Assembly: GCA_947561395.2 (NCBI GenBank)
Contig: OX387182.1
Span: forward strand, 40,231,949 to 40,295,948
Length of the DNA stretch: 64,000 nt
Source of the DNA: Buxus sempervirens
Lineage: Eukaryota > Streptophyta > Magnoliopsida > Buxales > Buxaceae
Direction of reading: 5' to 3'
The notes below the pieces were generated by a model. That model was given only the letters and a program-made list of their open reading frames with translations, was not told the DNA's origin and ran no database searches. Shown here one piece after another: positions 1 through 64,000 of the stretch. Each line of letters opens with the position of its first letter. Position 1 is the first letter of the stretch. A program made the translations under genes and the position numbers.

Positions 1-1398
1 CACACGTACCCATCAAAGTTGGCATGTACCACCAGCATGCAGCACCAGAATCAATACATGGAGGTGGTTGCTTATCCACATGTACAGGGAATCACCAGCG
101 GCTCACCGGGGTGTCCCTCCAGACATAGGACCTTCCCAGACAAACTAACTTGCAAAGGAAGCGCGTCGCATATAGGAGTAACTCAACCCAAATGACATAT
201 CCCTCAGCTATCTAGCTACGACTATGGATCCATAACCAGCTATGCCCACTAGACTCCAAAATTCCCTAAAGTATCATATTTCTATAAGGGTTGGTGCCTA
301 GTGGCATATAATGGTTATATCTGTACATTCATTTCATTATTCTGTCATTCGGATTCTGAATTCTCTTTATAATGTCTTATGATTTATAATGTCATTTAGA
401 AGTGTTTAGATAATCAAAGGGTAGTTAGGCTTTTCCAAAATCACATTTCTCATATACCTTCAAAACTTGGCAACTAAAGTCCTAAATATCTCCCTAATTT
501 GTTTTTCTGTAAAACAGGGATTTAGGTAGTTTATTTTGGTCTTAAAGTACCTTAATTAATCATTAAAATTGTCTAAAAATGGTTTAGAATTGATTTAGGT
601 TCGAAATTATGAAAAATTGGAAATTCTGCTGAGAGCGCCTGGGATCGCTCAGGATCGCTCCGGGCGGTCATCAGTCGGCGGTAGTGCAATTTCGAGTGCC
701 CACGGTCCGTCGTCCCGCGGTCCACGGCGTCCTCAAAACTTTAACCAGCGCCTAAGATCGCCGATGAGCGCCTCGCACAGTCGAGGTCGGCGGTCTCACC
801 AAATCGAACAGAAACAGTTCTAAATCACGATTTTTCTCGTCTAAACTCATTCTAATGTATTTATAACATGCTTAGATAACTAAATACAACTTTACATATC
901 ATAGAAACATGCGTTTGGGATTAAACAGAGATAAATCCGAATTTAAAACCAAAACGGTGTCACCTACCTCTTGAACGAAGGTTCCTCTTCCTCACTTCTC
1001 TCAACCACGCTTCTCTATCACCCAGCAACACTCTGGAAGATGAAGAACTCCAAAAACCCAAGCTTTTCTTCTTCCCCTTCTTCTTCTTCTCCTTCGGTCG
1101 CTTGTCGCTTGCAGCTGATCAATACGAGCGAGAATACACGCGTATAAATTTAGGTTATTAAACTAATACTTATACTCACTTATCCCATGTGTCTCACCTA
1201 TACCAAATTCCATACACACGCCCAATCAGAATACATACCTTGATATCTCATGATCGGACGGTCAGATCTGCATCTAATTCTGGATCTCCGCTAAGTTGAT
1301 CACCCCCTACAATATTAAAATGTTTCTATCAATCAAAACTCTGGGTAATATTATTTACTAATTTAATTTATTATTTAAGGAAAATTCGGGGTTTTACA
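1..1398 (+). mobile_element. Right part of a solo LTR (TGTAACGCC family), cut by the window edge
   Basis: The segment ends in CGGGGTTTTACA at 1398, the same 3' end as the complete solo LTRs at 53581-56581 and 59664-62788, and it shares long stretches with them (the region around 40-130 matches 54300-54430). It stops inside a gag reading frame: codons starting at 1399 continue directly into the gag of the downstream Tat element. The expected target duplication would be GCAGT (1399-1403), but the left copy lies outside the window. A GC-rich island at about 625-805 is shared with the copy at 61695-61865. The short open frames in this segment are not genes. Known of the family: LTRs of this type belong to plant Ty3/Gypsy elements; the exact lineage is not visible from an LTR alone. 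Confidence 0.85.
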
Positions 1399-2675
1399 GC
1401 AGTCCTGGTGCAGGTGGCAGATCGGATCGAGGAAGGGGTCAGGTCAGGAAAACTTATTGACTACTCTACTTTGACCGGGCAATCTAATTCCTCTGCTTCC
1501 TTAGCACAGAAGAAGGGGACTGGGTTTAAGAAGAACGGGGCCAGAAAAGAAGGAGAAATAAACCTGGTACAGGCTCCTTCCTCCAAGAAACCGCTCCATG
1601 TGAACATCTCTGCACCCCAACAGGCCCAGCAGTCATATCAGACTCCTCTCAATGTCAAATTCTCCCCCTCCGTGCCTGCAAATCAGAGGAGGACTTTTAC
1701 TAAGGAAGAGAGGGAGGCCTGGATAGCAGCAAGGAGGAGCAGAGTTTTTACACCTCTCCCTGTGTCTCTTTCCCAACTGTTGCCAACCCTGCTGAAAGGG
1801 GAATATGTGACCTTGAAGGAGCCCAGCCTGAATTCCACAAAGGGGAGGAATTTCGATTCAGCAGTCACTTGTGACTTTCACATGGGTGCACCAGGACACT
1901 CTACAGACACTTGTTGGGTCCTGAAGCATGTGGTCCAGGATCTGTTGGATCAGAAGGCCTTGGTCTTTAATACTGCTGCGCCTGCCCGTCAGGAAATGAT
2001 ATCGGGCAAAACCCTCTGCCTTACCACAATGGGGTAGGTCCGTCCAATTCCATCACTGCCATATCTGCCATGAGAAGGGCCTTTGACCCATCTCAACTTA
2101 TAGCTCTCGTGGGAACCTCGGTCAAGGTCCATTTTTTCCAAGAGAAAGAAGAGGAGGAGGTCAATGTCGTCTCCCAGAAAAATGATCATGCTGCAGAGGA
2201 CATTAGCTCCTCTCTGAACCGGGTCTCCTCTCTTATGGCCCAAATAAACATTGCAAGGCCTCCTTTGGTCTTCAATTGTAGTCCACCCACTTGTTCACCA
2301 ACCAAGACATCAAAAGCTCCACTGATCGTCAACCTTGACCCCACAACTGCATCCATCTCCTCTTCTGTTCCATCAGCCACATCCGGAGCCAAGCTCTAAA
2401 CCTTGGTTGTAAACGTTACTTCATCCTATAATATCCCTAAACCGACCCATACATCCCGGTCCAAACTCCAACTGTTGGTGGTTAATGTCCCTAAACTGGC
2501 CTATTCTGAGGCAGCTGTACCATGGAATTACAGCGAGGGGGTCACGACTACGGTTCCGGTGGTCAAGAACCAGAACCAGGAAGAGGTAAACCTCATGACG
2601 AGGTCAGGGAAATATGTGGAAGGAGCAAAAAAAGAAAAAGAAACAGAAGTCGAGAGAGAGAGAAAAGAAACATAA
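1399..2675 (+). pseudogene. gag: Gag, C-terminal part (Tat Gypsy), interrupted
   Basis: Gag forms the virus-like particle of the retrotransposon. The frame enters directly from the inserted LTR and aligns with the intact gag at 38000-39682 (shared VADRI/IADRV segment at the start here). A zinc-binding CDFH...GH...C motif lies at about 1870-1910, the form usual in Tat gag proteins. The frame stops at 2037, continues in another frame at about 2070-2399 and again at 2403-2675, where the MTRSG motif just before the protease region is visible. The N-terminal half lies left of the inserted LTR, outside the window. Breaks: the LTR insertion, at least two stops and frame changes. It cannot give a functional product. 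Confidence 0.8.
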
Positions 2676-3471
2676 GAAAAAAGAAAATTAAAAGGAAAAA
2701 CAAAAGCAAGAGAAGACACCCCCAGGGTGCAGAAAATGAGGCGTCAGACCTCATAAAAATAATTAAGAAAAGTGAATTCAATCTTGTTGATCAGCTGAAC
2801 AAAGTTCCAGCCCAGATTTCAATACTGGGCCTTTTGCTAAATTCTGAAAAGCACAGGGACGCATTGTTAAGGGTGCTACAGAGTGCACATATATCCCAGA
2901 CTATCGATCCGGACCAACTAGGCAAAATGGTTGGTCAAATCTTGTCACACAATGTGATAATTTTCTCCGAAGGGGAGATAAGCCCAGGTGGGTGTTACCA
3001 TGTTGACCCTTTGCACATCACAGTGCTCTGTAAGGGCAGCATGATCTCACGGGTTTTAATTGACAATGGGTCAGCATTAAATGTCTGCCCATTAATCACT
3101 TTTGTCAAACTTGGTCTGGATCAGTCAAAGATCAAGCAAAATGGGAGGATTGTGAGGCCTTTTGATAGCTCTAAGACACACTCCCTAGGGGAGATTGAAC
3201 TACCGGTCACATTGGACCGAATATTTTCAACATCACATTTGAAGTGATGGATATTCTTGCAGCCTTCAATCTGCTCCTAGGAAGGCCGTGGATACATTCG
3301 GCTAGGGCAATACCATCCACGCTCCACCAAAGGGTGAAATACATAAAAGGGCAAAGGGTGATAACTGTCCTAGCTGAGAACTTGGTGCGTCCCATTGTGT
3401 CACCTGATGTACCCTTGATAAATGTGGATTTAACTGTCGACAAGATTGCATTCCACTCGTTTCAGTTTTAG
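2676..3471 (+). pseudogene. Retrotransposon aspartic protease (Tat Gypsy), broken
   Basis: The protease would cut the Gag-Pol polyprotein. A basic, low-complexity stretch leads into a helical segment and then the active-site region VLIDNGSALNV at about 3053-3085, which has the D-N-G-S form seen in Tat proteases. A stop at 3245-3247 separates this from the following NLLLGRPWIH block (about 3270-3300), which is the conserved C-terminal flap-side motif of the same domain; the frame ends again at 3471. Both halves belong to one protease domain of about 240 codons. The catalytic Asp is present, but the frame is not. Confidence 0.85.
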
Positions 3472-4205
3472 GCGGTCAATTTCATACCTGGGGGTGTGAG
3501 AAAAAATAAAAGGGGACCACTGCTGAGAAGATGGTGAGGAAAGTAATGGAAAAATACCACTTTCACCTGGGGAAAGGCCTGAGAATTAATTTGCAGGGGA
3601 TGTTGGAACCAATCAGGGCCAAGAAGCTGGTCCCTAAAGCAGGGTTGGGATTCAAACCCCGAGGATGGAGAAGGATGAAGCAGGAAGAGGGAGAAAAGAG
3701 AAGCAAAGGGAAAGTCCCTCAATTAAGGGAAAGTTTTCCTAAACCCTCCTATGGACCAATCCAAACCTCCCTACCGCAATATCAACCCATTTCAAAGGCC
3801 TTCTGTTCCGACCCTGCAACCCTACAACCCACCTTCTACACCTGAAACAGTGGGCGGGCCTGGGCCACAGCCAGAGCAGCAGGCGGACTTCTCCGAAGAG
3901 GTTGGGGCTTTCTTCGCCATGACAGAGGGCGATAAGACAGAAGCAGATATGGACCTGCCTTTCATTGATTGGGCAGCGGTGAAGATTCCAGATGAGGTCG
4001 TATCTGGACTGGGCCCCGTAGCAGAAAATGGCAGTACAACTCACCCAGTGATGATGGCATCGGATTCTGGGTTTGAGGAGCAGGCTTACCTTATTTCCCC
4101 CGCTCCTGGAAAATTTGTATTAAACAATTGGGAGGAAACTCCCCTTACCTTTGAAGCAGCGTTTGTTTGGCAAACTGACGCGGCTTCCAAAAAAAAACTC
4201 CATCA
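3472..4205 (+). pseudogene. Protease-RT linker region of the Tat polyprotein
   Basis: Two overlapping open stretches (3531-3845 and 3751-4266) cover the region between protease and reverse transcriptase. They are rich in Pro, Gly and charged residues and show no catalytic motif. In Tat elements this linker is variable and poorly conserved, so the identity rests on position. A frameshift near the A-run at about 4190-4197 separates the linker from the reverse-transcriptase frame. Confidence 0.6.
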
Positions 4206-5985
4206 GTGGATTGCCATTTCCTTGAAGGTCCTAATAAGCCTTCGTCTTCAAGGGAATTATGTTTAGAAGGCTCACAAAAAACCCAAAAAGATATTTCTAC
4301 TTTTTCTAGAAAAGTTAATGTTTTCAAAAAGGTCCAAACCACTTATGAACAATATAAGCAAACCGAATTAGACCAGGTTGAATATAACTTCGACCTCGAG
4401 CTCGACTTTGACCTCATGAGGATCGAAGAAGAAGACCTTCCAAAAGAAATTGAATATCAATTGGAACGTCATGAAAAGGGAGTCCAACCTAATATTGAGG
4501 AGACCATTTCCATAAATTTAGGGACCGAAGATAACCCAAAAATAGTGAAGATTGGGGCATGCCTATCTGAGGTACAACAAAATGAAATGACACGGTTCTT
4601 GGCAGACTATAAGGATGTGTTCGCTTGGTCATATCGGGACATGTCGGGGTTGGGCACTGACATGGTGGTGCACAAGTTGCCAATTTTGCCAGGGGTTAAG
4701 CCAATTAAGCAGAAGCTGAGAAGATTGAAACCTGAATGGACTTTGAAGGTTAAGGACGAAGTGGTCAAACAATTTCAAGCAGGATTTTTAGCAGTCTCCA
4801 CATACCTCGAATGGCTCGCAAACATAGTGCCGGTACCAAAGAAGGACGGGAAAGTCAGAATGTGTGTGGACTTTAGGGATCTGAACAAGGCAAGCCCAAA
4901 AGATGATTTTCCGCTCCCACACATCGACATCTTGGTGGACAACACTGCTGTACATAGCCTGTTCTCATTTATGGACGGCTTCTCAGGGTACAATCAGATC
5001 AAGATGGTTAAAGAAGATCAAGAGAAAACAGCGTTCATCACACCTTGGGGCACCTTCCACTATACTGTCATGCCATTTGGGCTTAAGAACACTGGGGCAA
5101 CCTACCAGCGGGCCATGACAGCACTATTCCATGACATGATCCATAAGGAGATGGAGGTCTATGTGGACAATATGATTGCTAAATCATGCAAAGAAGAGGA
5201 CCACTTGATCAATCTGAAGAAAGTGTTTGAGCTACTTAGGAAGTACAGTTTACGGCTTAACCTGGCTAAATGCATCTTTGGGGCCACATCAGGGAAGTTT
5301 TTGGGGTTCATTGTAAGCAGAAAAGGAATTGAAATTGACTCGGCTAAAGTAAAGGCAATTATTGAGATGCCATCACCTAGAACAGAGAAGGAGGTTAGGG
5401 GTTTTCTTGGAAGAATTCAATATATAAGCCGGTTCATAGAACAGCTCACTGCTATCTGTGAATCGATTTTCAAGCTTTTGAGAAAGAATAACCCGACGGT
5501 CTGGAATGATGATTGCCAATAGGCCTTTGATACAATAAAGAAATATTTGCTGAACCCACCTGTGCTAGTGCCACTAACTCCAGGAAGACCGCTGATCCTG
5601 TACTTGTCAGTGTTGGAAATGTCAATGGGATGTGTCTTGGGGCAGCATGATGAGACTGGTTGAAAAGAAAGGGCAATTTACTATCTGAGTAAAAAATTCA
5701 CAGAATATGAAGCCAAGTACTCACCATTGGAAAAGACCTGTTGTGCTCTAGTATGGGCAACTCAGAGGCTAAGGCATTACTTCCTTAGTCACTCCACATT
5801 ATTGATATCCCGGATGGACCCTCTGAAGTATTTATTTGAGAAACCGGCACTAACTGGCAGAACGGCAAAGTGGCAGCTGCTACTATCCGAGTTTGACCTC
5901 ACGTACATCACTCAAAAGGCGATTAAGGGCCAAGCCATTGCTGATCACCTGGCTGCACATCCTTTGCCAGAATACCAACCTTTGA
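4206..5985 (+). pseudogene. Reverse transcriptase and first RNase H (Tat Gypsy), catalytic Asp changed and frame stopped
   Basis: The reverse transcriptase copies element RNA into DNA, and RNase H removes the RNA strand. Visible blocks: VPKKDGKVRMCVDFRDLNKA at about 4830-4890, MPFGLKNTGATYQ at about 5070-5105, and the active site at 5160-5171, which reads YVDN where the family has YVDD. The frame continues to a TAG at 5521-5523 and a TGA at about 5660, with RNase H sequence on both sides: YLSKKFTEYEAKYSPLEK at about 5680-5735 and the downstream ISRMDPLKYLFEKP block near 5810-5850. The second Asp of YVDD binds a catalytic metal in this family, so Asn there is expected to abolish activity independently of the two stops. 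Confidence 0.9.
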
Positions 5986-6428
5986 AAACCAACTTTCCTG
6001 ATGAGGCAATTCTATTTACTGAAGAAGAGGAAAGTGAAAGTTCTTGGCAGATGTTCTTCGATGGGGCCGCCAACATGAATGGAAATGGAATAGGGCCAGT
6101 CTTGGTCAAACCAGATGGTTCACACATCCTGATTGCAGTAAATGTGAGATTCCAGTGCACCAATAATATTGCAGAGTATGAAGCATGTATAATTGGGTTA
6201 CAAGCCGCCATAGATCATGAAGTGGAGGAACTTGATGTATACGGAGAATCGAGTCTTATCATCTTCCAAACAACTGGTGAATGGAAAACCAAGGATCACA
6301 AATTGATCCCCATATCACCAGTATTTGGAAGAAATAAGCACAAACTTTACTCAAATTTCCTTCAACTATATGCCAAGGGCCAAGAATCAGTTTGCGGATG
6401 TTTTAGCAACATTGGCCTCAATGGTTAG
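5986..6428 (+). pseudogene. Second (archaeal-type) RNase H of the Tat polyprotein
   Basis: The block WQMFFDGAANMNGNGIG at about 6043-6095 and NNIAEYEACIIGLQ at about 6160-6200 are the hallmark motifs of the additional RNase H found in Tat-lineage elements, lying between the usual RNase H and integrase. A frame change around 6325 moves the coding sequence into the integrase frame, where NQFADVLATLAS (about 6385-6420) is the normal end of this domain. The Asp of FFDGAA and the Glu of EYEA are kept. This domain separates Tat elements from chromoviruses and Athila. Confidence 0.85.
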
Positions 6429-7775
6429 CATGCCAGAAGGGGTAGACATCAAACCACTGGATATTGAGGTCAGAGATCAGCTAGATTATTGTCTCGTTCT
6501 AGAGGGAGAACCCGAAAAGGAAACACCATGGTTTCAAGATATCAAAAATTTCTTGAATGATCGAAGTTTGCCAGAAAATGCCAATTCTACTGAGAAAAGG
6601 ACAATACAGAGATTAGCCGGTCAATTCCTACTAAGTGGAGGACATTTGTACAAGAGGTCACATAACGACATTCTGCTCAGGTGTGTTGCTAAGGCTGAGT
6701 CAGAAAGGTTGATTGAGACTGTACATGGAGGAGTTTGTGGACCCCATATTAACGAACACATGCTTGCAAAGAAGATTCTAAGGTTGGGATATTATTGGTC
6801 GACGATGGAGCAAGATTGCTGTATACATGTTAGGAGTTGTCATCAATGTCAGATATATGCAGATAACAAGCATGCAACCCCAAGTGAGTTGCACAACATG
6901 ACATCACTATGGCCTTTTTCCATGTGGGGCATAGAATTCATTGGCATGATTTCCCCTAAGGCATCGAACGGGCACAGATTTATCCTGGTGGCAATCGATT
7001 ATTTCACTAAGTGGGTAGAAGCGACCTCATATGCGAATATCACAAGCAACCATGTTATTAAATTTTTGAAGCACAATATTATTTGTCGCTATGGACTGCC
7101 AAGTGCCATAGTATCAAACAATGCTTCAAATATTAAGAACAAGGATATGAAGAAGTTATGTGAGCAGTTCTAGATTACCCATCACAAGTCCGCTCCATAC
7201 AGGCCGAAGATGAATGGGGCAGTAGAAGCAGCAAACAAGAATATAAAGAAAATCATTCAGAAGATGGTAGTAAGTTATAAAGATTGGCATGAAATGCTAC
7301 CACTTGCTCTACATGCCTACAGAACCTCAATCCGGACTTCAACTAGGGCAACTCCGTACTCCCTAGTTTATGGAATGGAAGCAGTTTTGCCTGTGGAGGT
7401 AGAAATCCATCACTTAGAGTGCTCATGGAAGCTGAATTGGAAGAAGCTGAATGGATACAGTCAAGACATGATCAACTTAACCTGATAGAAGAGAAGCGTT
7501 TGAAAGCGCTTTGTCATGGCCAATTGTACCAGAAGAGAATGGCCTGGGCCTACAATAAGAAGGTGAAGCCCAGAACTTTCCAAGATGGAAACTTGGTGCT
7601 CAAGAAAATCTTACCATTTTTGGAAGATCCTCATGGTAAGTTCAAGCCAAATTGGGAAGGGCCTTATGTTGTCAAGAAGGTCCTGTCAAGGGGTGCACTC
7701 ATCTTGATAGAAATGGATAGGACAAATTTTCCTGAGCCAATTAACTCTGATGCGGTAAAAAGGTATTTTCCTTGA
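6429..7775 (+). pseudogene. Integrase (Tat Gypsy), second catalytic Asp lost, frame broken
   Basis: Integrase joins element DNA to the chromosome. The zinc-binding HHCC region covers about 6720-6855 (HINEHM...CHQCQ). The catalytic core has its first Asp at 6997-6999 (VAIDYFTKW). The block expected to read SDNG reads SNNA at 7114-7125, so the second Asp is Asn (7117-7119). The Glu is present at 7225-7227 (NGAVEAANK). A stop at 7171-7173 and a frame change near 7440-7485 break the frame. The C-terminal part (about 7420-7775) has the basic GKFKPNWEGPYVV block and ends at a stop at 7773-7775, the normal end of pol. Confidence 0.9.
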
Positions 7776-8773
7776 TTGAATATTACTAGGAAATGATCCG
7801 AGGACATTTTTCTTTATTTCCCTCAAATTTTAATTCCTAGTGTAGCCAAGTCGAGCTGGTTCGTTTCTTTGATAAACCTAAACTGGACTTATAGTCTTAT
7901 ATTGGGGCAAAACAAATTGGGACAAGGCCAATTGGGGGCAAAAATTGAGGCAAAAAGAAAAAGAAAAGAGAAAAAGCAAAGAAAAATGGCAAATGAAAGC
8001 CAAGTGTGAAAAGAAATGAAAAGGATATATTTTGGGGAAATGGGGCAAAATTCATCATGACTATAAGTTCGGTCGACCTATCTCCACATTTTAAAATTTT
8101 TGAGCCTTCAAATACCTTTTCTTTCATAAACCAAACCTAGCCTTTGTTTCATCCTATTTTTAAGCCCTCAGTGATCTTAGAGTGTTCATTCAAATTTCAG
8201 AATGAGATTGGTGATGATGGAATGCAAAAGCCGGCCCTAGTGAAAACCGTAACTGGCGCTAGGGGCAACATTGGCAAAAAGAAAAAAATTAAAGGTTGAG
8301 TTGATCATGTGACCCAAGCTTGAAGAGAAATTAGCACGAGTACTAAGACCGAGCATATTAGGAATAACGGGGTCGAACATGGAGGAAAAGTCATTTGGGG
8401 ATGACTCTAAAGGTCCTAAGATAGACAGATTTGATCCCTCCTTATTGTTTGGATTACCCTTTTCATTATTTAACCTGGTCTTAATTCCTTTAATTATGGG
8501 TGATTAAGTATATTGACCAAATTTCAAAAAAATAAAAAAAATAAAAATAAAAAAATAAAAATAAAAAGAAAAACTATACTTTGGCCAATGATGAGAAATC
8601 AAATATTTTTCATAAAACCTTTGTTTTTACAAGCATCTGAGCATTTTGAGGCCAATAATATAAAAACTTATTTTTGTATAAAATCCTTTGTCTTTCCACT
8701 ATTGGAGTTTGCTTTGATACAAAGGTATGAAAAAAAAAGAGAGAAAAAAATGTGCAGGAAAGAAGGCTAGTCT
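7776..8773. other. Non-coding stretch between pol and the antisense genes
   Basis: I see no gene. The sequence is A-rich, with repeated GGGGCAAA-like and AATTGGGG-like purine tracts at about 7900-7950 and a long A/T run at 8520-8575. A possible stem (CCCTAG/CTAGGG) spans about 8234-8264. In Tat elements this region separates the end of pol from the antisense genes and would hold the convergent 3' ends of both transcripts. Confidence 0.6.
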
Positions 8774-10511
8774 CTATCCCCCTAGCCGCTCCTCAAGCTC
8801 CTGAATCCGAGCTGCCTGAGCTGCAATAACTCCAGAAGCCCCCTTTGCAGCAAGATCACTCAGAAAGGAAATGACCTCGTCTGAAAGATTCTGCCTAATC
8901 CTCATGCTCCTAAGGCTGGCTAAAGCATCCTGGTACTTTTGCCGTATCATTCGGACCTCAAAACGACAAGCCCGCCTCTGCTCCTCTAGTTTTTCCTCCA
9001 TAGCGGTACGGCGGGATACCTGCTCTTCAAGTTGCCTCTCCAGATCAAGGCCTCGTATCCTAAGCTCCCGGGCCTCTCGTACCCATATCTGCTGAAGTCG
9101 TTGGTGAGAGGCTCTCTCAGTCTCCAGGAGGTCCTCATAAGTGGGAGCCAAAACTGCGGGAGGAGCCTCAGGTACAGGGGCCTGACTCTGAATCTGCTCC
9201 TTGATTCAGAAGAGGTAGTCCTTCACATGGGACTCTAAGAAGACTGGGCTCTGCATGAAACAAACATGAGACCACTCCCTCATCAACCAAGCATTCAGCT
9301 TCCTGGTGGTTGGTGAAAATGGCCCAAGATGATCCTCGTATCCACTTGGGATTATAATCCCCTGGGTCGCTCTGAACTACCTAAGGACCCGCAAGGGGAG
9401 ATAAAGCACAGCATGACTCAAGCCAGTTAAAACCAAAAAGTTCCTGTCTCTGAAACTAATCACTGTCTCCACATTGGGTTGATAAGTGCCAGGCGACCTC
9501 ACTTGATCATCCTGAAGAGTAGCCAAAAAAGCAAACCAACCCTATCTGCCTCCTGGGATATCAGGGCACCCCCGGTTGCTCATCAAGATTGGAACCTTCA
9601 AGCTTGGAAAGAAGTGTCGATTAATCTCCTCAATTTGACTCAAGTGGTCAAGTAACCAGAGCTACAGAAGAAGAGAGATATTTCAATGTATTGTAAAAAA
9701 AAAAGAAAAAGAAAAGAGAGAGTAATTTTACTTGCAGGATAGGGGCACATGACAGGAAGCGCTTTTTCTTCCTATAATAACAATCAGTCAAAGCCTGGTA
9801 CATCCCTGCCAAAATCATAGGGGCCAATCTCTCCCGCTCCCTAACTTGGCATATAATTGGGATGAGGGCCAAGTCGACCTCATCGTCATCCCGCGGAAAA
9901 AGCAGTTGGTTGACCACTATCAGGGTCAGGGCATTGAACCTAGCTTCCTTATTTTCCCCCCACAAGAGCTTCTCAGTCAAAAGGGTGTCAGAATTCCCTA
10001 AATCCTTCTTCCCTATGCCCAGAAAAGTAGAAGCCTTTTTCTTATAGCTAGGCCTAGGGGATGGGGTCACTATCTTCTCTGCAAACCTCAGGCCCAGGAT
10101 GGTTTCAACCTCCTCAATGGTTGGAGTCATCTCATTGTCTCCAAAACGAAAAAGGTTCAACTCAGGAACCCAATGCCCAACCATGGCATCAATAATTTCC
10201 CACTTGAACGGGATGGAAGGGATGAGCAAGGCGTGGCCTAGATGAATAGAATCCCACCTAATCTCTTCATCAAGGGTCATAGAATTGACCCACCTAATGT
10301 AGAAGGAATCTACAGGGTTGTACTTAGTAAGATTAGGGGGTTTTTCTCTAAAAGGTTGTTTTGCAGGGGAGGCTGCGGGGACAAACAACAATGGGGCAGA
10401 TGATGATCCGGAATCCATTGGAGATGATGGGAGCATGCTAAGAATCAATGGGAGGAAGAAAAAGGCGGAAAGGGGGTTTTCTAAACTCAAAAAATCATAA
10501 AAACGACTCAA
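8774..10511 (-). pseudogene. Antisense plant-mobile-domain protein gene 1 of the Tat element, two exons
   Basis: Exon 1 runs from an ATG at 10511-10509 to 9732. A GT-AG intron of 70 nt (9731-9662) is in phase 0, and exon 2 runs from 9661 to the stop at 8774. Removing the intron keeps one frame. Exon 1 carries the plant mobile domain at about residues 55-145 (SIPFKWEIIDAMVGHWVPEL, then EEVETILGLRF). The end of exon 2 is a Glu/Arg-rich coiled coil of about 110 residues. Three in-frame stops lie in exon 2 (plus-strand 9542-9544, 9377-9379, 9206-9208), so this copy is dead. Plant mobile domains are known from Tat antisense ORFs and from the host proteins MAIN and MAIL1, which act in transposon silencing. 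Its role in the element is unknown. A TATA box and four phased palindromes lie directly upstream. Confidence 0.8.
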
Positions 10512-10526
10512 ATCCCGAGGCCAGTC

Positions 10527-10535
10527 GTATTTATA
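10527..10535 (-). promoter_or_regulatory. TATA box of antisense gene 1
   Basis: On the minus strand the site reads TATAAATAC. It lies 16 bp upstream of the ATG at 10511 and about 25 bp downstream of the nearest palindrome centre (10560). With a usual TATA-to-start distance of about 30 bp, transcription would begin near or just inside the first codons, so a downstream ATG may be used. This is inference from spacing. Confidence 0.55.
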
Positions 10536-10546
10536 GCATATTTTAA

Positions 10547-10690
10547 TGTATCCGATATATCAGATCGGATACAAAAGGCTCCTTTCATATCTGACGAAAA
10601 ATGTCGGATACAAGAGAAACTATGTGTATCCGATATAACTTGTCGGATACAAAGAAATACCAGTGTATCCGATCTGATATATCAGATACA
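10547..10690. promoter_or_regulatory. Phased palindrome array in front of antisense gene 1 (four units, 39-bp period)
   Basis: Four palindromes have centres at 10560, 10599, 10638 and 10677, exactly 39 bp apart. Each has arms of up to 10 bp (consensus TGTATCCGAT/C and its complement) around 7 nt. Spacers read ATATCAG, GAAAAAT, ATAACTT and CTGATAT; the first and last are reverse complements of each other. The second and fourth units carry single arm mismatches. The array begins about 12 bp upstream of the minus-strand TATA box. The same arms and period occur in the solo LTR at 15988-16131. Confidence 0.85.
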
Positions 10691-10876
10691 AAGAAAAAAG
10701 GCAAAAAAAGAGAAAATGGAGAAAAATCCGAATTTTTTTACCTGTTTTACCTGTGTACAAGTTATAATTGCATAAAAATAAGAAGGGAAAAGAATAGAAC
10801 AAGAGAGAATGAGTAAAAAAAAAATTTTATATATACAAGTCTCTTTGGTACAAAGGTGATGTAAATAATAACAATC

Positions 10877-13672
10877 CTAATCTACTGTGCAGGATCGCCC
10901 CCGCGCTCCTCTGTGGGCTCTACCTCGAGATGATCGACGCCTAGAATATGCTAGAAGTCTCTCCGCCATGTAGCGCAGTCTCCGACCCACAATGGATTGA
11001 AGCTGATACTCCAAGCAATAGTCTGAAATGTCAGGAGGCAGGTCAGGAGCAGCATCTGGTGAGGAAGCCTCAGGCCCAGCAGGAACAGGCTCGACTGGCA
11101 AGGGAACCACCTCAGGTGCAACCGGGTCCACAACCGTATCAGTCTCGACTCCCGCAGCTCCAGAATGCTCCGCAGTGGCAGAAGAAGGACCAGGAACAGA
11201 AATAGCCGGGTCAATGGAAATAAAGTCAGAAATTGAAGTATCAAAATGAACCAAGGAGGTGAAGCTAAAGAAAACTTACCAGGGATGTCTGCAACAGGAA
11301 CTGGGGGATCCTGCTCAATCGGGTCAGCAACAGGGATGTCCTCTGGCTCAGGAACCATTGCTGGAGATGAAGGACCCACAGGATCCGTAGGAGCAGTGGG
11401 CACAGGAGGAACAACCAGATCAGCAGCTGGGGCGTCCTCAGGATCAGCAGCCCGAACCGGAGATGGGCCCGAAATAGGAAGGTTCAGCCCAACTAAGACG
11501 TCATGATCTGGGACTGGATCCTGCAAAAGTCAAATAGTTCATATCAAAACAGCAGAGAAACATGGAAATAAAAGAGATGAAGAAGTGGAAAACTATATAC
11601 CTGTCTGGCCCGAAGCTCAGCAACCAAAGTCTCCAGCTCCCTAATCCGGGCATCTCGTTGGACCACAACTGCATCGTGCTCAGCAATCAGATCATCGATG
11701 GCGGCCCGCTAACTCTGGAACCGATCCCTAAGAGCATTCAACTCCTCTACCTGCCAATAAGAATGGGATTAGATTCACAAATACTGAATTGAAGGAAATA
11801 AGATGAACTTACAGTGTCATCATGGACCCGGATGTAAATCCCGCCAATCTCTGTCACCCCGGCATGAGTGGGTCGATCCATTAGGCATCCAATGGACACC
11901 CTCCTGATCCACTCGTCTTAATCCCTAGCTACTGTAAGCCCCTCCGCATCCTGATACTGATCAAACTGGCCAATGTCAAAACTAGGCAGGAGTGTGTCGG
12001 GACCCACAGGAGGAGGGGGGACTGGGATACGAGGCATGCCTGTGTGCTGATAGTACAGGTGCTCTCCCAGGTACATCACCCTACCAAGCCTCCCAATGAA
12101 GCACGGGTGGGGCTGACGTCGGAGGTCTCGATCAAAAGCATCCTGTACTATCAGCTCACGGGCAACCCCGATATCCACATCCTCAAAGCGTGCTCATAGG
12201 AGCTACAAAGAAGAATAATGGTGTCAGATACAAATAGGGTACAGAAAAGAGATAAAAGAGAAAGGGATCAAGAATTTTACATCAGATCGTTGGGCACGAT
12301 CCAAGTGAACCCGAGCAATACGAGGCTGACTCCTGTCTGCATCTCTGACCTGGGCGGACCACCGCAGGGCAACAGGGAACTCCGCAACACCGGGCACGGG
12401 GGACGGGCGGAAGTAAGTTATGTAGGTGTACATGAACACCTGGAAAAAGAGAAATCAGCCAAGGATAAAGAAGATAAAGCCTAAGGAATAAGACAAGGCA
12501 GATGAATTTAGTACCTGCAGGATCTGCCAGAAGAACCGGCAGCTAACTCCATCACCTCTCGGAGTGGCCAGGCCTCGAACTACTCGGCACAATCCAGCCA
12601 AGATAGTCCCATATATAAGCCGACCCCATGCTAACTATCGGGTTTGGTGGAGATCTCTCAAAGCATCCAAAAAGAGAGGACTAACACTGGTCGTGTCCTC
12701 CTGGAAGAAGCAACTCCCGAGCATCAGTAGAAATACATACCGGAATATAGGTGCAAAGGCTGCATCCTCCACAGTAATGGTCGCGTGTCTCCCCTCAAAG
12801 TGTCAGGTAAGGCTCTCCCGCAGCCAACTAATAGAGATACAACCGCTCCGCCCGTCCCAAGCAGCATCAGGCAGGTTCTGGTATCCCAAGAGAAGGCCAA
12901 TGTCTGCAGCTAAAGGCCTGTCCAACACAATAGTCCGCCCCATCAGAGGAATGCCGGTGATCATAACAAAATCGGAAGGGCGGATCCCCAGCTCCACGTC
13001 TGGCAAATGAAAGGACTGCGTCTCCGAGAAGTACCACTCCATCATGGCAAAAATAAGGGGGCGGTCAGCTCGAAATGCGGGGATGCTAAGAAAATAATCC
13101 AGGCGGCACCTGCCGAACTCATGCCGGAGTGCCAGAGAGAGTGTCTGCACCAACTCACTGAATCTCCCCCAACTGCCTCGTAGATGAGAAGGAGGATACG
13201 GAAGAGGCACATCGGCATGGATGCACATGGAAGGGTGGCTATCCAAACCACTAAGGAGCTCTGTATCATGAACAGACGCTCTCAACTCCGCAGAGATCCC
13301 TATGCGGAAAGCTATAGCAACACCCTCCTGGCCTGAAGCTCCGGCCCGGCCTTGGCCCCTCTCTCTGGCTTGGTCTCGACCCCTCTCTCCAACTCTGCCT
13401 CCGCCTCTCTCTCGGCCTCTACCGCGGCCTCGAACAGAAGCAGCAACAAGCTAAAAACAGAAATGAATAAGCGAAGTCGGTTTCAAGGGAAGCAAGAAAA
13501 GAAAGAAAGAATTGAGAAACCTACCTCAACAGAGCCCTCTCCAGAGCTCTCTCTGGAATCATCTAACGGCTCCGACAGGGTGGCACTAGAACTCGCCTCT
13601 GTCCGAGCCCGAGAAGTGGAGGATGATCAGCAGGGTCAGCCTCCTCTCGAACACGGGAACGACTCCTAGACA
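10877..13672 (-). pseudogene. Antisense plant-mobile-domain protein gene 2 of the Tat element, multi-exon
   Basis: An ATG lies at 13672-13670. Exons bounded by GT-AG sites: 13672-13525, 13450-12515, 12439-12281, 12203-11813, 11750-11601, 11520-11280, then a last part ending at 10877 whose junction I could not fix. Exon 2 starts with an Arg/Gly-rich stretch (RGRGRGRERGGG) and then a plant-mobile-domain-like region (LIFAMMEWYFSETQSFHLP, VMITGIPLMGR). The exon at 11750-11601 is a coiled coil. The C-terminal part is Pro/Val-rich and ends in RRRSSRGRAHRGARGR, a basic tail. In-frame stops are present in several exons, for example a TGA at the start of the fourth, so this copy is inactive. It lies head-to-tail with antisense gene 1 and has its own palindrome pair upstream. 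The function is not known. Confidence 0.65.
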
Positions 13673-14852
13673 TCTACAAGCCACAGGCAAGTGTTTTATG
13701 ATTTTCAGTTCAAGTTTATCAGGAATTTTACCTTGCTTTGGGTCTAGGTTTCGGTTCTAGTTCATCAGGGATCTTACATGATTTTTTTCAAAATTGTGTC
13801 TTGAAGGAATCTTATTTTACTTCTATCATCTGTTTCGGTTCAAAATTTTTTAAGTAATTGGTATTTCTATTCCGATTCTAAAGCTTTTTGTCCTAAGGAT
13901 ATCTACAAGGCTTAATATCTGCTAATTTATTGCAGGACTCCTACATGAAAGCCGGACAGTGATGCAAAGGCAAAAGGTCTCAGCTAATCAAAGATAAAAA
14001 TGAACTGTGGAACCTAAGGACCAAGCAGGTAAAAGTGCTGGCAGTCGAAGCACCACTTTGGTTAAAAGCATGCTAAAATCAAATTAAGGGAAAAATAGAG
14101 CATAGCATAGCATCTGGCAATCGGTTCTAAGAGAATTACAGATCAGGAAAAAGCCAAAGTAAATTGCAGCTTTATATCAGCAATCCATACAGTCCAAGAG
14201 CATGCAATCAGCTATTAAATAAATACCACCAGCAGTCAATTCAAAGTTCTTGGATACTGTCAATTCAAGGGAATCACCCAATAAACGAGCCATTGTTCTA
14301 AGGAATCATAGACCAAGAATTGACAAGTCGAAGCAAATTGCAAGAAACAAGACAGCAAAATGGCATGGTATTAAAGTTTTACCATCAACAGTATTGAAAA
14401 TGCAGGATTGGAGGATCATTTCATTCGTCCAACATTCTAATTAGACATGGATTTGATTGCAAGAAAAAATCTGAACATGAGCTCACTGACCTGGACGAAC
14501 AGTGGGGAATTGAGCGTCTGATTGCAAGTATGGAATCGAAGTAGAGAAGGACAGGTCGCCGGAACGATCACCGGAGGTCGGCACTCCCACGCTGAGCTGA
14601 GAAAATCACCGAAAATCAGAGGAGACTGAGCTAGGGCTCGACCATTGCCATGAATGGGCGATCACTGGAGTGTTGCTGAAGTTAAGGGCTATCGCCGGCA
14701 ACAATGGAAGTCGTCGAAGAGAAAGTAAGTCACCAGAGAAGAAAGAGAAGCTGTCGGGGACGAAGAAGAGAAAAGGGGTATCTGATTTGAGTATTCGGAG
14801 AAGAAGAGAAGAAAGGAAAAGTCGCGGTCGCGCGCGACTAAATAAAAACAGG
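13673..14852 (-). other. Presumed 5' leader region of antisense gene 2
   Basis: No coding region is supported. The stretch lies between the first ATG of antisense gene 2 and the palindrome pair at 14853-14916, so it would be 5' untranslated sequence, possibly with an intron, if transcription starts near 14830. A TATA-like TTTTATTTAG (minus strand, about 14838-14847) lies next to the palindromes. Confidence 0.4.
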
Positions 14853-14916
14853 TGTATCCAACGAAACATGTCGGATACAAATAGGGCATTTCTTATCCGA
14901 CCGATTATGTCGGATA
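14853..14916. promoter_or_regulatory. Palindrome pair in front of antisense gene 2 (39-bp period)
   Basis: Two palindromes are centred at 14866 and 14905, 39 bp apart. The first has 10-bp arms with one mismatch (TGTATCCAAC/GTCGGATACA). The second has perfect TATCCGAC/GTCGGATA arms around CGATTAT. Spacers are 7 nt. A TATA-like sequence on the minus strand lies about 20-25 bp downstream of the first centre, the same order of elements as at antisense gene 1. Confidence 0.75.
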
Positions 14917-15414
14917 CAAAAGAAAAACAGAAAAAAAAAAGAGAAAAAAAGAAAGAAAAAAAGAGAAAGAGAAAAGGAAAAAAAATGGGAAAAAGGAGAA
15001 AAAGAAAAGAGAAAAAGGAGAAAAAAAAAAGGAAAAAAAAAAGAAAAAAAAAAGGTAGAATGTGTGCTACAAAATCTGCTATTTTCAGAAAAAAAACCCT
15101 ATTTTTGGCTTAAAATCCACGTCATAGCCACGAGAGCTCAGTGGAATTTAGGACAACTTGGGGAAATGTGTTGGTCAAAAGGAAAATATTCATTCAATTT
15201 TTAACTTGGTTTGAAAAATCAGTTTTCAAAAATCTCATTTTGGGCTTAAAATCCGCTTCATAGCCACGAGAGCTCAGTGGAATTTAAGACGTCTTGAAGA
15301 AATGCCCCCCTTAAAGTTAGGGCTTTTTGGCAAATGTTCACCCAAAATTATTTTGCGAAATTGAATTGAACCAAGCAATTCATGGTTAAGGGAGCGCAAT
15401 TTGGGCTTGTTTAA
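14917..15414. repeat. A-rich stretch and a 136-bp direct duplication before the polypurine tract
   Basis: From 14925 to 15055 the sequence is almost pure A/G. Then GGCTTAAAATCC and the following CATAGCCACGAGAGCTCAGTGG occur twice, starting at about 15107 and 15243 (136 bp apart), with small differences. Each copy holds the self-complementary CCAC...GAGCTC...GTGG. No gene is visible. Confidence 0.7.
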
Positions 15415-15458
15415 TCTTTGCAGCTCATTGCTTTGCAACACCCGCAAAGAGGGGCAGT
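15415..15458 (+). promoter_or_regulatory. Polypurine tract with a flanking stem-loop, Tat element
   Basis: The purine-rich GCAAAGAGGGGCAGT (15444-15458) stands directly before the LTR start at 15459 and would prime plus-strand DNA synthesis. Its 5' part pairs with TCTTTGC at 15415-15421 (7-bp stem, 22-nt loop). A similar stem (9 bp) encloses the polypurine tract of the gag-only element at 35293-35337, so the structure appears conserved. Confidence 0.75.
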
Positions 15459-15987
15459 TGTAGACACCCCATTTTACGGCTAGAGAAAGGTTTTAGGTAC
15501 TTCGATCTAAGTTTGGGGGTACATACACACTGAGGCTCTATCCTAGAGAAAGTTAGAAGATGAGAGATTGCTCAAAATTAAAGAAGAAGTGTTGAAAATT
15601 AAAGATAAAAAGTCCCTTGTGAGCTTGAATGCCTTTGATAAGTGTGAGAGCGAAATTGGGTAGAGTTTCTCCTTCTCCAACAAGAGACTTCAATCGGAAA
15701 ATTTACAACTCTTTGTATGAAGGAGGACCCCTCTATTTTTAGGCAAAAGGAGGGGCAAGTGATTTCCAAGGGTATGAACCAAAAATCTCTCCAGATCCTT
15801 CCAATTGAGGTTCAAAGCATGCTTAGGAAGGAATTAGAGGGATTTTCTAGGGTAGATTTGCCAAGCCAAGGCCTTCAAAAAGAGGTTGTAGACACCCCAA
15901 ATTGCATAGTAAAAATGATGAATAATTGGCAAAAATCATTCTTTCCTTTGAAACCAGCACAAAATTTGAGAAATAAGCATTTTTTCT

Positions 15988-16131
15988 TGTATCCGACAAC
16001 TCAGGTCGGATAAAAGCATATCCTTTCATATTCGACAGAAGTTGTCGGATATAAGCAGGCGTAAATGTATCCGACGACATATGTCGGATACATATATGTG
16101 CTCGTGTATCCGACCTGATATGTCGGATACA
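15988..16131. promoter_or_regulatory. Phased palindrome array in the solo LTR (four units, 39-bp period)
   Basis: Centres lie at 16001, 16040, 16079 and 16118, each exactly 39 bp from the next. Arms are TGTATCCGAC/GTCGGATACA in the best two units and slightly shorter in the others. Spacers are AACTCAG, AGAAGTT, GACATAT and CTGATAT, all 7 nt. The array ends about 165 bp upstream of the TATA box at 16296. Confidence 0.9.
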
Positions 16132-16295
16132 AGATTTTTGCTCAAAATTAGGGTTTTCCAAGAGTTTTCACTTTTACCATCATATCCTTCATTAAAGGAG
16201 TGGAAATCTCAGAAATAGCCTTAGGATTAAGGTTGGTGGGCTCTAGACATTATTTTGTGTCTAGCATCATGCAAACCCTAACCTTAGCCTTTGCC

Positions 16296-16304
16296 TATAA
16301 ATAG
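16296..16304 (+). promoter_or_regulatory. TATA box of the solo LTR promoter
   Basis: The site reads TATAAATAG and sits in the same context (GCCTATAAATAG...GGC) as the TATA box of the related LTR at 56612-56620. It is the expected U3/R promoter of the LTR. Confidence 0.75.
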
Positions 16305-18610
16305 GAGGCTCCTCCTTAAGCAAATGGCTAATAAGTTGGAGATTGAAGAGCTCCGAGTGAAGAAGGGAACTGCTGCCGCATTGCTTCTAGACACCCAGGT
16401 AAGCCTAAACCCCTCTTTATTTTTCTGTCTTTACATTCTAAAGTTAGTTCTTTTCTTCTACCCCTCTGTAGAATAAGGCCTACTCTATGTGTATGTAAAC
16501 CCTTCCTCTACTCAAAGTACCTCAAGACTCCCCCTAGCCGTAAAACGTGAAGGCGGGATCTAGGGGAAACGAGACTGAGGATTGATCCTTAGTGTTAGAA
16601 CCTTGTTGAAAAGCCTTTTGAATCTATGAAAACCGTTTCATACTCAAAGTACCCCAAGATTATCTCAAAGAACAGTAAAACGGGGAGAGAGAACTAAAGG
16701 AAACGAGAATGGAATGGAACCCTAGGTCTTTTTAGAACCCCCATTTGATTGATATGAATGCCATATGTGGTTATGTTGTACTTAAAGAAATGATTTGTAC
16801 ACATGCACATATTGCACTTGTTTTGTCGGATTTGGCTTGTATTTTGGATCTATTGCCGTCATTGTGGTAGATCTCAAATAAATAGCCCCAAGCAATTCTG
16901 GGATGTTCATTATCGATTTCAATCAAGTTTATTTCAAATCTAGAAGACCTCTAGGTCTAACCTCTCGGTTTTGGGCATTTTTTGCTCAACTTTAGGGTTT
17001 TTGGCATATTCTTTCCAATCGGAGGGAATGGTGAGCCAACCTTGTACCCTATTTCTTCCTAGAGGTTCTTCAACTTTTTTTTAAATGATTTTGATTCATA
17101 TTGCACGGTTCACACACATCTTATCACTGTTTTGAGTTGATTTTCTTTAAAAAGGCTGAAACTGGACAGCAGCTATACCCCAACTTCGGACACTCGTAAC
17201 TTCATCGTCCGGATGAATTTTGGAGTAATTCCAAAGCCATGGGAAAGCTGAGGCTGTATATTTTATGCCTGCAAAATTTTATTAATTTTTATGGAGTGGA
17301 TTTTTGACACCTCTCAGTCGAAATTGATAGGTCAGTTCAGGTATGATTGTAGAACTTGTCACTTCGACTGAGCGCCAGGTGTTCGTTTTAAGTCCGATTC
17401 GAGTGATTATTGTTTCTGTGTTTTCCATCGGAAGTCTAATTTCAAATCCAGTTGGTTTCATAATTTTTTAACTCCATTTGTGTCGTGGGTAACAGATTTA
17501 CTCAGAACTGCTCAACAGCACTTTTCTGGGTTAATCTGTGATCCTCGGGGCCTGTTCGGGAGGTCACCCAAGGCACATCCGGATGAATTTTTGTATGAGG
17601 CTAGTTTCATTTGAAATATGGCTCTACATACTTAATTCATGCCAAATTTCACTGATTTATATAGAGCCAATTGTTCTAAATGAATTTCCAAAGTTGCCCG
17701 CTTGTTACTTTTACTGATTTCCAACAGCAACTTTCAAAGGAGCATAACTCCTAGGATTTTAACCAGATTTGATTGAAAATTTGCATGAGTCTTCTATTTA
17801 TCATAATCTTTCAAATGGATTTGGTTTGATCCAATTTAAATTAGATTTGAATGATTTCAAGACAAATGGCTCTAGCTTTTACCGAATTTTCCGGATTTGT
17901 CTCAATTTGGTTTTATTCAAGTTTTGCTTTGATTTCCATCTAATGGTGATATTCCAGAAGTGATAATGATATAAAAGAGGATCTGGAATTCATTTGGATT
18001 TCTCATGTGAAAGTATCATACATTTGTTTAATCCTTTTTCAAGGTTTTTGATTATTTTAGCAAGCCTTCGTTATTTTGAGCATGAACAACACTTGGCAAC
18101 CACCGTGTGCGGGTGAGTGGGGGTGCCTAACACCTTCCCCCATTCATAATCTAATCCCCTTACCCATCTCTGGATTTGATTTTCAAGTAGAGTTATTTTT
18201 ACTCTAGTATTTGCCTTTTTGCTCTTTTTGATGATTTTTGGTGTCCATTCACACCTTTAAAATTGGATGGTTGCGACTCTCCCATTTTCGTTGAGCCCAT
18301 GTGTTGACGGAGGGGAATCATCTCGGTGATTTTTCCATGTCTCACAGAGGTACAAACCATAAGTAAGTCATAGGTCCCGGCCTTTTACGTTTTGTCAATA
18401 TTTGTGTGGAACAGTATATACAGTGCGATGCATGTTACACTGCACTTATATTACGGTTATTACAAAAAACACCACCATATATATATATATATACGGTGGA
18501 ATTTCTAGTATTCTCCCATGTGGCACTACTGATGTGGCATAATGACAGAATCTTCCATATGCTACGTCAGATGACCAATTCCACGCACACACATGTGATC
18601 GATTGTTTGG

Positions 18611-18693
18611 CAACCATATTGGAAATACGGTTGACCACCGTACTACCAATACAGTACAATACAAAACAAAGTAACTGTATATTAATATACAGT
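18611..18693. promoter_or_regulatory. Degenerate palindromes near the end of the Tat 3' LTR
   Basis: The units are ACCATA/TACGGT around TTGGAAA (centre 18622), ACCGTA/TACAGT around CTACCAA (centre 18646), and a perfect 20-bp palindrome ACTGTATATT/AATATACAGT at 18674-18693. A (TA)n-centred hairpin CCACC/GGTGG lies at about 18472-18499. Arm sequences match the 28-bp-period arrays elsewhere, but spacing here is irregular (24 and 37.5 bp). Confidence 0.5.
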
Positions 18694-19717
18694 GCACCAA
18701 GTATCTTATGATTTTGGATTTTGATCTCCAAATACTTCTATCATTTTCTCTTATTTTAGTGTAATTTAGGGTGTTTACAATTCTAGAGCGATCGTAGAGG
18801 TTCGTGGTAGGGGTTATTGTAACGCCCTGAATCTAGTTCTATGCAAAACATGTACCAAACTCGTACCCGAAGTGCTACTAGGCCCAAAGCAACTAATACC
18901 AAACAATCAAATTAACCAATTCTAATTAATATTAGAGTGTACCAATTCTAATTAATATTAGAGTGTAGAAATAAAATTCAATTAATCAAATAACCATAAG
19001 TGTGGTCTTAAAGTCAAGTCAAACAACCATAATAAAATAATATCCAAGTTTGGTAAAAAAATAGGTAAAACTAAACTCTCTCACTTTCATAACAAATCCA
19101 ATAATAAGTCCATCAAAATAAAAACATCTGATAATAACCTTAAGTAAAAGAAAACAATTAGTCAGGATAATAATAATCCTTAGAAACAAAATCAGGAAAC
19201 TCTCCTCCATGATGATCAACCCAGGACACGTCCTCAGTGGGTCAGTTGTAAGCACCTCTTTTTTGCATCTCTCTAAAAGCTAGAAAGCAAAACCCTAAAA
19301 GACAGATCAAAACCATAAAGAGTAGAAGGTGACTTTCTGCTTGAGCTCGAATTGATTTCCATACCAATTCCAATGGATATAGAATCCCAACATAGTTCCA
19401 ATGCAATTAAATTTGCACGAATCGGGGTCCGGATAGAGAAGATATGAGCTAAACAATCCCAAGGGCAAAAAGGTAATAAAATGTAGAAAGACCCATCACT
19501 GGGCAAGTGTGTGGGTCTCACCTGATAAATAGCAAATTTAAGTGCTAAAAGGCAAAAACAAAGAAAAGATAGAACAAAGGACATATTAGTAAAAGGCTTA
19601 AAATATCTTAATTAAATTAATTAAGATAAATAAAAAAGAAAAGAAGTGGAAAACCCGAATTCATCCAAGGTGGGTGGCTGAATCACCTTAGCCATCAAAT
19701 CAAGCTAGCCAAGGGAG

Positions 19718-19989
19718 AACCGTATGAACTATACGGTTGATTCGAAATGACGTTTTGTGGTGCGCTACTCGAGCAGCAAATCATGATGCGCGGTGCTAAT
19801 TGATGGGACTAAAAGCAACCATACTGTATATATGGTTGCATTTAGCCCACTGATCGATGCGATGTGTGCGTCAGTGGCTATCCCCTCATTAATGTTGAAA
19901 AGACCGTGCTCAACCGTATGTATTATATGGACATGACCAAACCGTATGAGCTATACAGTTTTGACCAAACCGTATAATGCATACAGTTT
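19718..19989. promoter_or_regulatory. Palindrome array upstream of the TATA box of LTR B
   Basis: Units have ACCGTA-type arms around 7 nt. Centres are 19728 (AACCGTA/TACGGTT, spacer TGAACTA), 19827 (GCAACCATA/TATGGTTGC, spacer CTGTATA), 19922, 19950 and 19978. The last three are exactly 28 bp apart, and the last ends about 13 bp before the TATA box TATAAAT at 20003. Spacers TGAACTA and TGAGCTA match TGATCTA in the second array of the same LTR. Confidence 0.8.
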
Positions 19990-20002
19990 TCTACCCATGC
20001 AC

Positions 20003-20009
20003 TATAAAT
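20003..20009 (+). promoter_or_regulatory. TATA box of LTR B
   Basis: The site reads TATAAAT, about 25 bp downstream of the last palindrome centre. That matches the 25-30 bp distance found in the gag-only element LTR and at antisense gene 1. Confidence 0.65.
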
Positions 20010-21243
20010 TGAAAATCCGAACACAGATTTTGCGTTGGTCGTTTTTTTCTATTTCTCCTCTATTCCTTTGCAACTCCAACCTCCAAAATCACTCCAAAAC
20101 CTTCTTGAATCCTTTCAATCTCATGGATAAGCCTTAAGAAATCCCTCCCATCTTCTTTGATCCCTTCCTAACTATCACCCAAGATTTGGGGAGCTTGACA
20201 AAGAAGGGAAAGGAGCTGCTCCACCTATTGTGAAGGCTTCTCAAGGAGTTCAAGCCAAGCACCTCCAAGGACCTTTGTCCATGAAGGTAAAGTTTCTTTC
20301 TTGTTTTCATACAGCTTATATGATTCTAAGTGAGTAAATAGCATTATTTTTTAGCTTTTATATCCTTGGCTCCTCTCTTCGTGCTCTTCTCCTCTCTTAT
20401 GTTTACTTATCCTCTCAAAGAAGTGATCCATCATGAGGTAAGAATATGCAAGGGTGGTCATGTAAGGGAGTGAGAGGTCCATGGAGACTTTCAAGGTCTT
20501 TTAAGGCCACTTAGTTATATTCTTTCTCCCCCCACATCTTGATCACTGTACCCTTTTAATCCGCCCACTTCCTTTCTTTATTTAGCTTACTTCATTCCCT
20601 TAATGCAAGTGTTGGTTTCCTTGCATTGTGTGTTTTAATTCCATGAGTTTAGTAAGGAGTATACATATGACACTGAATCTGCATGCATGTGTTTGAATGT
20701 TTTAGTTTCCTTATTAATATCATGGTTGCTTGCTTGATGTTTGGACTTGTCTAACTCTTGTCTCATTTCGTTCTCCAGCATGATTTCAATCAATATGCAC
20801 CCACATGCCATGTACACACCACTGGTTTCAAGCATGTATTGGATGATGCATTTAGCTCTCCTATATTATATTTGTCTGCTAATTGTGTATCATGTGTGGT
20901 TTGGCCGTGGACTTTAGAAAGAGGCCTCTCGGGCCCTCAACCACCCCTTCATCCTTTAAGGGAGTTGAGCTTGCTTCTTGAACTGAATGTGGAGAACCCA
21001 TTCTCTATTTGAATATCGGGGACTCCGTCTTAGAAGAGGGAGAAGGAGCCCCAAGCCCTTCTCCCTACACCATTTTGGCTAATCATGTAGGGAATGGGTT
21101 AAAGAAGCTTAAAATCAATTTGGAGCCCTCTGAGGGCCAGTCCAGTGGCCCACACATGCCATCAGTCTCACCTGAAAAGGGGACCCCAAAACTCCCTCGG
21201 GAAAATTAAATTTGCTTAATTCTTGTGTAAACCGTAAAATCAT

Positions 21244-21319
21244 GCTGTATGATCTATACGGTTTCACTAGAACTGTATGATTTATACGATTTTGCCAGAA
21301 CCATATGAATTTTACGGTT
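21244..21319. promoter_or_regulatory. Second palindrome array of LTR B (three units, 28-bp period)
   Basis: Centres lie at 21253, 21281 and 21309, exactly 28 bp apart. Arms are GCTGTA/TACGGT, AACTGTA/TACGATT and AACCATA/TACGGTT; spacers are TGATCTA, TGATTTA and TGAATTT. The array lies about 1.25 kb downstream of the TATA box, the same arrangement as in the gag-only element LTR. Confidence 0.8.
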
Positions 21320-22068
21320 ATGTGCCAAAAGTTCGTAGATTCTTATTTTTGGTTCTAAATTGGTTTAAAATCAATTCTTAAAGCAAACCTTAAGACCAAC
21401 AGGGTCTCTGGATGCCCAGAGACCCAAATTGGGACTTTGGGCTCATTCCAAGCCCATCTTGGTTACCAATGGGGCCCGCCCTTTTGTCTTACCCCTGACT
21501 AATTGGACTCCACTGTGGGCTATTCCCGAGCCCACAGTAATCTAAAAGCCAAAAGGAACTAATCCTCTTCCCAAATTTCATCCCAAATCAAGTAAGCAAG
21601 AACCAGAAAGGGTACTACACCGACAGCAACCCTAAGAGGGACTTAGGCTGTTCCCAGCCTAAATTGGCATTCCGTGGGCCTTCCAACAGGGCCAACCATT
21701 TAGACTCAGATCACTTAAAGCTAAAATGATAAAAATCTAAGAAAAGGGACTTACACCACTAATGTGGTCCCGCCAAGACTTAATTGAGTGTGTATGCTTG
21801 TTAGGACAAGTGAGATAAAATTGACTCGCCAAAGGGTAACCAAGGACAACCTGTGGGACCTGTCATTTGACGAGGTGGGTCGGGGTGTCTACAAACATCC
21901 CCGAACCATAACCGGACCCTTTCCTAGAATCTCGATGCGTAGACCACCTAATTGACATCTTTTAGGAATCTAGGTGTCTGCTTGCACCCCATCAAGTAGT
22001 GGCGACTCCCAACCCCCTTAATTCCTCACATTTGATACCCTGGAGGCGTGTCGATCCTACACGCCCTC

Positions 22069-23269
22069 TGTAAGTGTGAAAACTCACACTCCTTATATGG
22101 CAAATGTTTGACAAATTATATCCTCTAATAATCTTCAAGATGTGCAGAATCAAAATATAAATTCTATGAATTTTGTAAAGAGGAAAGTGAGGCTGCCACA
22201 CAGCTACCACGCCGCTGGTAGCTCAAGGAAATCTAAAAGAAGAACATTTCGTAAAGGCACTTGCAATGAAGAACGCCGCTGCCACTCCGCTGGCAGCGCA
22301 TAAGTGAGATAGCACTTTGAAATTAAAGCACGCGTACCAGCTTCGTAAGGTGACGCCGACACGCCGTTGGTAGCGCAGAGCAAGATTGAAGATCTACAAA
22401 TCAGCTGTGCACATGCCGCGTTCCCTCCCGCTAGCAGCTCGCTGGCAGCGCGCCCTTAACTGGGTCTTTTGGATTTGAGTTCGCTTCCAGCCGTCTACCC
22501 CGATCGCGCCACGACGCCACCAGCGCTCGACGCGATCTGAGATTTCTTCTTTAAATAGACGAGCTGTATTCTTTTTGAAGTGACTTTTTCTTTTGATTAA
22601 TCTGTTGTGGATCTTGAGGTGTTCGAGATTCATTCAATTGATCTTTAGAGAGTCGGTGATCGAGTGAGGGGGAGATCTGAGAGAGATCACCTGGAATTGA
22701 AGTTAGAGGATTCTTCTTCGGTTCGGAACTTCACTTGATCGTGAGATCTCCTGGATTGGTGATCGACTTTGTTTGATGCATAGGTGGATTCCTATTGCAT
22801 TGGATCATCTCAGTGGACTCTGAGGTGATTGTCACGATCTGGATTGATCGTGAATTGCAGCTTGTGGATTCAAGCTGTGTTGCAGTTCGTGGATTCGAAC
22901 TGTGGATCTAGATTGATCGTCTCTTGCAGCTTGTGGATTCAAGCTGTATTGCAGTTCGTGGATTCGAGCTGTGGATCTGAATAGATCGTGATTTGCAGCC
23001 TGTGGATTCAGGTTGTGCTACAGTTCGTGGATTCGAGCTGTGGATTGCTGTTGAGTGAGTTCAATTGTAAAGGTTAAGTGTGTTTCCTTTTGTAATTGAC
23101 TTTCATTCAATAGTGTAGTTTCTAAGGGTTAGTCGCCTCATATAGACTCGAGGTTTTTCTTGGATCTGGATTCAGGTTTCCTCGTATAATCTCTGTGTGT
23201 TGTTTCCGCATTGTTAAGTTTTTAATTGTTGTAGATCGTGGACCTTTAGAGTAGTCCTCTACTCTTTTA
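22069..23269 (+). mobile_element. 5' LTR of the Copia element
   Basis: It starts TGTAAGTGTG and ends CTCTTTTA; the 3' copy ends CTCTTTCA, so the terminal CA has mutated here. A TATA-like TTTAAATAG lies at about 22550. The GC-rich part at 22210-22530 repeats CGCTGGCAGCGC-like motifs. From 22858 it carries three 69-bp repeats made of short hairpins. Confidence 0.9.
22858..23040. repeat. Hairpin repeats in the Copia LTR (3 x 69 bp, six stems)
   Basis: Six perfect or near-perfect stems with 7-bp arms surround the same 6-nt loop TGGATT: CAGCTTG/CAAGCTG alternates with CAGTTCG/CGAACTG or CGAGCTG. Centres alternate 25 and 44 bp apart, giving three 69-bp units. The fifth stem is changed on both arms (CAGCCTG/CAGGTTG), which nearly keeps pairing. 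A second copy lies at 31936-32118. The array is downstream of the LTR TATA box, so it would be transcribed. Confidence 0.85.
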
Positions 23270-23270
23270 A

Positions 23271-23284
23271 TTGGTATCGGAGCC
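23271..23284 (+). promoter_or_regulatory. Primer-binding site of the Copia element
   Basis: TTGGTATCGGAGCC follows the LTR after one base. It matches the usual plant initiator-methionine tRNA primer site TGGTATCAGAGC with one difference. Confidence 0.85.
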
Positions 23285-23329
23285 TATTCACTTTGAATTG
23301 CTATACAAAGTGTGATCTAGATCTATAGC

Positions 23330-25200
23330 ATGGACTTTGGAAAAGAAGGAGGATCTGCCTCTAGACCTCCATTATTCGAAGGTAACAATTATTCTTACTG
23401 GAAAGCAAGAATGAGAGCTTACCTGAAATCTATTGATGAGCGTGTCTGGCTCTCGGTTTGTAATGGTTATCATCCACTTGAAATCACAACAGAAGGAGGT
23501 GTTGTGATGCCTAAACCTCATGATCAGTGGAGTAAAGCTGAATCTGATCGATGTGGATGGAACAAAAAGGCAATGAATGCCTTATTTTGTGCTGTAAGTG
23601 TTGAGGAATTCAGGAGAATTTCCTCATGTGAAGTCGGTAAGGAAGCTTGGGACATTCTTGAGGTTACTCATGAAGGAACCTCAGCTGTCAAGCTGTCTAG
23701 ACTTCAAAGACTTACAACATCTTTCGAAACTCTATACATAAAAGATGATGAGTCTTTTGATGAATTTTATGCTAGACTGTCTGATATTGTTAATTCGAGT
23801 TTTAACCTTGGAGAAAAGATCTCTACATCTAAGGTTGTTAGAAAAATCTTGAGATCTTTGCCTGAAAAATTCAGACCAAAAGTTACTGCCATTCAAGAGG
23901 CAAAAGATGTTGATACCATGAGAATTGAAGATCTGGTAGGATCTTTACAGACTTATGAGCTTGATCTGAATATTCCTAAAAGAAGTAAAGGAATCGCTCT
24001 AAAATCTGTAAATAATGAAGAATCAAATAATTCTGATGTAGATATGGATGAATTAGTTCTCTTAGCTAAAAAGTTCAAGAAAATGTTTAAAAAGAGACAA
24101 TCTAATCCTGTGTTATCCATGGACAGATCTAATAGAAGATCTGATAAGAAAGTTTCTGATCTAAGAAAGGAGAAGAAATTTTCTCAGAATGATGAAGTTC
24201 AGTGTTATAAATGTAGAGGATTTGGACATGTTGCTTCTGATTGTCCCTCAAAGGATAAAAAGAAAAAGACAAATTATCAGGTTGCTTGGGATGACAGTAA
24301 TACTGACAATTCTTCACAATCAGATGAGGATATTTCTGCTAATTTTACTGCTTTCAATTCCTTTTACTCATCTTCTTCTGGTAGTTCAATCTCTGGCATT
24401 GCAGGAGATAATAAAAAGACTTTATCAGATGATGAAGAAGAATTACAAGAAGCCTACAATCAGCTCTATAAGGAATTCAATAGAGCTCAGAAGAAAGTCA
24501 AGAAACTGAGTAAAAAATTGAAGGAGTCAGAAACAGAGAAAAATAAAGCTTTTGCAGAAATAGATTCAATAAACAAGAAGTTACTTGAAAGACATGCCAA
24601 AGAAAATTTTCTAGTAACTTCTTTGACTGAAAAAACTGAAAAATTAAAAGAAAAGGAAGCTCAGATTTCTGCACTTCAAGGTAAAGTTATTTAACTTGAG
24701 AAAGTTTCAAATTCAATTCAATCTAATGCTTCAAATTTTTCTACAGAAAATCATCAAGTTGATAAGGAATCAACTTCAAAGGAAGTTCCTGAAAGCTCAA
24801 ATTCTGCTGAAAAGAGAATGAGTGTAAGTAATCAAAATAAGGAATCTTCACAGAAAAATTCTGCTGGAGAAGTAAGCTCAACAGGTAAATCTTCAAAATC
24901 TGAAAAATCTAAATCTGTACAGTTTAGAAATACTGTCAAATCTGGAAATTTTGATTCTTCTGAATATAGATTCATACCTGTGTGCCATCATTGCAATAAA
25001 AAGGGTCATATAAGACCAAAGTGTTATGTTTTGCATGGTTTTCCCAATGGAGGTTTTGACAGTAAGAGGAAAGTAAATCAAAGTCAGTCCTTGGATTTAT
25101 ATAACAGATTTGATTCCTTGTTGAAATTGACTGAATCATTAAATAAGGAAGTTACAAATCTGTCAAAGAAACTTCCTTCAAAATCTCAAGTTGTTGATGA
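23330..25200 (+). pseudogene. gag: Gag of the Copia element, one premature stop
   Basis: An ATG at 23330 opens the gag frame. The first 250 residues are the Copia gag core (YWKARMRAYL, then LSRLQRLTTSFETL). A first zinc knuckle CYKCRGFGHVASDC lies at about 24203-24244, followed by a Lys/Glu-rich coiled coil. A TAA at 24692-24694 interrupts the frame, which continues unchanged to a second knuckle CHHCNKKGHIRPKC (about 24980-25024). Two knuckles separated by a coiled coil are typical of the long SIRE-type gag. The stop is one base from a sense codon, so it is probably decay and not programmed readthrough. Confidence 0.85.
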
Positions 25201-26560
25201 AGGGACTTCTCAGAAAACTCATGAAAAACAGATTTGGGTTAGAAAAGATTCCTTAGTTGCAAATGTGGTTCATATAGCTTTGAAAGCTCATGATGTCAAC
25301 ATGTGGTACTTGGATAGTGGTTGTTCAAGACATATGTGTGGACATAAGTCTATGTTTAGTACCTTTGAAGAATATTTTGGTGGAAGTGTAACATTTGGTG
25401 ATGGAAGCACTTCTCAAGTCAAAGGTAGAGGAACAGTAACTGGTCCTAATGGAGTTTGTCTAAAAAATGTTTTATTTGTCTCTGGTTTGAAGGCAAACTT
25501 AATCAGTATTAGCCAGTTATGTGATTCAAGATTGTTTGTAAATTTTACCAGAAAAGAATGTAAAATTTTGGATAATTCTAGTAGAACTGTTCTTATAGGT
25601 GTAAGAACAAGTGACAATTGTTATGGAATCATTGGAAACAATGAAAAATCTTTAAAATCTTCTGTATGCAATGAAATTGATTTGTGGCATAGAAGACTTG
25701 GTCACATTAACTATAGAGATTTGTCAAAAATCTCTAAATCTGAACTGGTTACAGGAATTCCCAAGTTTGGGAACAATAAAAAGAAAGGAATGTGTGGTCC
25801 TTGCAATCAAGGAAAGTAAATCAAAGCCACACACAAGAAAACCAACATTGTAGAAACCTCTAGACCATTAGAACTGATTCATATGGACTTGATGGGACCT
25901 ACAAAGACTGAAAGTCTTGGAGGAAAGAGGTATATCTTTGTTGCTGTAGATGACTACTGTAGATACACCTGGGTAAATTTTTTAAGAGAAAAATCTGAAT
26001 GTTTTGATTGCTTTAAACAATTGTGCTGTCAAATTCAAGTTGAAAAGAACTTGCAAATAGGGAGGATTGTTAGAATAAGATCTGATCATGGGACAGAATT
26101 TGAAAATCAGATGTTTTCCAAGTTCTATGAAGAACAAGGAATTAAACATGAATTTTCTGCTCCTAAGACTCCACAGCAAAATGGAGTTGTGGAAAGGAAG
26201 AATAGAGTTCTGCAAGAGATGGCTAGAACCATGATGATAGCCAAGAAAGTGTCAACAAAATTCTGGGCTGAAGCTATAAATACTGCCTGTTATATAAGTA
26301 ACAGAGTTTATGTCAGATCTGGGTGGAAACAAACTCCTTATGAAATCTGGAAAGGAAAATAGCCAAACTTGAAATATTTTAGAGTTTTTGGAAGTAAATG
26401 TTATATCTTAAGGGACAAAGAAAATCTAGGAAAATTTGATTCTAGAAGTGATGAAGGAATTTTTCTAGGATATTCTTCTTCAAGTAGAGCTTACAGAGTT
26501 TTTAACTTGCAAAAATCTATTGTAATGGAGTCTATTAATGTGTTAATAGATGATGAAGGA
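25201..26560 (+). pseudogene. Protease and integrase of the Copia element
   Basis: Same frame as gag. The protease active site WYLDSGCSRHMCG has its Asp at 25313-25315. The integrase zinc-binding region starts with LWHRRLGHINY (about 25680) and ends in CGPC just before a TAA at 25817-25819. The core has VAVDDY near 25938 (first Asp), RSDHGTEFEN near 26078 (second Asp) and QQNGVVERKNR near 26175 (Glu), so the catalytic triad is intact. A TAG at 26360-26362 follows in the integrase C-terminal part. Both stops look like single-base changes. Confidence 0.9.
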
Positions 26561-28285
26561 ATTGACTGTGAATTTTTGCAGGTTGTAGATGAAGAGGATG
26601 AAATCAGAGATGCTTCCTCAAGCAATGAAATTGTTCCTCTGACAAAAACTCTCAAAGATCACCCAACTGAGCAAATTGTTGGAAATATTTCAGATGGAGT
26701 AAGAACAAGACATCAATTACATAATGAGGTAAGATTTTCCTCTTATTTATCTCAATTTGAGCCAAAATCTTATAAAGATGCCTTGTTGGATGAATCTTGG
26801 TTAAATGCTATGCATGAAGAACTAAACCAATTTACTAGAAATAATGTATGGGAATTGGTGGAAAGACCCTCTAATCTGAATGTGATAGGAACCAAATGGG
26901 TTTTTAAGAACAAATCTGATGAAAATGGGATTGTAACCAGAAATAAAGCTAGGCTTGTTGCTCAGGGATACACTCAAGTAGAAGGAATAGATTTTGATGA
27001 AACCTTTGCTCCTGTAGCTAGGTTAGAGTCAATCAGATTACTCTTGTCTATTGCATGCTATTTGAAGTTTAAACTGTTTCAAATGGATGTTAAGAGTGCA
27101 TTCTTGAATGGATATCTGAATGAAGAGGTTTATGTAGAGCAACCTAAAGGATTTGAGGACTCAAATCATCCTAAACATGTTTATAAGCTGAACAAAGCCT
27201 TGTATGGACTCAAACAAGCTCCTAGAGCTTGGTATGAGAGACTCACCTCATTCTTACTTGAATCTGGATTTATGAGAGGAAATGTAGATAAAACTCTGTT
27301 TATTCAAAGAGAGTCCAAGCATATTTTAATTGCTCAAATCTATGTTGATGACATAGTGTTTGGATCTACTTCTGAAAATCATGCTCACTCTTTTGGAGAC
27401 TTAATGAAGAGTGAATTTGAGATGAGTATGATGGGTGAACTGAATTTTTTCTAGGACTTCAGATTTATCAATCTCAACAAGGGATTTTTTTTCTCTCAAG
27501 AAAAATATGCTAGAAATCTAGTCAAGAGATTCATTTTAACTCATGCAAAACATGCTAGGACTCCTATGAGTACTAGCTTAAAGCTTGGAAAAGATGAATC
27601 TGGGAAGGATATAGACCCTACCTTGTACAGAGGGATGATTGGAAGTCTTCTGTACTTAACAGCAAGTAGACCTGATATAAGTTTTAGTGTTGGAGTTTGT
27701 GCAAGATATCAGGCTAATCCTAAAGAATCTCATCTAAATGCTGTGAAAAGGATTATAAAGTATGTAAATGGAACTGTTGATCTGGGAATCTGGTTCTCCA
27801 AAGAAACAAACCCATATCTTACTGGATACACTGATGCTGATTGGGCTGGGTGTATGGATGATAGAAAAAGCACCTCTGGTGGTTGCTTTTATATGGGTAA
27901 TAACCTCATTGCTTGGTTAAGCAAAAATCAAAACTCAGTTTCACTGAGTACAGCTGAAGCAGAGTACATTGCTGCAGGAAGTAGTTGTACTCAACTAATT
28001 TGGATGAAACAAATGCTATCTGATTATGGTTTAGATCAGGACCAAATGATTCTCTTCTGTGACAATCAAAGTGCCATAAATATTTCCAAAAATCCTGTTC
28101 AACACTCAAGGACTAAACATATAGACATCAGGCATCACTTTATAAGAGAGTTAATTGAAGACAAAACTGTTATGATTGAATATATATCTACTGAAAAACA
28201 GTTAGCTGATATTTTCACTAAACCTTTATATCAGAACAGATTTGAAACTCTTAGGAAATCCCTAGGAGTATGCTCTCAAAACTGA
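26561..28285 (+). pseudogene. Reverse transcriptase and RNase H of the Copia element
   Basis: Blocks seen: [16 protein letters not shown] at about 27200-27240, active site YVDD intact at 27341-27352, RNase H DADWAGCMDDRKSTSGG at about 27833-27880, STAEAEYIAAG at about 27950-27980 and DNQSAI near 28060. A frame stop at 27452-27454 comes from a one-base loss in a T run. A compensating extra base about 40 bases later restores the original frame, so about 13 residues are garbled. The frame ends at 28285, the normal end of pol. Confidence 0.9.
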
Positions 28286-29530
28286 AAATCAGGTTCTGTT
28301 TTGAGTTAATTTAGATGTAAGATGATTTACATGTCTGTTCAAAATGAATTTATGTGTTCTTGATACTAAAATCTTAATTCAGGAAGCTTGAGTCTATGCA
28401 TATTGACTGAAATGTTGTGTTCTCAACTATCACTTTTGTCTTAAACACCTTTGTGTATTGAAGTTTATTGTGTGTTGAAGCTTGGGATCTATAGGCTATC
28501 ACCTTTATGAAAAGAAAAGTTTTGGAAATGGCTGCCATAGAGATTAGAGTGAAAGCCACTGTAATTCTCAAAAAGAAAAAGAGAAAGAAGGTATATTCTT
28601 GGAATGAACTGTAAACTCAGGGTTTTTAAGGGTCAATGCCTTCTACAAAAAGAAAAGAAAAAGAGATCAGAAAAGGCTACCTATCTCTGATGTGCGAAAG
28701 CCACCAAAATGAAGTTTGGGGTATGTCTATACTTTCTAAGTATAATTACACTAAAATAGCCTTCCATATGCATAAAGTGTAAAAGTCAAAAATATTTCAC
28801 ACACTACACAAGCAATGTTTCATTAATATGCGTGTGTGCTCATTATCTTGAAGAAAATTTATAGTATGAGAAACCATGAAGGAAATTTTGGTCATAGATA
28901 TGAAATGTGTCACATCTGAATTAACCTTGATAGGTTCTTCAAGATCAGTTTTGTGATAAGTACTTCTTAGATTGAATAAAAGTTGATTATCTGGATGATT
29001 TTTAGTTTAGTTAAAATCTTAGCTTTGTGTTTAGAGGTATGAGTTTTTCATGAAGAATAGTTTAAACTCTTTTTATAAATTTTTGCCTTGTGAGTGTGTT
29101 TTTTTTCTTGTTTGTGCATGTGCACCTTCTACGTCGCTAGAAGCTTGCCGGTAGCCTTCTCCTTTCTTCATGCTTTGGCACCTGCCCTGTTAAGCGTCGC
29201 TGGATGCACGCTGGCAGCGTGTTCTGTCTGTCTATAAAAAGTGAAAATCTGTTTCACTTTTTACCTTTGTTTTTTCTTGTCTGCGGTGCTCCTCGCTCCT
29301 CGCGTCGTGGTCTTTCTTTGCCTCCGTGCTTACCTTCCTTCACCGTGTCCACTGTTCAGGTAAAATTTTTTTACTGTCTTCATCTTGATTCTTCATTTTT
29401 TTTTTCCTATTCAGTGTTCTTCTCTCGTTCTTCTTAGTTAGGGTTTGGAAGATTGTTCTGCCATTAGGGCATTGTCGAGCTTTGCCTGTGTTCTTCTCTC
29501 TCGTCTGTTTTTTTCTGTTTTTGTTTCATC
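28286..29530. other. Non-coding spacer between Copia pol and the third ORF
   Basis: I see no gene. Short A/G-rich runs lie at 28568-28665. GC-rich CGCTGGCAGCG-like motifs near 29130-29220 resemble those in the LTR. The stretch probably serves as leader for the third ORF. Confidence 0.6.
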
Positions 29531-30833
29531 ATGCCTCCCAAGAAGAAGTCTAGAACTGATTCTCCTTCCACCTCCTCTCCTCTAGTAAGAACCTCACCGG
29601 TTGACTCTTCTCCACCGGTGAGACCCCCTTCCCCTTCTCATTCCTCTGAACCATTCATTGGAAATGGTTTATCTGATTTTAATGAGTTCTTCAAGCACAG
29701 GCCACTCCTTTTGGAAAGGGCCATTAAGCTTGATTCCTTTTCTGAATCTCCTCTCTTTTTATTGTTTTCGGAAAATGGTTGGAAAAAATTTGCTTTGATA
29801 AGTGGTTTTGCATATCCTGACCTGGTTCGAGAATTCTATTCGAACCTCCACCATCTTCATCTGGCCAATTAAGGCTTTGTCAAAGCATATGTCAGGGGCA
29901 TCTCTTTCGACTTCTCGAAAAAGCTTATCTCATCTCTTCTAGAACTGCCCCTTGTTGATTCTCCCTCCTTTGACTTCTTTGATTCTCACTCTGAACCTCC
30001 CATGGAGTCAATCATTCCTTCTCTTATTGTTCAGGGTGCTCCCACCTCCATCAAAAATAAGCCCAACTATCTTCCTCATGGTTCTCTTCAAGATCTTCTC
30101 CGGATCTTGAATCTGTTTATCTGTGCTTCTCTGGTTCCCTCAGATCATCATTCTGAGATTTCTCACTCTAGAGCACGACTCCTTCATGCTATCTGGAACA
30201 GAGACAGTGTCTGTCTTCCGTCAATCATTTTCAATCAAATCCTTCAGTCTCGGAATTTAAAATCCAAGACTACTGCTCTTCCATTTGGGATTTTTATCTC
30301 ATTCTTGTGCATTCATCAGGGGTCCTCCCTGATCCTGTAGAAATGGTTCTTCATCCTAAACCTCCCATTGATGACTCCACTCTCACCCGAAGCAAACGAG
30401 CAAATCCTTTTCGGTTGGCGTCTTCAGAGCCTTCCTCTTCTCTCTCCTCCTTGTCCAGTTCGGATGCTATGGCAATCCTGGACAAGTTGAACTCCATGCA
30501 AGCCTCCCAGGAGGCTTTCAATTCTGAGGTTAGGGCTCACATGCTCATGATGAGCATGTTCAAATCATGAGCATGTTCAAATCAGAGACCCAGGAGAAGC
30601 TGGAGAAGCTTGCAAAGGATGTTGACTTTGCTTGTGGCGAGGTGCAAAGGGATGTTGCTGCTCAGCAACGAATGCAAAACGAAGCTGATCATTTTCTGGG
30701 CAGCATTCAAAGAACTCAGCTGGAGATGGATCACAAGCTCTGTTGGTTGCACTCCCGGTCCCAAGATGCTTATCGGAATTACTCCAAAACTTGGGATCCG
30801 AAACCTCCTTCCAGAAAGGGGGAGTCATTTTGA
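29531..30833 (+). pseudogene. Third ORF (env-like position) of the Copia element, broken
   Basis: An ATG at 29531 starts a Ser/Pro-rich N-terminus (MPPKKKSRTD, basic and nuclear-signal-like), then a folded region with SENGWKKFALI and, after a TAA at 29870-29872, GFVKAYVRGISFDFS. The frame continues to about 30340, then shifts. A 17-bp tandem duplication at 30550-30583 causes another shift, after which a coiled-coil-rich tail ends at 30833. SIRE/Maximus elements carry an extra ORF here that has been called env-like. I see no signal peptide, and the basic N-terminus argues against a secreted glycoprotein. The middle resembles a plant transposon-associated domain. Confidence 0.65.
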
Positions 30834-31146
30834 TGATGTTGCTGCTGGTGCTGGTTGAGGATCATCAAGTTGTTTTTTTGTTTTTTGTTCTGTTGGTCTG
30901 TGTTTTTTTTTTGTTGGTCTTTGGGGTTTCTGGACGTAGGTTTATGGGGGAGTTTTTTGTTTGGCTGAATGTGTATATATTTGCTAAACACTGTATATTT
31001 CGTCTGAATACTGTATATTTTCTCTGAACATGAATGAAATTCTGAATTCTCTCTTATCCTGGTGTTTTGAATGTTTAAATGGAATTCTGAATTTGATAAT
31101 AAGAACTGTTGTAAGTTTGTTGTCAGGCATTTGCATAGGGGGAGAT
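30834..31146 (+). promoter_or_regulatory. Copia 3' untranslated stretch and polypurine tract
   Basis: The first 300 bases are T-rich and hold no gene. The purine tract ATAGGGGGAGAT (31135-31146) stands directly before the 3' LTR start at 31147 and fits the plus-strand primer. Confidence 0.8.
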
Positions 31147-33175
31147 TGTAAGTGTGAAAACTCACACTCCTTATATGGCAAATGTTTGACAAATTATATC
31201 CTCTAATAATCTTCAAGATGTGCAGAATCAAAATATAAATTCTATGAATTTTGTAAAGAGGAAAGTGAGGCTGCCACACAGCTACCACGCCGCTGGTAGC
31301 TCAAGGAAATCTAAAAGAAGAACATTTCGTAAAGGCACTTGCAATGAAGAACGCCGCTGCCACTCCGCTGGCAGCGCATAAGTGAGATAGCACTTTGAAA
31401 TTAAAGCACGCGTACCAGCTTCGTAAGGTGACGCCGACACGCCGTTGGTAGCGCAGAGCAAGATTGAAGATCTACAAATCAGCTGTGCACATGCCGCGTT
31501 CCCTCCCGCTAGCAGCTCGCTGGCAGCGCGCCCTTAACTGGGTCTTTTGGATTTGAGTTCGCTTCCAGCCGTCTACCCCGATCGCGCCACGACGCCACCA
31601 GCGCTCGACGCGATCTGAGATTTCTTCTTTAAATAGACGAGCTGTATTCTTTTTGAAGTGACTTTTTCTTTTGATTAATCTGTTGTGGATCTTGAGGTGT
31701 TCGAGATTCATTCAATTGATCTTTAGAGAGTCGGTGATCGAGTGAGGGGGAGATCTGAGAGAGATCACCTGGAATTGAAGTTAGAGGATTCTTCTTCGGT
31801 TCGGAACTTCACTTGATCGTGAGATCTCCTGGATTGGTGATCGACTTTGTTTGATGCATAGGTGGATTCCTATTGCATTGGATCATCTCAGTGGACTCTG
31901 AGGTGATTGTCACGATCTGGATTGATCGTGAATTGCAGCTTGTGGATTCAAGCTGTGTTGCAGTTCGTGGATTCGAACTGTGGATCTAGATTGATCGTCT
32001 CTTGCAGCTTGTGAATTCAAGCTGTATTGCAGTTCGTGGATTCGAGCTGTGGATCTGAATAGATCGTGATTTGCAGCCTGTGGATTCAGGTTGTGCTACA
32101 GTTCGTGGATTCGAGCTGTGGATTGCTGTTGAGTGTGCGCACCCCTTTCCGGGTCGCACTGGGTGAAAGTGGGGGTTTGGAGTCGCCACCGCCTGATGGG
32201 GTGCAGGCGGACACCTGGGTGCCTAGATTTTCTATTAAATTGGTCTGCGGCTTGAGATTCTAAGTAGGTTCTCGGTTGCGGTCTGGGGAAGTCCGTAGAC
32301 ACCCCAGTCCACCCCGTCAAGCGACGGGTCCCATAGGTTTCCCTGGTTTGAGTCAACTCTGGTCTCTCACTCACCCGATTCCTAATCCAGCATTCAAATT
32401 GGTTTAAGTCTGGCGGGACCGCCAAAGTGGTGTGGGTCCCTTTACTTGATTTTATCTTTTTAGTTATTGAATGAAGTGAGTCTGATTGGGTGGGCCCCGT
32501 TGGAAGGCCCACGGATCCCTTGGTGGGCCAAGTGTGGCCCACATGTTCCCTTGGTGGGCCTCAGTCTAACCCTGAGAGGCCCTTTGGGCTTTGGTTCAAG
32601 TGAATTGATTTTACTTTAAAGTTTGAGTTTGATTATTTAGTGATTTCCATGCAAAGGGGGCCGGATTGCTTCGCGGGCCTCTGAGTGGGCCACACAATGG
32701 CAGCCAAAAGATTCATTGAGCTTTATCTTGATTAAGTTCCAAAAATGGGCCAGGCCTTGGGCTTGGGGCCCCTTTTTACCTGGGCTTGGGCTTGAAAGCC
32801 CAAGACTTCCTGAGTTAGGGTCCTGAAACCCTAACCTTGGTTTAATGGGCTTTAGTGGGCCCGATCGGCCCTACCCGCAGTCTCGGCCAAACCAGTCCTA
32901 GATCTAAGCATGCATGTTGCCCCAATTGGGCTTTGATGGGCCTCGCAGGGTCTGGCCCACTCAATTCTTTTAATTATCTGATTTAAGCACAATAGGTGTG
33001 TCGGGCTTGGTGGGCCCCGTTGGAAGGCCCACCGGGATCAAGCTGGACCGGGTCGGTCCATGGCCCATATCGGGTCTCTGGTTGACCCAGAAGCCCTTTT
33101 GGTTCGCTTGGATTGGTCAACAAAGCACAAAAAATAGCAAAGATCATCAAAAATAGCAAAAATGCAATTTGCCAG

Positions 33176-33280
33176 TGTAGCCGGCCTGAGATGCCGGTTA
33201 CACACAAGGCTCTGTGTATCCGGCATCTTTAGCCGGCTACACGTGGGCTTCAGTTGATCCGGCCTGAGTTGCCGGATCAA
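33176..33280. promoter_or_regulatory. Second palindrome array, 3' LTR of the gag-only element (three units, 39-bp period)
   Basis: Centres lie at 33189, 33228 and 33267. Arms are TGTAGCCGGC/GCCGGTTACA, TGTATCCGGC/GCCGGCTACA and TTGATCCGGC/GCCGGATCAA; spacers are CTGAGAT, ATCTTTA and CTGAGTT. The third unit is changed in both arms so that pairing is kept. It lies about 1.2 kb downstream of the TATA box. An identical array is at 43899-44003. Confidence 0.9.
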
Positions 33281-34448
33281 CACACAGAATCCATTTTTTT
33301 TTGGATTTTTCCAATGGGGTTGGTTTCTTGGGTCTCCTAGGGTGTTCTAACATTTGTGTGGGCTCCTGTGTGAGCCCACAGTGGTTCAGGTGAGAGGGAA
33401 TGCCCCAATTTTGCCTTCTTTTGGGACTTGGAGGGTCCAAGCAAGGAGGAGGGGGCTTAAGGTCTTGCCTCCTCTCATTTGAACCCACCTCTAGCAATCA
33501 CACAGGGGCCTTGATGTCCCTGTTTGGTTTTCACAAACTCCGCATGACAGCAAACTAATAAGGTGAGGCGAAGACGGTAAACTAAACCCAATAAACATGC
33601 TTTTGAACCATGGAGAATATGCATGCATTCTTGTGTGTTGTGAGCATGAAAAGTGAAGAGCCTGTGGGTGTGCTCGTGCATGCCCTGAGATAGCTAACGA
33701 CTCAAGCATGCATAATGGCCTAGCCTAGCTCTAGTGGATGTGTGAAGATGTACATGCACGCATGCCTTAGAGGCTACCAAAAATATACAAGAATCAAGTT
33801 TCCACACAAATAAAGGAATCAAGGGAAGAAGGGATAGAGGAGGGCTTATGATGGGATACATGAGAGTCACGAAAGGGGAGAACAAACTCCCCCCTTCAAA
33901 TGAGACGAATCCACGACAAGCCAGTGTATAGAGGTCTTTTAGAAGTGAGCAAGATCACCTCTTCATCCTCCCATGAAGCCATCTACATACTCTCCCCTTA
34001 CCACAGGAGTTTCCACGTCCAATACAAAGGAGAAAGGAGGGGAGAAAAGACGCTACTCATGCCAAAAGATAGAGGGAAATACCATGCAAAGGATGATGGA
34101 CATACAACATGCTTGAAATAAACCTCTTTTTATTTATGTTGAACAAAATGCCATAGAAAACATTACCTTGGGGTTAGATCCTTGGAATGAGGTGTGTTGA
34201 GCCTCCTTGGAGTGGAGAAAACCGCCGGAGCTCCTCCTTTTGGCACCACCAGCAAACAGTCCTCCCTTGGCTTGGGTGAAAAAGGGAGAAGAAGAAAGGA
34301 GTGAAGGGGAGAGCCTTGAGGTTGAGCTTGGAGTGTTTTGGGGAGCCAAAGAGGGGTAAGAAGAGGGTGTTTCGGAGCTGGAACAGAGGGGAAGAAAGGT
34401 GGAAGCAAGCAAAAAGAGGCCAGCCCGGAAATCAGGCTGCTGTTTGCT

Positions 34449-34457
34449 ATTTATAAG
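34449..34457 (-). promoter_or_regulatory. TATA box of the gag-only element LTR
   Basis: On the minus strand the site reads TTATAAATA in the context GCTTATAAATAGC. It is about 27 bp downstream of the nearest palindrome centre (34480). The copy in the 5' LTR is at 45172-45180. Confidence 0.7.
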
Positions 34458-34466
34458 CAAACTTAG

Positions 34467-34714
34467 TGTATCCGGACTTCAAGTCCGGATACACTAAGGC
34501 TCCTTTGTATCCGGACTTGAAGTCCGGATACACTAAGGCTCCTTTGTATCCGGTCTTCAAGTCCGGATACAAACACAATCATTTTTAAAATTAAATGCCG
34601 CCGCGAGCTTGTCGGTCAAGTGGCGTGAATCCTGCGCAAATATCTTCATATATCCGGTCTTCATGTCCGGATATGAAGGAGGGGCAGTGTATCCGGTATA
34701 CATGACCGGATACA
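34467..34714. promoter_or_regulatory. Palindrome array upstream of the TATA box, 3' LTR of the gag-only element
   Basis: Three units are centred at 34480, 34519 and 34558 (39 bp apart), and two at 34662 and 34701 (39 bp apart), after a 104-bp step. Arms are TGTATCCGGA/TCCGGATACA or TGTATCCGGT/ACCGGATACA; spacers are CTTCAAG, CTTGAAG, CTTCAAG and ATACATG (7 nt). In the first unit pairing extends to 17-bp arms around one base. The copy in the other LTR is at 45190-45437. Confidence 0.9.
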
Positions 34715-35292
34715 AATCGAAAAATTACGGATTTGCCCTTCGACTTGACCGATTCGACCGATTTGACACTTTTGGATATCTACGGATTGCCCCGCACGAA
34801 TTTTTGTTTAGTCCTTGAGATTTTTGGATATTTAAGATTTAGCCCTGAGATATTTTGCTGCATTGGCTGCCACGTGTGCAGTTCCTGCGCCACGTGTGCA
34901 GTTTCCGGCTTTTGCTGCCCGGAAACTTCGACAGCTCATATCTCCTTCATCTGATCTCCGATTTGAGCAAACTCAATTGCGTTGAACTCGTATCGGAGCC
35001 CTCTATTCGATGACATAGGGTTAAGAACTTGGCACGGGGTACGAGGAAAAGTCAACTTTCGGCTCATCCTCAAGTTTGACCGCCCGGAGAACCCTCATCC
35101 GGACTCCGATTCCAGCAAACTCAGTTGCGTTGGAACCGTGTCGAGATTCTCTATCCATTGAGATGAAGCATGGTGACCAATTTTCTCTTAATCAAAAGGT
35201 CAATTCTTAATCCCTCAGGGTTTGACTTTTCTGCTGTCTTTTATCACATTTTTTCTCTTTTATTTGGTTTAATCAAAATTTGGGTGCTTACA

Positions 35293-35337
35293 GCTGCCCC
35301 CCTTTGTCGAAGTCACTTGTTTGATGAACGACAAAGG
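35293..35337 (-). promoter_or_regulatory. Polypurine tract with stem-loop, gag-only element
   Basis: On the minus strand, AAAGGGGGGCAGC directly precedes the LTR. Its upstream part CGACAAAGG (plus 35301-35309) pairs perfectly with CCTTTGTCG (plus 35329-35337), 9 bp around a 19-nt loop. The Tat element has the same arrangement at 15415-15458. Confidence 0.8.
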
Positions 35338-37999
35338 TTGAAAGAAACCCAAATTTGGCATTCCTCACATCCTTCTGAGAGAGCCTAGGATTTAATTTTT
35401 GGTTGGTGGGACAAAGCACATTAACGCGAGCTGGTCATGCGTGTGGTACCTTTCCCGGTTCTGGTTCTTAGAAATAGGTGGTAATTAGCACCTCTTCTAG
35501 ATTCTGGTTCTGGGGAAAAGGTGGTGATTAGCACCTTTCCGGGTTTGGGTTCTTTGGAATAGGTGGTGATTAGCACCTTTCCGGTTTTGGGTTTTCTGGA
35601 TGATTCAGCTTCTCAGATTTCAGTGAGGATGCAATTTTCAGATTTCAGTGAGGATGTAAGCAATTTTTTTTTCAAACTTTGGGGTGTTGGAGGTGGGCCA
35701 AGGAACGGAAGGAGAAAGGAAGGAGGAGGTGCTCTTGGTGAGGAGGTGCTCCTGGCGCTGTCCGGTGCCTCAAGGGGACTCACACACCTGTCCTACTCTA
35801 CTTACAAAAGTGGGAAATCAAAAATTACATGAGGGGCCAATTTGCCCATTTGTCTTCAGAATACGCCTTCTCTTCTTGATCGTGAGCTTGCTTGACCTTT
35901 GGACGGTTCTTCACTGGGGATCTGGGGGTTCTTTATTTGGGGAAAGAACCCGCAGGGACAGGTGAGCTTTCTTCAAACCCCATCTTGGTGTGCGTTGGAT
36001 TACCGTCTGGCTTTCCTCCGCTTCGCTTTTCTTGTCTTCTTTATTTTCTTTCCTTTCCTTCCAACTTAAGGATGCTTCTTGATATCATCTGGCTTTTCCT
36101 GCCTCGCCTGGGCCTGCAAAATCTCACAACATGGTGAGGTATCTGAAATTCACACTATAAGCACTTGTGGCTTATTTGGTTTTATTGTGTGCGCGAGTGC
36201 ACATGATTGAAGTGAAATATGTTTTCAAAAGCTTTTTTTTTTTTTTTTATGAATTTTGTACAAGTGCTTCAAAAGGAATGGCCAGGACCAGTGACCATGG
36301 TGATTTGCCTTGTTAGCTTGAAGTGTTTTGGGACGGTGTGTTTGACACGTATCTCCATGAAATTCTTGACTTATGCTGTCATTGGCTCTCAGTGGTTCTG
36401 TAAAAGTTTAGAAGGTGGGGAATGTCTCAAGGAGTGCTTTCCCTTTCCCAGTTTTGGTTTCTCTCACCTTGACCCAATCGTTTAGGGTGGTTTCAAGATC
36501 TTGCTATTGAGGGTTTTCCCTTTGTCCTTTCCCTTGGGTTAGTGCTTGCCCCAGCTTTAGGGACTTTGGCTGACTTTTGTGCATCATGTCTTATAGATCA
36601 GAGAGGTCTTCACATTAGGACGAAACATAGGCTTGGTTCGGAGTCTGAGAAATGAAGGGATATAAGGCTCAAATTCTTTTCTTCTCATTTTCAGGTTTTA
36701 CTTTGTGTCTTGCCGAAGCTCATTCTTCTTTTTTTTTTTTTTTTAGATTCCTTCATCATAGATCTGCATGAATTCAATTCTCACATCCTCTGCAATCAGA
36801 AAGGACTTTCTGATGGGACAAAACGTAGGCTGAGGTTTTTTGGTTTATGAAAGGAAGGGAATATGGCTCAAAGTCTTTTGTAAATGGGTCGAGTCATGTC
36901 CTACCCTTTTCTTGACTGCTTGGGCTTTGCCAATACCTGTTCACTTTCTTTCATCATCATTCATTTTTTCCTTCTTGAGGCCTTTTGTGACCTTCACTTC
37001 TTCCTCTAGCATTTTTGCTTTTCCTTTTCTTTGTTTTGGGGTCATCTTAGCTTTTTTACTTTGACTAGCATGCCTCGGTTTGTTTTCTGCTTTCTTTTCT
37101 TTTTCCTTTGTTCTTGCTCATCCCTGTCTCTTTTCTTTTTTATCAAGTGCCATATTCAGGGCTCATGACTCAGTGGATTAGAAGAAAGAAAGTTAGGCTC
37201 AAAATGGTTTGACTAGAGATATGACTTTGAAACTGGGAAAATAAAGCAAAGATGGCCTTTCATCCTTTTGCAGAAGTTGTGACAACTTCGTTGAAATATT
37301 CATGCAAATTTATTCGAGAATCTATTTATTCGTTTTATTTTCTTTCTTAGCTTTGCCCCGGTGTGGGGTGGCTAGACACAACACGGGTATTTGAATAGTA
37401 CGATCAAGCCCAAAGTGTTTTGACTAGTGATTCTTAAGATTCAGGATTCATGAAGGATGGCCTCTCATCCTTTCTTAAAGACGTGATGTCAAAGTCGGCC
37501 TTGGCCCTTAGCTGGTTTTAGCACTTTCACTTCTCTTTTTTTTTTCTTTCCCTTTCTCTCAAGGATCATTTTGCCCCGGTGTAAAGATAGGTTTGGGAGG
37601 AAAATCAACGCATGGATCAGGAACGATTGCCTTTGGCTCAGTCAAGGTTCTCATGGGAGCAGTATATTGCACCCGACTGAAGACACCTTTGAGCAACTTA
37701 GCATTTTTCCATGATCATGGTCGTGCCAAAAGGTGCGGTCTCAGAATGATGTCATCATCGACCCAAACATTTGCCATTTTTTTCAAAAAGTATTTTCTTC
37801 TGTGTTTTTTTTCAAAAGGTTTTTTTTTACAAAAGTTTGCGTGAAAGTAAAAGTATGTAGACATATTTACAAAACGACCCATCACCAGGAACGGTTGATA
37901 CAAAAAGTAAATTTAACTTAGCCTGGGAATGGCGGACTCGGCGTGGGACCGCGTCTGGTGCAGATTTTGGATTCTTGGGAGTTGGTTGTGCCCCGCAAC
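35338..37999 (-). other. Non-coding region where pol would be expected, gag-only element
   Basis: No frame here shows protease, RT, RNase H or integrase motifs on either strand. The sequence is T-rich on the plus strand. Three copies of AGGTG-N8-CACCT (35476-35493, 35519-35536, 35561-35578; 42-43 bp apart) form small stems. T runs lie at 36232-36249 and 36728-36744. It looks like replacement or filler sequence kept by the element. Confidence 0.75.
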
Positions 38000-39682
38000 T
38001 CACCTCTCAGCTGCGCCACTGGAGGATGCCCCCTTGCTGTGATCCGGGAGAGGGTTCACATATACGGCGGCTGGTGGTGTTTTGGCAGGAGCAGGAGGGT
38101 CCACTGTGATTCTTCTGGCATCAATCAGATCTTGGATTGCATGCCGAAGGGCCCAACACTGATTAGTGGCATGCCCCGGTGACCCCATGTGATATTCACA
38201 GATTGCCTTGGGGTCATAGTTCCTGTTCAACGCCGCATTCGGGTTGGGAGTTATCAACCTTACATAGCCTCCCTTTAACAATGTAGGAAGGAGCTCTGCC
38301 AGCGTATATGGGAGAGGTGTAAATACCCTCTGTCTCCGATCTTCCCTTCGTGCACCCTGTGGTGGCGCTGACCCGGTAGGCCCTGTGCCATGTGGATGTG
38401 ACCCTCCTTGCAGGTGAAGTGGCTGTTGCCCCTGTGCAGCGTCAACACTTGCCACGTCCTTTTGCCCTTCAGGCCTCTTGCCTCCATTCACTGGCCTTCT
38501 TGCCATTGCCCCAGGTGACCCTGTCTCTATCAATCCTGCTTTGATGCCGCCCTCAACCCTATCGGCGATTTGGACCAAAGCACTAAAGCTTGTAGCTTGC
38601 TGGCCAATCATGTGAGAGTAGTATGGTTGCCCCAGGGTTGAGATGAATAGGCTGGCCATCTCTTCCTCTGTCAGTGGTGGGCGCACCATCATTGCATGTT
38701 CGCGCCATCTTCGAGCATAATCCCGGATTATCTCGCCTGCCTTCTTGCTCATTCTCATCAGTTCCATTCTTGTAGGTACAACCTCAGAGTTAAACCTGAA
38801 CTGCTCAGTGAAGAGGTGCGCCATGTCTGACCAAGTCCGGATCTGTGTAGGGCTCAGGGTGGAAAACCAACGATGTGCCTGCCCGGTCAAGGATCTTTGG
38901 AATAGCTGTATCATCAACTGCTCATCCCTGTTGTACCCTATCATGGCTCCACAGTATGATCTTAGATGTGCAGTGGGGCAACCAGTCCCATCGAATTTCT
39001 CAAAGTCAGGACACCTAAACTTTGCCGGGATTCGTATGTCAGGGAAGAAACAGAAATCGTCAACTGTCATCCTTCCTGGCACTGCCCCTCTTTTCATCTC
39101 TTGCCATTCTGCCCTGAGGTCTTTGATCGTGGCACTAAGTTCAGGCGAGATGCCCCTTACCTCAACCCTTTGTCTATGCCATTCCTCCTCTTCTTCCTGG
39201 TTTATCTCCGGGATGTGTGGGAGATGCAATGCTTCTTCCGGAGGTGGCTGATGCAGCTGTTGGCCTTGGGGCACCGCCGGAGGCGGAACTTGTGGAGGAA
39301 AAGCCTGTGGAGGCATGGGATGGACAGGTACCGGCGGGGCATGTGGTGGCCCGGGCGGTGCCTGCGGCAATGCTTGTGGTTCTCCTTGAGGTTGAGGGAT
39401 GATTGGTTGCGGCATCTGCCTGACCAAACTTTGGAACAGCTGGGTGATTTGCCCCATCTGCTGCGTTAAGTGTATAATCACAGGCTCATCCTCAATCTGG
39501 CGCTGAGGCAGAGGCTGTTGCGGTGCTGGAGGTTGTGGTACTGGTGGCTGAGGTACAGGTGGCTCTTCTGGGTTCATCCTTGCACGAGATCTCAGCAAAT
39601 ACGGGCTCCGATTGGCAATGGTTGCACCGCTTTCAACCTTGGGGTTACAAAAATAGAAATAAAAGGAAGGACAAACAAGCAA
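38000..39682 (-). CDS. gag: Intact Gag protein of the gag-only Gypsy element (Tat-like)
   Basis: Gag makes the particle that packages element RNA. The frame of 560 codons is uninterrupted. The first ATG is at 39682; a second Met at about 39577, just before the Pro-rich stretch, is a plausible alternative start because the first 35 residues look atypical. Residues about 40-145 are Pro/Gln-rich. The gag core follows (FRCPDFEKFDGTGCPTAHL, QAHRWFSTL, SDMAHLFTEQF). Near the C-terminus is the zinc-binding CEYHMGSPGHATNQC. The core aligns with the broken gag of the Tat element at 1399-2037 (IADRVEGG against VADRIEEG). No pol follows. The intact frame and near-identical LTRs suggest recent activity with pol supplied in trans. 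Confidence 0.9.
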   Translation of the reverse strand: MLVCPSFYFYFCNPKVESGATIANRSPYLLRSRARMNPEEPPVPQPPVPQPPAPQQPLPQRQIEDEPVIIHLTQQMGQITQLFQSLVRQMPQPIIPQPQGEPQALPQAPPGPPHAPPVPVHPMPPQAFPPQVPPPAVPQGQQLHQPPPEEALHLPHIPEINQEEEEEWHRQRVEVRGISPELSATIKDLRAEWQEMKRGAVPGRMTVDDFCFFPDIRIPAKFRCPDFEKFDGTGCPTAHLRSYCGAMIGYNRDEQLMIQLFQRSLTGQAHRWFSTLSPTQIRTWSDMAHLFTEQFRFNSEVVPTRMELMRMSKKAGEIIRDYARRWREHAMMVRPPLTEEEMASLFISTLGQPYYSHMIGQQATSFSALVQIADRVEGGIKAGLIETGSPGAMARRPVNGGKRPEGQKDVASVDAAQGQQPLHLQGGSHPHGTGPTGSAPPQGARREDRRQRVFTPLPYTLAELLPTLLKGGYVRLITPNPNAALNRNYDPKAICEYHMGSPGHATNQCWALRHAIQDLIDARRITVDPPAPAKTPPAAVYVNPLPDHSKGASSSGAAER

Positions 39683-39839
39683 TATGTTAGTTTCTTCCGA
39701 AAATGGTCTGCTCCTGTGCGAGGGCAGCCGTGGTTTAGAGTGCCGTGTGTGGCAGAAAAGTGGTGTTTTTTAAAAAGGTAAACTCTGCTTTGTGCTGATG
39801 CTGTGAGTGGTGACAAGGAATCTTTGCACTGCGGACAGC

Positions 39840-40735
39840 GCTGCGACCGTGCGTGACAAACGCCGTATGTGGCTATGCATGAAAATGAAATGTCTTGAAA
39901 GCTGTGCTATGCCAAGGATTGGCAAGGGTAGCCCAAGGGTAGACGCCGTATATGGCTATATATGAAAAAGAAACATCTTGAAAGCTGTGCTATCCCGTAT
40001 ATGGGAAGGGTAGCCCAAGGGTGAATGCCGTATATGGCTATATATGAAAAAGAAACATCTTGAAAGCTGTGCTATCCCGTATATGGGAAGGGTAGCCCAA
40101 GGGTGAATGCCGTATATGGCCTTCTTGAAAGCTGTGCTATCCCGTATATGGGAAGAGTAGCCCAAGGGTGGATGCCGTATATGGCCTTCTTGAAAGCTGT
40201 GCTATCCCGTATAGGGGAAGAGTAGCCGAGGCTGTGCTATCCCGAACACGAGAAGGGTAGCCTAAGGGTGGATGCCGTATATGGCCTTCTTGAAAGCTGT
40301 GCTATCCCGTATATGGGAAGGGTAGCCCAAGGGTGGTCGTCTTGAAAGCTGTGCTATCCCGGGTATGAGAAGGGTAGCCGAAGCTGTGCTATCTCAAACG
40401 CGAGAAGGGTAGCCCAAGGGTGAGGGTGCTGTGCTATCTTGCATATGAGAAGGGTAGCCTGAGCTGTGCTATCCCATATACAAGAAGGGTAGCTGGAAGG
40501 TAAAAGTGCTGTGCTATCTTGCACATGAGAAGGGTAGCCTGAGCTGTGCTATCTCACGTACAAGAAGGGTAGCTGAAAGGTATGAGAGCTGTGCTATCTT
40601 GTACATGAGAAGGGTAGCCTGAGCTGTGCTATCTCACGTACAAGAAGGGTAGCTGAAAGGTATGAGAGCTGTGCTATCTTGCACATGAGAAGGGTAGCCT
40701 GAGCTGTGCTATCTCACGTACAAGAAGGGTAGCTG
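39840..40735 (-). repeat. Tandem array of hairpin-forming units in the leader of the gag-only element
   Basis: GCTGTGCTATC recurs about 20 times. Each unit pairs GCTA(T)CCC-like and GGGTAGC-like ends around a variable centre such as CCGTATATGGG. In the left half, units are 64-81 bp and include GCCGTATATGGC. In the right half, from about 40428, 35-bp and 45-bp units alternate in an 80-bp higher-order repeat. It lies between the primer-binding site and gag on the minus strand, so it would be 5' leader RNA. Confidence 0.85.
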
Positions 40736-40779
40736 TGCTTGGAAATTTTTAACAATGACTTTTGAAATCTTGGTTTTGG

Positions 40780-41330
40780 TGCCGCAGATGGCAAAGTGAT
40801 TTTTTGAAGACCTTTTATTGGTTCGGTGCCGTAGACGGCAAATGGATTTTTTTTTGAAAATTTTAGGATTCTGAAAGATTGGCTTATAACATTCTTTGGA
40901 AATCTTTTTTTTCTGATGAGGTTTTACTGTTTTGACGGCAAGACCCGAAATCGTGCCGAGACTGGCAAAATTTGAAATTATTGCTATGAGGAAGCAAAAA
41001 TGGGGGGCATTGGAATTAGTTCCAAATGTCATGCCATGGATGGCATTGCCCCAGTTGAAAAGGAATGTATGCCAAGAAAAGGCAATTCGATGTTTCTCCA
41101 GGGTGACAGCTCGATATAACCATGGAAAATGGTTTATCTTGAGTCACGGGAGATCTTTACAAATGTACGTCATGGAAGACGATTTTGATGTAGGCCCAGA
41201 GGCCACTTAAAGCTGTTTTTTTTTTTTGAAAAGCAATTTGCACCTCAAAAGGCGGCTTGATGTACGCCCGGAGGCGGTTTGATGTATGCCCTGAGGCACT
41301 TTGATGTACGCCCGGAGGCGATTAAATTTT
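40780..41330 (-). repeat. Scattered TGCC-N6-GGCA stems and GCCCGGAGGC repeats in the leader
   Basis: TGCC-N6-GGCA occurs at 40780-40793, 40827-40840, 40954-40967 and 41032-41045, with a longer-loop form at 41070-41084. Further on, TTGATGTACGCCCGGAGGC-like units repeat three to four times at about 41185-41330. Both motifs are self-complementary and continue the hairpin-rich leader. Confidence 0.7.
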
Positions 41331-42835
41331 GAAAATTCTTTTTGTGCAATTTTTCAAAGCAGTTTTGACCAAAAAGTGTTGGCATGGTTTTGATTTTGAA
41401 ATTGGTGCAACTCGATGTGCAAATGATTTATGCATGCGCAGGACGGTAAGGGCAAGTATTGCAAGGCTTGACATCCTCCAAACGGAAAAACACAAACAAA
41501 ATTGAAATGTGTGTGCAGTCCTAAGAGGGTTGGTGCCAGCGAAGGCACAACTCCTAGACATACTTGTGTAAGGAAGCACATCCAAGTCCAAATCAGTCTT
41601 CTCATCTGTTCTGAAGGATCTCTGCTGTCTGATTGAAGAACTGCTTGCAACTTGCCAGCAAGGGCGAAGTCACTTAAAGCCTAAAAAGCTGGAAAAGTGT
41701 TCGATCCCAGGGTTGTTGGGAACCCTAGGATAGGATACAATTGATTTTAAAAGGGTAGGCTGAAAAGTCCTAGATCTAGGGTTTCACTGCCCCTGCTCTG
41801 GTCTGGACTGCTTTCATCTGCTTTTTCTGATCTGGCCAGCTTTCGTCTGCTAAAAAAGACTGATCTGGACTCAGGGTGCTTCCCGCGGACTCAATGGGTC
41901 AAGGCCCACGGCACACATGACTCAATGCATGGATCTGGGGTGGTTCCCTTGATCAAAGTTTGGTAGGTCTCCTAAATTAGGCTGAGGTAGCCCATGATCT
42001 AGGGTTTACTCAGTTGGATGCAAAAAGCGGGGGTTGCTGCCCCTGATGGACTCTTGGATTTTAAGTTGATTTTACTCCTTTTGTATTCATCATTCATATC
42101 ACCCTCGCAATATCAAGCGCGGTTTGTTCAGAAATGTTAGGTGGGGGAGGATACCCAGCCCGAGACATAAGCCTACAAGGGTCTGGACCAGTACTGGATC
42201 CTCGCGTGCCACGGCAAGAATCCTGTGGTGCTAATGGACTCCAGAAAACTGGGGGGATGGGTTTACCCTGCTTTCCCCGGCAAGCCACGGGAGCGTAGGT
42301 GCTAATACCATCCCAAAGATCAGTTCGTAGGAATCAGAAGGGTAGGCTGCTAGAGAGGTCTAAGTTTTGGAAAAGAAGATGCAGCATCCGCTCTCATTCA
42401 TTCAGGGTCGGATCACCCACGCATCCTCCCTCGTGCGTGTCACCCCACGCAGTTTATCACACAACTAGAAAATAAATCCATCCACGGTGTGGTGGTGTGC
42501 CCGTATGTGCATTTGGGCCAAGTGCGGTGTCTAACCGGGTGAGATTTGACTGGATTTTGTTGATAAAGGAATTTTTACCGTCTCGTATAGTAAGGTGCAG
42601 AATTGGCACACAATACGAGGTTCCGGGAGAGTCCCCAGGTAAGTGGAGGGTCACAGGGGACCGCTTAAATTCCACTTTCCTTAGGCGATTATCATGTCCT
42701 TGTGACAGGACTCCCCAGAATACGCAGTTGCGTGTATTCCACGTCTTACTGAGCAAGGTAGTAAAAAATCCTAGATATCAACTAATCCCTCTTAGGTTGA
42801 CTCAATCTAACCATGGGTTCTATTGGACTGAGAGG
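41331..42835 (-). other. Leader sequence next to the primer-binding site, gag-only element
   Basis: No gene is supported. The stretch contains several GGATCC/CTAGGG-type motifs and lies between the hairpin-rich part of the leader and the primer-binding site. It is transcribed as untranslated leader if the 5' LTR promoter is used. Confidence 0.6.
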
Positions 42836-42853
42836 TCCCCAGTGGAGTCGCCA
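42836..42853 (-). promoter_or_regulatory. Primer-binding site of the gag-only element
   Basis: On the minus strand, TGGCGACTCCACTGGGGA follows the 5' LTR end after three bases. This form is common in plant Gypsy elements of the Tat group. I do not assign the tRNA. Confidence 0.8.
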
Positions 42854-43898
42854 AGCTGTGCGCACCCCTTTCCGGGTCGCACTGGGTGAAAGTGGGGGTT
42901 TGGAGTCGCCACCGCCTGATGGGGTGCAGGCGGACACCTGGGTGCCTAGATTTTCTATTAAATTGGTCTGCGGCTTGAGATTCTAAGTAGGTTCTCGGTT
43001 GCGGTCTGGGGAAGTCCGTAGACACCCCAGTCCACCCCGTCAAGCGACGGGTCCCATAGGTTTCCCTGGTTTGAGTCAACTCTGGTCTCTCACTCACCCG
43101 ATTCCTAATCCAGCATTCAAATTGGTTTAAGTCTGGCGGGACCGCCAAAGTGGTGTGGGTCCCTTTACTTGATTTTATCTTTTTAGTTATTGAATGAAGT
43201 GAGTCTGATTGGGTGGGCCCCGTTGGAAGGCCCACGGATCCCTTGGTGGGCCAAGTGTGGCCCACATGTTCCCTTGGTGGGCCTCAGTCTAACCCTGAGA
43301 GGCCCTTTGGGCTTTGGTTCAAGTGAATTGATTTTACTTTAAAGTTTGAGTTTGATTATTTAGTGATTTCCATGCAAAGGGGGCCGGATTGCTTCGCGGG
43401 CCTCTGAGTGGGCCACACAATGGCAGCCAAAAGATTCATTGAGCTTTATCTTGATTAAGTTCCAAAAATGGGCCAGGCCTTGGGCTTGGGGCCCCTTTTT
43501 ACCTGGGCTTGGGCTTGAAAGCCCAAGACTTCCTGAGTTACGGTCCTGAAACCCTAACCTTGGTTTAATGGGCTTTAGTGGGCCCGATCGGCCCTACCCG
43601 CAGTCTCGGCCAAACCAGTCCTAGATCTAAGCATGCATGTTGCCCCAGTTGGGCTTTGATGGGCCTCGCAGGGTCTGGCCCACTCAATTCTTTTAATTAT
43701 CTGATTTAAGCACAATAGGTGTGTCGGGCTTGTTGGGCCCCGTTGGAAGGCCCACCGGGATCAAGCTGGACCGGGTCGGTCCATGGCCCATATCGGGTCT
43801 CTGGTTGACCCAGAAGCCCTTTTGGTTTGCTTGGATTGGTCAACAAAGCACAAAAAATAGCAAAGATCATCAAAAATAGCAAAAATGCAATTTGCCAG

Positions 43899-44003
43899 TG
43901 TAGCCGGCCTGAGATGCCGGTTACACACAAGGCTCTGTGTATCCGGCATCTTTAGCCGGCTACACGTGGGCTTCAGTTGATCCGGCCTGAGTTGCCGGAT
44001 CAA
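43899..44003. promoter_or_regulatory. Second palindrome array, 5' LTR of the gag-only element
   Basis: Same three units as at 33176-33280 (CCGGC-type arms, 39-bp period), at centres 43912, 43951 and 43990. Here the array would lie inside the transcript, downstream of the active TATA box. Confidence 0.85.
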
Positions 44004-45189
44004 CACACAGAATCCATTTTTTTTTGGATTTTTCCAATGGGGTTGGTTTCTTGGGTCTCCTAGGGTGTTCTAACATTTGTGTGGGCTCCTATGTGAGCCC
44101 ACAGTGGTTCAGGTGAGAGGGAATGCCCCAATTTTGCCTTCTTTTGGGACTTGGAGGGTCCAAGCAAGGAGGAGGGGGCTTAAGGTCTTGCCTCCTCTCA
44201 TTTGAACCCACCTCTAGCAATCACACAGGGGCCTTGATGTCCCTGTTTGGTTTTCACAAACTCCGCATGACAGCAAACTAATAAGGTGAGGCGAAGACGG
44301 TAAACTAAACCCAATAAACATGCTTTTGAACCATGGAGAATATGCATGCATTCTTGTGTGTTGTGAGCATGAAAAGTGAAGAGCCTGTGGGTGTGCTCGT
44401 GCATGCCCTGAGATAGCTAACGACTCAAGCATGCATAATGGCCTAGCCTAGCTCTAGTGGATGTGTGAAGATGTACATGCACGCATGCCTTAGAGGCTAC
44501 CAAAAATATACAAGAATCAAGTTTCCACACAAATAAAGGAATCAAGGGAAGAAGGGATAGAGGAGGGCTTATGATGGGATACATGAGAGTCACGAAAGGG
44601 GAGAACAAACTCCCCCCTTCAAATGAGACGAATCCACGACAAGCCAGTGTATAGAGGGCTTTTAGAAGTGAGCAAGATCACCTCTTCATCCTCCCATGAA
44701 GCCATCTACATACTCTCCCCTTACCACAGGAGTTTCCACGTCCAATACAAAGGAGAAAGGAGGGGAGAAAAGACGCTACTCATGCCAAAAGATAGAGGGA
44801 AATACCATGCAAAGGATGATGGACATACAACATGCTTGAAATAAACCTCTTTTTATTTATGTTGAACAAAATGCCATAGAAAACATTACCTTGGGGTTAG
44901 ATCCTTGGAATGAGGTGTGTTGAGCCTCCTTGGAGTGGAGAAAACCGCCGGAGCTCCTCCTTTTGGCACCACCAGCAAACAGTCCTCCCTTGGCTTGGGT
45001 GAAAAAGGGAGAAGAAGAAAGGAGTGAAGGGGAGAGCCTTGAGGTTGAGCTTGGAGTGTTTTGGGGAGCCAAAGAGGGGTAAGAAGAGGGTGTTTCGGAG
45101 CTGGAACAGAGGGGAAGAAAGGTGGAAGCAAGCAAAAAGAGGCCAGCCCGGAAATCAGGCTGCTGTTTGCTATTTATAAGCAAACTTAG

Positions 45190-45437
45190 TGTATCCGGAC
45201 TTCAAGTCCGGATACACTAAGGCTCCTTTGTATCCGGACTTGAAGTCCGGATACACTAAGGCTCCTTTGTATCCGGTCTTCAAGTCCGGATACAAACACA
45301 ATCATTTTTAAAATTAAATGCCGCCGCGAGCTTGTCGGTCAAGTGGCGTGAATCCTGCGCAAATATCTTCATATATCCGGTCTTCATGTCCGGATATGAA
45401 GGAGGGGCAGTGTATCCGGTATACATGACCGGATACA
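45190..45437. promoter_or_regulatory. Palindrome array upstream of the TATA box, 5' LTR of the gag-only element
   Basis: Same five units as at 34467-34714, at centres 45203, 45242, 45281, 45385 and 45424. The nearest unit is about 27 bp upstream of the TATA box that should drive gag. Confidence 0.9.
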
Positions 45438-47134
45438 AATCGAAAAATTACGGATTTGCCCTTCGACTTGACCGATTCGACCGATTTGACACTTTTGGAT
45501 ATCTACGGATTGCCCCGCACGAATTTTTGTTTAGTCCTTGAGATTTTTGGATATTTAAGATTTAGCCCTGAGATATTTTGCTGCATTGGCTGCCACGTGT
45601 GCAGTTCCTGCGCCACGTGTGCAGTTTCCGGCTTTTGCTGCCCGGAAACTTCGACAGCTCATATCTCCTTCATCTGATCTCCGATTTGAGCAAACTCAAT
45701 TGCGTTGAACTCGTATCGGAGCCCTCTATTCGATGACATAGGGTTAAGAACTTGGCACGGGGTACGAGGAAAAGTCAACTTTCGGCTCATCCTCAAGTTT
45801 GACCGCCCGGAGAACCCTCATCCGGACTCCGATTCCAGCAAACTCAGTTGCGTTGGAACCGTGTCGAGATTCTCTATCCATTGAGATGAAGCATGGTGAC
45901 CAATTTTCTCTTAATCAAAAGGTCAATTCTTAATCCCTCAGGGTTTGACTTTTCTGCTGTCTTTTATCACATTTTTTCTCTTTTATTTGGTTTAATCAAA
46001 ATTTGGGTGCTTACATTGAGTGAGTTCAATTGTAAAGGTTAAGTGTGTTTCCCTTTGTAATTGACTTTCATTCAATAGTGGAGTTTCTAAGGGTTAGTTG
46101 CCTCATATAGACTCGAGGTTTTTCCTGGATCTGGATTCAGGTTTCCTCGTATAATCTCTGTGTGTTGTTTCCGCATTGTTAAGTTTTTAATTGTCGTAGA
46201 TCGTGGACCTTTAGAGTAGTCCTCTACTCTTTCACCCTCATAGGAGTGCACCAGGCTTCCCTTAAAGAGGGACCCACTCTCCCCCTCGTATCTGTACGCT
46301 ACAGACCGACGTGCACATAGGTCAGCTAAAAAAAAACAAAACAAAATGCTATGTGTGATATGAATATCCTAGTAAGCAGCACATGCATGCATAAACAGTT
46401 CATATATAAAAATAACTTTCTTCTATGCTTGGAAAAATAAACGAATAACTTGACGATAAAAATCTCAACAGATAAACCAAACCATAAATCAATAAAATCA
46501 ATCCATAACAGCTCAAGATAAATCAATACTTATGAAAGAAAGAAATGCCAACCAATCACGGTAAAGTACCTCAATGTCACCCTCAACATACAGGCAAGCT
46601 AAATCTCTGCATGTGAATAATCAACCACATAATTTTTATTGTTCAAAACAAATTCCAAACCAAAATCATCCCACAAACCAATGTGTTAGCACCCCATTTT
46701 TTCACCATAAAATGGCCCAAGAAACATATCTTAAACCGGTATATATGTGAGCACGTAAATCGAGGTTTTTATAGTGGATCCGTCTTTTTGAAATAACAAG
46801 CCCATAATAAAGAGAATTATGAGCCGATTCCGATGCACCAAACCGTGCTCAAATTGGATCTCAAACGGCTAATTTATGAATAAAAGAAATAAAGGGTAGT
46901 TTGGGGATTTTTATAAAACCGAAATTGAATGCCACATGGCAGCCATGTGTACGCCATGGTGGCTGCTATGTAACCAATGATAAATTAAAATTTTCGGGGT
47001 TCTTTTAGTAAATAAGTAAGTTTCCTAATGGGGGTTGTTATGCAAATAAATAAAAAATTTAATAACAAAGTTAATAAAAGTTTTAAGATTAAAAGAAAAT
47101 AAAAAATAATAATAATAAAAATAAACAAAGAGAA

Positions 47135-47162
47135 ATGAGTTGGACGAATTGGTCCAACTCAT
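47135..47162. promoter_or_regulatory. Palindrome upstream of the TATA box of LTR E
   Basis: Perfect 11-bp arms (ATGAGTTGGAC/GTCCAACTCAT) surround GAATTG, about 370 bp upstream of the TATA box. Only one unit is seen upstream, unlike the phased arrays of other LTRs. Confidence 0.7.
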
Positions 47163-47255
47163 ATTCTCTTGAGGTATTGAGAGTAAGCTTAAAAAAATAT
47201 AAGCCTAATAAAAATGTGGGACAAAATAGACTTTGACCAAACCTAAATGAATGAT

Positions 47256-47505
47256 GGTGGTTAAGAGAGGAGTTAGGAGTTTAGGTGTTTAAGAGAGGAA
47301 GAGGAGAAGTTAAGGAAATGAGAGGTTTAAGAGAGGAAGAGGAGAAGTTAGGAGTTTAGGTGTTTAAGAGGGGAAGTTAAGGAAATGAGAGGTTTAAGAG
47401 AGAAAGAGGAGAAGTTAGGAGTTTAGGTGTTTAAGGAAATGAGAGGAGTTAAGGTAAGGAGTTAGGAGTTTAGGTGTTTAAGAGGAGAAGTTAAGAAATT
47501 GAAGG
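47256..47505 (+). repeat. Purine-rich tandem repeat upstream of the LTR E TATA box
   Basis: GTTAGGAGTTTAGGTGTTTAAG recurs at 47272, 47347, 47414 and 47461, mixed with AAGAGAGGAAGAGGAGAAG. The spacing shortens (75, 67, 47 bp). One strand is almost free of C, so the tract could form unusual DNA structure next to the promoter. Confidence 0.75.
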
Positions 47506-48180
47506 GGTGGGAATTCTCTATAAAAAGGCTTGAAGTTGGGAGCAAAGAGGGGAGAGGAGTGATCCCTAGCAACATGAGCAAGTAAATTGGTTACTCATCC
47601 CTGGCATTTGGAATTAGAAACAAGAGTGGAACAAGAGAGCTGCTGTGTTCGAAATACCAAGGCTCCACAATCTGGTTCAATAGTAGAGAAAACAGGTATT
47701 TCCAAGGTTTAAATACTGTAAATAAAGGTTTCATCTCTTCTTTTAAAGTTTATTAAAGTATGCTTGCATGATTGTCTATGAGTTTTAACCTGATTTTGAG
47801 ATTATTTTCAAAAAAAGAATTCATGTGAAGAAAAAGCAAAGATAGCCATTGTTTTATGCTTGCACATACAAAATACCATGTTGAATCATGTTATCCTCTA
47901 GTTTATTTCAGTTCATGGGTGTTGTAGTATGATGAGTTGGTGGTTTATTGAAACTAATAAAGGGCTAGAAATGCCAAGTGTTAAGGGATGCTAGAGCAAA
48001 GGTTTGCTCTACTTTTCTGAAATTTTATGATAAACCAAATTGAAACTGCCATTGCTAAATTCTCCTTTATGTTTTTCTTTGTTCCCCTAATGTCTACAAC
48101 TGAGAAATGGTAGAATTAAGAAAAGAAGAGAATGCTTAGAGTTAGAAACAAAGAACCGAAAAGAGGTGATGAGTCAATGA

Positions 48181-48413
48181 ATTCGGTTGTGCACAAACGA
48201 ATCATGCACAGCCGAATCCATGTGTCAGCTTTAGCTCTTCAAATTTTATTTGTTCTAACAAATTAATGAAAGACATGTGGTTGTTTGATCTGAAAAGAAG
48301 AGCTGTGAGGGAAAGAGTAATGCACATAAAAAGTAAAAAATATATATATATAATAATAAACAGTTGAGTTCAGCAATGGCCGAACATCACTGTGTTTGGC
48401 AATTACCGAACTC
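48181..48413. repeat. Two long stem-loops downstream of the LTR E TATA box
   Basis: 48181-48217 has 13-bp arms (ATTCGGTTGTGCA and TGCACAGCCGAAT, one mismatch) around 11 nt. 48366-48413 has 21-nt arms starting GAGTTC and ending GAACTC with about four mismatches. They lie 0.65-0.9 kb downstream of the TATA box, recalling the second arrays of LTR B and the gag-only element. Confidence 0.65.
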
Positions 48414-49252
48414 AAAATTGCTTGGATTTTTGTTACTTCCATTTAATTAAATAAAAAAAGGCATGAGAAAATAAAATAAAACAAAATATATAAAAAAAAG
48501 GGTGTCATGATTGCATAATATGTTAGTTTCTATTTGTTATCTTATGAAGTTTTGGGTTAACGTTACATGCGTAGTTTCTTTATGTTTGTTTTCATTCATC
48601 ATGTACCATAGTAATTCCCATTTACATTCTTTTACATAGGTGATCATAAACAAACAAAATAAAAACAATAAAAAATGAAGAAAAAAAAAGGGTAAAAACA
48701 AATAAAACACATTGATATGATGATTTATAGTGGACAAACATGATTGTTTTGTCTCTTTTGTTTTTGTTTTTTTTTTTTTGGGGGCTTTGCTACTTATGTT
48801 TATTTTAATTTTTGGGTCTCTTTATTTTAGAATTTCGTGCATTATTAAGTGTTTATTGCTTGTGTACCTTAATAGAATTTTCTTGTCTTTCTTATTGTGT
48901 TACTTATATTTCATTTTTTATTTGATTTGTAATTCAATTGGGGTTCATCATTATTGTATAAGTGTGGCATGTTTAGATTATTTTCTTATTTGGGAGGTAA
49001 CTTAGCAATTCCCCATTTGTCATGAAACCCTTGTATATATGAGAAACATAAGATGAAAAAATAGTAAAAGATAAATAAAAGATAAATAAATATATGTATA
49101 TATTTTAAGTAACCAAGTACATTGCTACATGTTGGAATATTTGATTTGAATTTCTTTATTTTGGAATTTTTTTTATATATATGTATTATATTTTGTACAG
49201 GATGTAGTATATCAACCTTCATTCCTCCAATATTTGTACACATGTGATCATA

Positions 49253-49260
<8 letters not shown>

Positions 49261-49324
<64 letters not shown>
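49261..49324. repeat. (TA)n microsatellite
   Basis: An uninterrupted AT dinucleotide run of about 64 bp follows a short A run, near the end of LTR E. Confidence 0.95.
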
Positions 49325-49332
<8 letters not shown>

Positions 49333-50133
49333 AAAAAATTTAAATAATAGTAAATCAGCCCAAATACGATCCAACTGATTTAAGGGAACCCATTTCGGTG
49401 GGGCAACCTAGGGTGTTTAAAGACTTTCCTGGGTTGTAATCAGGTCACTTATTCGGAATCACTGGTTCAGATCAAAAGTCAACAAGGTATCTACCTGCAC
49501 CATTTCAGGTAGTGGCAACTCCATTAAACATGTAACACGCTTTTTCAGCACGCCCGTGGTGCGCACACAATGTATAATAATAATAATAATATTAGTAGGA
49601 ATTGTGAAGTAAATAAGTTTTTAAGTAAGCACTTTGCATTCACTACACTACCTTGCGATTTATGAGTGAAGCCAATAAACACTCACATACCAACAATAAA
49701 TTAATCTATAAATATGGAGCCCTGGACATCGACTTATTGCGCAAGAACTCACATACCAACATGCTAAATCTCGAAATATAGAGTTGGCATGTCTACCATG
49801 CATGCAATAAAGCTAATTCTAAAATGAGTCCCTTTTGTATATGAAGACTTTTCAATGCAAACTAACTTGCGAAGAAAGTGCAATCGTAAAGCAAAAGTAC
49901 TCAATCAAAGAAAATACTCCTTCACTATCTACCTTGACACTATGGATCCATACTCAGCTATGCCCACTAGGCACTTTAAATTAACACATTAATCTCATCA
50001 CAAAACCATATAGTGCCTAGTGGCATTTTAGTGGAATCAATGCTTTAAAAGCCAAAACATATGCTCAATATACCCAAATCTCGTTTAAAACATTTCCTGT
50101 CAATTCCCCAACTTAAAACACATCTAAAACTAA

Positions 50134-51119
50134 GGTACCATTTGGTAACGCTTTTTAGAAGTGTTTTTTTGCTTTTGAAAGCAAAAAATTTCTTTCGAAA
50201 GCAAAAGTGCTATTTGGTTATGCACACATAAAGATTTATAAGAAGCAAAAAAGCAATGAAATTGCTTTTTAAGAGAAGCATAGAAATGTTGCTTCTCACT
50301 TTAACCATAAAAACCCTCGACACAAAACTAAACCTAGAAAAAATCGATCCAACCTGTCTGAATCCAACTAGAATAAACAGGTTAAGGTTGACCCGTGTAA
50401 TAGTTGGGTCGATTTCAGGTTGCGGATTTAGTAATCCATTCGTATTCAAGTCAACTTGAATCTAGCCTGATAATGATCCGTTTAACTCGATAATGACCCA
50501 TTTAACCCGATAATGACCTATTTAACTCGCTAATGATCTGTTTAGCCCAATAATAACTTGTTTAACATTATAATGACTTGTTTAACCCGATAATGACCCG
50601 CTTAACCCCATAATGACCCTTTTAACTCGATAATGGCCCGTTTAACTCGATAATAACCCGTTTAACTTGATAACGACCAGTTTAACCCTAAATTGTATCA
50701 CTAATTCATGTTATTTTTTATTGGTGTATTTTTTATAATTAAAAAATAAAAAATATTAATCGAGTTGGTTGGTTGAATCTGATTATTGGCGAGTTGGGTT
50801 TTGTTTTGGTTTTTCCCAACCCACCAATAAAAGGATTTAACTTGAACCAACCCCCCGATTATTGCTCAACCCATTAGAATATATGTCGAGTATATTTTTA
50901 AGTAGAATGCATCAACTATTTACAATATTTTATATGATAGCATAAAAGCAATTTATATGCTATTGTAGTTACCCAACATGCTTTTTCGCTTCTTAGCAGC
51001 AAAGCAAAAGTTTACCAAATAGCTTTGTTTCAACAAAAGATCTTTTGGAAAGCAGAAAATTACTTTTTTGCTTTCTTGCTTTTGAAAGCAAAAAAGCAAA
51101 AGCGTTACCAAACGGAGCC
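50134..51119. mobile_element. PIF/Harbinger-like non-autonomous DNA transposon, TSD TAA
   Basis: The ends are inverted: GGTACCATTTGGTAACGCTT on the left and the complement of GGCTCCGTTTGGTAACGCTT on the right. TAA stands on both sides (50131-50133, 51120-51122). Subterminal sequence is also inverted (GCTTTTGAAAGCAAAAA on both sides). The 3-bp TAA target and GG(N)CC ends fit the PIF/Harbinger superfamily. At 986 bp with no transposase it depends on a relative. It holds a 20-bp minisatellite. Confidence 0.8.
50469..50689. repeat. 20-bp minisatellite inside the PIF/Harbinger-like element
   Basis: About eleven copies of a 20-bp unit, consensus GATAATGACCCGTTTAACTC, with scattered substitutions and no length change. 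Confidence 0.9.
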
Positions 51120-53156
51120 TAACTTTGACATTTGCTGGAATCAATCAATTCAATTTAAAAAAACTTTTGGAACCAAAATTCCCTTTTCAACCAAATCAAG
51201 ACCTATTTCAGTAGAACGTACCCAAAAACTTTATGAAATTATTTTTAAATAAACTGTCAATGAAAACAACTCATAAACACAATTCTTATTGGTATGTGGG
51301 TTGAATTTTATTAAAAATCATTTTATACTAGTATAAAAGTTCTCAAAATTTTAGAAAATCAAATTTAGTGTTGCCCACTCGACCCCCATGCTCGAGTGGT
51401 CTTGTTGGGCAATCTTAAAGCTACAGTTTAAACTGGCGCTAGACCTTGGGCACTTTAGCGATCTTGTTGAGCGATCGTTTGATGAATTTTTGCAGGCGAG
51501 GCATTAGACATGGTCGTTCGAGCGACCTGTTAAGCTCTCAGCCAACTGCGACTAATTCTGGAAATCCTGCTTTTCGATTTTCACTTTTTCAATTCGTTTA
51601 AACACAAATCCAATATCACAAAATTAATCCACCACATCTAGTATCCCTCTTACAACAAATTAAATCAATCCTAACACTTCAAACTCATGAATCTCAACAA
51701 ATCAATCATAAAACCACCAACAAGAAATAGAAATTTGCAAGATATCGACCTCTTTGTCCTACCATGCACATACTCCAATCTACATCATCATCTAGCATGA
51801 AAATACATAGAGTAACATCTCAATACGTACATGAATCCAAACCAAATGAATACGTACAAAAAAATCATGCATGTAGCAATTAAATGGAGTGCTACTTACC
51901 TCTGTTTGCTCAAGAACAAAGCCAAAAACACCAATCTCCTTCTTTCTCTTCAGCAATTGATCTAAAATCTTCAATAGTTCTCAAAGCAAATCATGACTAG
52001 GGTTTTTGTCTCCTTCAACCATCCAAACAATATGAACAAGTTTTATAAAGACCTCATACTCAAACTGATGCCCATATTCTCTTAATTTGTTTCTAATTTA
52101 GTTATTTGCAATCATATACTTGCCACTACATGATATCCCATGCACCCCCACCAATAAAATTTAAAATAAGTCCTTAAATTCTTAGTTACTGTTTATCTTA
52201 AATCTCCACTGTTTGATTTTTCTCAATTTCTAGATTTCCTTCCTCCATATGATCACCTACACAGTTCCGTATTTGGATTAGCATAATTACCTAAAATAAC
52301 GTAATAATAATTAATTAATTAAATTATGAAAATTTTGGGGTTTTTCAGTTATGGTACCTTGGTGTTTAGCTTCTTTTTAATAGTTGTCTCATCTTGTATC
52401 TTTTTGACAATGGTATCAACAATTGTAACTGCCTTCTTTTTGAATGAAATGGCTTAAGTTTGGCCTTTACCAAAAAAAAAAAAAAAAAAAGGAAAGAAAA
52501 GAAAAAGAAAGTTTTAAATTGGAATGAGTTCTCTACAGGAGGCTTTAACCATCAAAACTATTGAGAAGGACCATGTGAAACCCCGTTCCTATATCCCTAG
52601 CACACCCTAATTAGTGAGCTTGATGTGTAGGTGAAGCTGGAGAAGCTCAAGCCTAAAGCCAGTCAAAGTGGCTAAGTCCCGGCTAGGCAATGCCTATTGA
52701 GGTGAGCAACTTCTATTTGGTTAAATGAGCTTCTGTAGACACCCCAAAATTGTACGCTTTTTGATAAATCTTGAAGGAGACAAATATTTTATTGGAATTT
52801 TCAATTCTTAGCATTGAGTTTGAGATCCTTAACCCATTTGAATCCAAAACCACGAAGGAAAAGACCCAAATTCAATTTTTTGCGCCAAGTCAAACTTTTT
52901 CCTGTTGAATTTTGTTGACTTTTGACCCCAAAAAATGAAATATTTTTTAAGGCAAGATTTCAAGATAATTTTTCCCGGTAATTAGGTTTTTAGCCATGTT
53001 ATTGCATAAATGAATTTTTTGAGATTTTAAATCTTGAAGAATACCTTGGTACGAACATCGGACCAGAAAAACCGGAATTTAGCCTTGAATTGAAAAGTTG
53101 ACTTTTTATTCACTTAGAATTTGGGTCTGGAACTATTTTTAATGGATTCAAATTGG

Positions 53157-53168
53157 GGGGGGGGGGGG
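53157..53168. repeat. Poly-G run
   Basis: A run of about twelve G interrupts LTR H before its palindrome array. Its length may be unreliable in the assembly. Confidence 0.8.
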
Positions 53169-53313
53169 TGTTTGCTTATTTACATGTAATATCTTAAGTA
53201 AATGGAGATTAAAAAAATACGAGGACATTTACTTAAATGATATTACATGTAAATAAGTATTGCCTGTGTAGAAACAGGTCAAAAAAGTGTAAAATTTGGT
53301 CAAACATGAAATG

Positions 53314-53416
53314 CCCGTATTTTATCTGCGGTCTGGTCGTGCCTGTAATTGATATACGGTCATGCCGTGACCGTATTAATAATACGGGCAATGCACGACC
53401 GTATTATATATACGGG
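53314..53416. promoter_or_regulatory. Phased palindrome array in LTR H (four units, 28-bp period)
   Basis: Centres lie at 53323, 53351, 53379 and 53407, exactly 28 bp apart. Cores are CCGTA/TACGG (first unit CCGTA/TGCGG, second CTGTA/TACGG); spacers are TTTTATC, ATTGATA, TTAATAA and TTATATA, all 7 nt. Without the nested LTR the array lies about 200 bp upstream of the TATA box, the place where the homologous LTR at 15887 has a 39-bp-period array with other arms. Confidence 0.85.
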
Positions 53417-53580
53417 CATGGGTTTTTTTGAGCGAATTTATCCTTTTTCAATTTCTGAGGCTTAGCTACACTCAAATCTCTCTCTGGGAGATTCGAATCC
53501 TCTTGTTCATCCTCTGTGGTTTAATAGATTTACATTAAATCCTTTTTTAACTCAATTGGAAGATTTTGGCATATCCCTTG

Positions 53581-56500
53581 TGTAACGCCCCGAACCCGGG
53601 TCAGTGCAAACCAGCACCCAACCCGAACCCGGTTCGCTACTGTAACAACCCAAGTCCGATTCAACAATCAAACTCGAGATGTTACCACGAAGCTGGGGTC
53701 AGATACATACCAAGATTCACAATAATTTTAAAATTTATAAATCAATTACATCAGAGTTATGGTGGCCAAATAAAATAAACAATTCTTTAATCAATATATT
53801 CAATTCAATTTACAATTAAGTTTATCTAATCAACATGTGACATTAATACCAATTATAATTCTACCCATCAAATTAAAACCCCATCTTCGCGATCTCTCCA
53901 AGCAACCTGAAAAATATAGGGGAAAACGGAGTGAGATTTACATCTCAGCAAGTAGCAGGTGCATGCAATTTGAATCAGTCCAATGTAAGCAATAGTCATG
54001 AGGTATTCGATTAATCAACGATAAGACGAGAAATCCAAGTTATCCATGGCAATTCCAAATAAAGCGATAAAACATATGATCATGTATAAATACCAATAAC
54101 TTGATGTTAACGGGGTAAAACCGACAAAAGCGATAAAACACGTGCCATTTCAGGACTCACAAAGATGATAAGTATTTGAGATGACACTCAACTAAATGCT
54201 GTTCCACCGTGCGGCTTAGGGGCAGTGCTACTTGATGATACTCAAGCCCCATGCAGCGCAGCTTAGGCAAGAGCCGTAGTCACCGACTTATTGCGCACGA
54301 ACCCCGCAGAGTTGGACGTACCACCAGCATGCAGCACCAGAATCAATACATGGAGTGTGGTCGCTTATCCACATGTACAAGGAATCACCAGCGGCTCACC
54401 GGGGTGTCCCTCCAGACATAGGACCCTCCCAGAGCAAACTAACTTGCAAAGGGAAGCGCGCTCGCAATATAGGAGTAAATCAACCCAAACTAAATACCAC
54501 TTAGCTAACCAGCCAAAACTATGGATCCATATACAGCTAAGCCCACTGACACAAACCACAATAAAACCACATACGGGAGGACACGCTAATGTAGGAGGCA
54601 TACACACTTTTACCCGTAAAGGATTACACATCTCTACACAGAGGATTACCCATCTCTGCCGTAAAAGATAGTATCAAACTCTACGACAGAAGCCGTATCA
54701 CCCATCCGTAAAATTAAAGAGAACAACATCGTACCACATACCAATCCATACCCAAGTATTCCATTCCATGTGAAAATCATGATTCAATCATCAAAAATCC
54801 AATTATAGGCATTTTCAGAATAACATATGCAATTCTTCCAATTATATTCAAAATAAAACTCAAGTATCATAAATCCGATAAAATCTGAGTTTATGCAATT
54901 CCAGTAGCCAATATTCCTATTTAAAGCTCAAAATAAAGTAAATCTATTCTTACTTAGAGTTTTCTTTATTAATCCCTTTTATTAGAATCCAATTTCCTAC
55001 CTTAGCACCTAAGCTAGCTTCTATTTGAATTTTCTGTATTTTATTTTTCCAGCATGTTCTACAGACCTAGAATGAAGTTTAAAAGATGTTTATAAGCTAT
55101 AAATTTCAGTAGTATTATTTCTAGCAATATCCATACCCTTTGACTCTTTTATAAACAATCTTTTCATTATAACCTTCAATTTATTGCTTATTCTTTCCCA
55201 ATTAATTTTATAATTTTTATACCTTAATTAGGTCCTTATAAAGATGCTAACATGCTTAACTAATCATAAGAATTATTGGGTATTTATTCGAATTACAAAA
55301 TCCCCAAAATCTACAAATTTTACTTAGAGCGCCTACCTCTACTGTGCTGGGCGATCCTAGGCGCTCGTGCAATTTTTAACAGAACTTTCCAGATTTCTAA
55401 AGTTCGGATTTTTATGCCTTTGCCATATGTTTTTTTGGTCTAAATTAATCTAATAACATTCTAAAACATTCCTAAAGCCTTCCAGATTAATTCTTGTTAA
55501 TTAAATACCCTCCTACCTTTATTTACATAATCAAACTAAGTTTCCTTCTTTAATTCAATAAATCCTTCAAGAATACAAATCACTAACATGTAAACAGTTT
55601 GATTCCATGTAAATACTATTCCGACTAATCCGTTCAATCCATATGAAATCACAGAAATCAAAATCATGCAATTCCTCACGTTTTCCAAGGGTTACTACTT
55701 GCCTTATACGCTAAATCCTTCTTCCATTGCACCTTCTAATTCTGGACCAGAATGTTGCTCCCAACCATACCAAGCTAGACTCTTCCAATTCAAATCTGCA
55801 CCGTTCACAATGTAGTTTTATCAGTCACGAACAAAACCTCAAAATATGAAGGCGATCCACCGTACGGAGTTTCCCCGATCGCGTTTTGATGGTGGCTGGT
55901 CAGACACCTCCATTAGAGACCTCCTTCCTTTCTCTCCCTCTTTTCTCTCCATAAGAAACCCACGAAAATTACCTCTCTTCTAACCTTAGTCTCCTATTTA
56001 TACTAGGCTTTAGAAATCCTAAACCAACCCTAATTGGCTAATTAAATTTGGGCTAACCCAACCATGGTCTAGTTAATGTCTAATCCTTCTAATTTAATTC
56101 CTACTTTTTCTCCACCTTCTATTTTCAAATTAAATAATACTAATTAAGTTTCTTATTATCTAAACTCATGAAAATAACCTAATTTCGTGCAAAATATTTA
56201 ATTAAACATTTCTATCACTTAAAACCTTATTTTCTCCAAATTAAGACGTGAAATCTCCTAATTACCCTTTTTCCCTATTTTAGGCTTTTATTAATTTCTT
56301 TTAATTTCTAACTTGTCAAAATAATTTGTTTTCTTCTATTTTCTAATTCTAATTATTATTTGATGATCTATTTACTAATTACCCTTTTCTGGAAATTTCC
56401 AAAATACCCTTTTTATTCTTTTAGCCTAATTTCATTAAAATTCTTTCTTTATCTTCAACTTAGAACTTATTTGAATTAATTATCCTCTAAATCTTCACTT

Positions 56501-56581
56501 TTTATTTTAATTAGGACTTAACTCATATTTTATCGTATTTATTATTTATTTATTTATTAGGTGAAAAATCGGGGTTTTACA
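53581..56581 (+). mobile_element. Solo LTR J (TGTAACGCC family), TSD CCTTG
   Basis: A complete 3001-bp LTR starting TGTAACGCCCCG and ending CGGGGTTTTACA, with CCTTG at 53576-53580 and 56582-56586. It split LTR H between its palindrome array and its TATA box. It is closely related to 1-1398 and 59664-62788. No coding capacity. Confidence 0.95.
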
Positions 56582-58583
56582 CCTTGGACCAACCATGCCC
56601 CTGGGTTTGCCTATAAATAGAGGGCCTCTCTTCAAGCAAATGGCCAATAATCTGAGGCCTGAAGAGCTCCAAGTGAAGAAGGGAATCCTTGCTTTTCTGC
56701 TTTCTCAATCCAGGTAAGTCCCTTTTCTCTTTTATTTTCTGTTTTTAATTCTAGAAATAGTCTAATTTTCTCCATTGCTGTAGAATAAGGCCTAGTTTAT
56801 ACTTGTATTTGCAAACCTGTCTCGAAGTACCTCAAGACTCCTCTCTAGCCGTAAAACGTGAAGAGAGAGCTAAGGGAAAGGGGAACAGGTGGATTCTTAG
56901 AATAGAACCCTATAATCTGTTCTTCTCCTTTTTTGTAGAATAAGGCCTCTTGTTTGTGTTTGTATTCCCAAACCTGCCTCCAAATACCTCAAGACTCCTC
57001 TCTAGCCGTAAAACGTAAAGAGAGAGCTAGAGGAAAAGAGAATAGGTGGATCCGTAGGGTAGACCCCTATATGCTATAATCTGTGATATGTGGTTTTTAT
57101 TACTCTGTGGATGTTATGTAAGTGTTTTATTTTGAATCTGGAGGAATCCTATGGATCCATGCTGTTTATAGCATGAGATCCCCACTTCCTCCTATAGTTT
57201 GGATTTTTCACACCATTGCACCTACATCACTGTTTTCTTGATATTGGTGATATTTGGCTAGGATTCTGGATCTACCATGATCTATATGGTAGATCTGAAA
57301 CCAAAAGCCTGAAAGCAACCTATAGGGTTTCATGATGTGATTTTGAAGTTGTTTTAATCTTGGAGAGAGGATCCTGTGGTCTAAACTCTCCCTTTTGATG
57401 TTTTTTTCATCAACATGGGTATATTTGGTTTAGATCTCTCAACTAATGAGAGATCTGGACTAGATCTGTACCCTAAATGGTTCAGGTTTAACCCCTCAAT
57501 GTTTTGATCAAAAGATTTCAACTTGATTTTCTTTAACCTTTTAATGATTTAGCCTAAAGCTAGTTTTTCAAGTTTTATTTTATGTTGGTTTTCGTTGATT
57601 TTTATCACAATCATGAAACCCTTAGAATGGTGGGATCATATTGAAGGTTCTGAATTAATCGGGCTATTCATGTGAAAAACCATACACTTTTGTCACTTTT
57701 ATGATTTTTTATTAAGTAAGCTTTCTTTGTTTTTAATATGAACAATACCTGGCAACCACCTTGTGTGGATGAATAGGGGTGCCTAATACCTTCCCCTGTT
57801 CATAACCTAATCCCCTTACCCATCTCTGGTTTATTTTAAAATAGAGTTATTTTTACTCAAATTTAACTTTTTTATTTGATTTGATGGTTTTGGTGTCCAT
57901 TCACACCTAAACAGAATGGTGGCAACTCCTTGTTTTAATGAATCCCATGTGATGAATAGGAAGTCATTAAATTGATTTCCCATGTCTCACAGCTTCCCTA
58001 AGTAAGACAATATGCTAAGTGTTGGTGTTATGTGCAAATAAGGAGGAGGAGTGGCAAACTTGTAATTATAGCACCTTGGGGGGTTTTTGCTTAAGTGAAG
58101 AAAACACCCAAAAGAGCCCATACACGACCAAACCCTTGCTCAAACCCTTTTCTTCTCTTCCTTTTCTCCCACTCTCATTTCTTCATCTCCTTCTCTTCCC
58201 CATTTTCGTCCCCCATTTATTCATAGCCATTGGAGGAGTTGTTTGCAAGAAAAAGAGAAAGAAGAAACCCTAAGGAAAGTGATTCTCGTTTGGGTTTGGA
58301 GTTGGAGATTTGTGGAACGAGCACCCAAGCAAGCAAGGAGCTATTCATGGCTTGCAATAGAGACTAGACGACTTGCTTAAGAGTTTGCAAGAGGTAAGCA
58401 ACACCACCCCAGCCTTGTTTTCCCATTTTCGGCCAAATGGGAGGGATTTCTTTGAGGGGTTTTGTTGGTAGTAGATTTCAACACATGCTAGGAGTGATTT
58501 TGAGCCCAAAAACACCCAGAACAAGTCAGATTTGAGAAAGATCAAAATCCCCAAAAGTTCGGATTTCGCGAACTGTCAAAAAC

Positions 58584-58770
58584 CTAGGCCGCTCGAGCAG
58601 TCACTCGAGTGCGGCATCAGGCGGTGGTTTTAGGTAGTTTAGGTAGAGTTTAAAGGTATGGCCGCTCGAGCAACGTTCGAGCAACTGTTCTAGTGAGTGT
58701 CTTAACAGAAGAACCCGAGAGCAAATATTTGGCTGCTCGAAGCAGGCTCGAGCGACCTATCGAGCGCCCA
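58584..58770. repeat. CTCGAG-rich stems in LTR G
   Basis: GCCGCTCGAG and CTCGAGTGCGGC pair around CAGTCA at 58589-58616. GCTCGAGC-like motifs recur to about 58770. This GC-rich cluster corresponds in place to the GC islands of the related LTRs. Confidence 0.6.
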
Positions 58771-59175
58771 TACCAAAAATTCCAAAATTTGAGTTTTTAG
58801 CCTAGATTGAACTACCACTTGTTTTTATTCAAATCCAACCCATGTATAAGTGAGAGTTAGGTGTATAGGAGGTGTTCCAACTGGAAGTAACTTGAAATTT
58901 CAAATAACAAGGATTTTGGATACGTTTTGCCCAAGAAGGTCTTAGAAAGATTTTCTGTTCCAGATTACTGTAAAAATAGGATAACTTGATTCCACCACCT
59001 CAAACACTTTCCAAATGACCATTAGAAATAGAAATCAAGAACCAAAACTAAGTCATACAAGTATCAAAAGAGTTGAGGCATAGGTTGCCCCAAAGGAGTC
59101 ATGAGGTGTAGAATTTCTAGGAAACCTAACTTATACCATTGACTGTCAATATGAGTACACCACCCATGACCAGAT

Positions 59176-59445
59176 GGGCTTTGGCCTGGTATTATACATA
59201 TAGTATGAAGGGCATTGGGCCTATATTACACTTGACATGAGTTGCCCGATAATGAGGGCATTGGCCCGTATTACATTTGCACCATTTTAAGGGCTTTGGC
59301 TTGTTATTTGCAATACAAGATAAAAAGGGCAATGGCCCATGGTTATTGACACTAAAAAGAGGGCAGTGGCCCCAATGACATTGAGTATTATTGAATAGAA
59401 GGCTTCAGCCCCACATTTGACATGAATTGTATGGGAGGCAGTAGC
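59176..59445. repeat. GGGC-N-GCCC repeat cluster in LTR G
   Basis: Units such as GGGCATTGGCCC, GGGCAATGGCCC and GGGCAGTGGCCC occur about eight times, 24-46 bp apart, each self-complementary around a short centre. Spacing is irregular. Confidence 0.7.
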
Positions 59446-59506
59446 CTAGAAGTTCATGAGATTTATTTAGGGCATTGGTCCATTTGTTTGGCATTCTACA
59501 TGTGCA

Positions 59507-59663
59507 GTTCACCTCAATTGGGGTTAGTGAACCATTGTTCACCTCAATTTGGGGGTAGTGAACTAGCTCCTTCACAAAGGTGATTACTGGTGGTAGCGTG
59601 TGCTATTCACCTCAATTGAGGGTAGTGAACCATTGTTCACCTCAATTTGGGGGTAGTGAACTA
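59507..59663. repeat. GTTCACC...GTGAAC hairpin repeat in LTR G
   Basis: Four copies of a 27-28 bp unit (GTTCACCTCAATT...GGTAGTGAAC), each with GTTCAC/GTGAAC arms. A related unit follows the nested LTR K at about 62830-62865. LTR K is inserted at the end of the fourth copy. Confidence 0.8.
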
Positions 59664-60360
59664 TGTAACGCCCCGAATCCGGGTCTCTTTTTTTTCTCAT
59701 TTTGACTCGGATCAAGGCATTAACTTGTGGTACATTACAATCAGTTCAAATATAAGGAAATAGAGAACTAAGATTTATCAGAGTACTAGGAAGCTTAAAT
59801 CATTTATTAGAAGCTGAGTCATCCGATTACATTAACTAATCAAATGAAAGGCAACTACAAATTTAACTAATTCTTAATATCCTACAAAATCATCTATTAC
59901 GATTCCACTAAAATAAATACAGCTATATAAAATCACCCTACTCTTTTCATATGGAATTTCTAGACTTCAACCCACTATCTGTCTAACCCGTGGCGTCCTC
60001 TCCAAGATAACCTGAAAAGTAGAATATGAAGTAGGGGTGAGATACAACTATCTCAGTAGGTAACACATGCATGCTAGAAACAGTTTATATAAAAGTAATC
60101 ATTCATGCACGATAAAATAATCAGGTAGTCACGGTCGATAATAAGAACGATTAATCACCATATGAAACCAAAGTCTAATCAGTGTTCGGAATAAAGAGAG
60201 TTTATTATGTAACCTTCGTTTCAATTAGAAAGGCAATGTAATATAAATCAAACTCTTTTGATTCAAATGTAGATCATGTCATTCATAATTAATAGTAAGT
60301 CTCAATCTGATAACAACATTCTCCCATGTAGGATGCAATCACACAGTAATCACATCTACC

Positions 60361-60880
60361 CTACATGAGGTCTCTCCCGCAGGAGTCATCATATCTCACC
60401 CGCAGGTGGTAATCACATATATCTCCCTTGTGGGATGCAATCACATTGTGATTACATCTCCCCCACAAGAGGTCACATCTCTCCCGCAGGAGGTCACATA
60501 TCTCCCCTGTGGGATGCAATCCAATCAGGATCACATCTCCCCCAACAGGAGGTCTCATCTCTCCCGCAGGAGGTCTCTCCCCTGTGGGATGCAATCCAAT
60601 CAGGATCACATCTCCCCCAACAGGAGGTCTCATCTCACCCGCAGGTGGTCTCTCCCCTGTGGGATGCAATCCAATCAGGATCACATCTCCCCCAACAGGA
60701 GGTCTCATCTCTCCCGCAGGAGGTCATCTCACCCGCAAGTGGTCACACATACATATCTCCCTTGTGGGATGCAATCACATCGTGACTACATCTCCCCCAC
60801 AAGAGGTCTCTCCCGCAGGAGTTACACTTCTCACCCGCAGGTGGTCATATATCTCATCCGCAGATGGTACAAATCTCTTA
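60361..60880. repeat. CTCCCGCAGGAGGT repeat cluster with a 75-bp tandem core in LTR K
   Basis: CTCCCGCAGGAGGT-like units, each able to pair CTCC with GGAG, recur throughout. In the middle, GGGATGCAATCCAATCAGGA occurs at 60511, 60586 and 60661, exactly 75 bp apart. Because 75 is a multiple of three, long but spurious open frames appear on both strands. Confidence 0.85.
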
Positions 60881-61694
60881 TTGCCATCCTGGCATTTAAT
60901 CCACAGTTCACTTATATTTTCAGAAGAAAATTACCTATATAGAATCCTTGTAACCATTTCAAGTGAATTTGATCCTCTTTAAACCCCAAATTATACTAAA
61001 TCATAAAACAAGGTGGTTAAATATCTAATATGAATATTTTAGTGTAAATGGCCTTCAGGGACACCTTAAGGATAATCTTAGAGAAGTGTTACAAGGGGTG
61101 GAAATCCAAATATCATATTTTATAATGATTTGGGACTAAGAATGTCATAAAGTTCTCAAAATACATTTTGGATTAGTGAAATAGTCTTAGGGTCCCTAAT
61201 AAGGTCACCATACCAAAAATCAATCAATTCTGAGACAAAAAGTTTCGGACCCCAAAAATATTCTAAGGCTAGTTAAAAACGCTGACTTTTGGTATATAAT
61301 TTTTCTAAACAAATCTACAAGGAGTTTTGAGCTCAAATTTTGGTTGTAGACTATTGAAAGGTAAACACATCCCCTAGAATTTTATGGGCTCCTGAATCAC
61401 TCATCTGGGTATTAAACCCAAACCGGGCTTTTTGATAAAAATCAGGATTTAGGCATGAACTGGAAAGTTGACTTTTTATTGGATGGGAATTAGACCTTGG
61501 AAGTATTTTTATTGGTTCCAAATGGGGGGTAAAACCTTATTTACATGTAAAGACTTAAGTAAATGGAGCAATAAATACACAGGACATTTACTTAAATGTC
61601 TTTCATGTAATAAGGGTGCTATGCGAGAGGCTTGGGTTGTCTGGGAAAAGGTTGGAGAAGAAAAGGGGATGAAAAACTGTCGAAATTGCATTTT

Positions 61695-61865
61695 TTTGCT
61701 AGAGCGCATAGGATCGCTCAGGTTCGCCTAGGCAGTCAAAGGTCGGCGGTAGTACAAAATAGGTCGCCTGCGGTCCGTCGTCCCGCGGTCTCCGGCGTCC
61801 TCAATTTTTATAACTAGCGCCTAGGAGCGCCGAGGATCGCCGAGCGCAGAGAGGTAGGCGGTCTC
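61695..61865. repeat. GC-rich island conserved between solo LTRs
   Basis: This GC-rich block in AT-rich surroundings is rich in GGATCGC/GCGCC motifs and shares CGGTCCGTCGTCCCGCGGTC with the LTR at 1-1398 (about 703-722). It lies upstream of the pyrimidine-rich leader region. Confidence 0.7.
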
Positions 61866-63375
61866 CCAAAAACGAACATACAATGTTTAGAAATCTGATT
61901 TTTCATGTCCAGGATGATTCTAACATAATTATATGAATGATATCAAGCTAAATACATGTATATATAACATTAAAACATGCAATACGATCGATCAACCTCC
62001 AGAACACAAAACGAAGCGAAAATCGGTGCTACCTACCTCTTGAACGTGTGCTCTCCTCTTCCTTCTCTAAAAAGCAACTCTCAGACTCAAAAGCACTCCT
62101 TTGGGATGAAGAAAACCAGAGCAACCTCTTCCTCCTTCTTCTTTGGTCTCCCTTTCTCTCTCTCGTTCTTCTTCTCTTCCGCCGCAGCCTCCAACTTCAA
62201 CGCACAAGACCTCCTACGAATACAACTAAAACTATTCAACCCTATTTTATTCTTCCCTGATCCCACGCATCTCCCTAGGATCAGGTTCCATACTCATCCA
62301 CCCATTAGACTTAATAAGGACCGTTAATCCATACTTAACTCGATATCTCGCGATCCAACGATCAGATCTGCGTCAAACTCCAGATTTCCCCTATCAGTGT
62401 GATCATCTATAATTATAATTAATATCCTTCAATAAAATTCTCATCTCCTCGACTTCAGGCTTCAAATCAAACATAATTACCAATATGCCATTGTTCCAAT
62501 TACTAAGCTTTAAATATCATTGTTAATAGACAATCTAAACCCCAATTTAAATCTATTAGTATTTCTCAAGTCTAATAGCAAATTTTAATTAATGTATTTA
62601 ATTATTTTACCGATAATTAATGTGAATTGACCGAAATACCCTTCTCTCAATATTTTCACATCTACCCATTCAATTTCTTCCGAAATTTCCAAGTTTATTC
62701 TCTAATTTATTTTGACAAATATATTGACATTCAAGATATTCATTTTAAATTTTTATTTATTTATTTAGTGAAAATTCGGGGTTTTACAAACTAGCCCCTC
62801 CACGGTAGTAAGTCTTGGTGGGTAAATGGATCGGTTCATCTCGGTTGGGGGTAGTGGACCTTTGTTCACCCTGGCCTGGAGATAGAGAACTTGCATCCTC
62901 CACGCAAGCTTGGGATCTGTTACAGTTGTATAATGATTAATGATTGCAATTGTTATAAATTGATGAACTATACATTGAGGCACATGCATGCATTATTGTA
63001 TGACACATGAGATGCCGTGGATTTTGTAGTATGAGAACTATCCGCATACCATGGTTTTATCGAAAGATATATGCATAAACTGTGTTTTCACCGAATCATG
63101 CATGTGTTGCTTACATTGACGTCCTGTGTGAAAGACCGGGCTGGGGATAGAGGCAAGGAGAAAGCTATAGAGTATAGACAGGAGGATTTCTATAGGCCTT
63201 AGGATTTTGATTTGGTAATACATGTATAGTTTTGAATTGTAAAACCTTTACATTTGAGAGGAGTGACTAGTCACCCATATTTTTGTAACTAAACTCTCAT
63301 GTCTTGTTTCCTTTCAAATATATATATGAACACACTTTTGATATGCACATGTATAAACTGTTTGCACTTGCACTC

Positions 63376-64000
63376 TGTAAGCACCTCATTTTTGCGCTCT
63401 TAGAAAAACCAGAAATGCAAACCTTGGACAAAAAGTCAAACCTTGAGGGGTCAAAAGTTGACTTTTTGATCAAGTAAAATTTGGCCACCTTGCTTTATGT
63501 CATTGGATAGAGAATCTCGGCACGGTTCCAACGCAACTGAGTTTGCAGGAATCGGAGTCCGGATGAGGGTTCTGCGGGCGGTCAAACTTGAGAGGAGTCA
63601 AAAGTTGACTTTTTGCTAAAATCCGATCCAGATGCTTACCCCTATATCATTGGATAGAGAATCCCAACACGGTTCCAACGCAACTGAGTTTGCAGGAATC
63701 GGAATCCGGATGAGGGTTCTGCGTGCGGTCAAACTTGAGGGGAGCCAAAAGTTGACTTTTTGCTAAAATCCGATCCAGATGCTTACCCCTATATCATTGG
63801 ATAGAGAATCCCGACACGGTTCCAACACAACTGAGTTTGCAGGAATCGGTGTCCGGATGAGGGTTCTGCGGGCGGTCAAACTTGAGCAGAGCCAAAAGTT
63901 GACTTTCTGCTAAAATCCGATCCAAATGCTTACCCCTATGCCATGGGATAGAGGGCTCCAATACGATTCTAAAGCAACTAAGTTTGCCCAGATCGGAGTC
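63376..64000 (+). mobile_element. Start of another LTR (TGTAAGCACC family), runs off the window
   Basis: It begins TGTAAGCACCTC, as LTR B does at 19257. The preceding CACTC (63371-63375) would be its target duplication. From 63502 it consists of ~147-bp tandem repeats. Confidence 0.75.
63502..64000 (+). repeat. ~147-bp tandem repeats at the start of an LTR
   Basis: ATTGGATAGAGAATC-like unit starts lie at 63502, 63650, 63796 and 63943, 146-148 bp apart. Each unit holds CGGTTCCAACGCAACTGAGT, TCCGGATGAGGGTTCTGC and AAAAGTTGACTTTTTG. The gag-only element LTR has two such units 148 bp apart (about 34999-35292); LTR B has one. Confidence 0.85.

Follow-up and report, generated by a model that had tools for sequence, protein, structure and literature searches.

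Sirevirus LTRs carry repeated-motif (RM) boxes, palindromes with a CGG-CCG signature that are present in many copies upstream of the TATA box, and similar boxes lie upstream of an extra env-like gene where one is present (PMC2829016). The available parts of that paper state that the arms vary by element, that no common binding factor was found, and that the other Ty1/copia retrotransposons compared, termed classic, lack the motif. In VANDAL DNA transposons, element-specific arrays of short motifs in non-coding regions are bound by the element-encoded anti-silencing protein VANC, according to the available parts of two papers (PMC5735166, PMC10398659). PMD-A (PMD, plant mobile domain) occurs in gypsy elements across angiosperms, with a function described as unknown, and antisense accessory genes are present in Retand/Grande, as described in the accessible portions of four papers (PMC5418596, PMC9289625, PMC7264820, PMC11963269).

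The palindrome arrays in the 64,000-nucleotide stretch of Buxus sempervirens DNA analysed here (the window) resemble the Sirevirus system in having CGG-CCG-type palindromes upstream of the TATA box in the LTR, and in having more of them in front of an extra gene, which is an antisense DUF7745 gene here and env-like there. The RM boxes thus precede these arrays as a plant LTR system of comparable form, of which a preliminary description of the window had known none. However, Sireviruses are Ty1/copia elements, and the hosts here are Ty3/gypsy; the half-site gaps in Table 3 of PMC2829016 are, in our reading, shorter than the N11 found here; and the available passages of that paper contain no fixed phase, in contrast to the 39- or 28-bp phase of these arrays. 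A common CCG-N11-CGG core and a link to antisense genes further distinguish them. Element-specific arrays that co-change between relatives are shared with the VANC system, but VANC21 motifs are described as arrayed in the same orientation and not as dyads, and they belong to DNA transposons (PMC5735166 and PMC10398659, as far as available). VANC contains DUF1985/DUF287, whereas three antisense ORFs gave no match to these domains at an E limit of 10, the filters having removed most matches above 0.1. The accessible portions of the four papers on PMD-A and Retand/Grande do not mention operator arrays (PMC5418596, PMC9289625, PMC7264820, PMC11963269). The antisense TRP28 ORF reported there for nearly all Retand clusters was not found here (PF04195, no match among the antisense ORFs given at E up to 0.01 or 0.1, shorter ORFs being only partly covered). 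A search of titles and abstract beginnings, with subscription journals mostly outside its coverage, found no description of such arrays in gypsy elements.

Elements and arrays in the window

Element 1 (E1) has a pol region (4179..7173, plus strand) of three ORFs encoding reverse transcriptase, RNase H, a second RNase H (RVT_3) and integrase (Pfam RVT_1, RT_RNaseH, RVT_3, Integrase_H2C2 and rve, the last under the Pfam cut-off). Its 3' LTR occupies 15459..18346 (plus strand); the 5' LTR lies to the left of the window (L009, ~1875-4691) and is 96.4% identical to the 3' LTR over 2.1 kb. The pol of E1 and that of the sampled locus L020 are of Ty3/gypsy type, and the second RNase H, together with an antisense PMD gene between pol and the 3' LTR in both, fits the Tat lineage of Ty3/gypsy, a placement made from domain content alone. 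The LTR array of E1 (15988..16131) consists of four TGTATCCGAC-N7-GTCGGATACA units, one of them decayed, centred at 16001, 16040, 16079 and 16118, and the TATA box (16296..16301, plus strand) is 178 bp from the nearest centre.

Two further E1 arrays are associated with antisense promoters. Array 1 (10547..10690) has four units, centred at 10560, 10599, 10638 and 10677, and lies next to a minus-strand TATA box (10530..10535) at 25 bp from centre 10560. The putative first exon of antisense gene 1, from its ATG, spans 9732..10439 (minus strand, with the exon end inferred by eye) and matches DUF7745/plant mobile domain (PF24924, E 1.7e-14; PF10536, E 3.5e-11); its counterpart in L020 is 81% identical. 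Array 2 (14853..14918) has two units, centred at 14866 and 14905, with a TATTTA-like sequence ~22 bp on from 14866 and no TATAAA. Antisense gene 2 is an ORF at 12803..13450 (minus strand) with a weak plant-mobile-domain match (PF10536, E 5.6e-05, 22.9 bits, under the cut-off of 34.9). CCGA-type arms are found in the LTR array and the antisense arrays of E1 alike.

A second gypsy element, on the minus strand, is recognized by its repeated LTR (3' copy at 32134..35292, 5' copy at 42857-46015) and a minus-strand gag ORF (38000-39769). Array A of this LTR (34467..34714) is centred at 34480, 34519 and 34558 and at 34662 and 34701, with copies from 45203 on, and its TATA box (34450..34455, minus strand) is 25 bp off centre 34480. 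Array B (33176..33280; centres 33189, 33228 and 33267) follows the TATA box at a distance of ~1.2 kb. An LTR of a related family, of the 28-bp class, occupies 19247..22068 (plus strand, end approximate). Its array A (19912..19988; centres 19922, 19950 and 19978) has ACCGTAT arms, with a TATA box at 20003, and its array B (21243..21319; centres 21253, 21281 and 21309) is placed like array B of the minus-strand LTR. ACCGTAT arms also characterize the 28-bp array at 53313..53417 (centres 53323, 53351, 53379 and 53407), which follows an LTR-start-like sequence at 52734 and has no TATAAA within the 60 bp after it. The elements had been called unrelated; in fact, the 28-bp LTR at 19247 and the 39-bp LTR at 32134-35292 have ~350 bp near the 3' end in common (73%), and two stretches of the E1 LTR match L010 at 76-81%. 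None of the gap-7 palindromes listed in the scan described below lies in the LTRs of the copia element (RVT_2, 22069-32135).

Dyads are present at all 28 centres named in the preliminary description, several of them imperfect, with broken arms for example at 10599, 10677, 14866, 19922, 21309 and 53323. Missing from that description are the antisense genes associated with two arrays, the CCG-N11-CGG core and the arm type common to the LTR and antisense arrays of one element.

Dyad unit, spacing and promoter distance

A scan of the window for palindromes with a gap of 7, 8-bp arms and at most one mismatch found 97, compared to 26-47 in five dinucleotide shuffles. The core common to the 39- and 28-bp classes is CCG-N11-CGG, which is found with several flank types and in which the base after CCG differs by family (A, G, T or C). 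The 7-nt spacer reported initially applies to the 39-bp class; the best units of the 28-bp class have an unpaired centre of 5 nt. Genome-wide, perfect GTATCCG-N11-CGGATAC sites number 30,553 and TATCCGAC-N7-GTCGGATA sites 5,483, with 0 matches to the reversed control in each case. CCG-N11-CGG is at the top of the gap histogram in all four sets counted. It is the most frequent CCG/CGG gap in a 200-kb sample (30 instances, against a mean of 9.5), an excess that is clustered, with 25 of the 30 within 3 of the 20 pieces.

The preliminary description had expected a preferred spacing, and a sharp value at 39 bp is indeed observed in the 39-bp class: of 48 array strings examined, 45 have adjacent units at exactly 39 bp (allowed range 26-56), with a nearly free linker (central linker identity 3.3 of 10). 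In the window, 39 bp is the most frequent distance between gap-7 palindromes (18 pairs), some pairs being duplicates since the 3.2-kb LTR at 32134-35292 recurs at 42857-46015. Among the first 50 matches listed for each motif, 18 of 20 short distances between TATCCGAC-N7-GTCGGATA sites are multiples of 39 (the rest are 103 and 72), and the 29 short distances between GTATCCG-N11-CGGATAC sites are 39 (22), 78 (four), 77 (two) and 103 (one). Spacings of 27, 38, 41, 64, 77 and 104 bp are present too, and a gap-9 scan of the 200-kb sample gave 17 bp and not 39 bp as the top distance (12 vs 10 pairs). The genome-wide spacing evidence covers the 39-bp class, and the 28-bp spacing is from the loci in hand. 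With the helical pitch taken as 10.5 bp per turn, 39 bp corresponds to 3.7 turns and 28 bp to 2.7, which rotates each site relative to the one before rather than keeping all of them on one set face of the helix, as had been proposed; only the difference between the two classes is about one turn.

Between families, both arms switch together in 8 of 8 aligned units (four in each of two aligned promoters), which bears out the earlier claim of concerted change. Because these units are aligned one to one, tandem duplication alone is insufficient to explain the switches in the 39-bp class. Among 46 unique units, the two variable arm positions are paired at frequencies of 0.87 and 0.74 (expected 0.50 and 0.42), compared to 0.37, 0.33 and 0.28 for loop positions (expected 0.42, 0.46 and 0.27); the units are related by descent, and the counts are therefore not independent.

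Proximity to a TATA box, also claimed initially, is seen in several promoters and not in others, all distances being from the loci analysed. Four distinct promoters (window 10560 and 34480, L020 4619, L026 9321) have TATAAA 25 bp from the centre of an exact core unit, and so does 45203, the LTR twin of 34480; the distance is 25 bp at 19978 too, where the unit is inexact. Exact units with TATAAA at 10-200 bp form 73 same-strand pairs, compared to 24 in the wrong orientation, and the distances also peak, more weakly, at 64 bp (25 + 39), 103 bp (25 + 78), 88 bp and 10 bp. The 25-bp distance does not hold throughout. Exceptions are the window sites 14866 and 53407, the E1-type LTRs (178-180 bp from centre to TATA) and the CCCGTA-type genes (TATAAA at about 33-34 bp), and neither array B nor the L009 array at 6480-6597 has a TATA box in the flanks examined.

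Arrays at antisense DUF7745/PMD genes

The arrays are located in Ty3/gypsy LTRs and upstream of genes antisense to gag-pol that code for DUF7745/PMD proteins. A chained array lies within 1.2 kb upstream of 10 of 20 sampled DUF7745 genes, compared to 4 of 140 sample tiles; the ten genes lacking a chained pair comprise one with two units 56 bp apart (L047), four with one site and five with none. Among the listed matches to GTATCCG-N11-CGGATAC, CCGG-type arms occur in both the LTR and the antisense arrays of at least four elements. A generic periodic-palindrome score applied to the 20 upstream pieces placed L042 and L045 above all 60 shuffles, and most pieces did not exceed them; this score is underpowered (two of four positive controls beat all 60 shuffles), and the CCG-N11-CGG count was used instead.

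Operator class is reflected in the grouping of the DUF7745 proteins only for the two 28-bp-type classes (93-97% identity within, 79-82% between them). The protein of L020, of the 39-bp class, is 84-86% identical to the 28-bp CCCGTA class and 83% to E1, which is of its own class; since L020 is no closer to E1 than to the CCCGTA class, the compared exon tracks operator class poorly. Searches with the DUF7745 domain gave no homologue in the protein collection at E 0.001 or better and no solved relative in the PDB by sequence, and its AlphaFold2 model is poor (mean pLDDT 47, from 22 sequences).

Probable operators and alternative explanations

We consider it probable, at roughly two chances in three and as judged from sequence, that the arrays serve as operators, specific to each family, for a symmetric dimeric DNA-binding factor at LTR and antisense promoters. 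Operator arrays for a dimeric protein, as suggested in the preliminary description, would best fit the exact spacing with free linkers, the pairing of arms and not of loops, and the TATA distance in several promoters. The factor would contact the CCG and CGG half-sites, 14 bp apart, and the adjoining family-specific bases, with two to five dimers lined up in register before the element promoters, at intervals of mostly 39 or 28 bp. Its targets would be the LTR promoter (gag-pol) and the promoter(s) of the antisense DUF7745/PMD accessory genes; given the common arm type across an element's arrays, a single factor would govern every promoter of that element. A protein probably binds the arrays, and we infer that the factor activates the promoters or shields them from silencing rather than represses them. 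It may, at odds clearly below even, be encoded by the elements, the simplest candidate being the antisense DUF7745/PMD protein itself. At comparable odds, gypsy DUF7745/PMD proteins could each act as a dimeric regulator specific to its element, occupying phased CCG-N11-CGG sites at its own antisense promoter as well as at LTR promoters of the family and keeping that family active against silencing, the specificities of protein and operator co-changing as families split. The weight of this proposal is reduced by the failure of the protein grouping for the 39-bp class. Among the ORFs of at least 200 aa in the window, the minus-strand gypsy element has none that encodes DUF7745, so the factor would have to act there in trans. 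If true, the proposal would give retrotransposons an analogue of the VANC system and gypsy PMD proteins their first proposed target.

Instead of a factor of the elements' own, an ordinary host transcription factor, such as a stress factor, may bind sites captured by the LTRs. CCGAC, the DRE core, is present in the E1 arms, and the Sirevirus boxes mostly matched stress-factor sites in PLACE, as stated in the available parts of PMC2829016. However, the base after CCG depends on the family and switches in all aligned units, which makes one fixed factor unlikely unless several were used in turn, and we regard a host factor as rather unlikely. Even with such a factor, about 30,000 perfect, rigidly phased sites in one genome would rank as a very large set of regulatory sites, and the arrays would be a natural experiment in cis-trans co-evolution. 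If the dyads were selected as hairpins, either in RNA or as cruciforms (sources of small RNA, for example), covariation of the arms would also be predicted, and palindromes in maize Sirevirus LTRs are hotspots of small-RNA mapping (PMC5311732, in the parts available). Structure alone, however, needs neither a CCG-N11-CGG core across families, nor an exact 39-bp spacing with free linkers, nor a fixed TATA distance. In addition, arrays A and the antisense-promoter arrays are upstream of the TATA box and thus outside transcripts starting there, although sense genomic RNA would include some of them; hairpins are therefore an improbable explanation. Least credible, to the point of being nearly discounted, are passive tandem duplications without function. 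Some neighbours are indeed recent duplicates, such as 34480, 34519 and 34558, which share loops and linkers. Between arrays, however, arms and spacing stay constant while loops and linkers diverge widely, both arms switch in units aligned one to one, and one core recurs in several families.

A CCG-N11-CGG core at fixed spacing

When all array classes are read together, a common core emerges, CCG-N11-CGG, laid out as CCG-N11-CGG-N22-CCG where the palindromic units are centred 39 bp apart (39-bp class) and as CCG-N11-CGG-N11-CCG in the 28-bp class. In counts of CCG-Nk-CGG for k from 0 to 60, k=11 is the top gap in the window (28 versus a mean of 5.3), and it is still the top gap when the minus-strand gypsy element is masked (11 versus a mean of 2.4; next k=16, with 9). 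The same gap ranks first in a genome sample of 20 pieces totaling 200 kb (30 versus a mean of 9.5, sd 5.0) and upstream of genes encoding DUF7745/plant mobile domain (PMD) proteins (48 versus a mean of 4.7, sd 7.3). Three of the 20 sample pieces (L018, L020 and L025) account for 25 of its 30 k=11 sites, as expected if the sites form arrays. The flanks of the core differ by family: GTATCCG(A/G), ACCGTAT, CCCGTA, AACCG(T/C) and, in sample piece L026, ATCCGCA. This further family has two units 28 bp apart (L026 9285–9352), with a TATA 25 bp from the second unit. Piece L025 carries chained sites at 28/27/28 bp (8485–8568) and a 39-bp pair (13–52).

All 28 centres listed in the preliminary description are dyads, some of them degenerate, and the 39-bp spacing is indeed the commonest pair distance among gap-7 palindromes of the window, with LTR duplicates counted in. 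Gap-7 palindromes number 97 in the window (8-bp arms, at most one mismatch) versus 26–47 in five shuffles, and 237 in the 200-kb sample versus 147 in one shuffle. The commonest distance in the sample is 39 bp in the gap-7 scan (6 pairs); in the gap-9 scan it is second (10 pairs), after 17 bp (12 pairs). The window scan listed no gap-7 palindrome in the LTRs of the copia element at 22069–32135. Across the whole genome (676.5 Mb, 247 contigs), TATCCGAC-N7-GTCGGATA occurs at 5,483 sites and GTATCCG-N11-CGGATAC at 30,553, with 0 sites for each reversed pattern. A search of both strands for palindromes with a further half-site at any distance from 26 to 56 bp beyond gave 2,662 and 2,641 matches on the two strands and 0 for the control. 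Among the 100 matches listed, 48 array strings were taken; the distance is 39 bp in 45 and 37, 41 and 43 bp once each, the central ten linker bases agree between strings at only 3.3 of ten, and the 45 strings with 39 bp hold 31 different loops. The spacing is exact, while linker and loop sequence are free.

Paired changes of the arms

The arms had been described as changing together on both sides, which is borne out by two four-unit alignments. The LTR arrays of E1, the first Ty3/gypsy element of the window, and of L010 align without gaps; both arms of all four units have CCGG in L010 where E1 has CCGA, and loop sequence is partly conserved in units 1, 3 and 4. The exceptions are one decayed E1 half-site and an unpaired next base in L010 unit 2. 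The antisense promoters (opposite in strand to gag-pol) of E1 and L020, a sample piece selected independently of the arrays, align with a single 1-bp gap, in the linker; the CCGA/CCGG switch is seen in 4/4 units, with two E1 half-sites decayed, and the antisense proteins of this pair are 81% identical. Such positional switches are stronger evidence than pairing counts, where units share descent and are not independent trials: in a set of 19 sequences holding 46 unique TATCCG-N11-CGGATA units, the inner two arm positions are paired in 87% and 74% (50% and 42% predicted from base content) and the next three, in the loop, in 37%, 33% and 28% (42%, 46% and 27% expected). A smaller set of 25 unique GTATCCG-N11-CGGATAC units, among the matches listed, agrees.

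CCGA-type arms occur throughout E1, in its LTRs, both antisense promoters and an internal array (L009 6480–6597, in the 20 kb to the left of the window), with several half-sites decayed. This internal 39-bp array (L009 6467–6610 overall) sits between the 5′ LTR and gag, and no TATA was seen near it. Among the GTATCCG-N11-CGGATAC matches listed, four putative CCGG-type elements on the window's contig have arrays at 3409377/3425085/3429788, 3441584/3457186/3462129, 3679718/3695067/3699846 and 4234111/4249138/4254832. In each, an identical LTR array occurs twice, 20.1–20.7 kb apart, with an internal array 15.0–15.7 kb beyond the first; every unit among these matches, which comprise perfect outer arms only, is of CCGG type. 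From the matching loops, we infer that each triple probably represents one single element. Two related 3-kb LTR families (LTRs at 19247 and 32134) both carry two arrays, A and B, whose arms are alike within a family and different between families. The TATA box is located ∼1.2 kb upstream of array B (33176–33280 and 21243–21319), and no TATA was seen beside the array itself in the flanks examined; a decayed third copy, with different arms, seems to be present at L030 8910–8975.

Promoter position, DUF7745 genes and a possible factor

Placement of the nearest unit 25–30 bp from TATA holds, at 25 bp, for several promoters but fails at 14866, at 53407, in CCCGTA-type genes and in E1-type LTRs. At the loci examined, measured outward from unit centre to the first T of TATAAA, the distance is 25 bp for exact core units at L020 4619, L026 9321 and window 10560, 34480 and 45203 (the LTR twin of 34480); the inexact unit at 19978 lies 25 bp from a TATA at 20003. 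These cases cover three arm classes, and LTR and antisense promoters alike. A TATTTA-like sequence lies ∼22 bp from 14866, TATAAA is absent within 60 bp of 53407, and CCCGTA-type genes have a TATA, read by eye, at ∼33–34 bp. For E1-type LTRs, the distance is 178–180 bp in eight of 12 arrays on this contig (from the first 15 among the matches listed in the 26–56-bp half-site search, three left out); of the other four, three pieces (L075, L076 and L077) stop short of this distance on the expected promoter side, and TATAAA is absent from L081. In E1 itself, the LTRs give 178 and 179 bp. Within 10–200 bp of exact units, 73 TATAAA pairs are outward and 24 have the opposite orientation. Additional peaks lie at 64 and 103 bp, which equal 25 bp plus 39 and 78 bp, and at 88 and 10 bp.

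A genome search for DUF7745 yielded 118 scored matches among 5,751 candidates, and every sixth was sampled (20 genes, 1.2 kb upstream each). Chained pairs, defined as exact CCG-N11-CGG sites 20–45 bp apart, lie upstream of 10 of the 20 genes versus 4 of 140 tiles of the 200-kb sample; another gene, L047, has two sites 56 bp apart. The ten genes and L047 fall into two operator classes, CCCGTA (28 and 27 bp spacing) and AACCG (mostly 28/41/28 bp). The remaining nine have one site (four genes) or none (five), and the protein of the one compared is 35–40% identical to the rest. Proteins of the two 28-bp-type classes cluster by class (93–97% within, 79–82% between); those of the 39-bp class are not grouped (E1 versus L020, 83%; L020 versus the CCCGTA class, 84–86%). 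The compared DUF7745 exon does not follow operator class in every case.

Judged from sequence, the simplest reading of the arrays is a dimeric factor that would contact two CCG half-sites 14 bp apart, with dimers repeated in register at a constant position upstream of TATA. Within an element, the promoters have a common arm type and arms switch together kilobases apart, which argues for one such putative factor per family. The most economical candidate would be the DUF7745/PMD protein that the element itself encodes. Two features, array placement upstream of TATA and high copy number, suggest activation or protection from silencing, rather than repression.

The closest described arrangement is that of the Sirevirus RM boxes, for which no common binding factor was reported (PMC2829016), and the closest functional analogue is the VANC target repeats (PMC5735166, PMC10398659). 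Gypsy elements are already known to carry PMD, and antisense accessory genes have likewise been described, those of Grande having their own promoter (PMC5418596, PMC9289625, PMC7264820, PMC11963269); MAIN and MAIL1, which are host PMD proteins, have been linked to a promoter motif called ‘DOWN’ (PMC7156037). In the passages of this literature that were examined, phased dyads are not described for the LTR and antisense promoters of gypsy elements.

Elements in and around the window

The window spans positions 40231949–40295948 of contig C1. The pol of E1 is of Ty3/gypsy type, with reverse transcriptase, RNase H, a second RNase H domain and integrase. Its 5′ LTR (L009 ∼1875–4691) and 3′ LTR (15459–18346) share 96.4% identity across their main 2.1-kb stretch. 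Opposite-strand ORFs are located between pol and the 3′ LTR; one encodes DUF7745/PMD (E 1.7e-14 and 3.5e-11), and another matches PMD weakly, with a score under the Pfam cut-off. Strong tandem repeats of ∼76 bp, by offsets in self-comparison, occupy the 5′ internal region (L009 6903–7918). The 3′ LTR contains two LTR-start-like sequences 428 bp apart (15459 and 15887), each after a polypurine tract (PPT)-like run. The second is also found in the 5′ LTR (L009 2300), and the LTR starts of relatives in L010, L018 and L020 resemble it.

A second gypsy element, on the minus strand, has LTRs at 32134–35292 and 42857–46015 and a gag ORF at 38000–39769; LTR-start-like sequences of related families lie at 19247 and 52734. 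In the region 22069–46232, this element (32134–46015) directly abuts the end of a copia LTR, and copia internal sequence picks up again at 46016 (97.7% to 23051–23267), as if the gypsy element had inserted into a copia element carrying at least three LTRs. L010 5156–7430 appears to be a solo CCGG-class LTR, whose flanking sequence runs uninterrupted in the window copy at 53581–56581.
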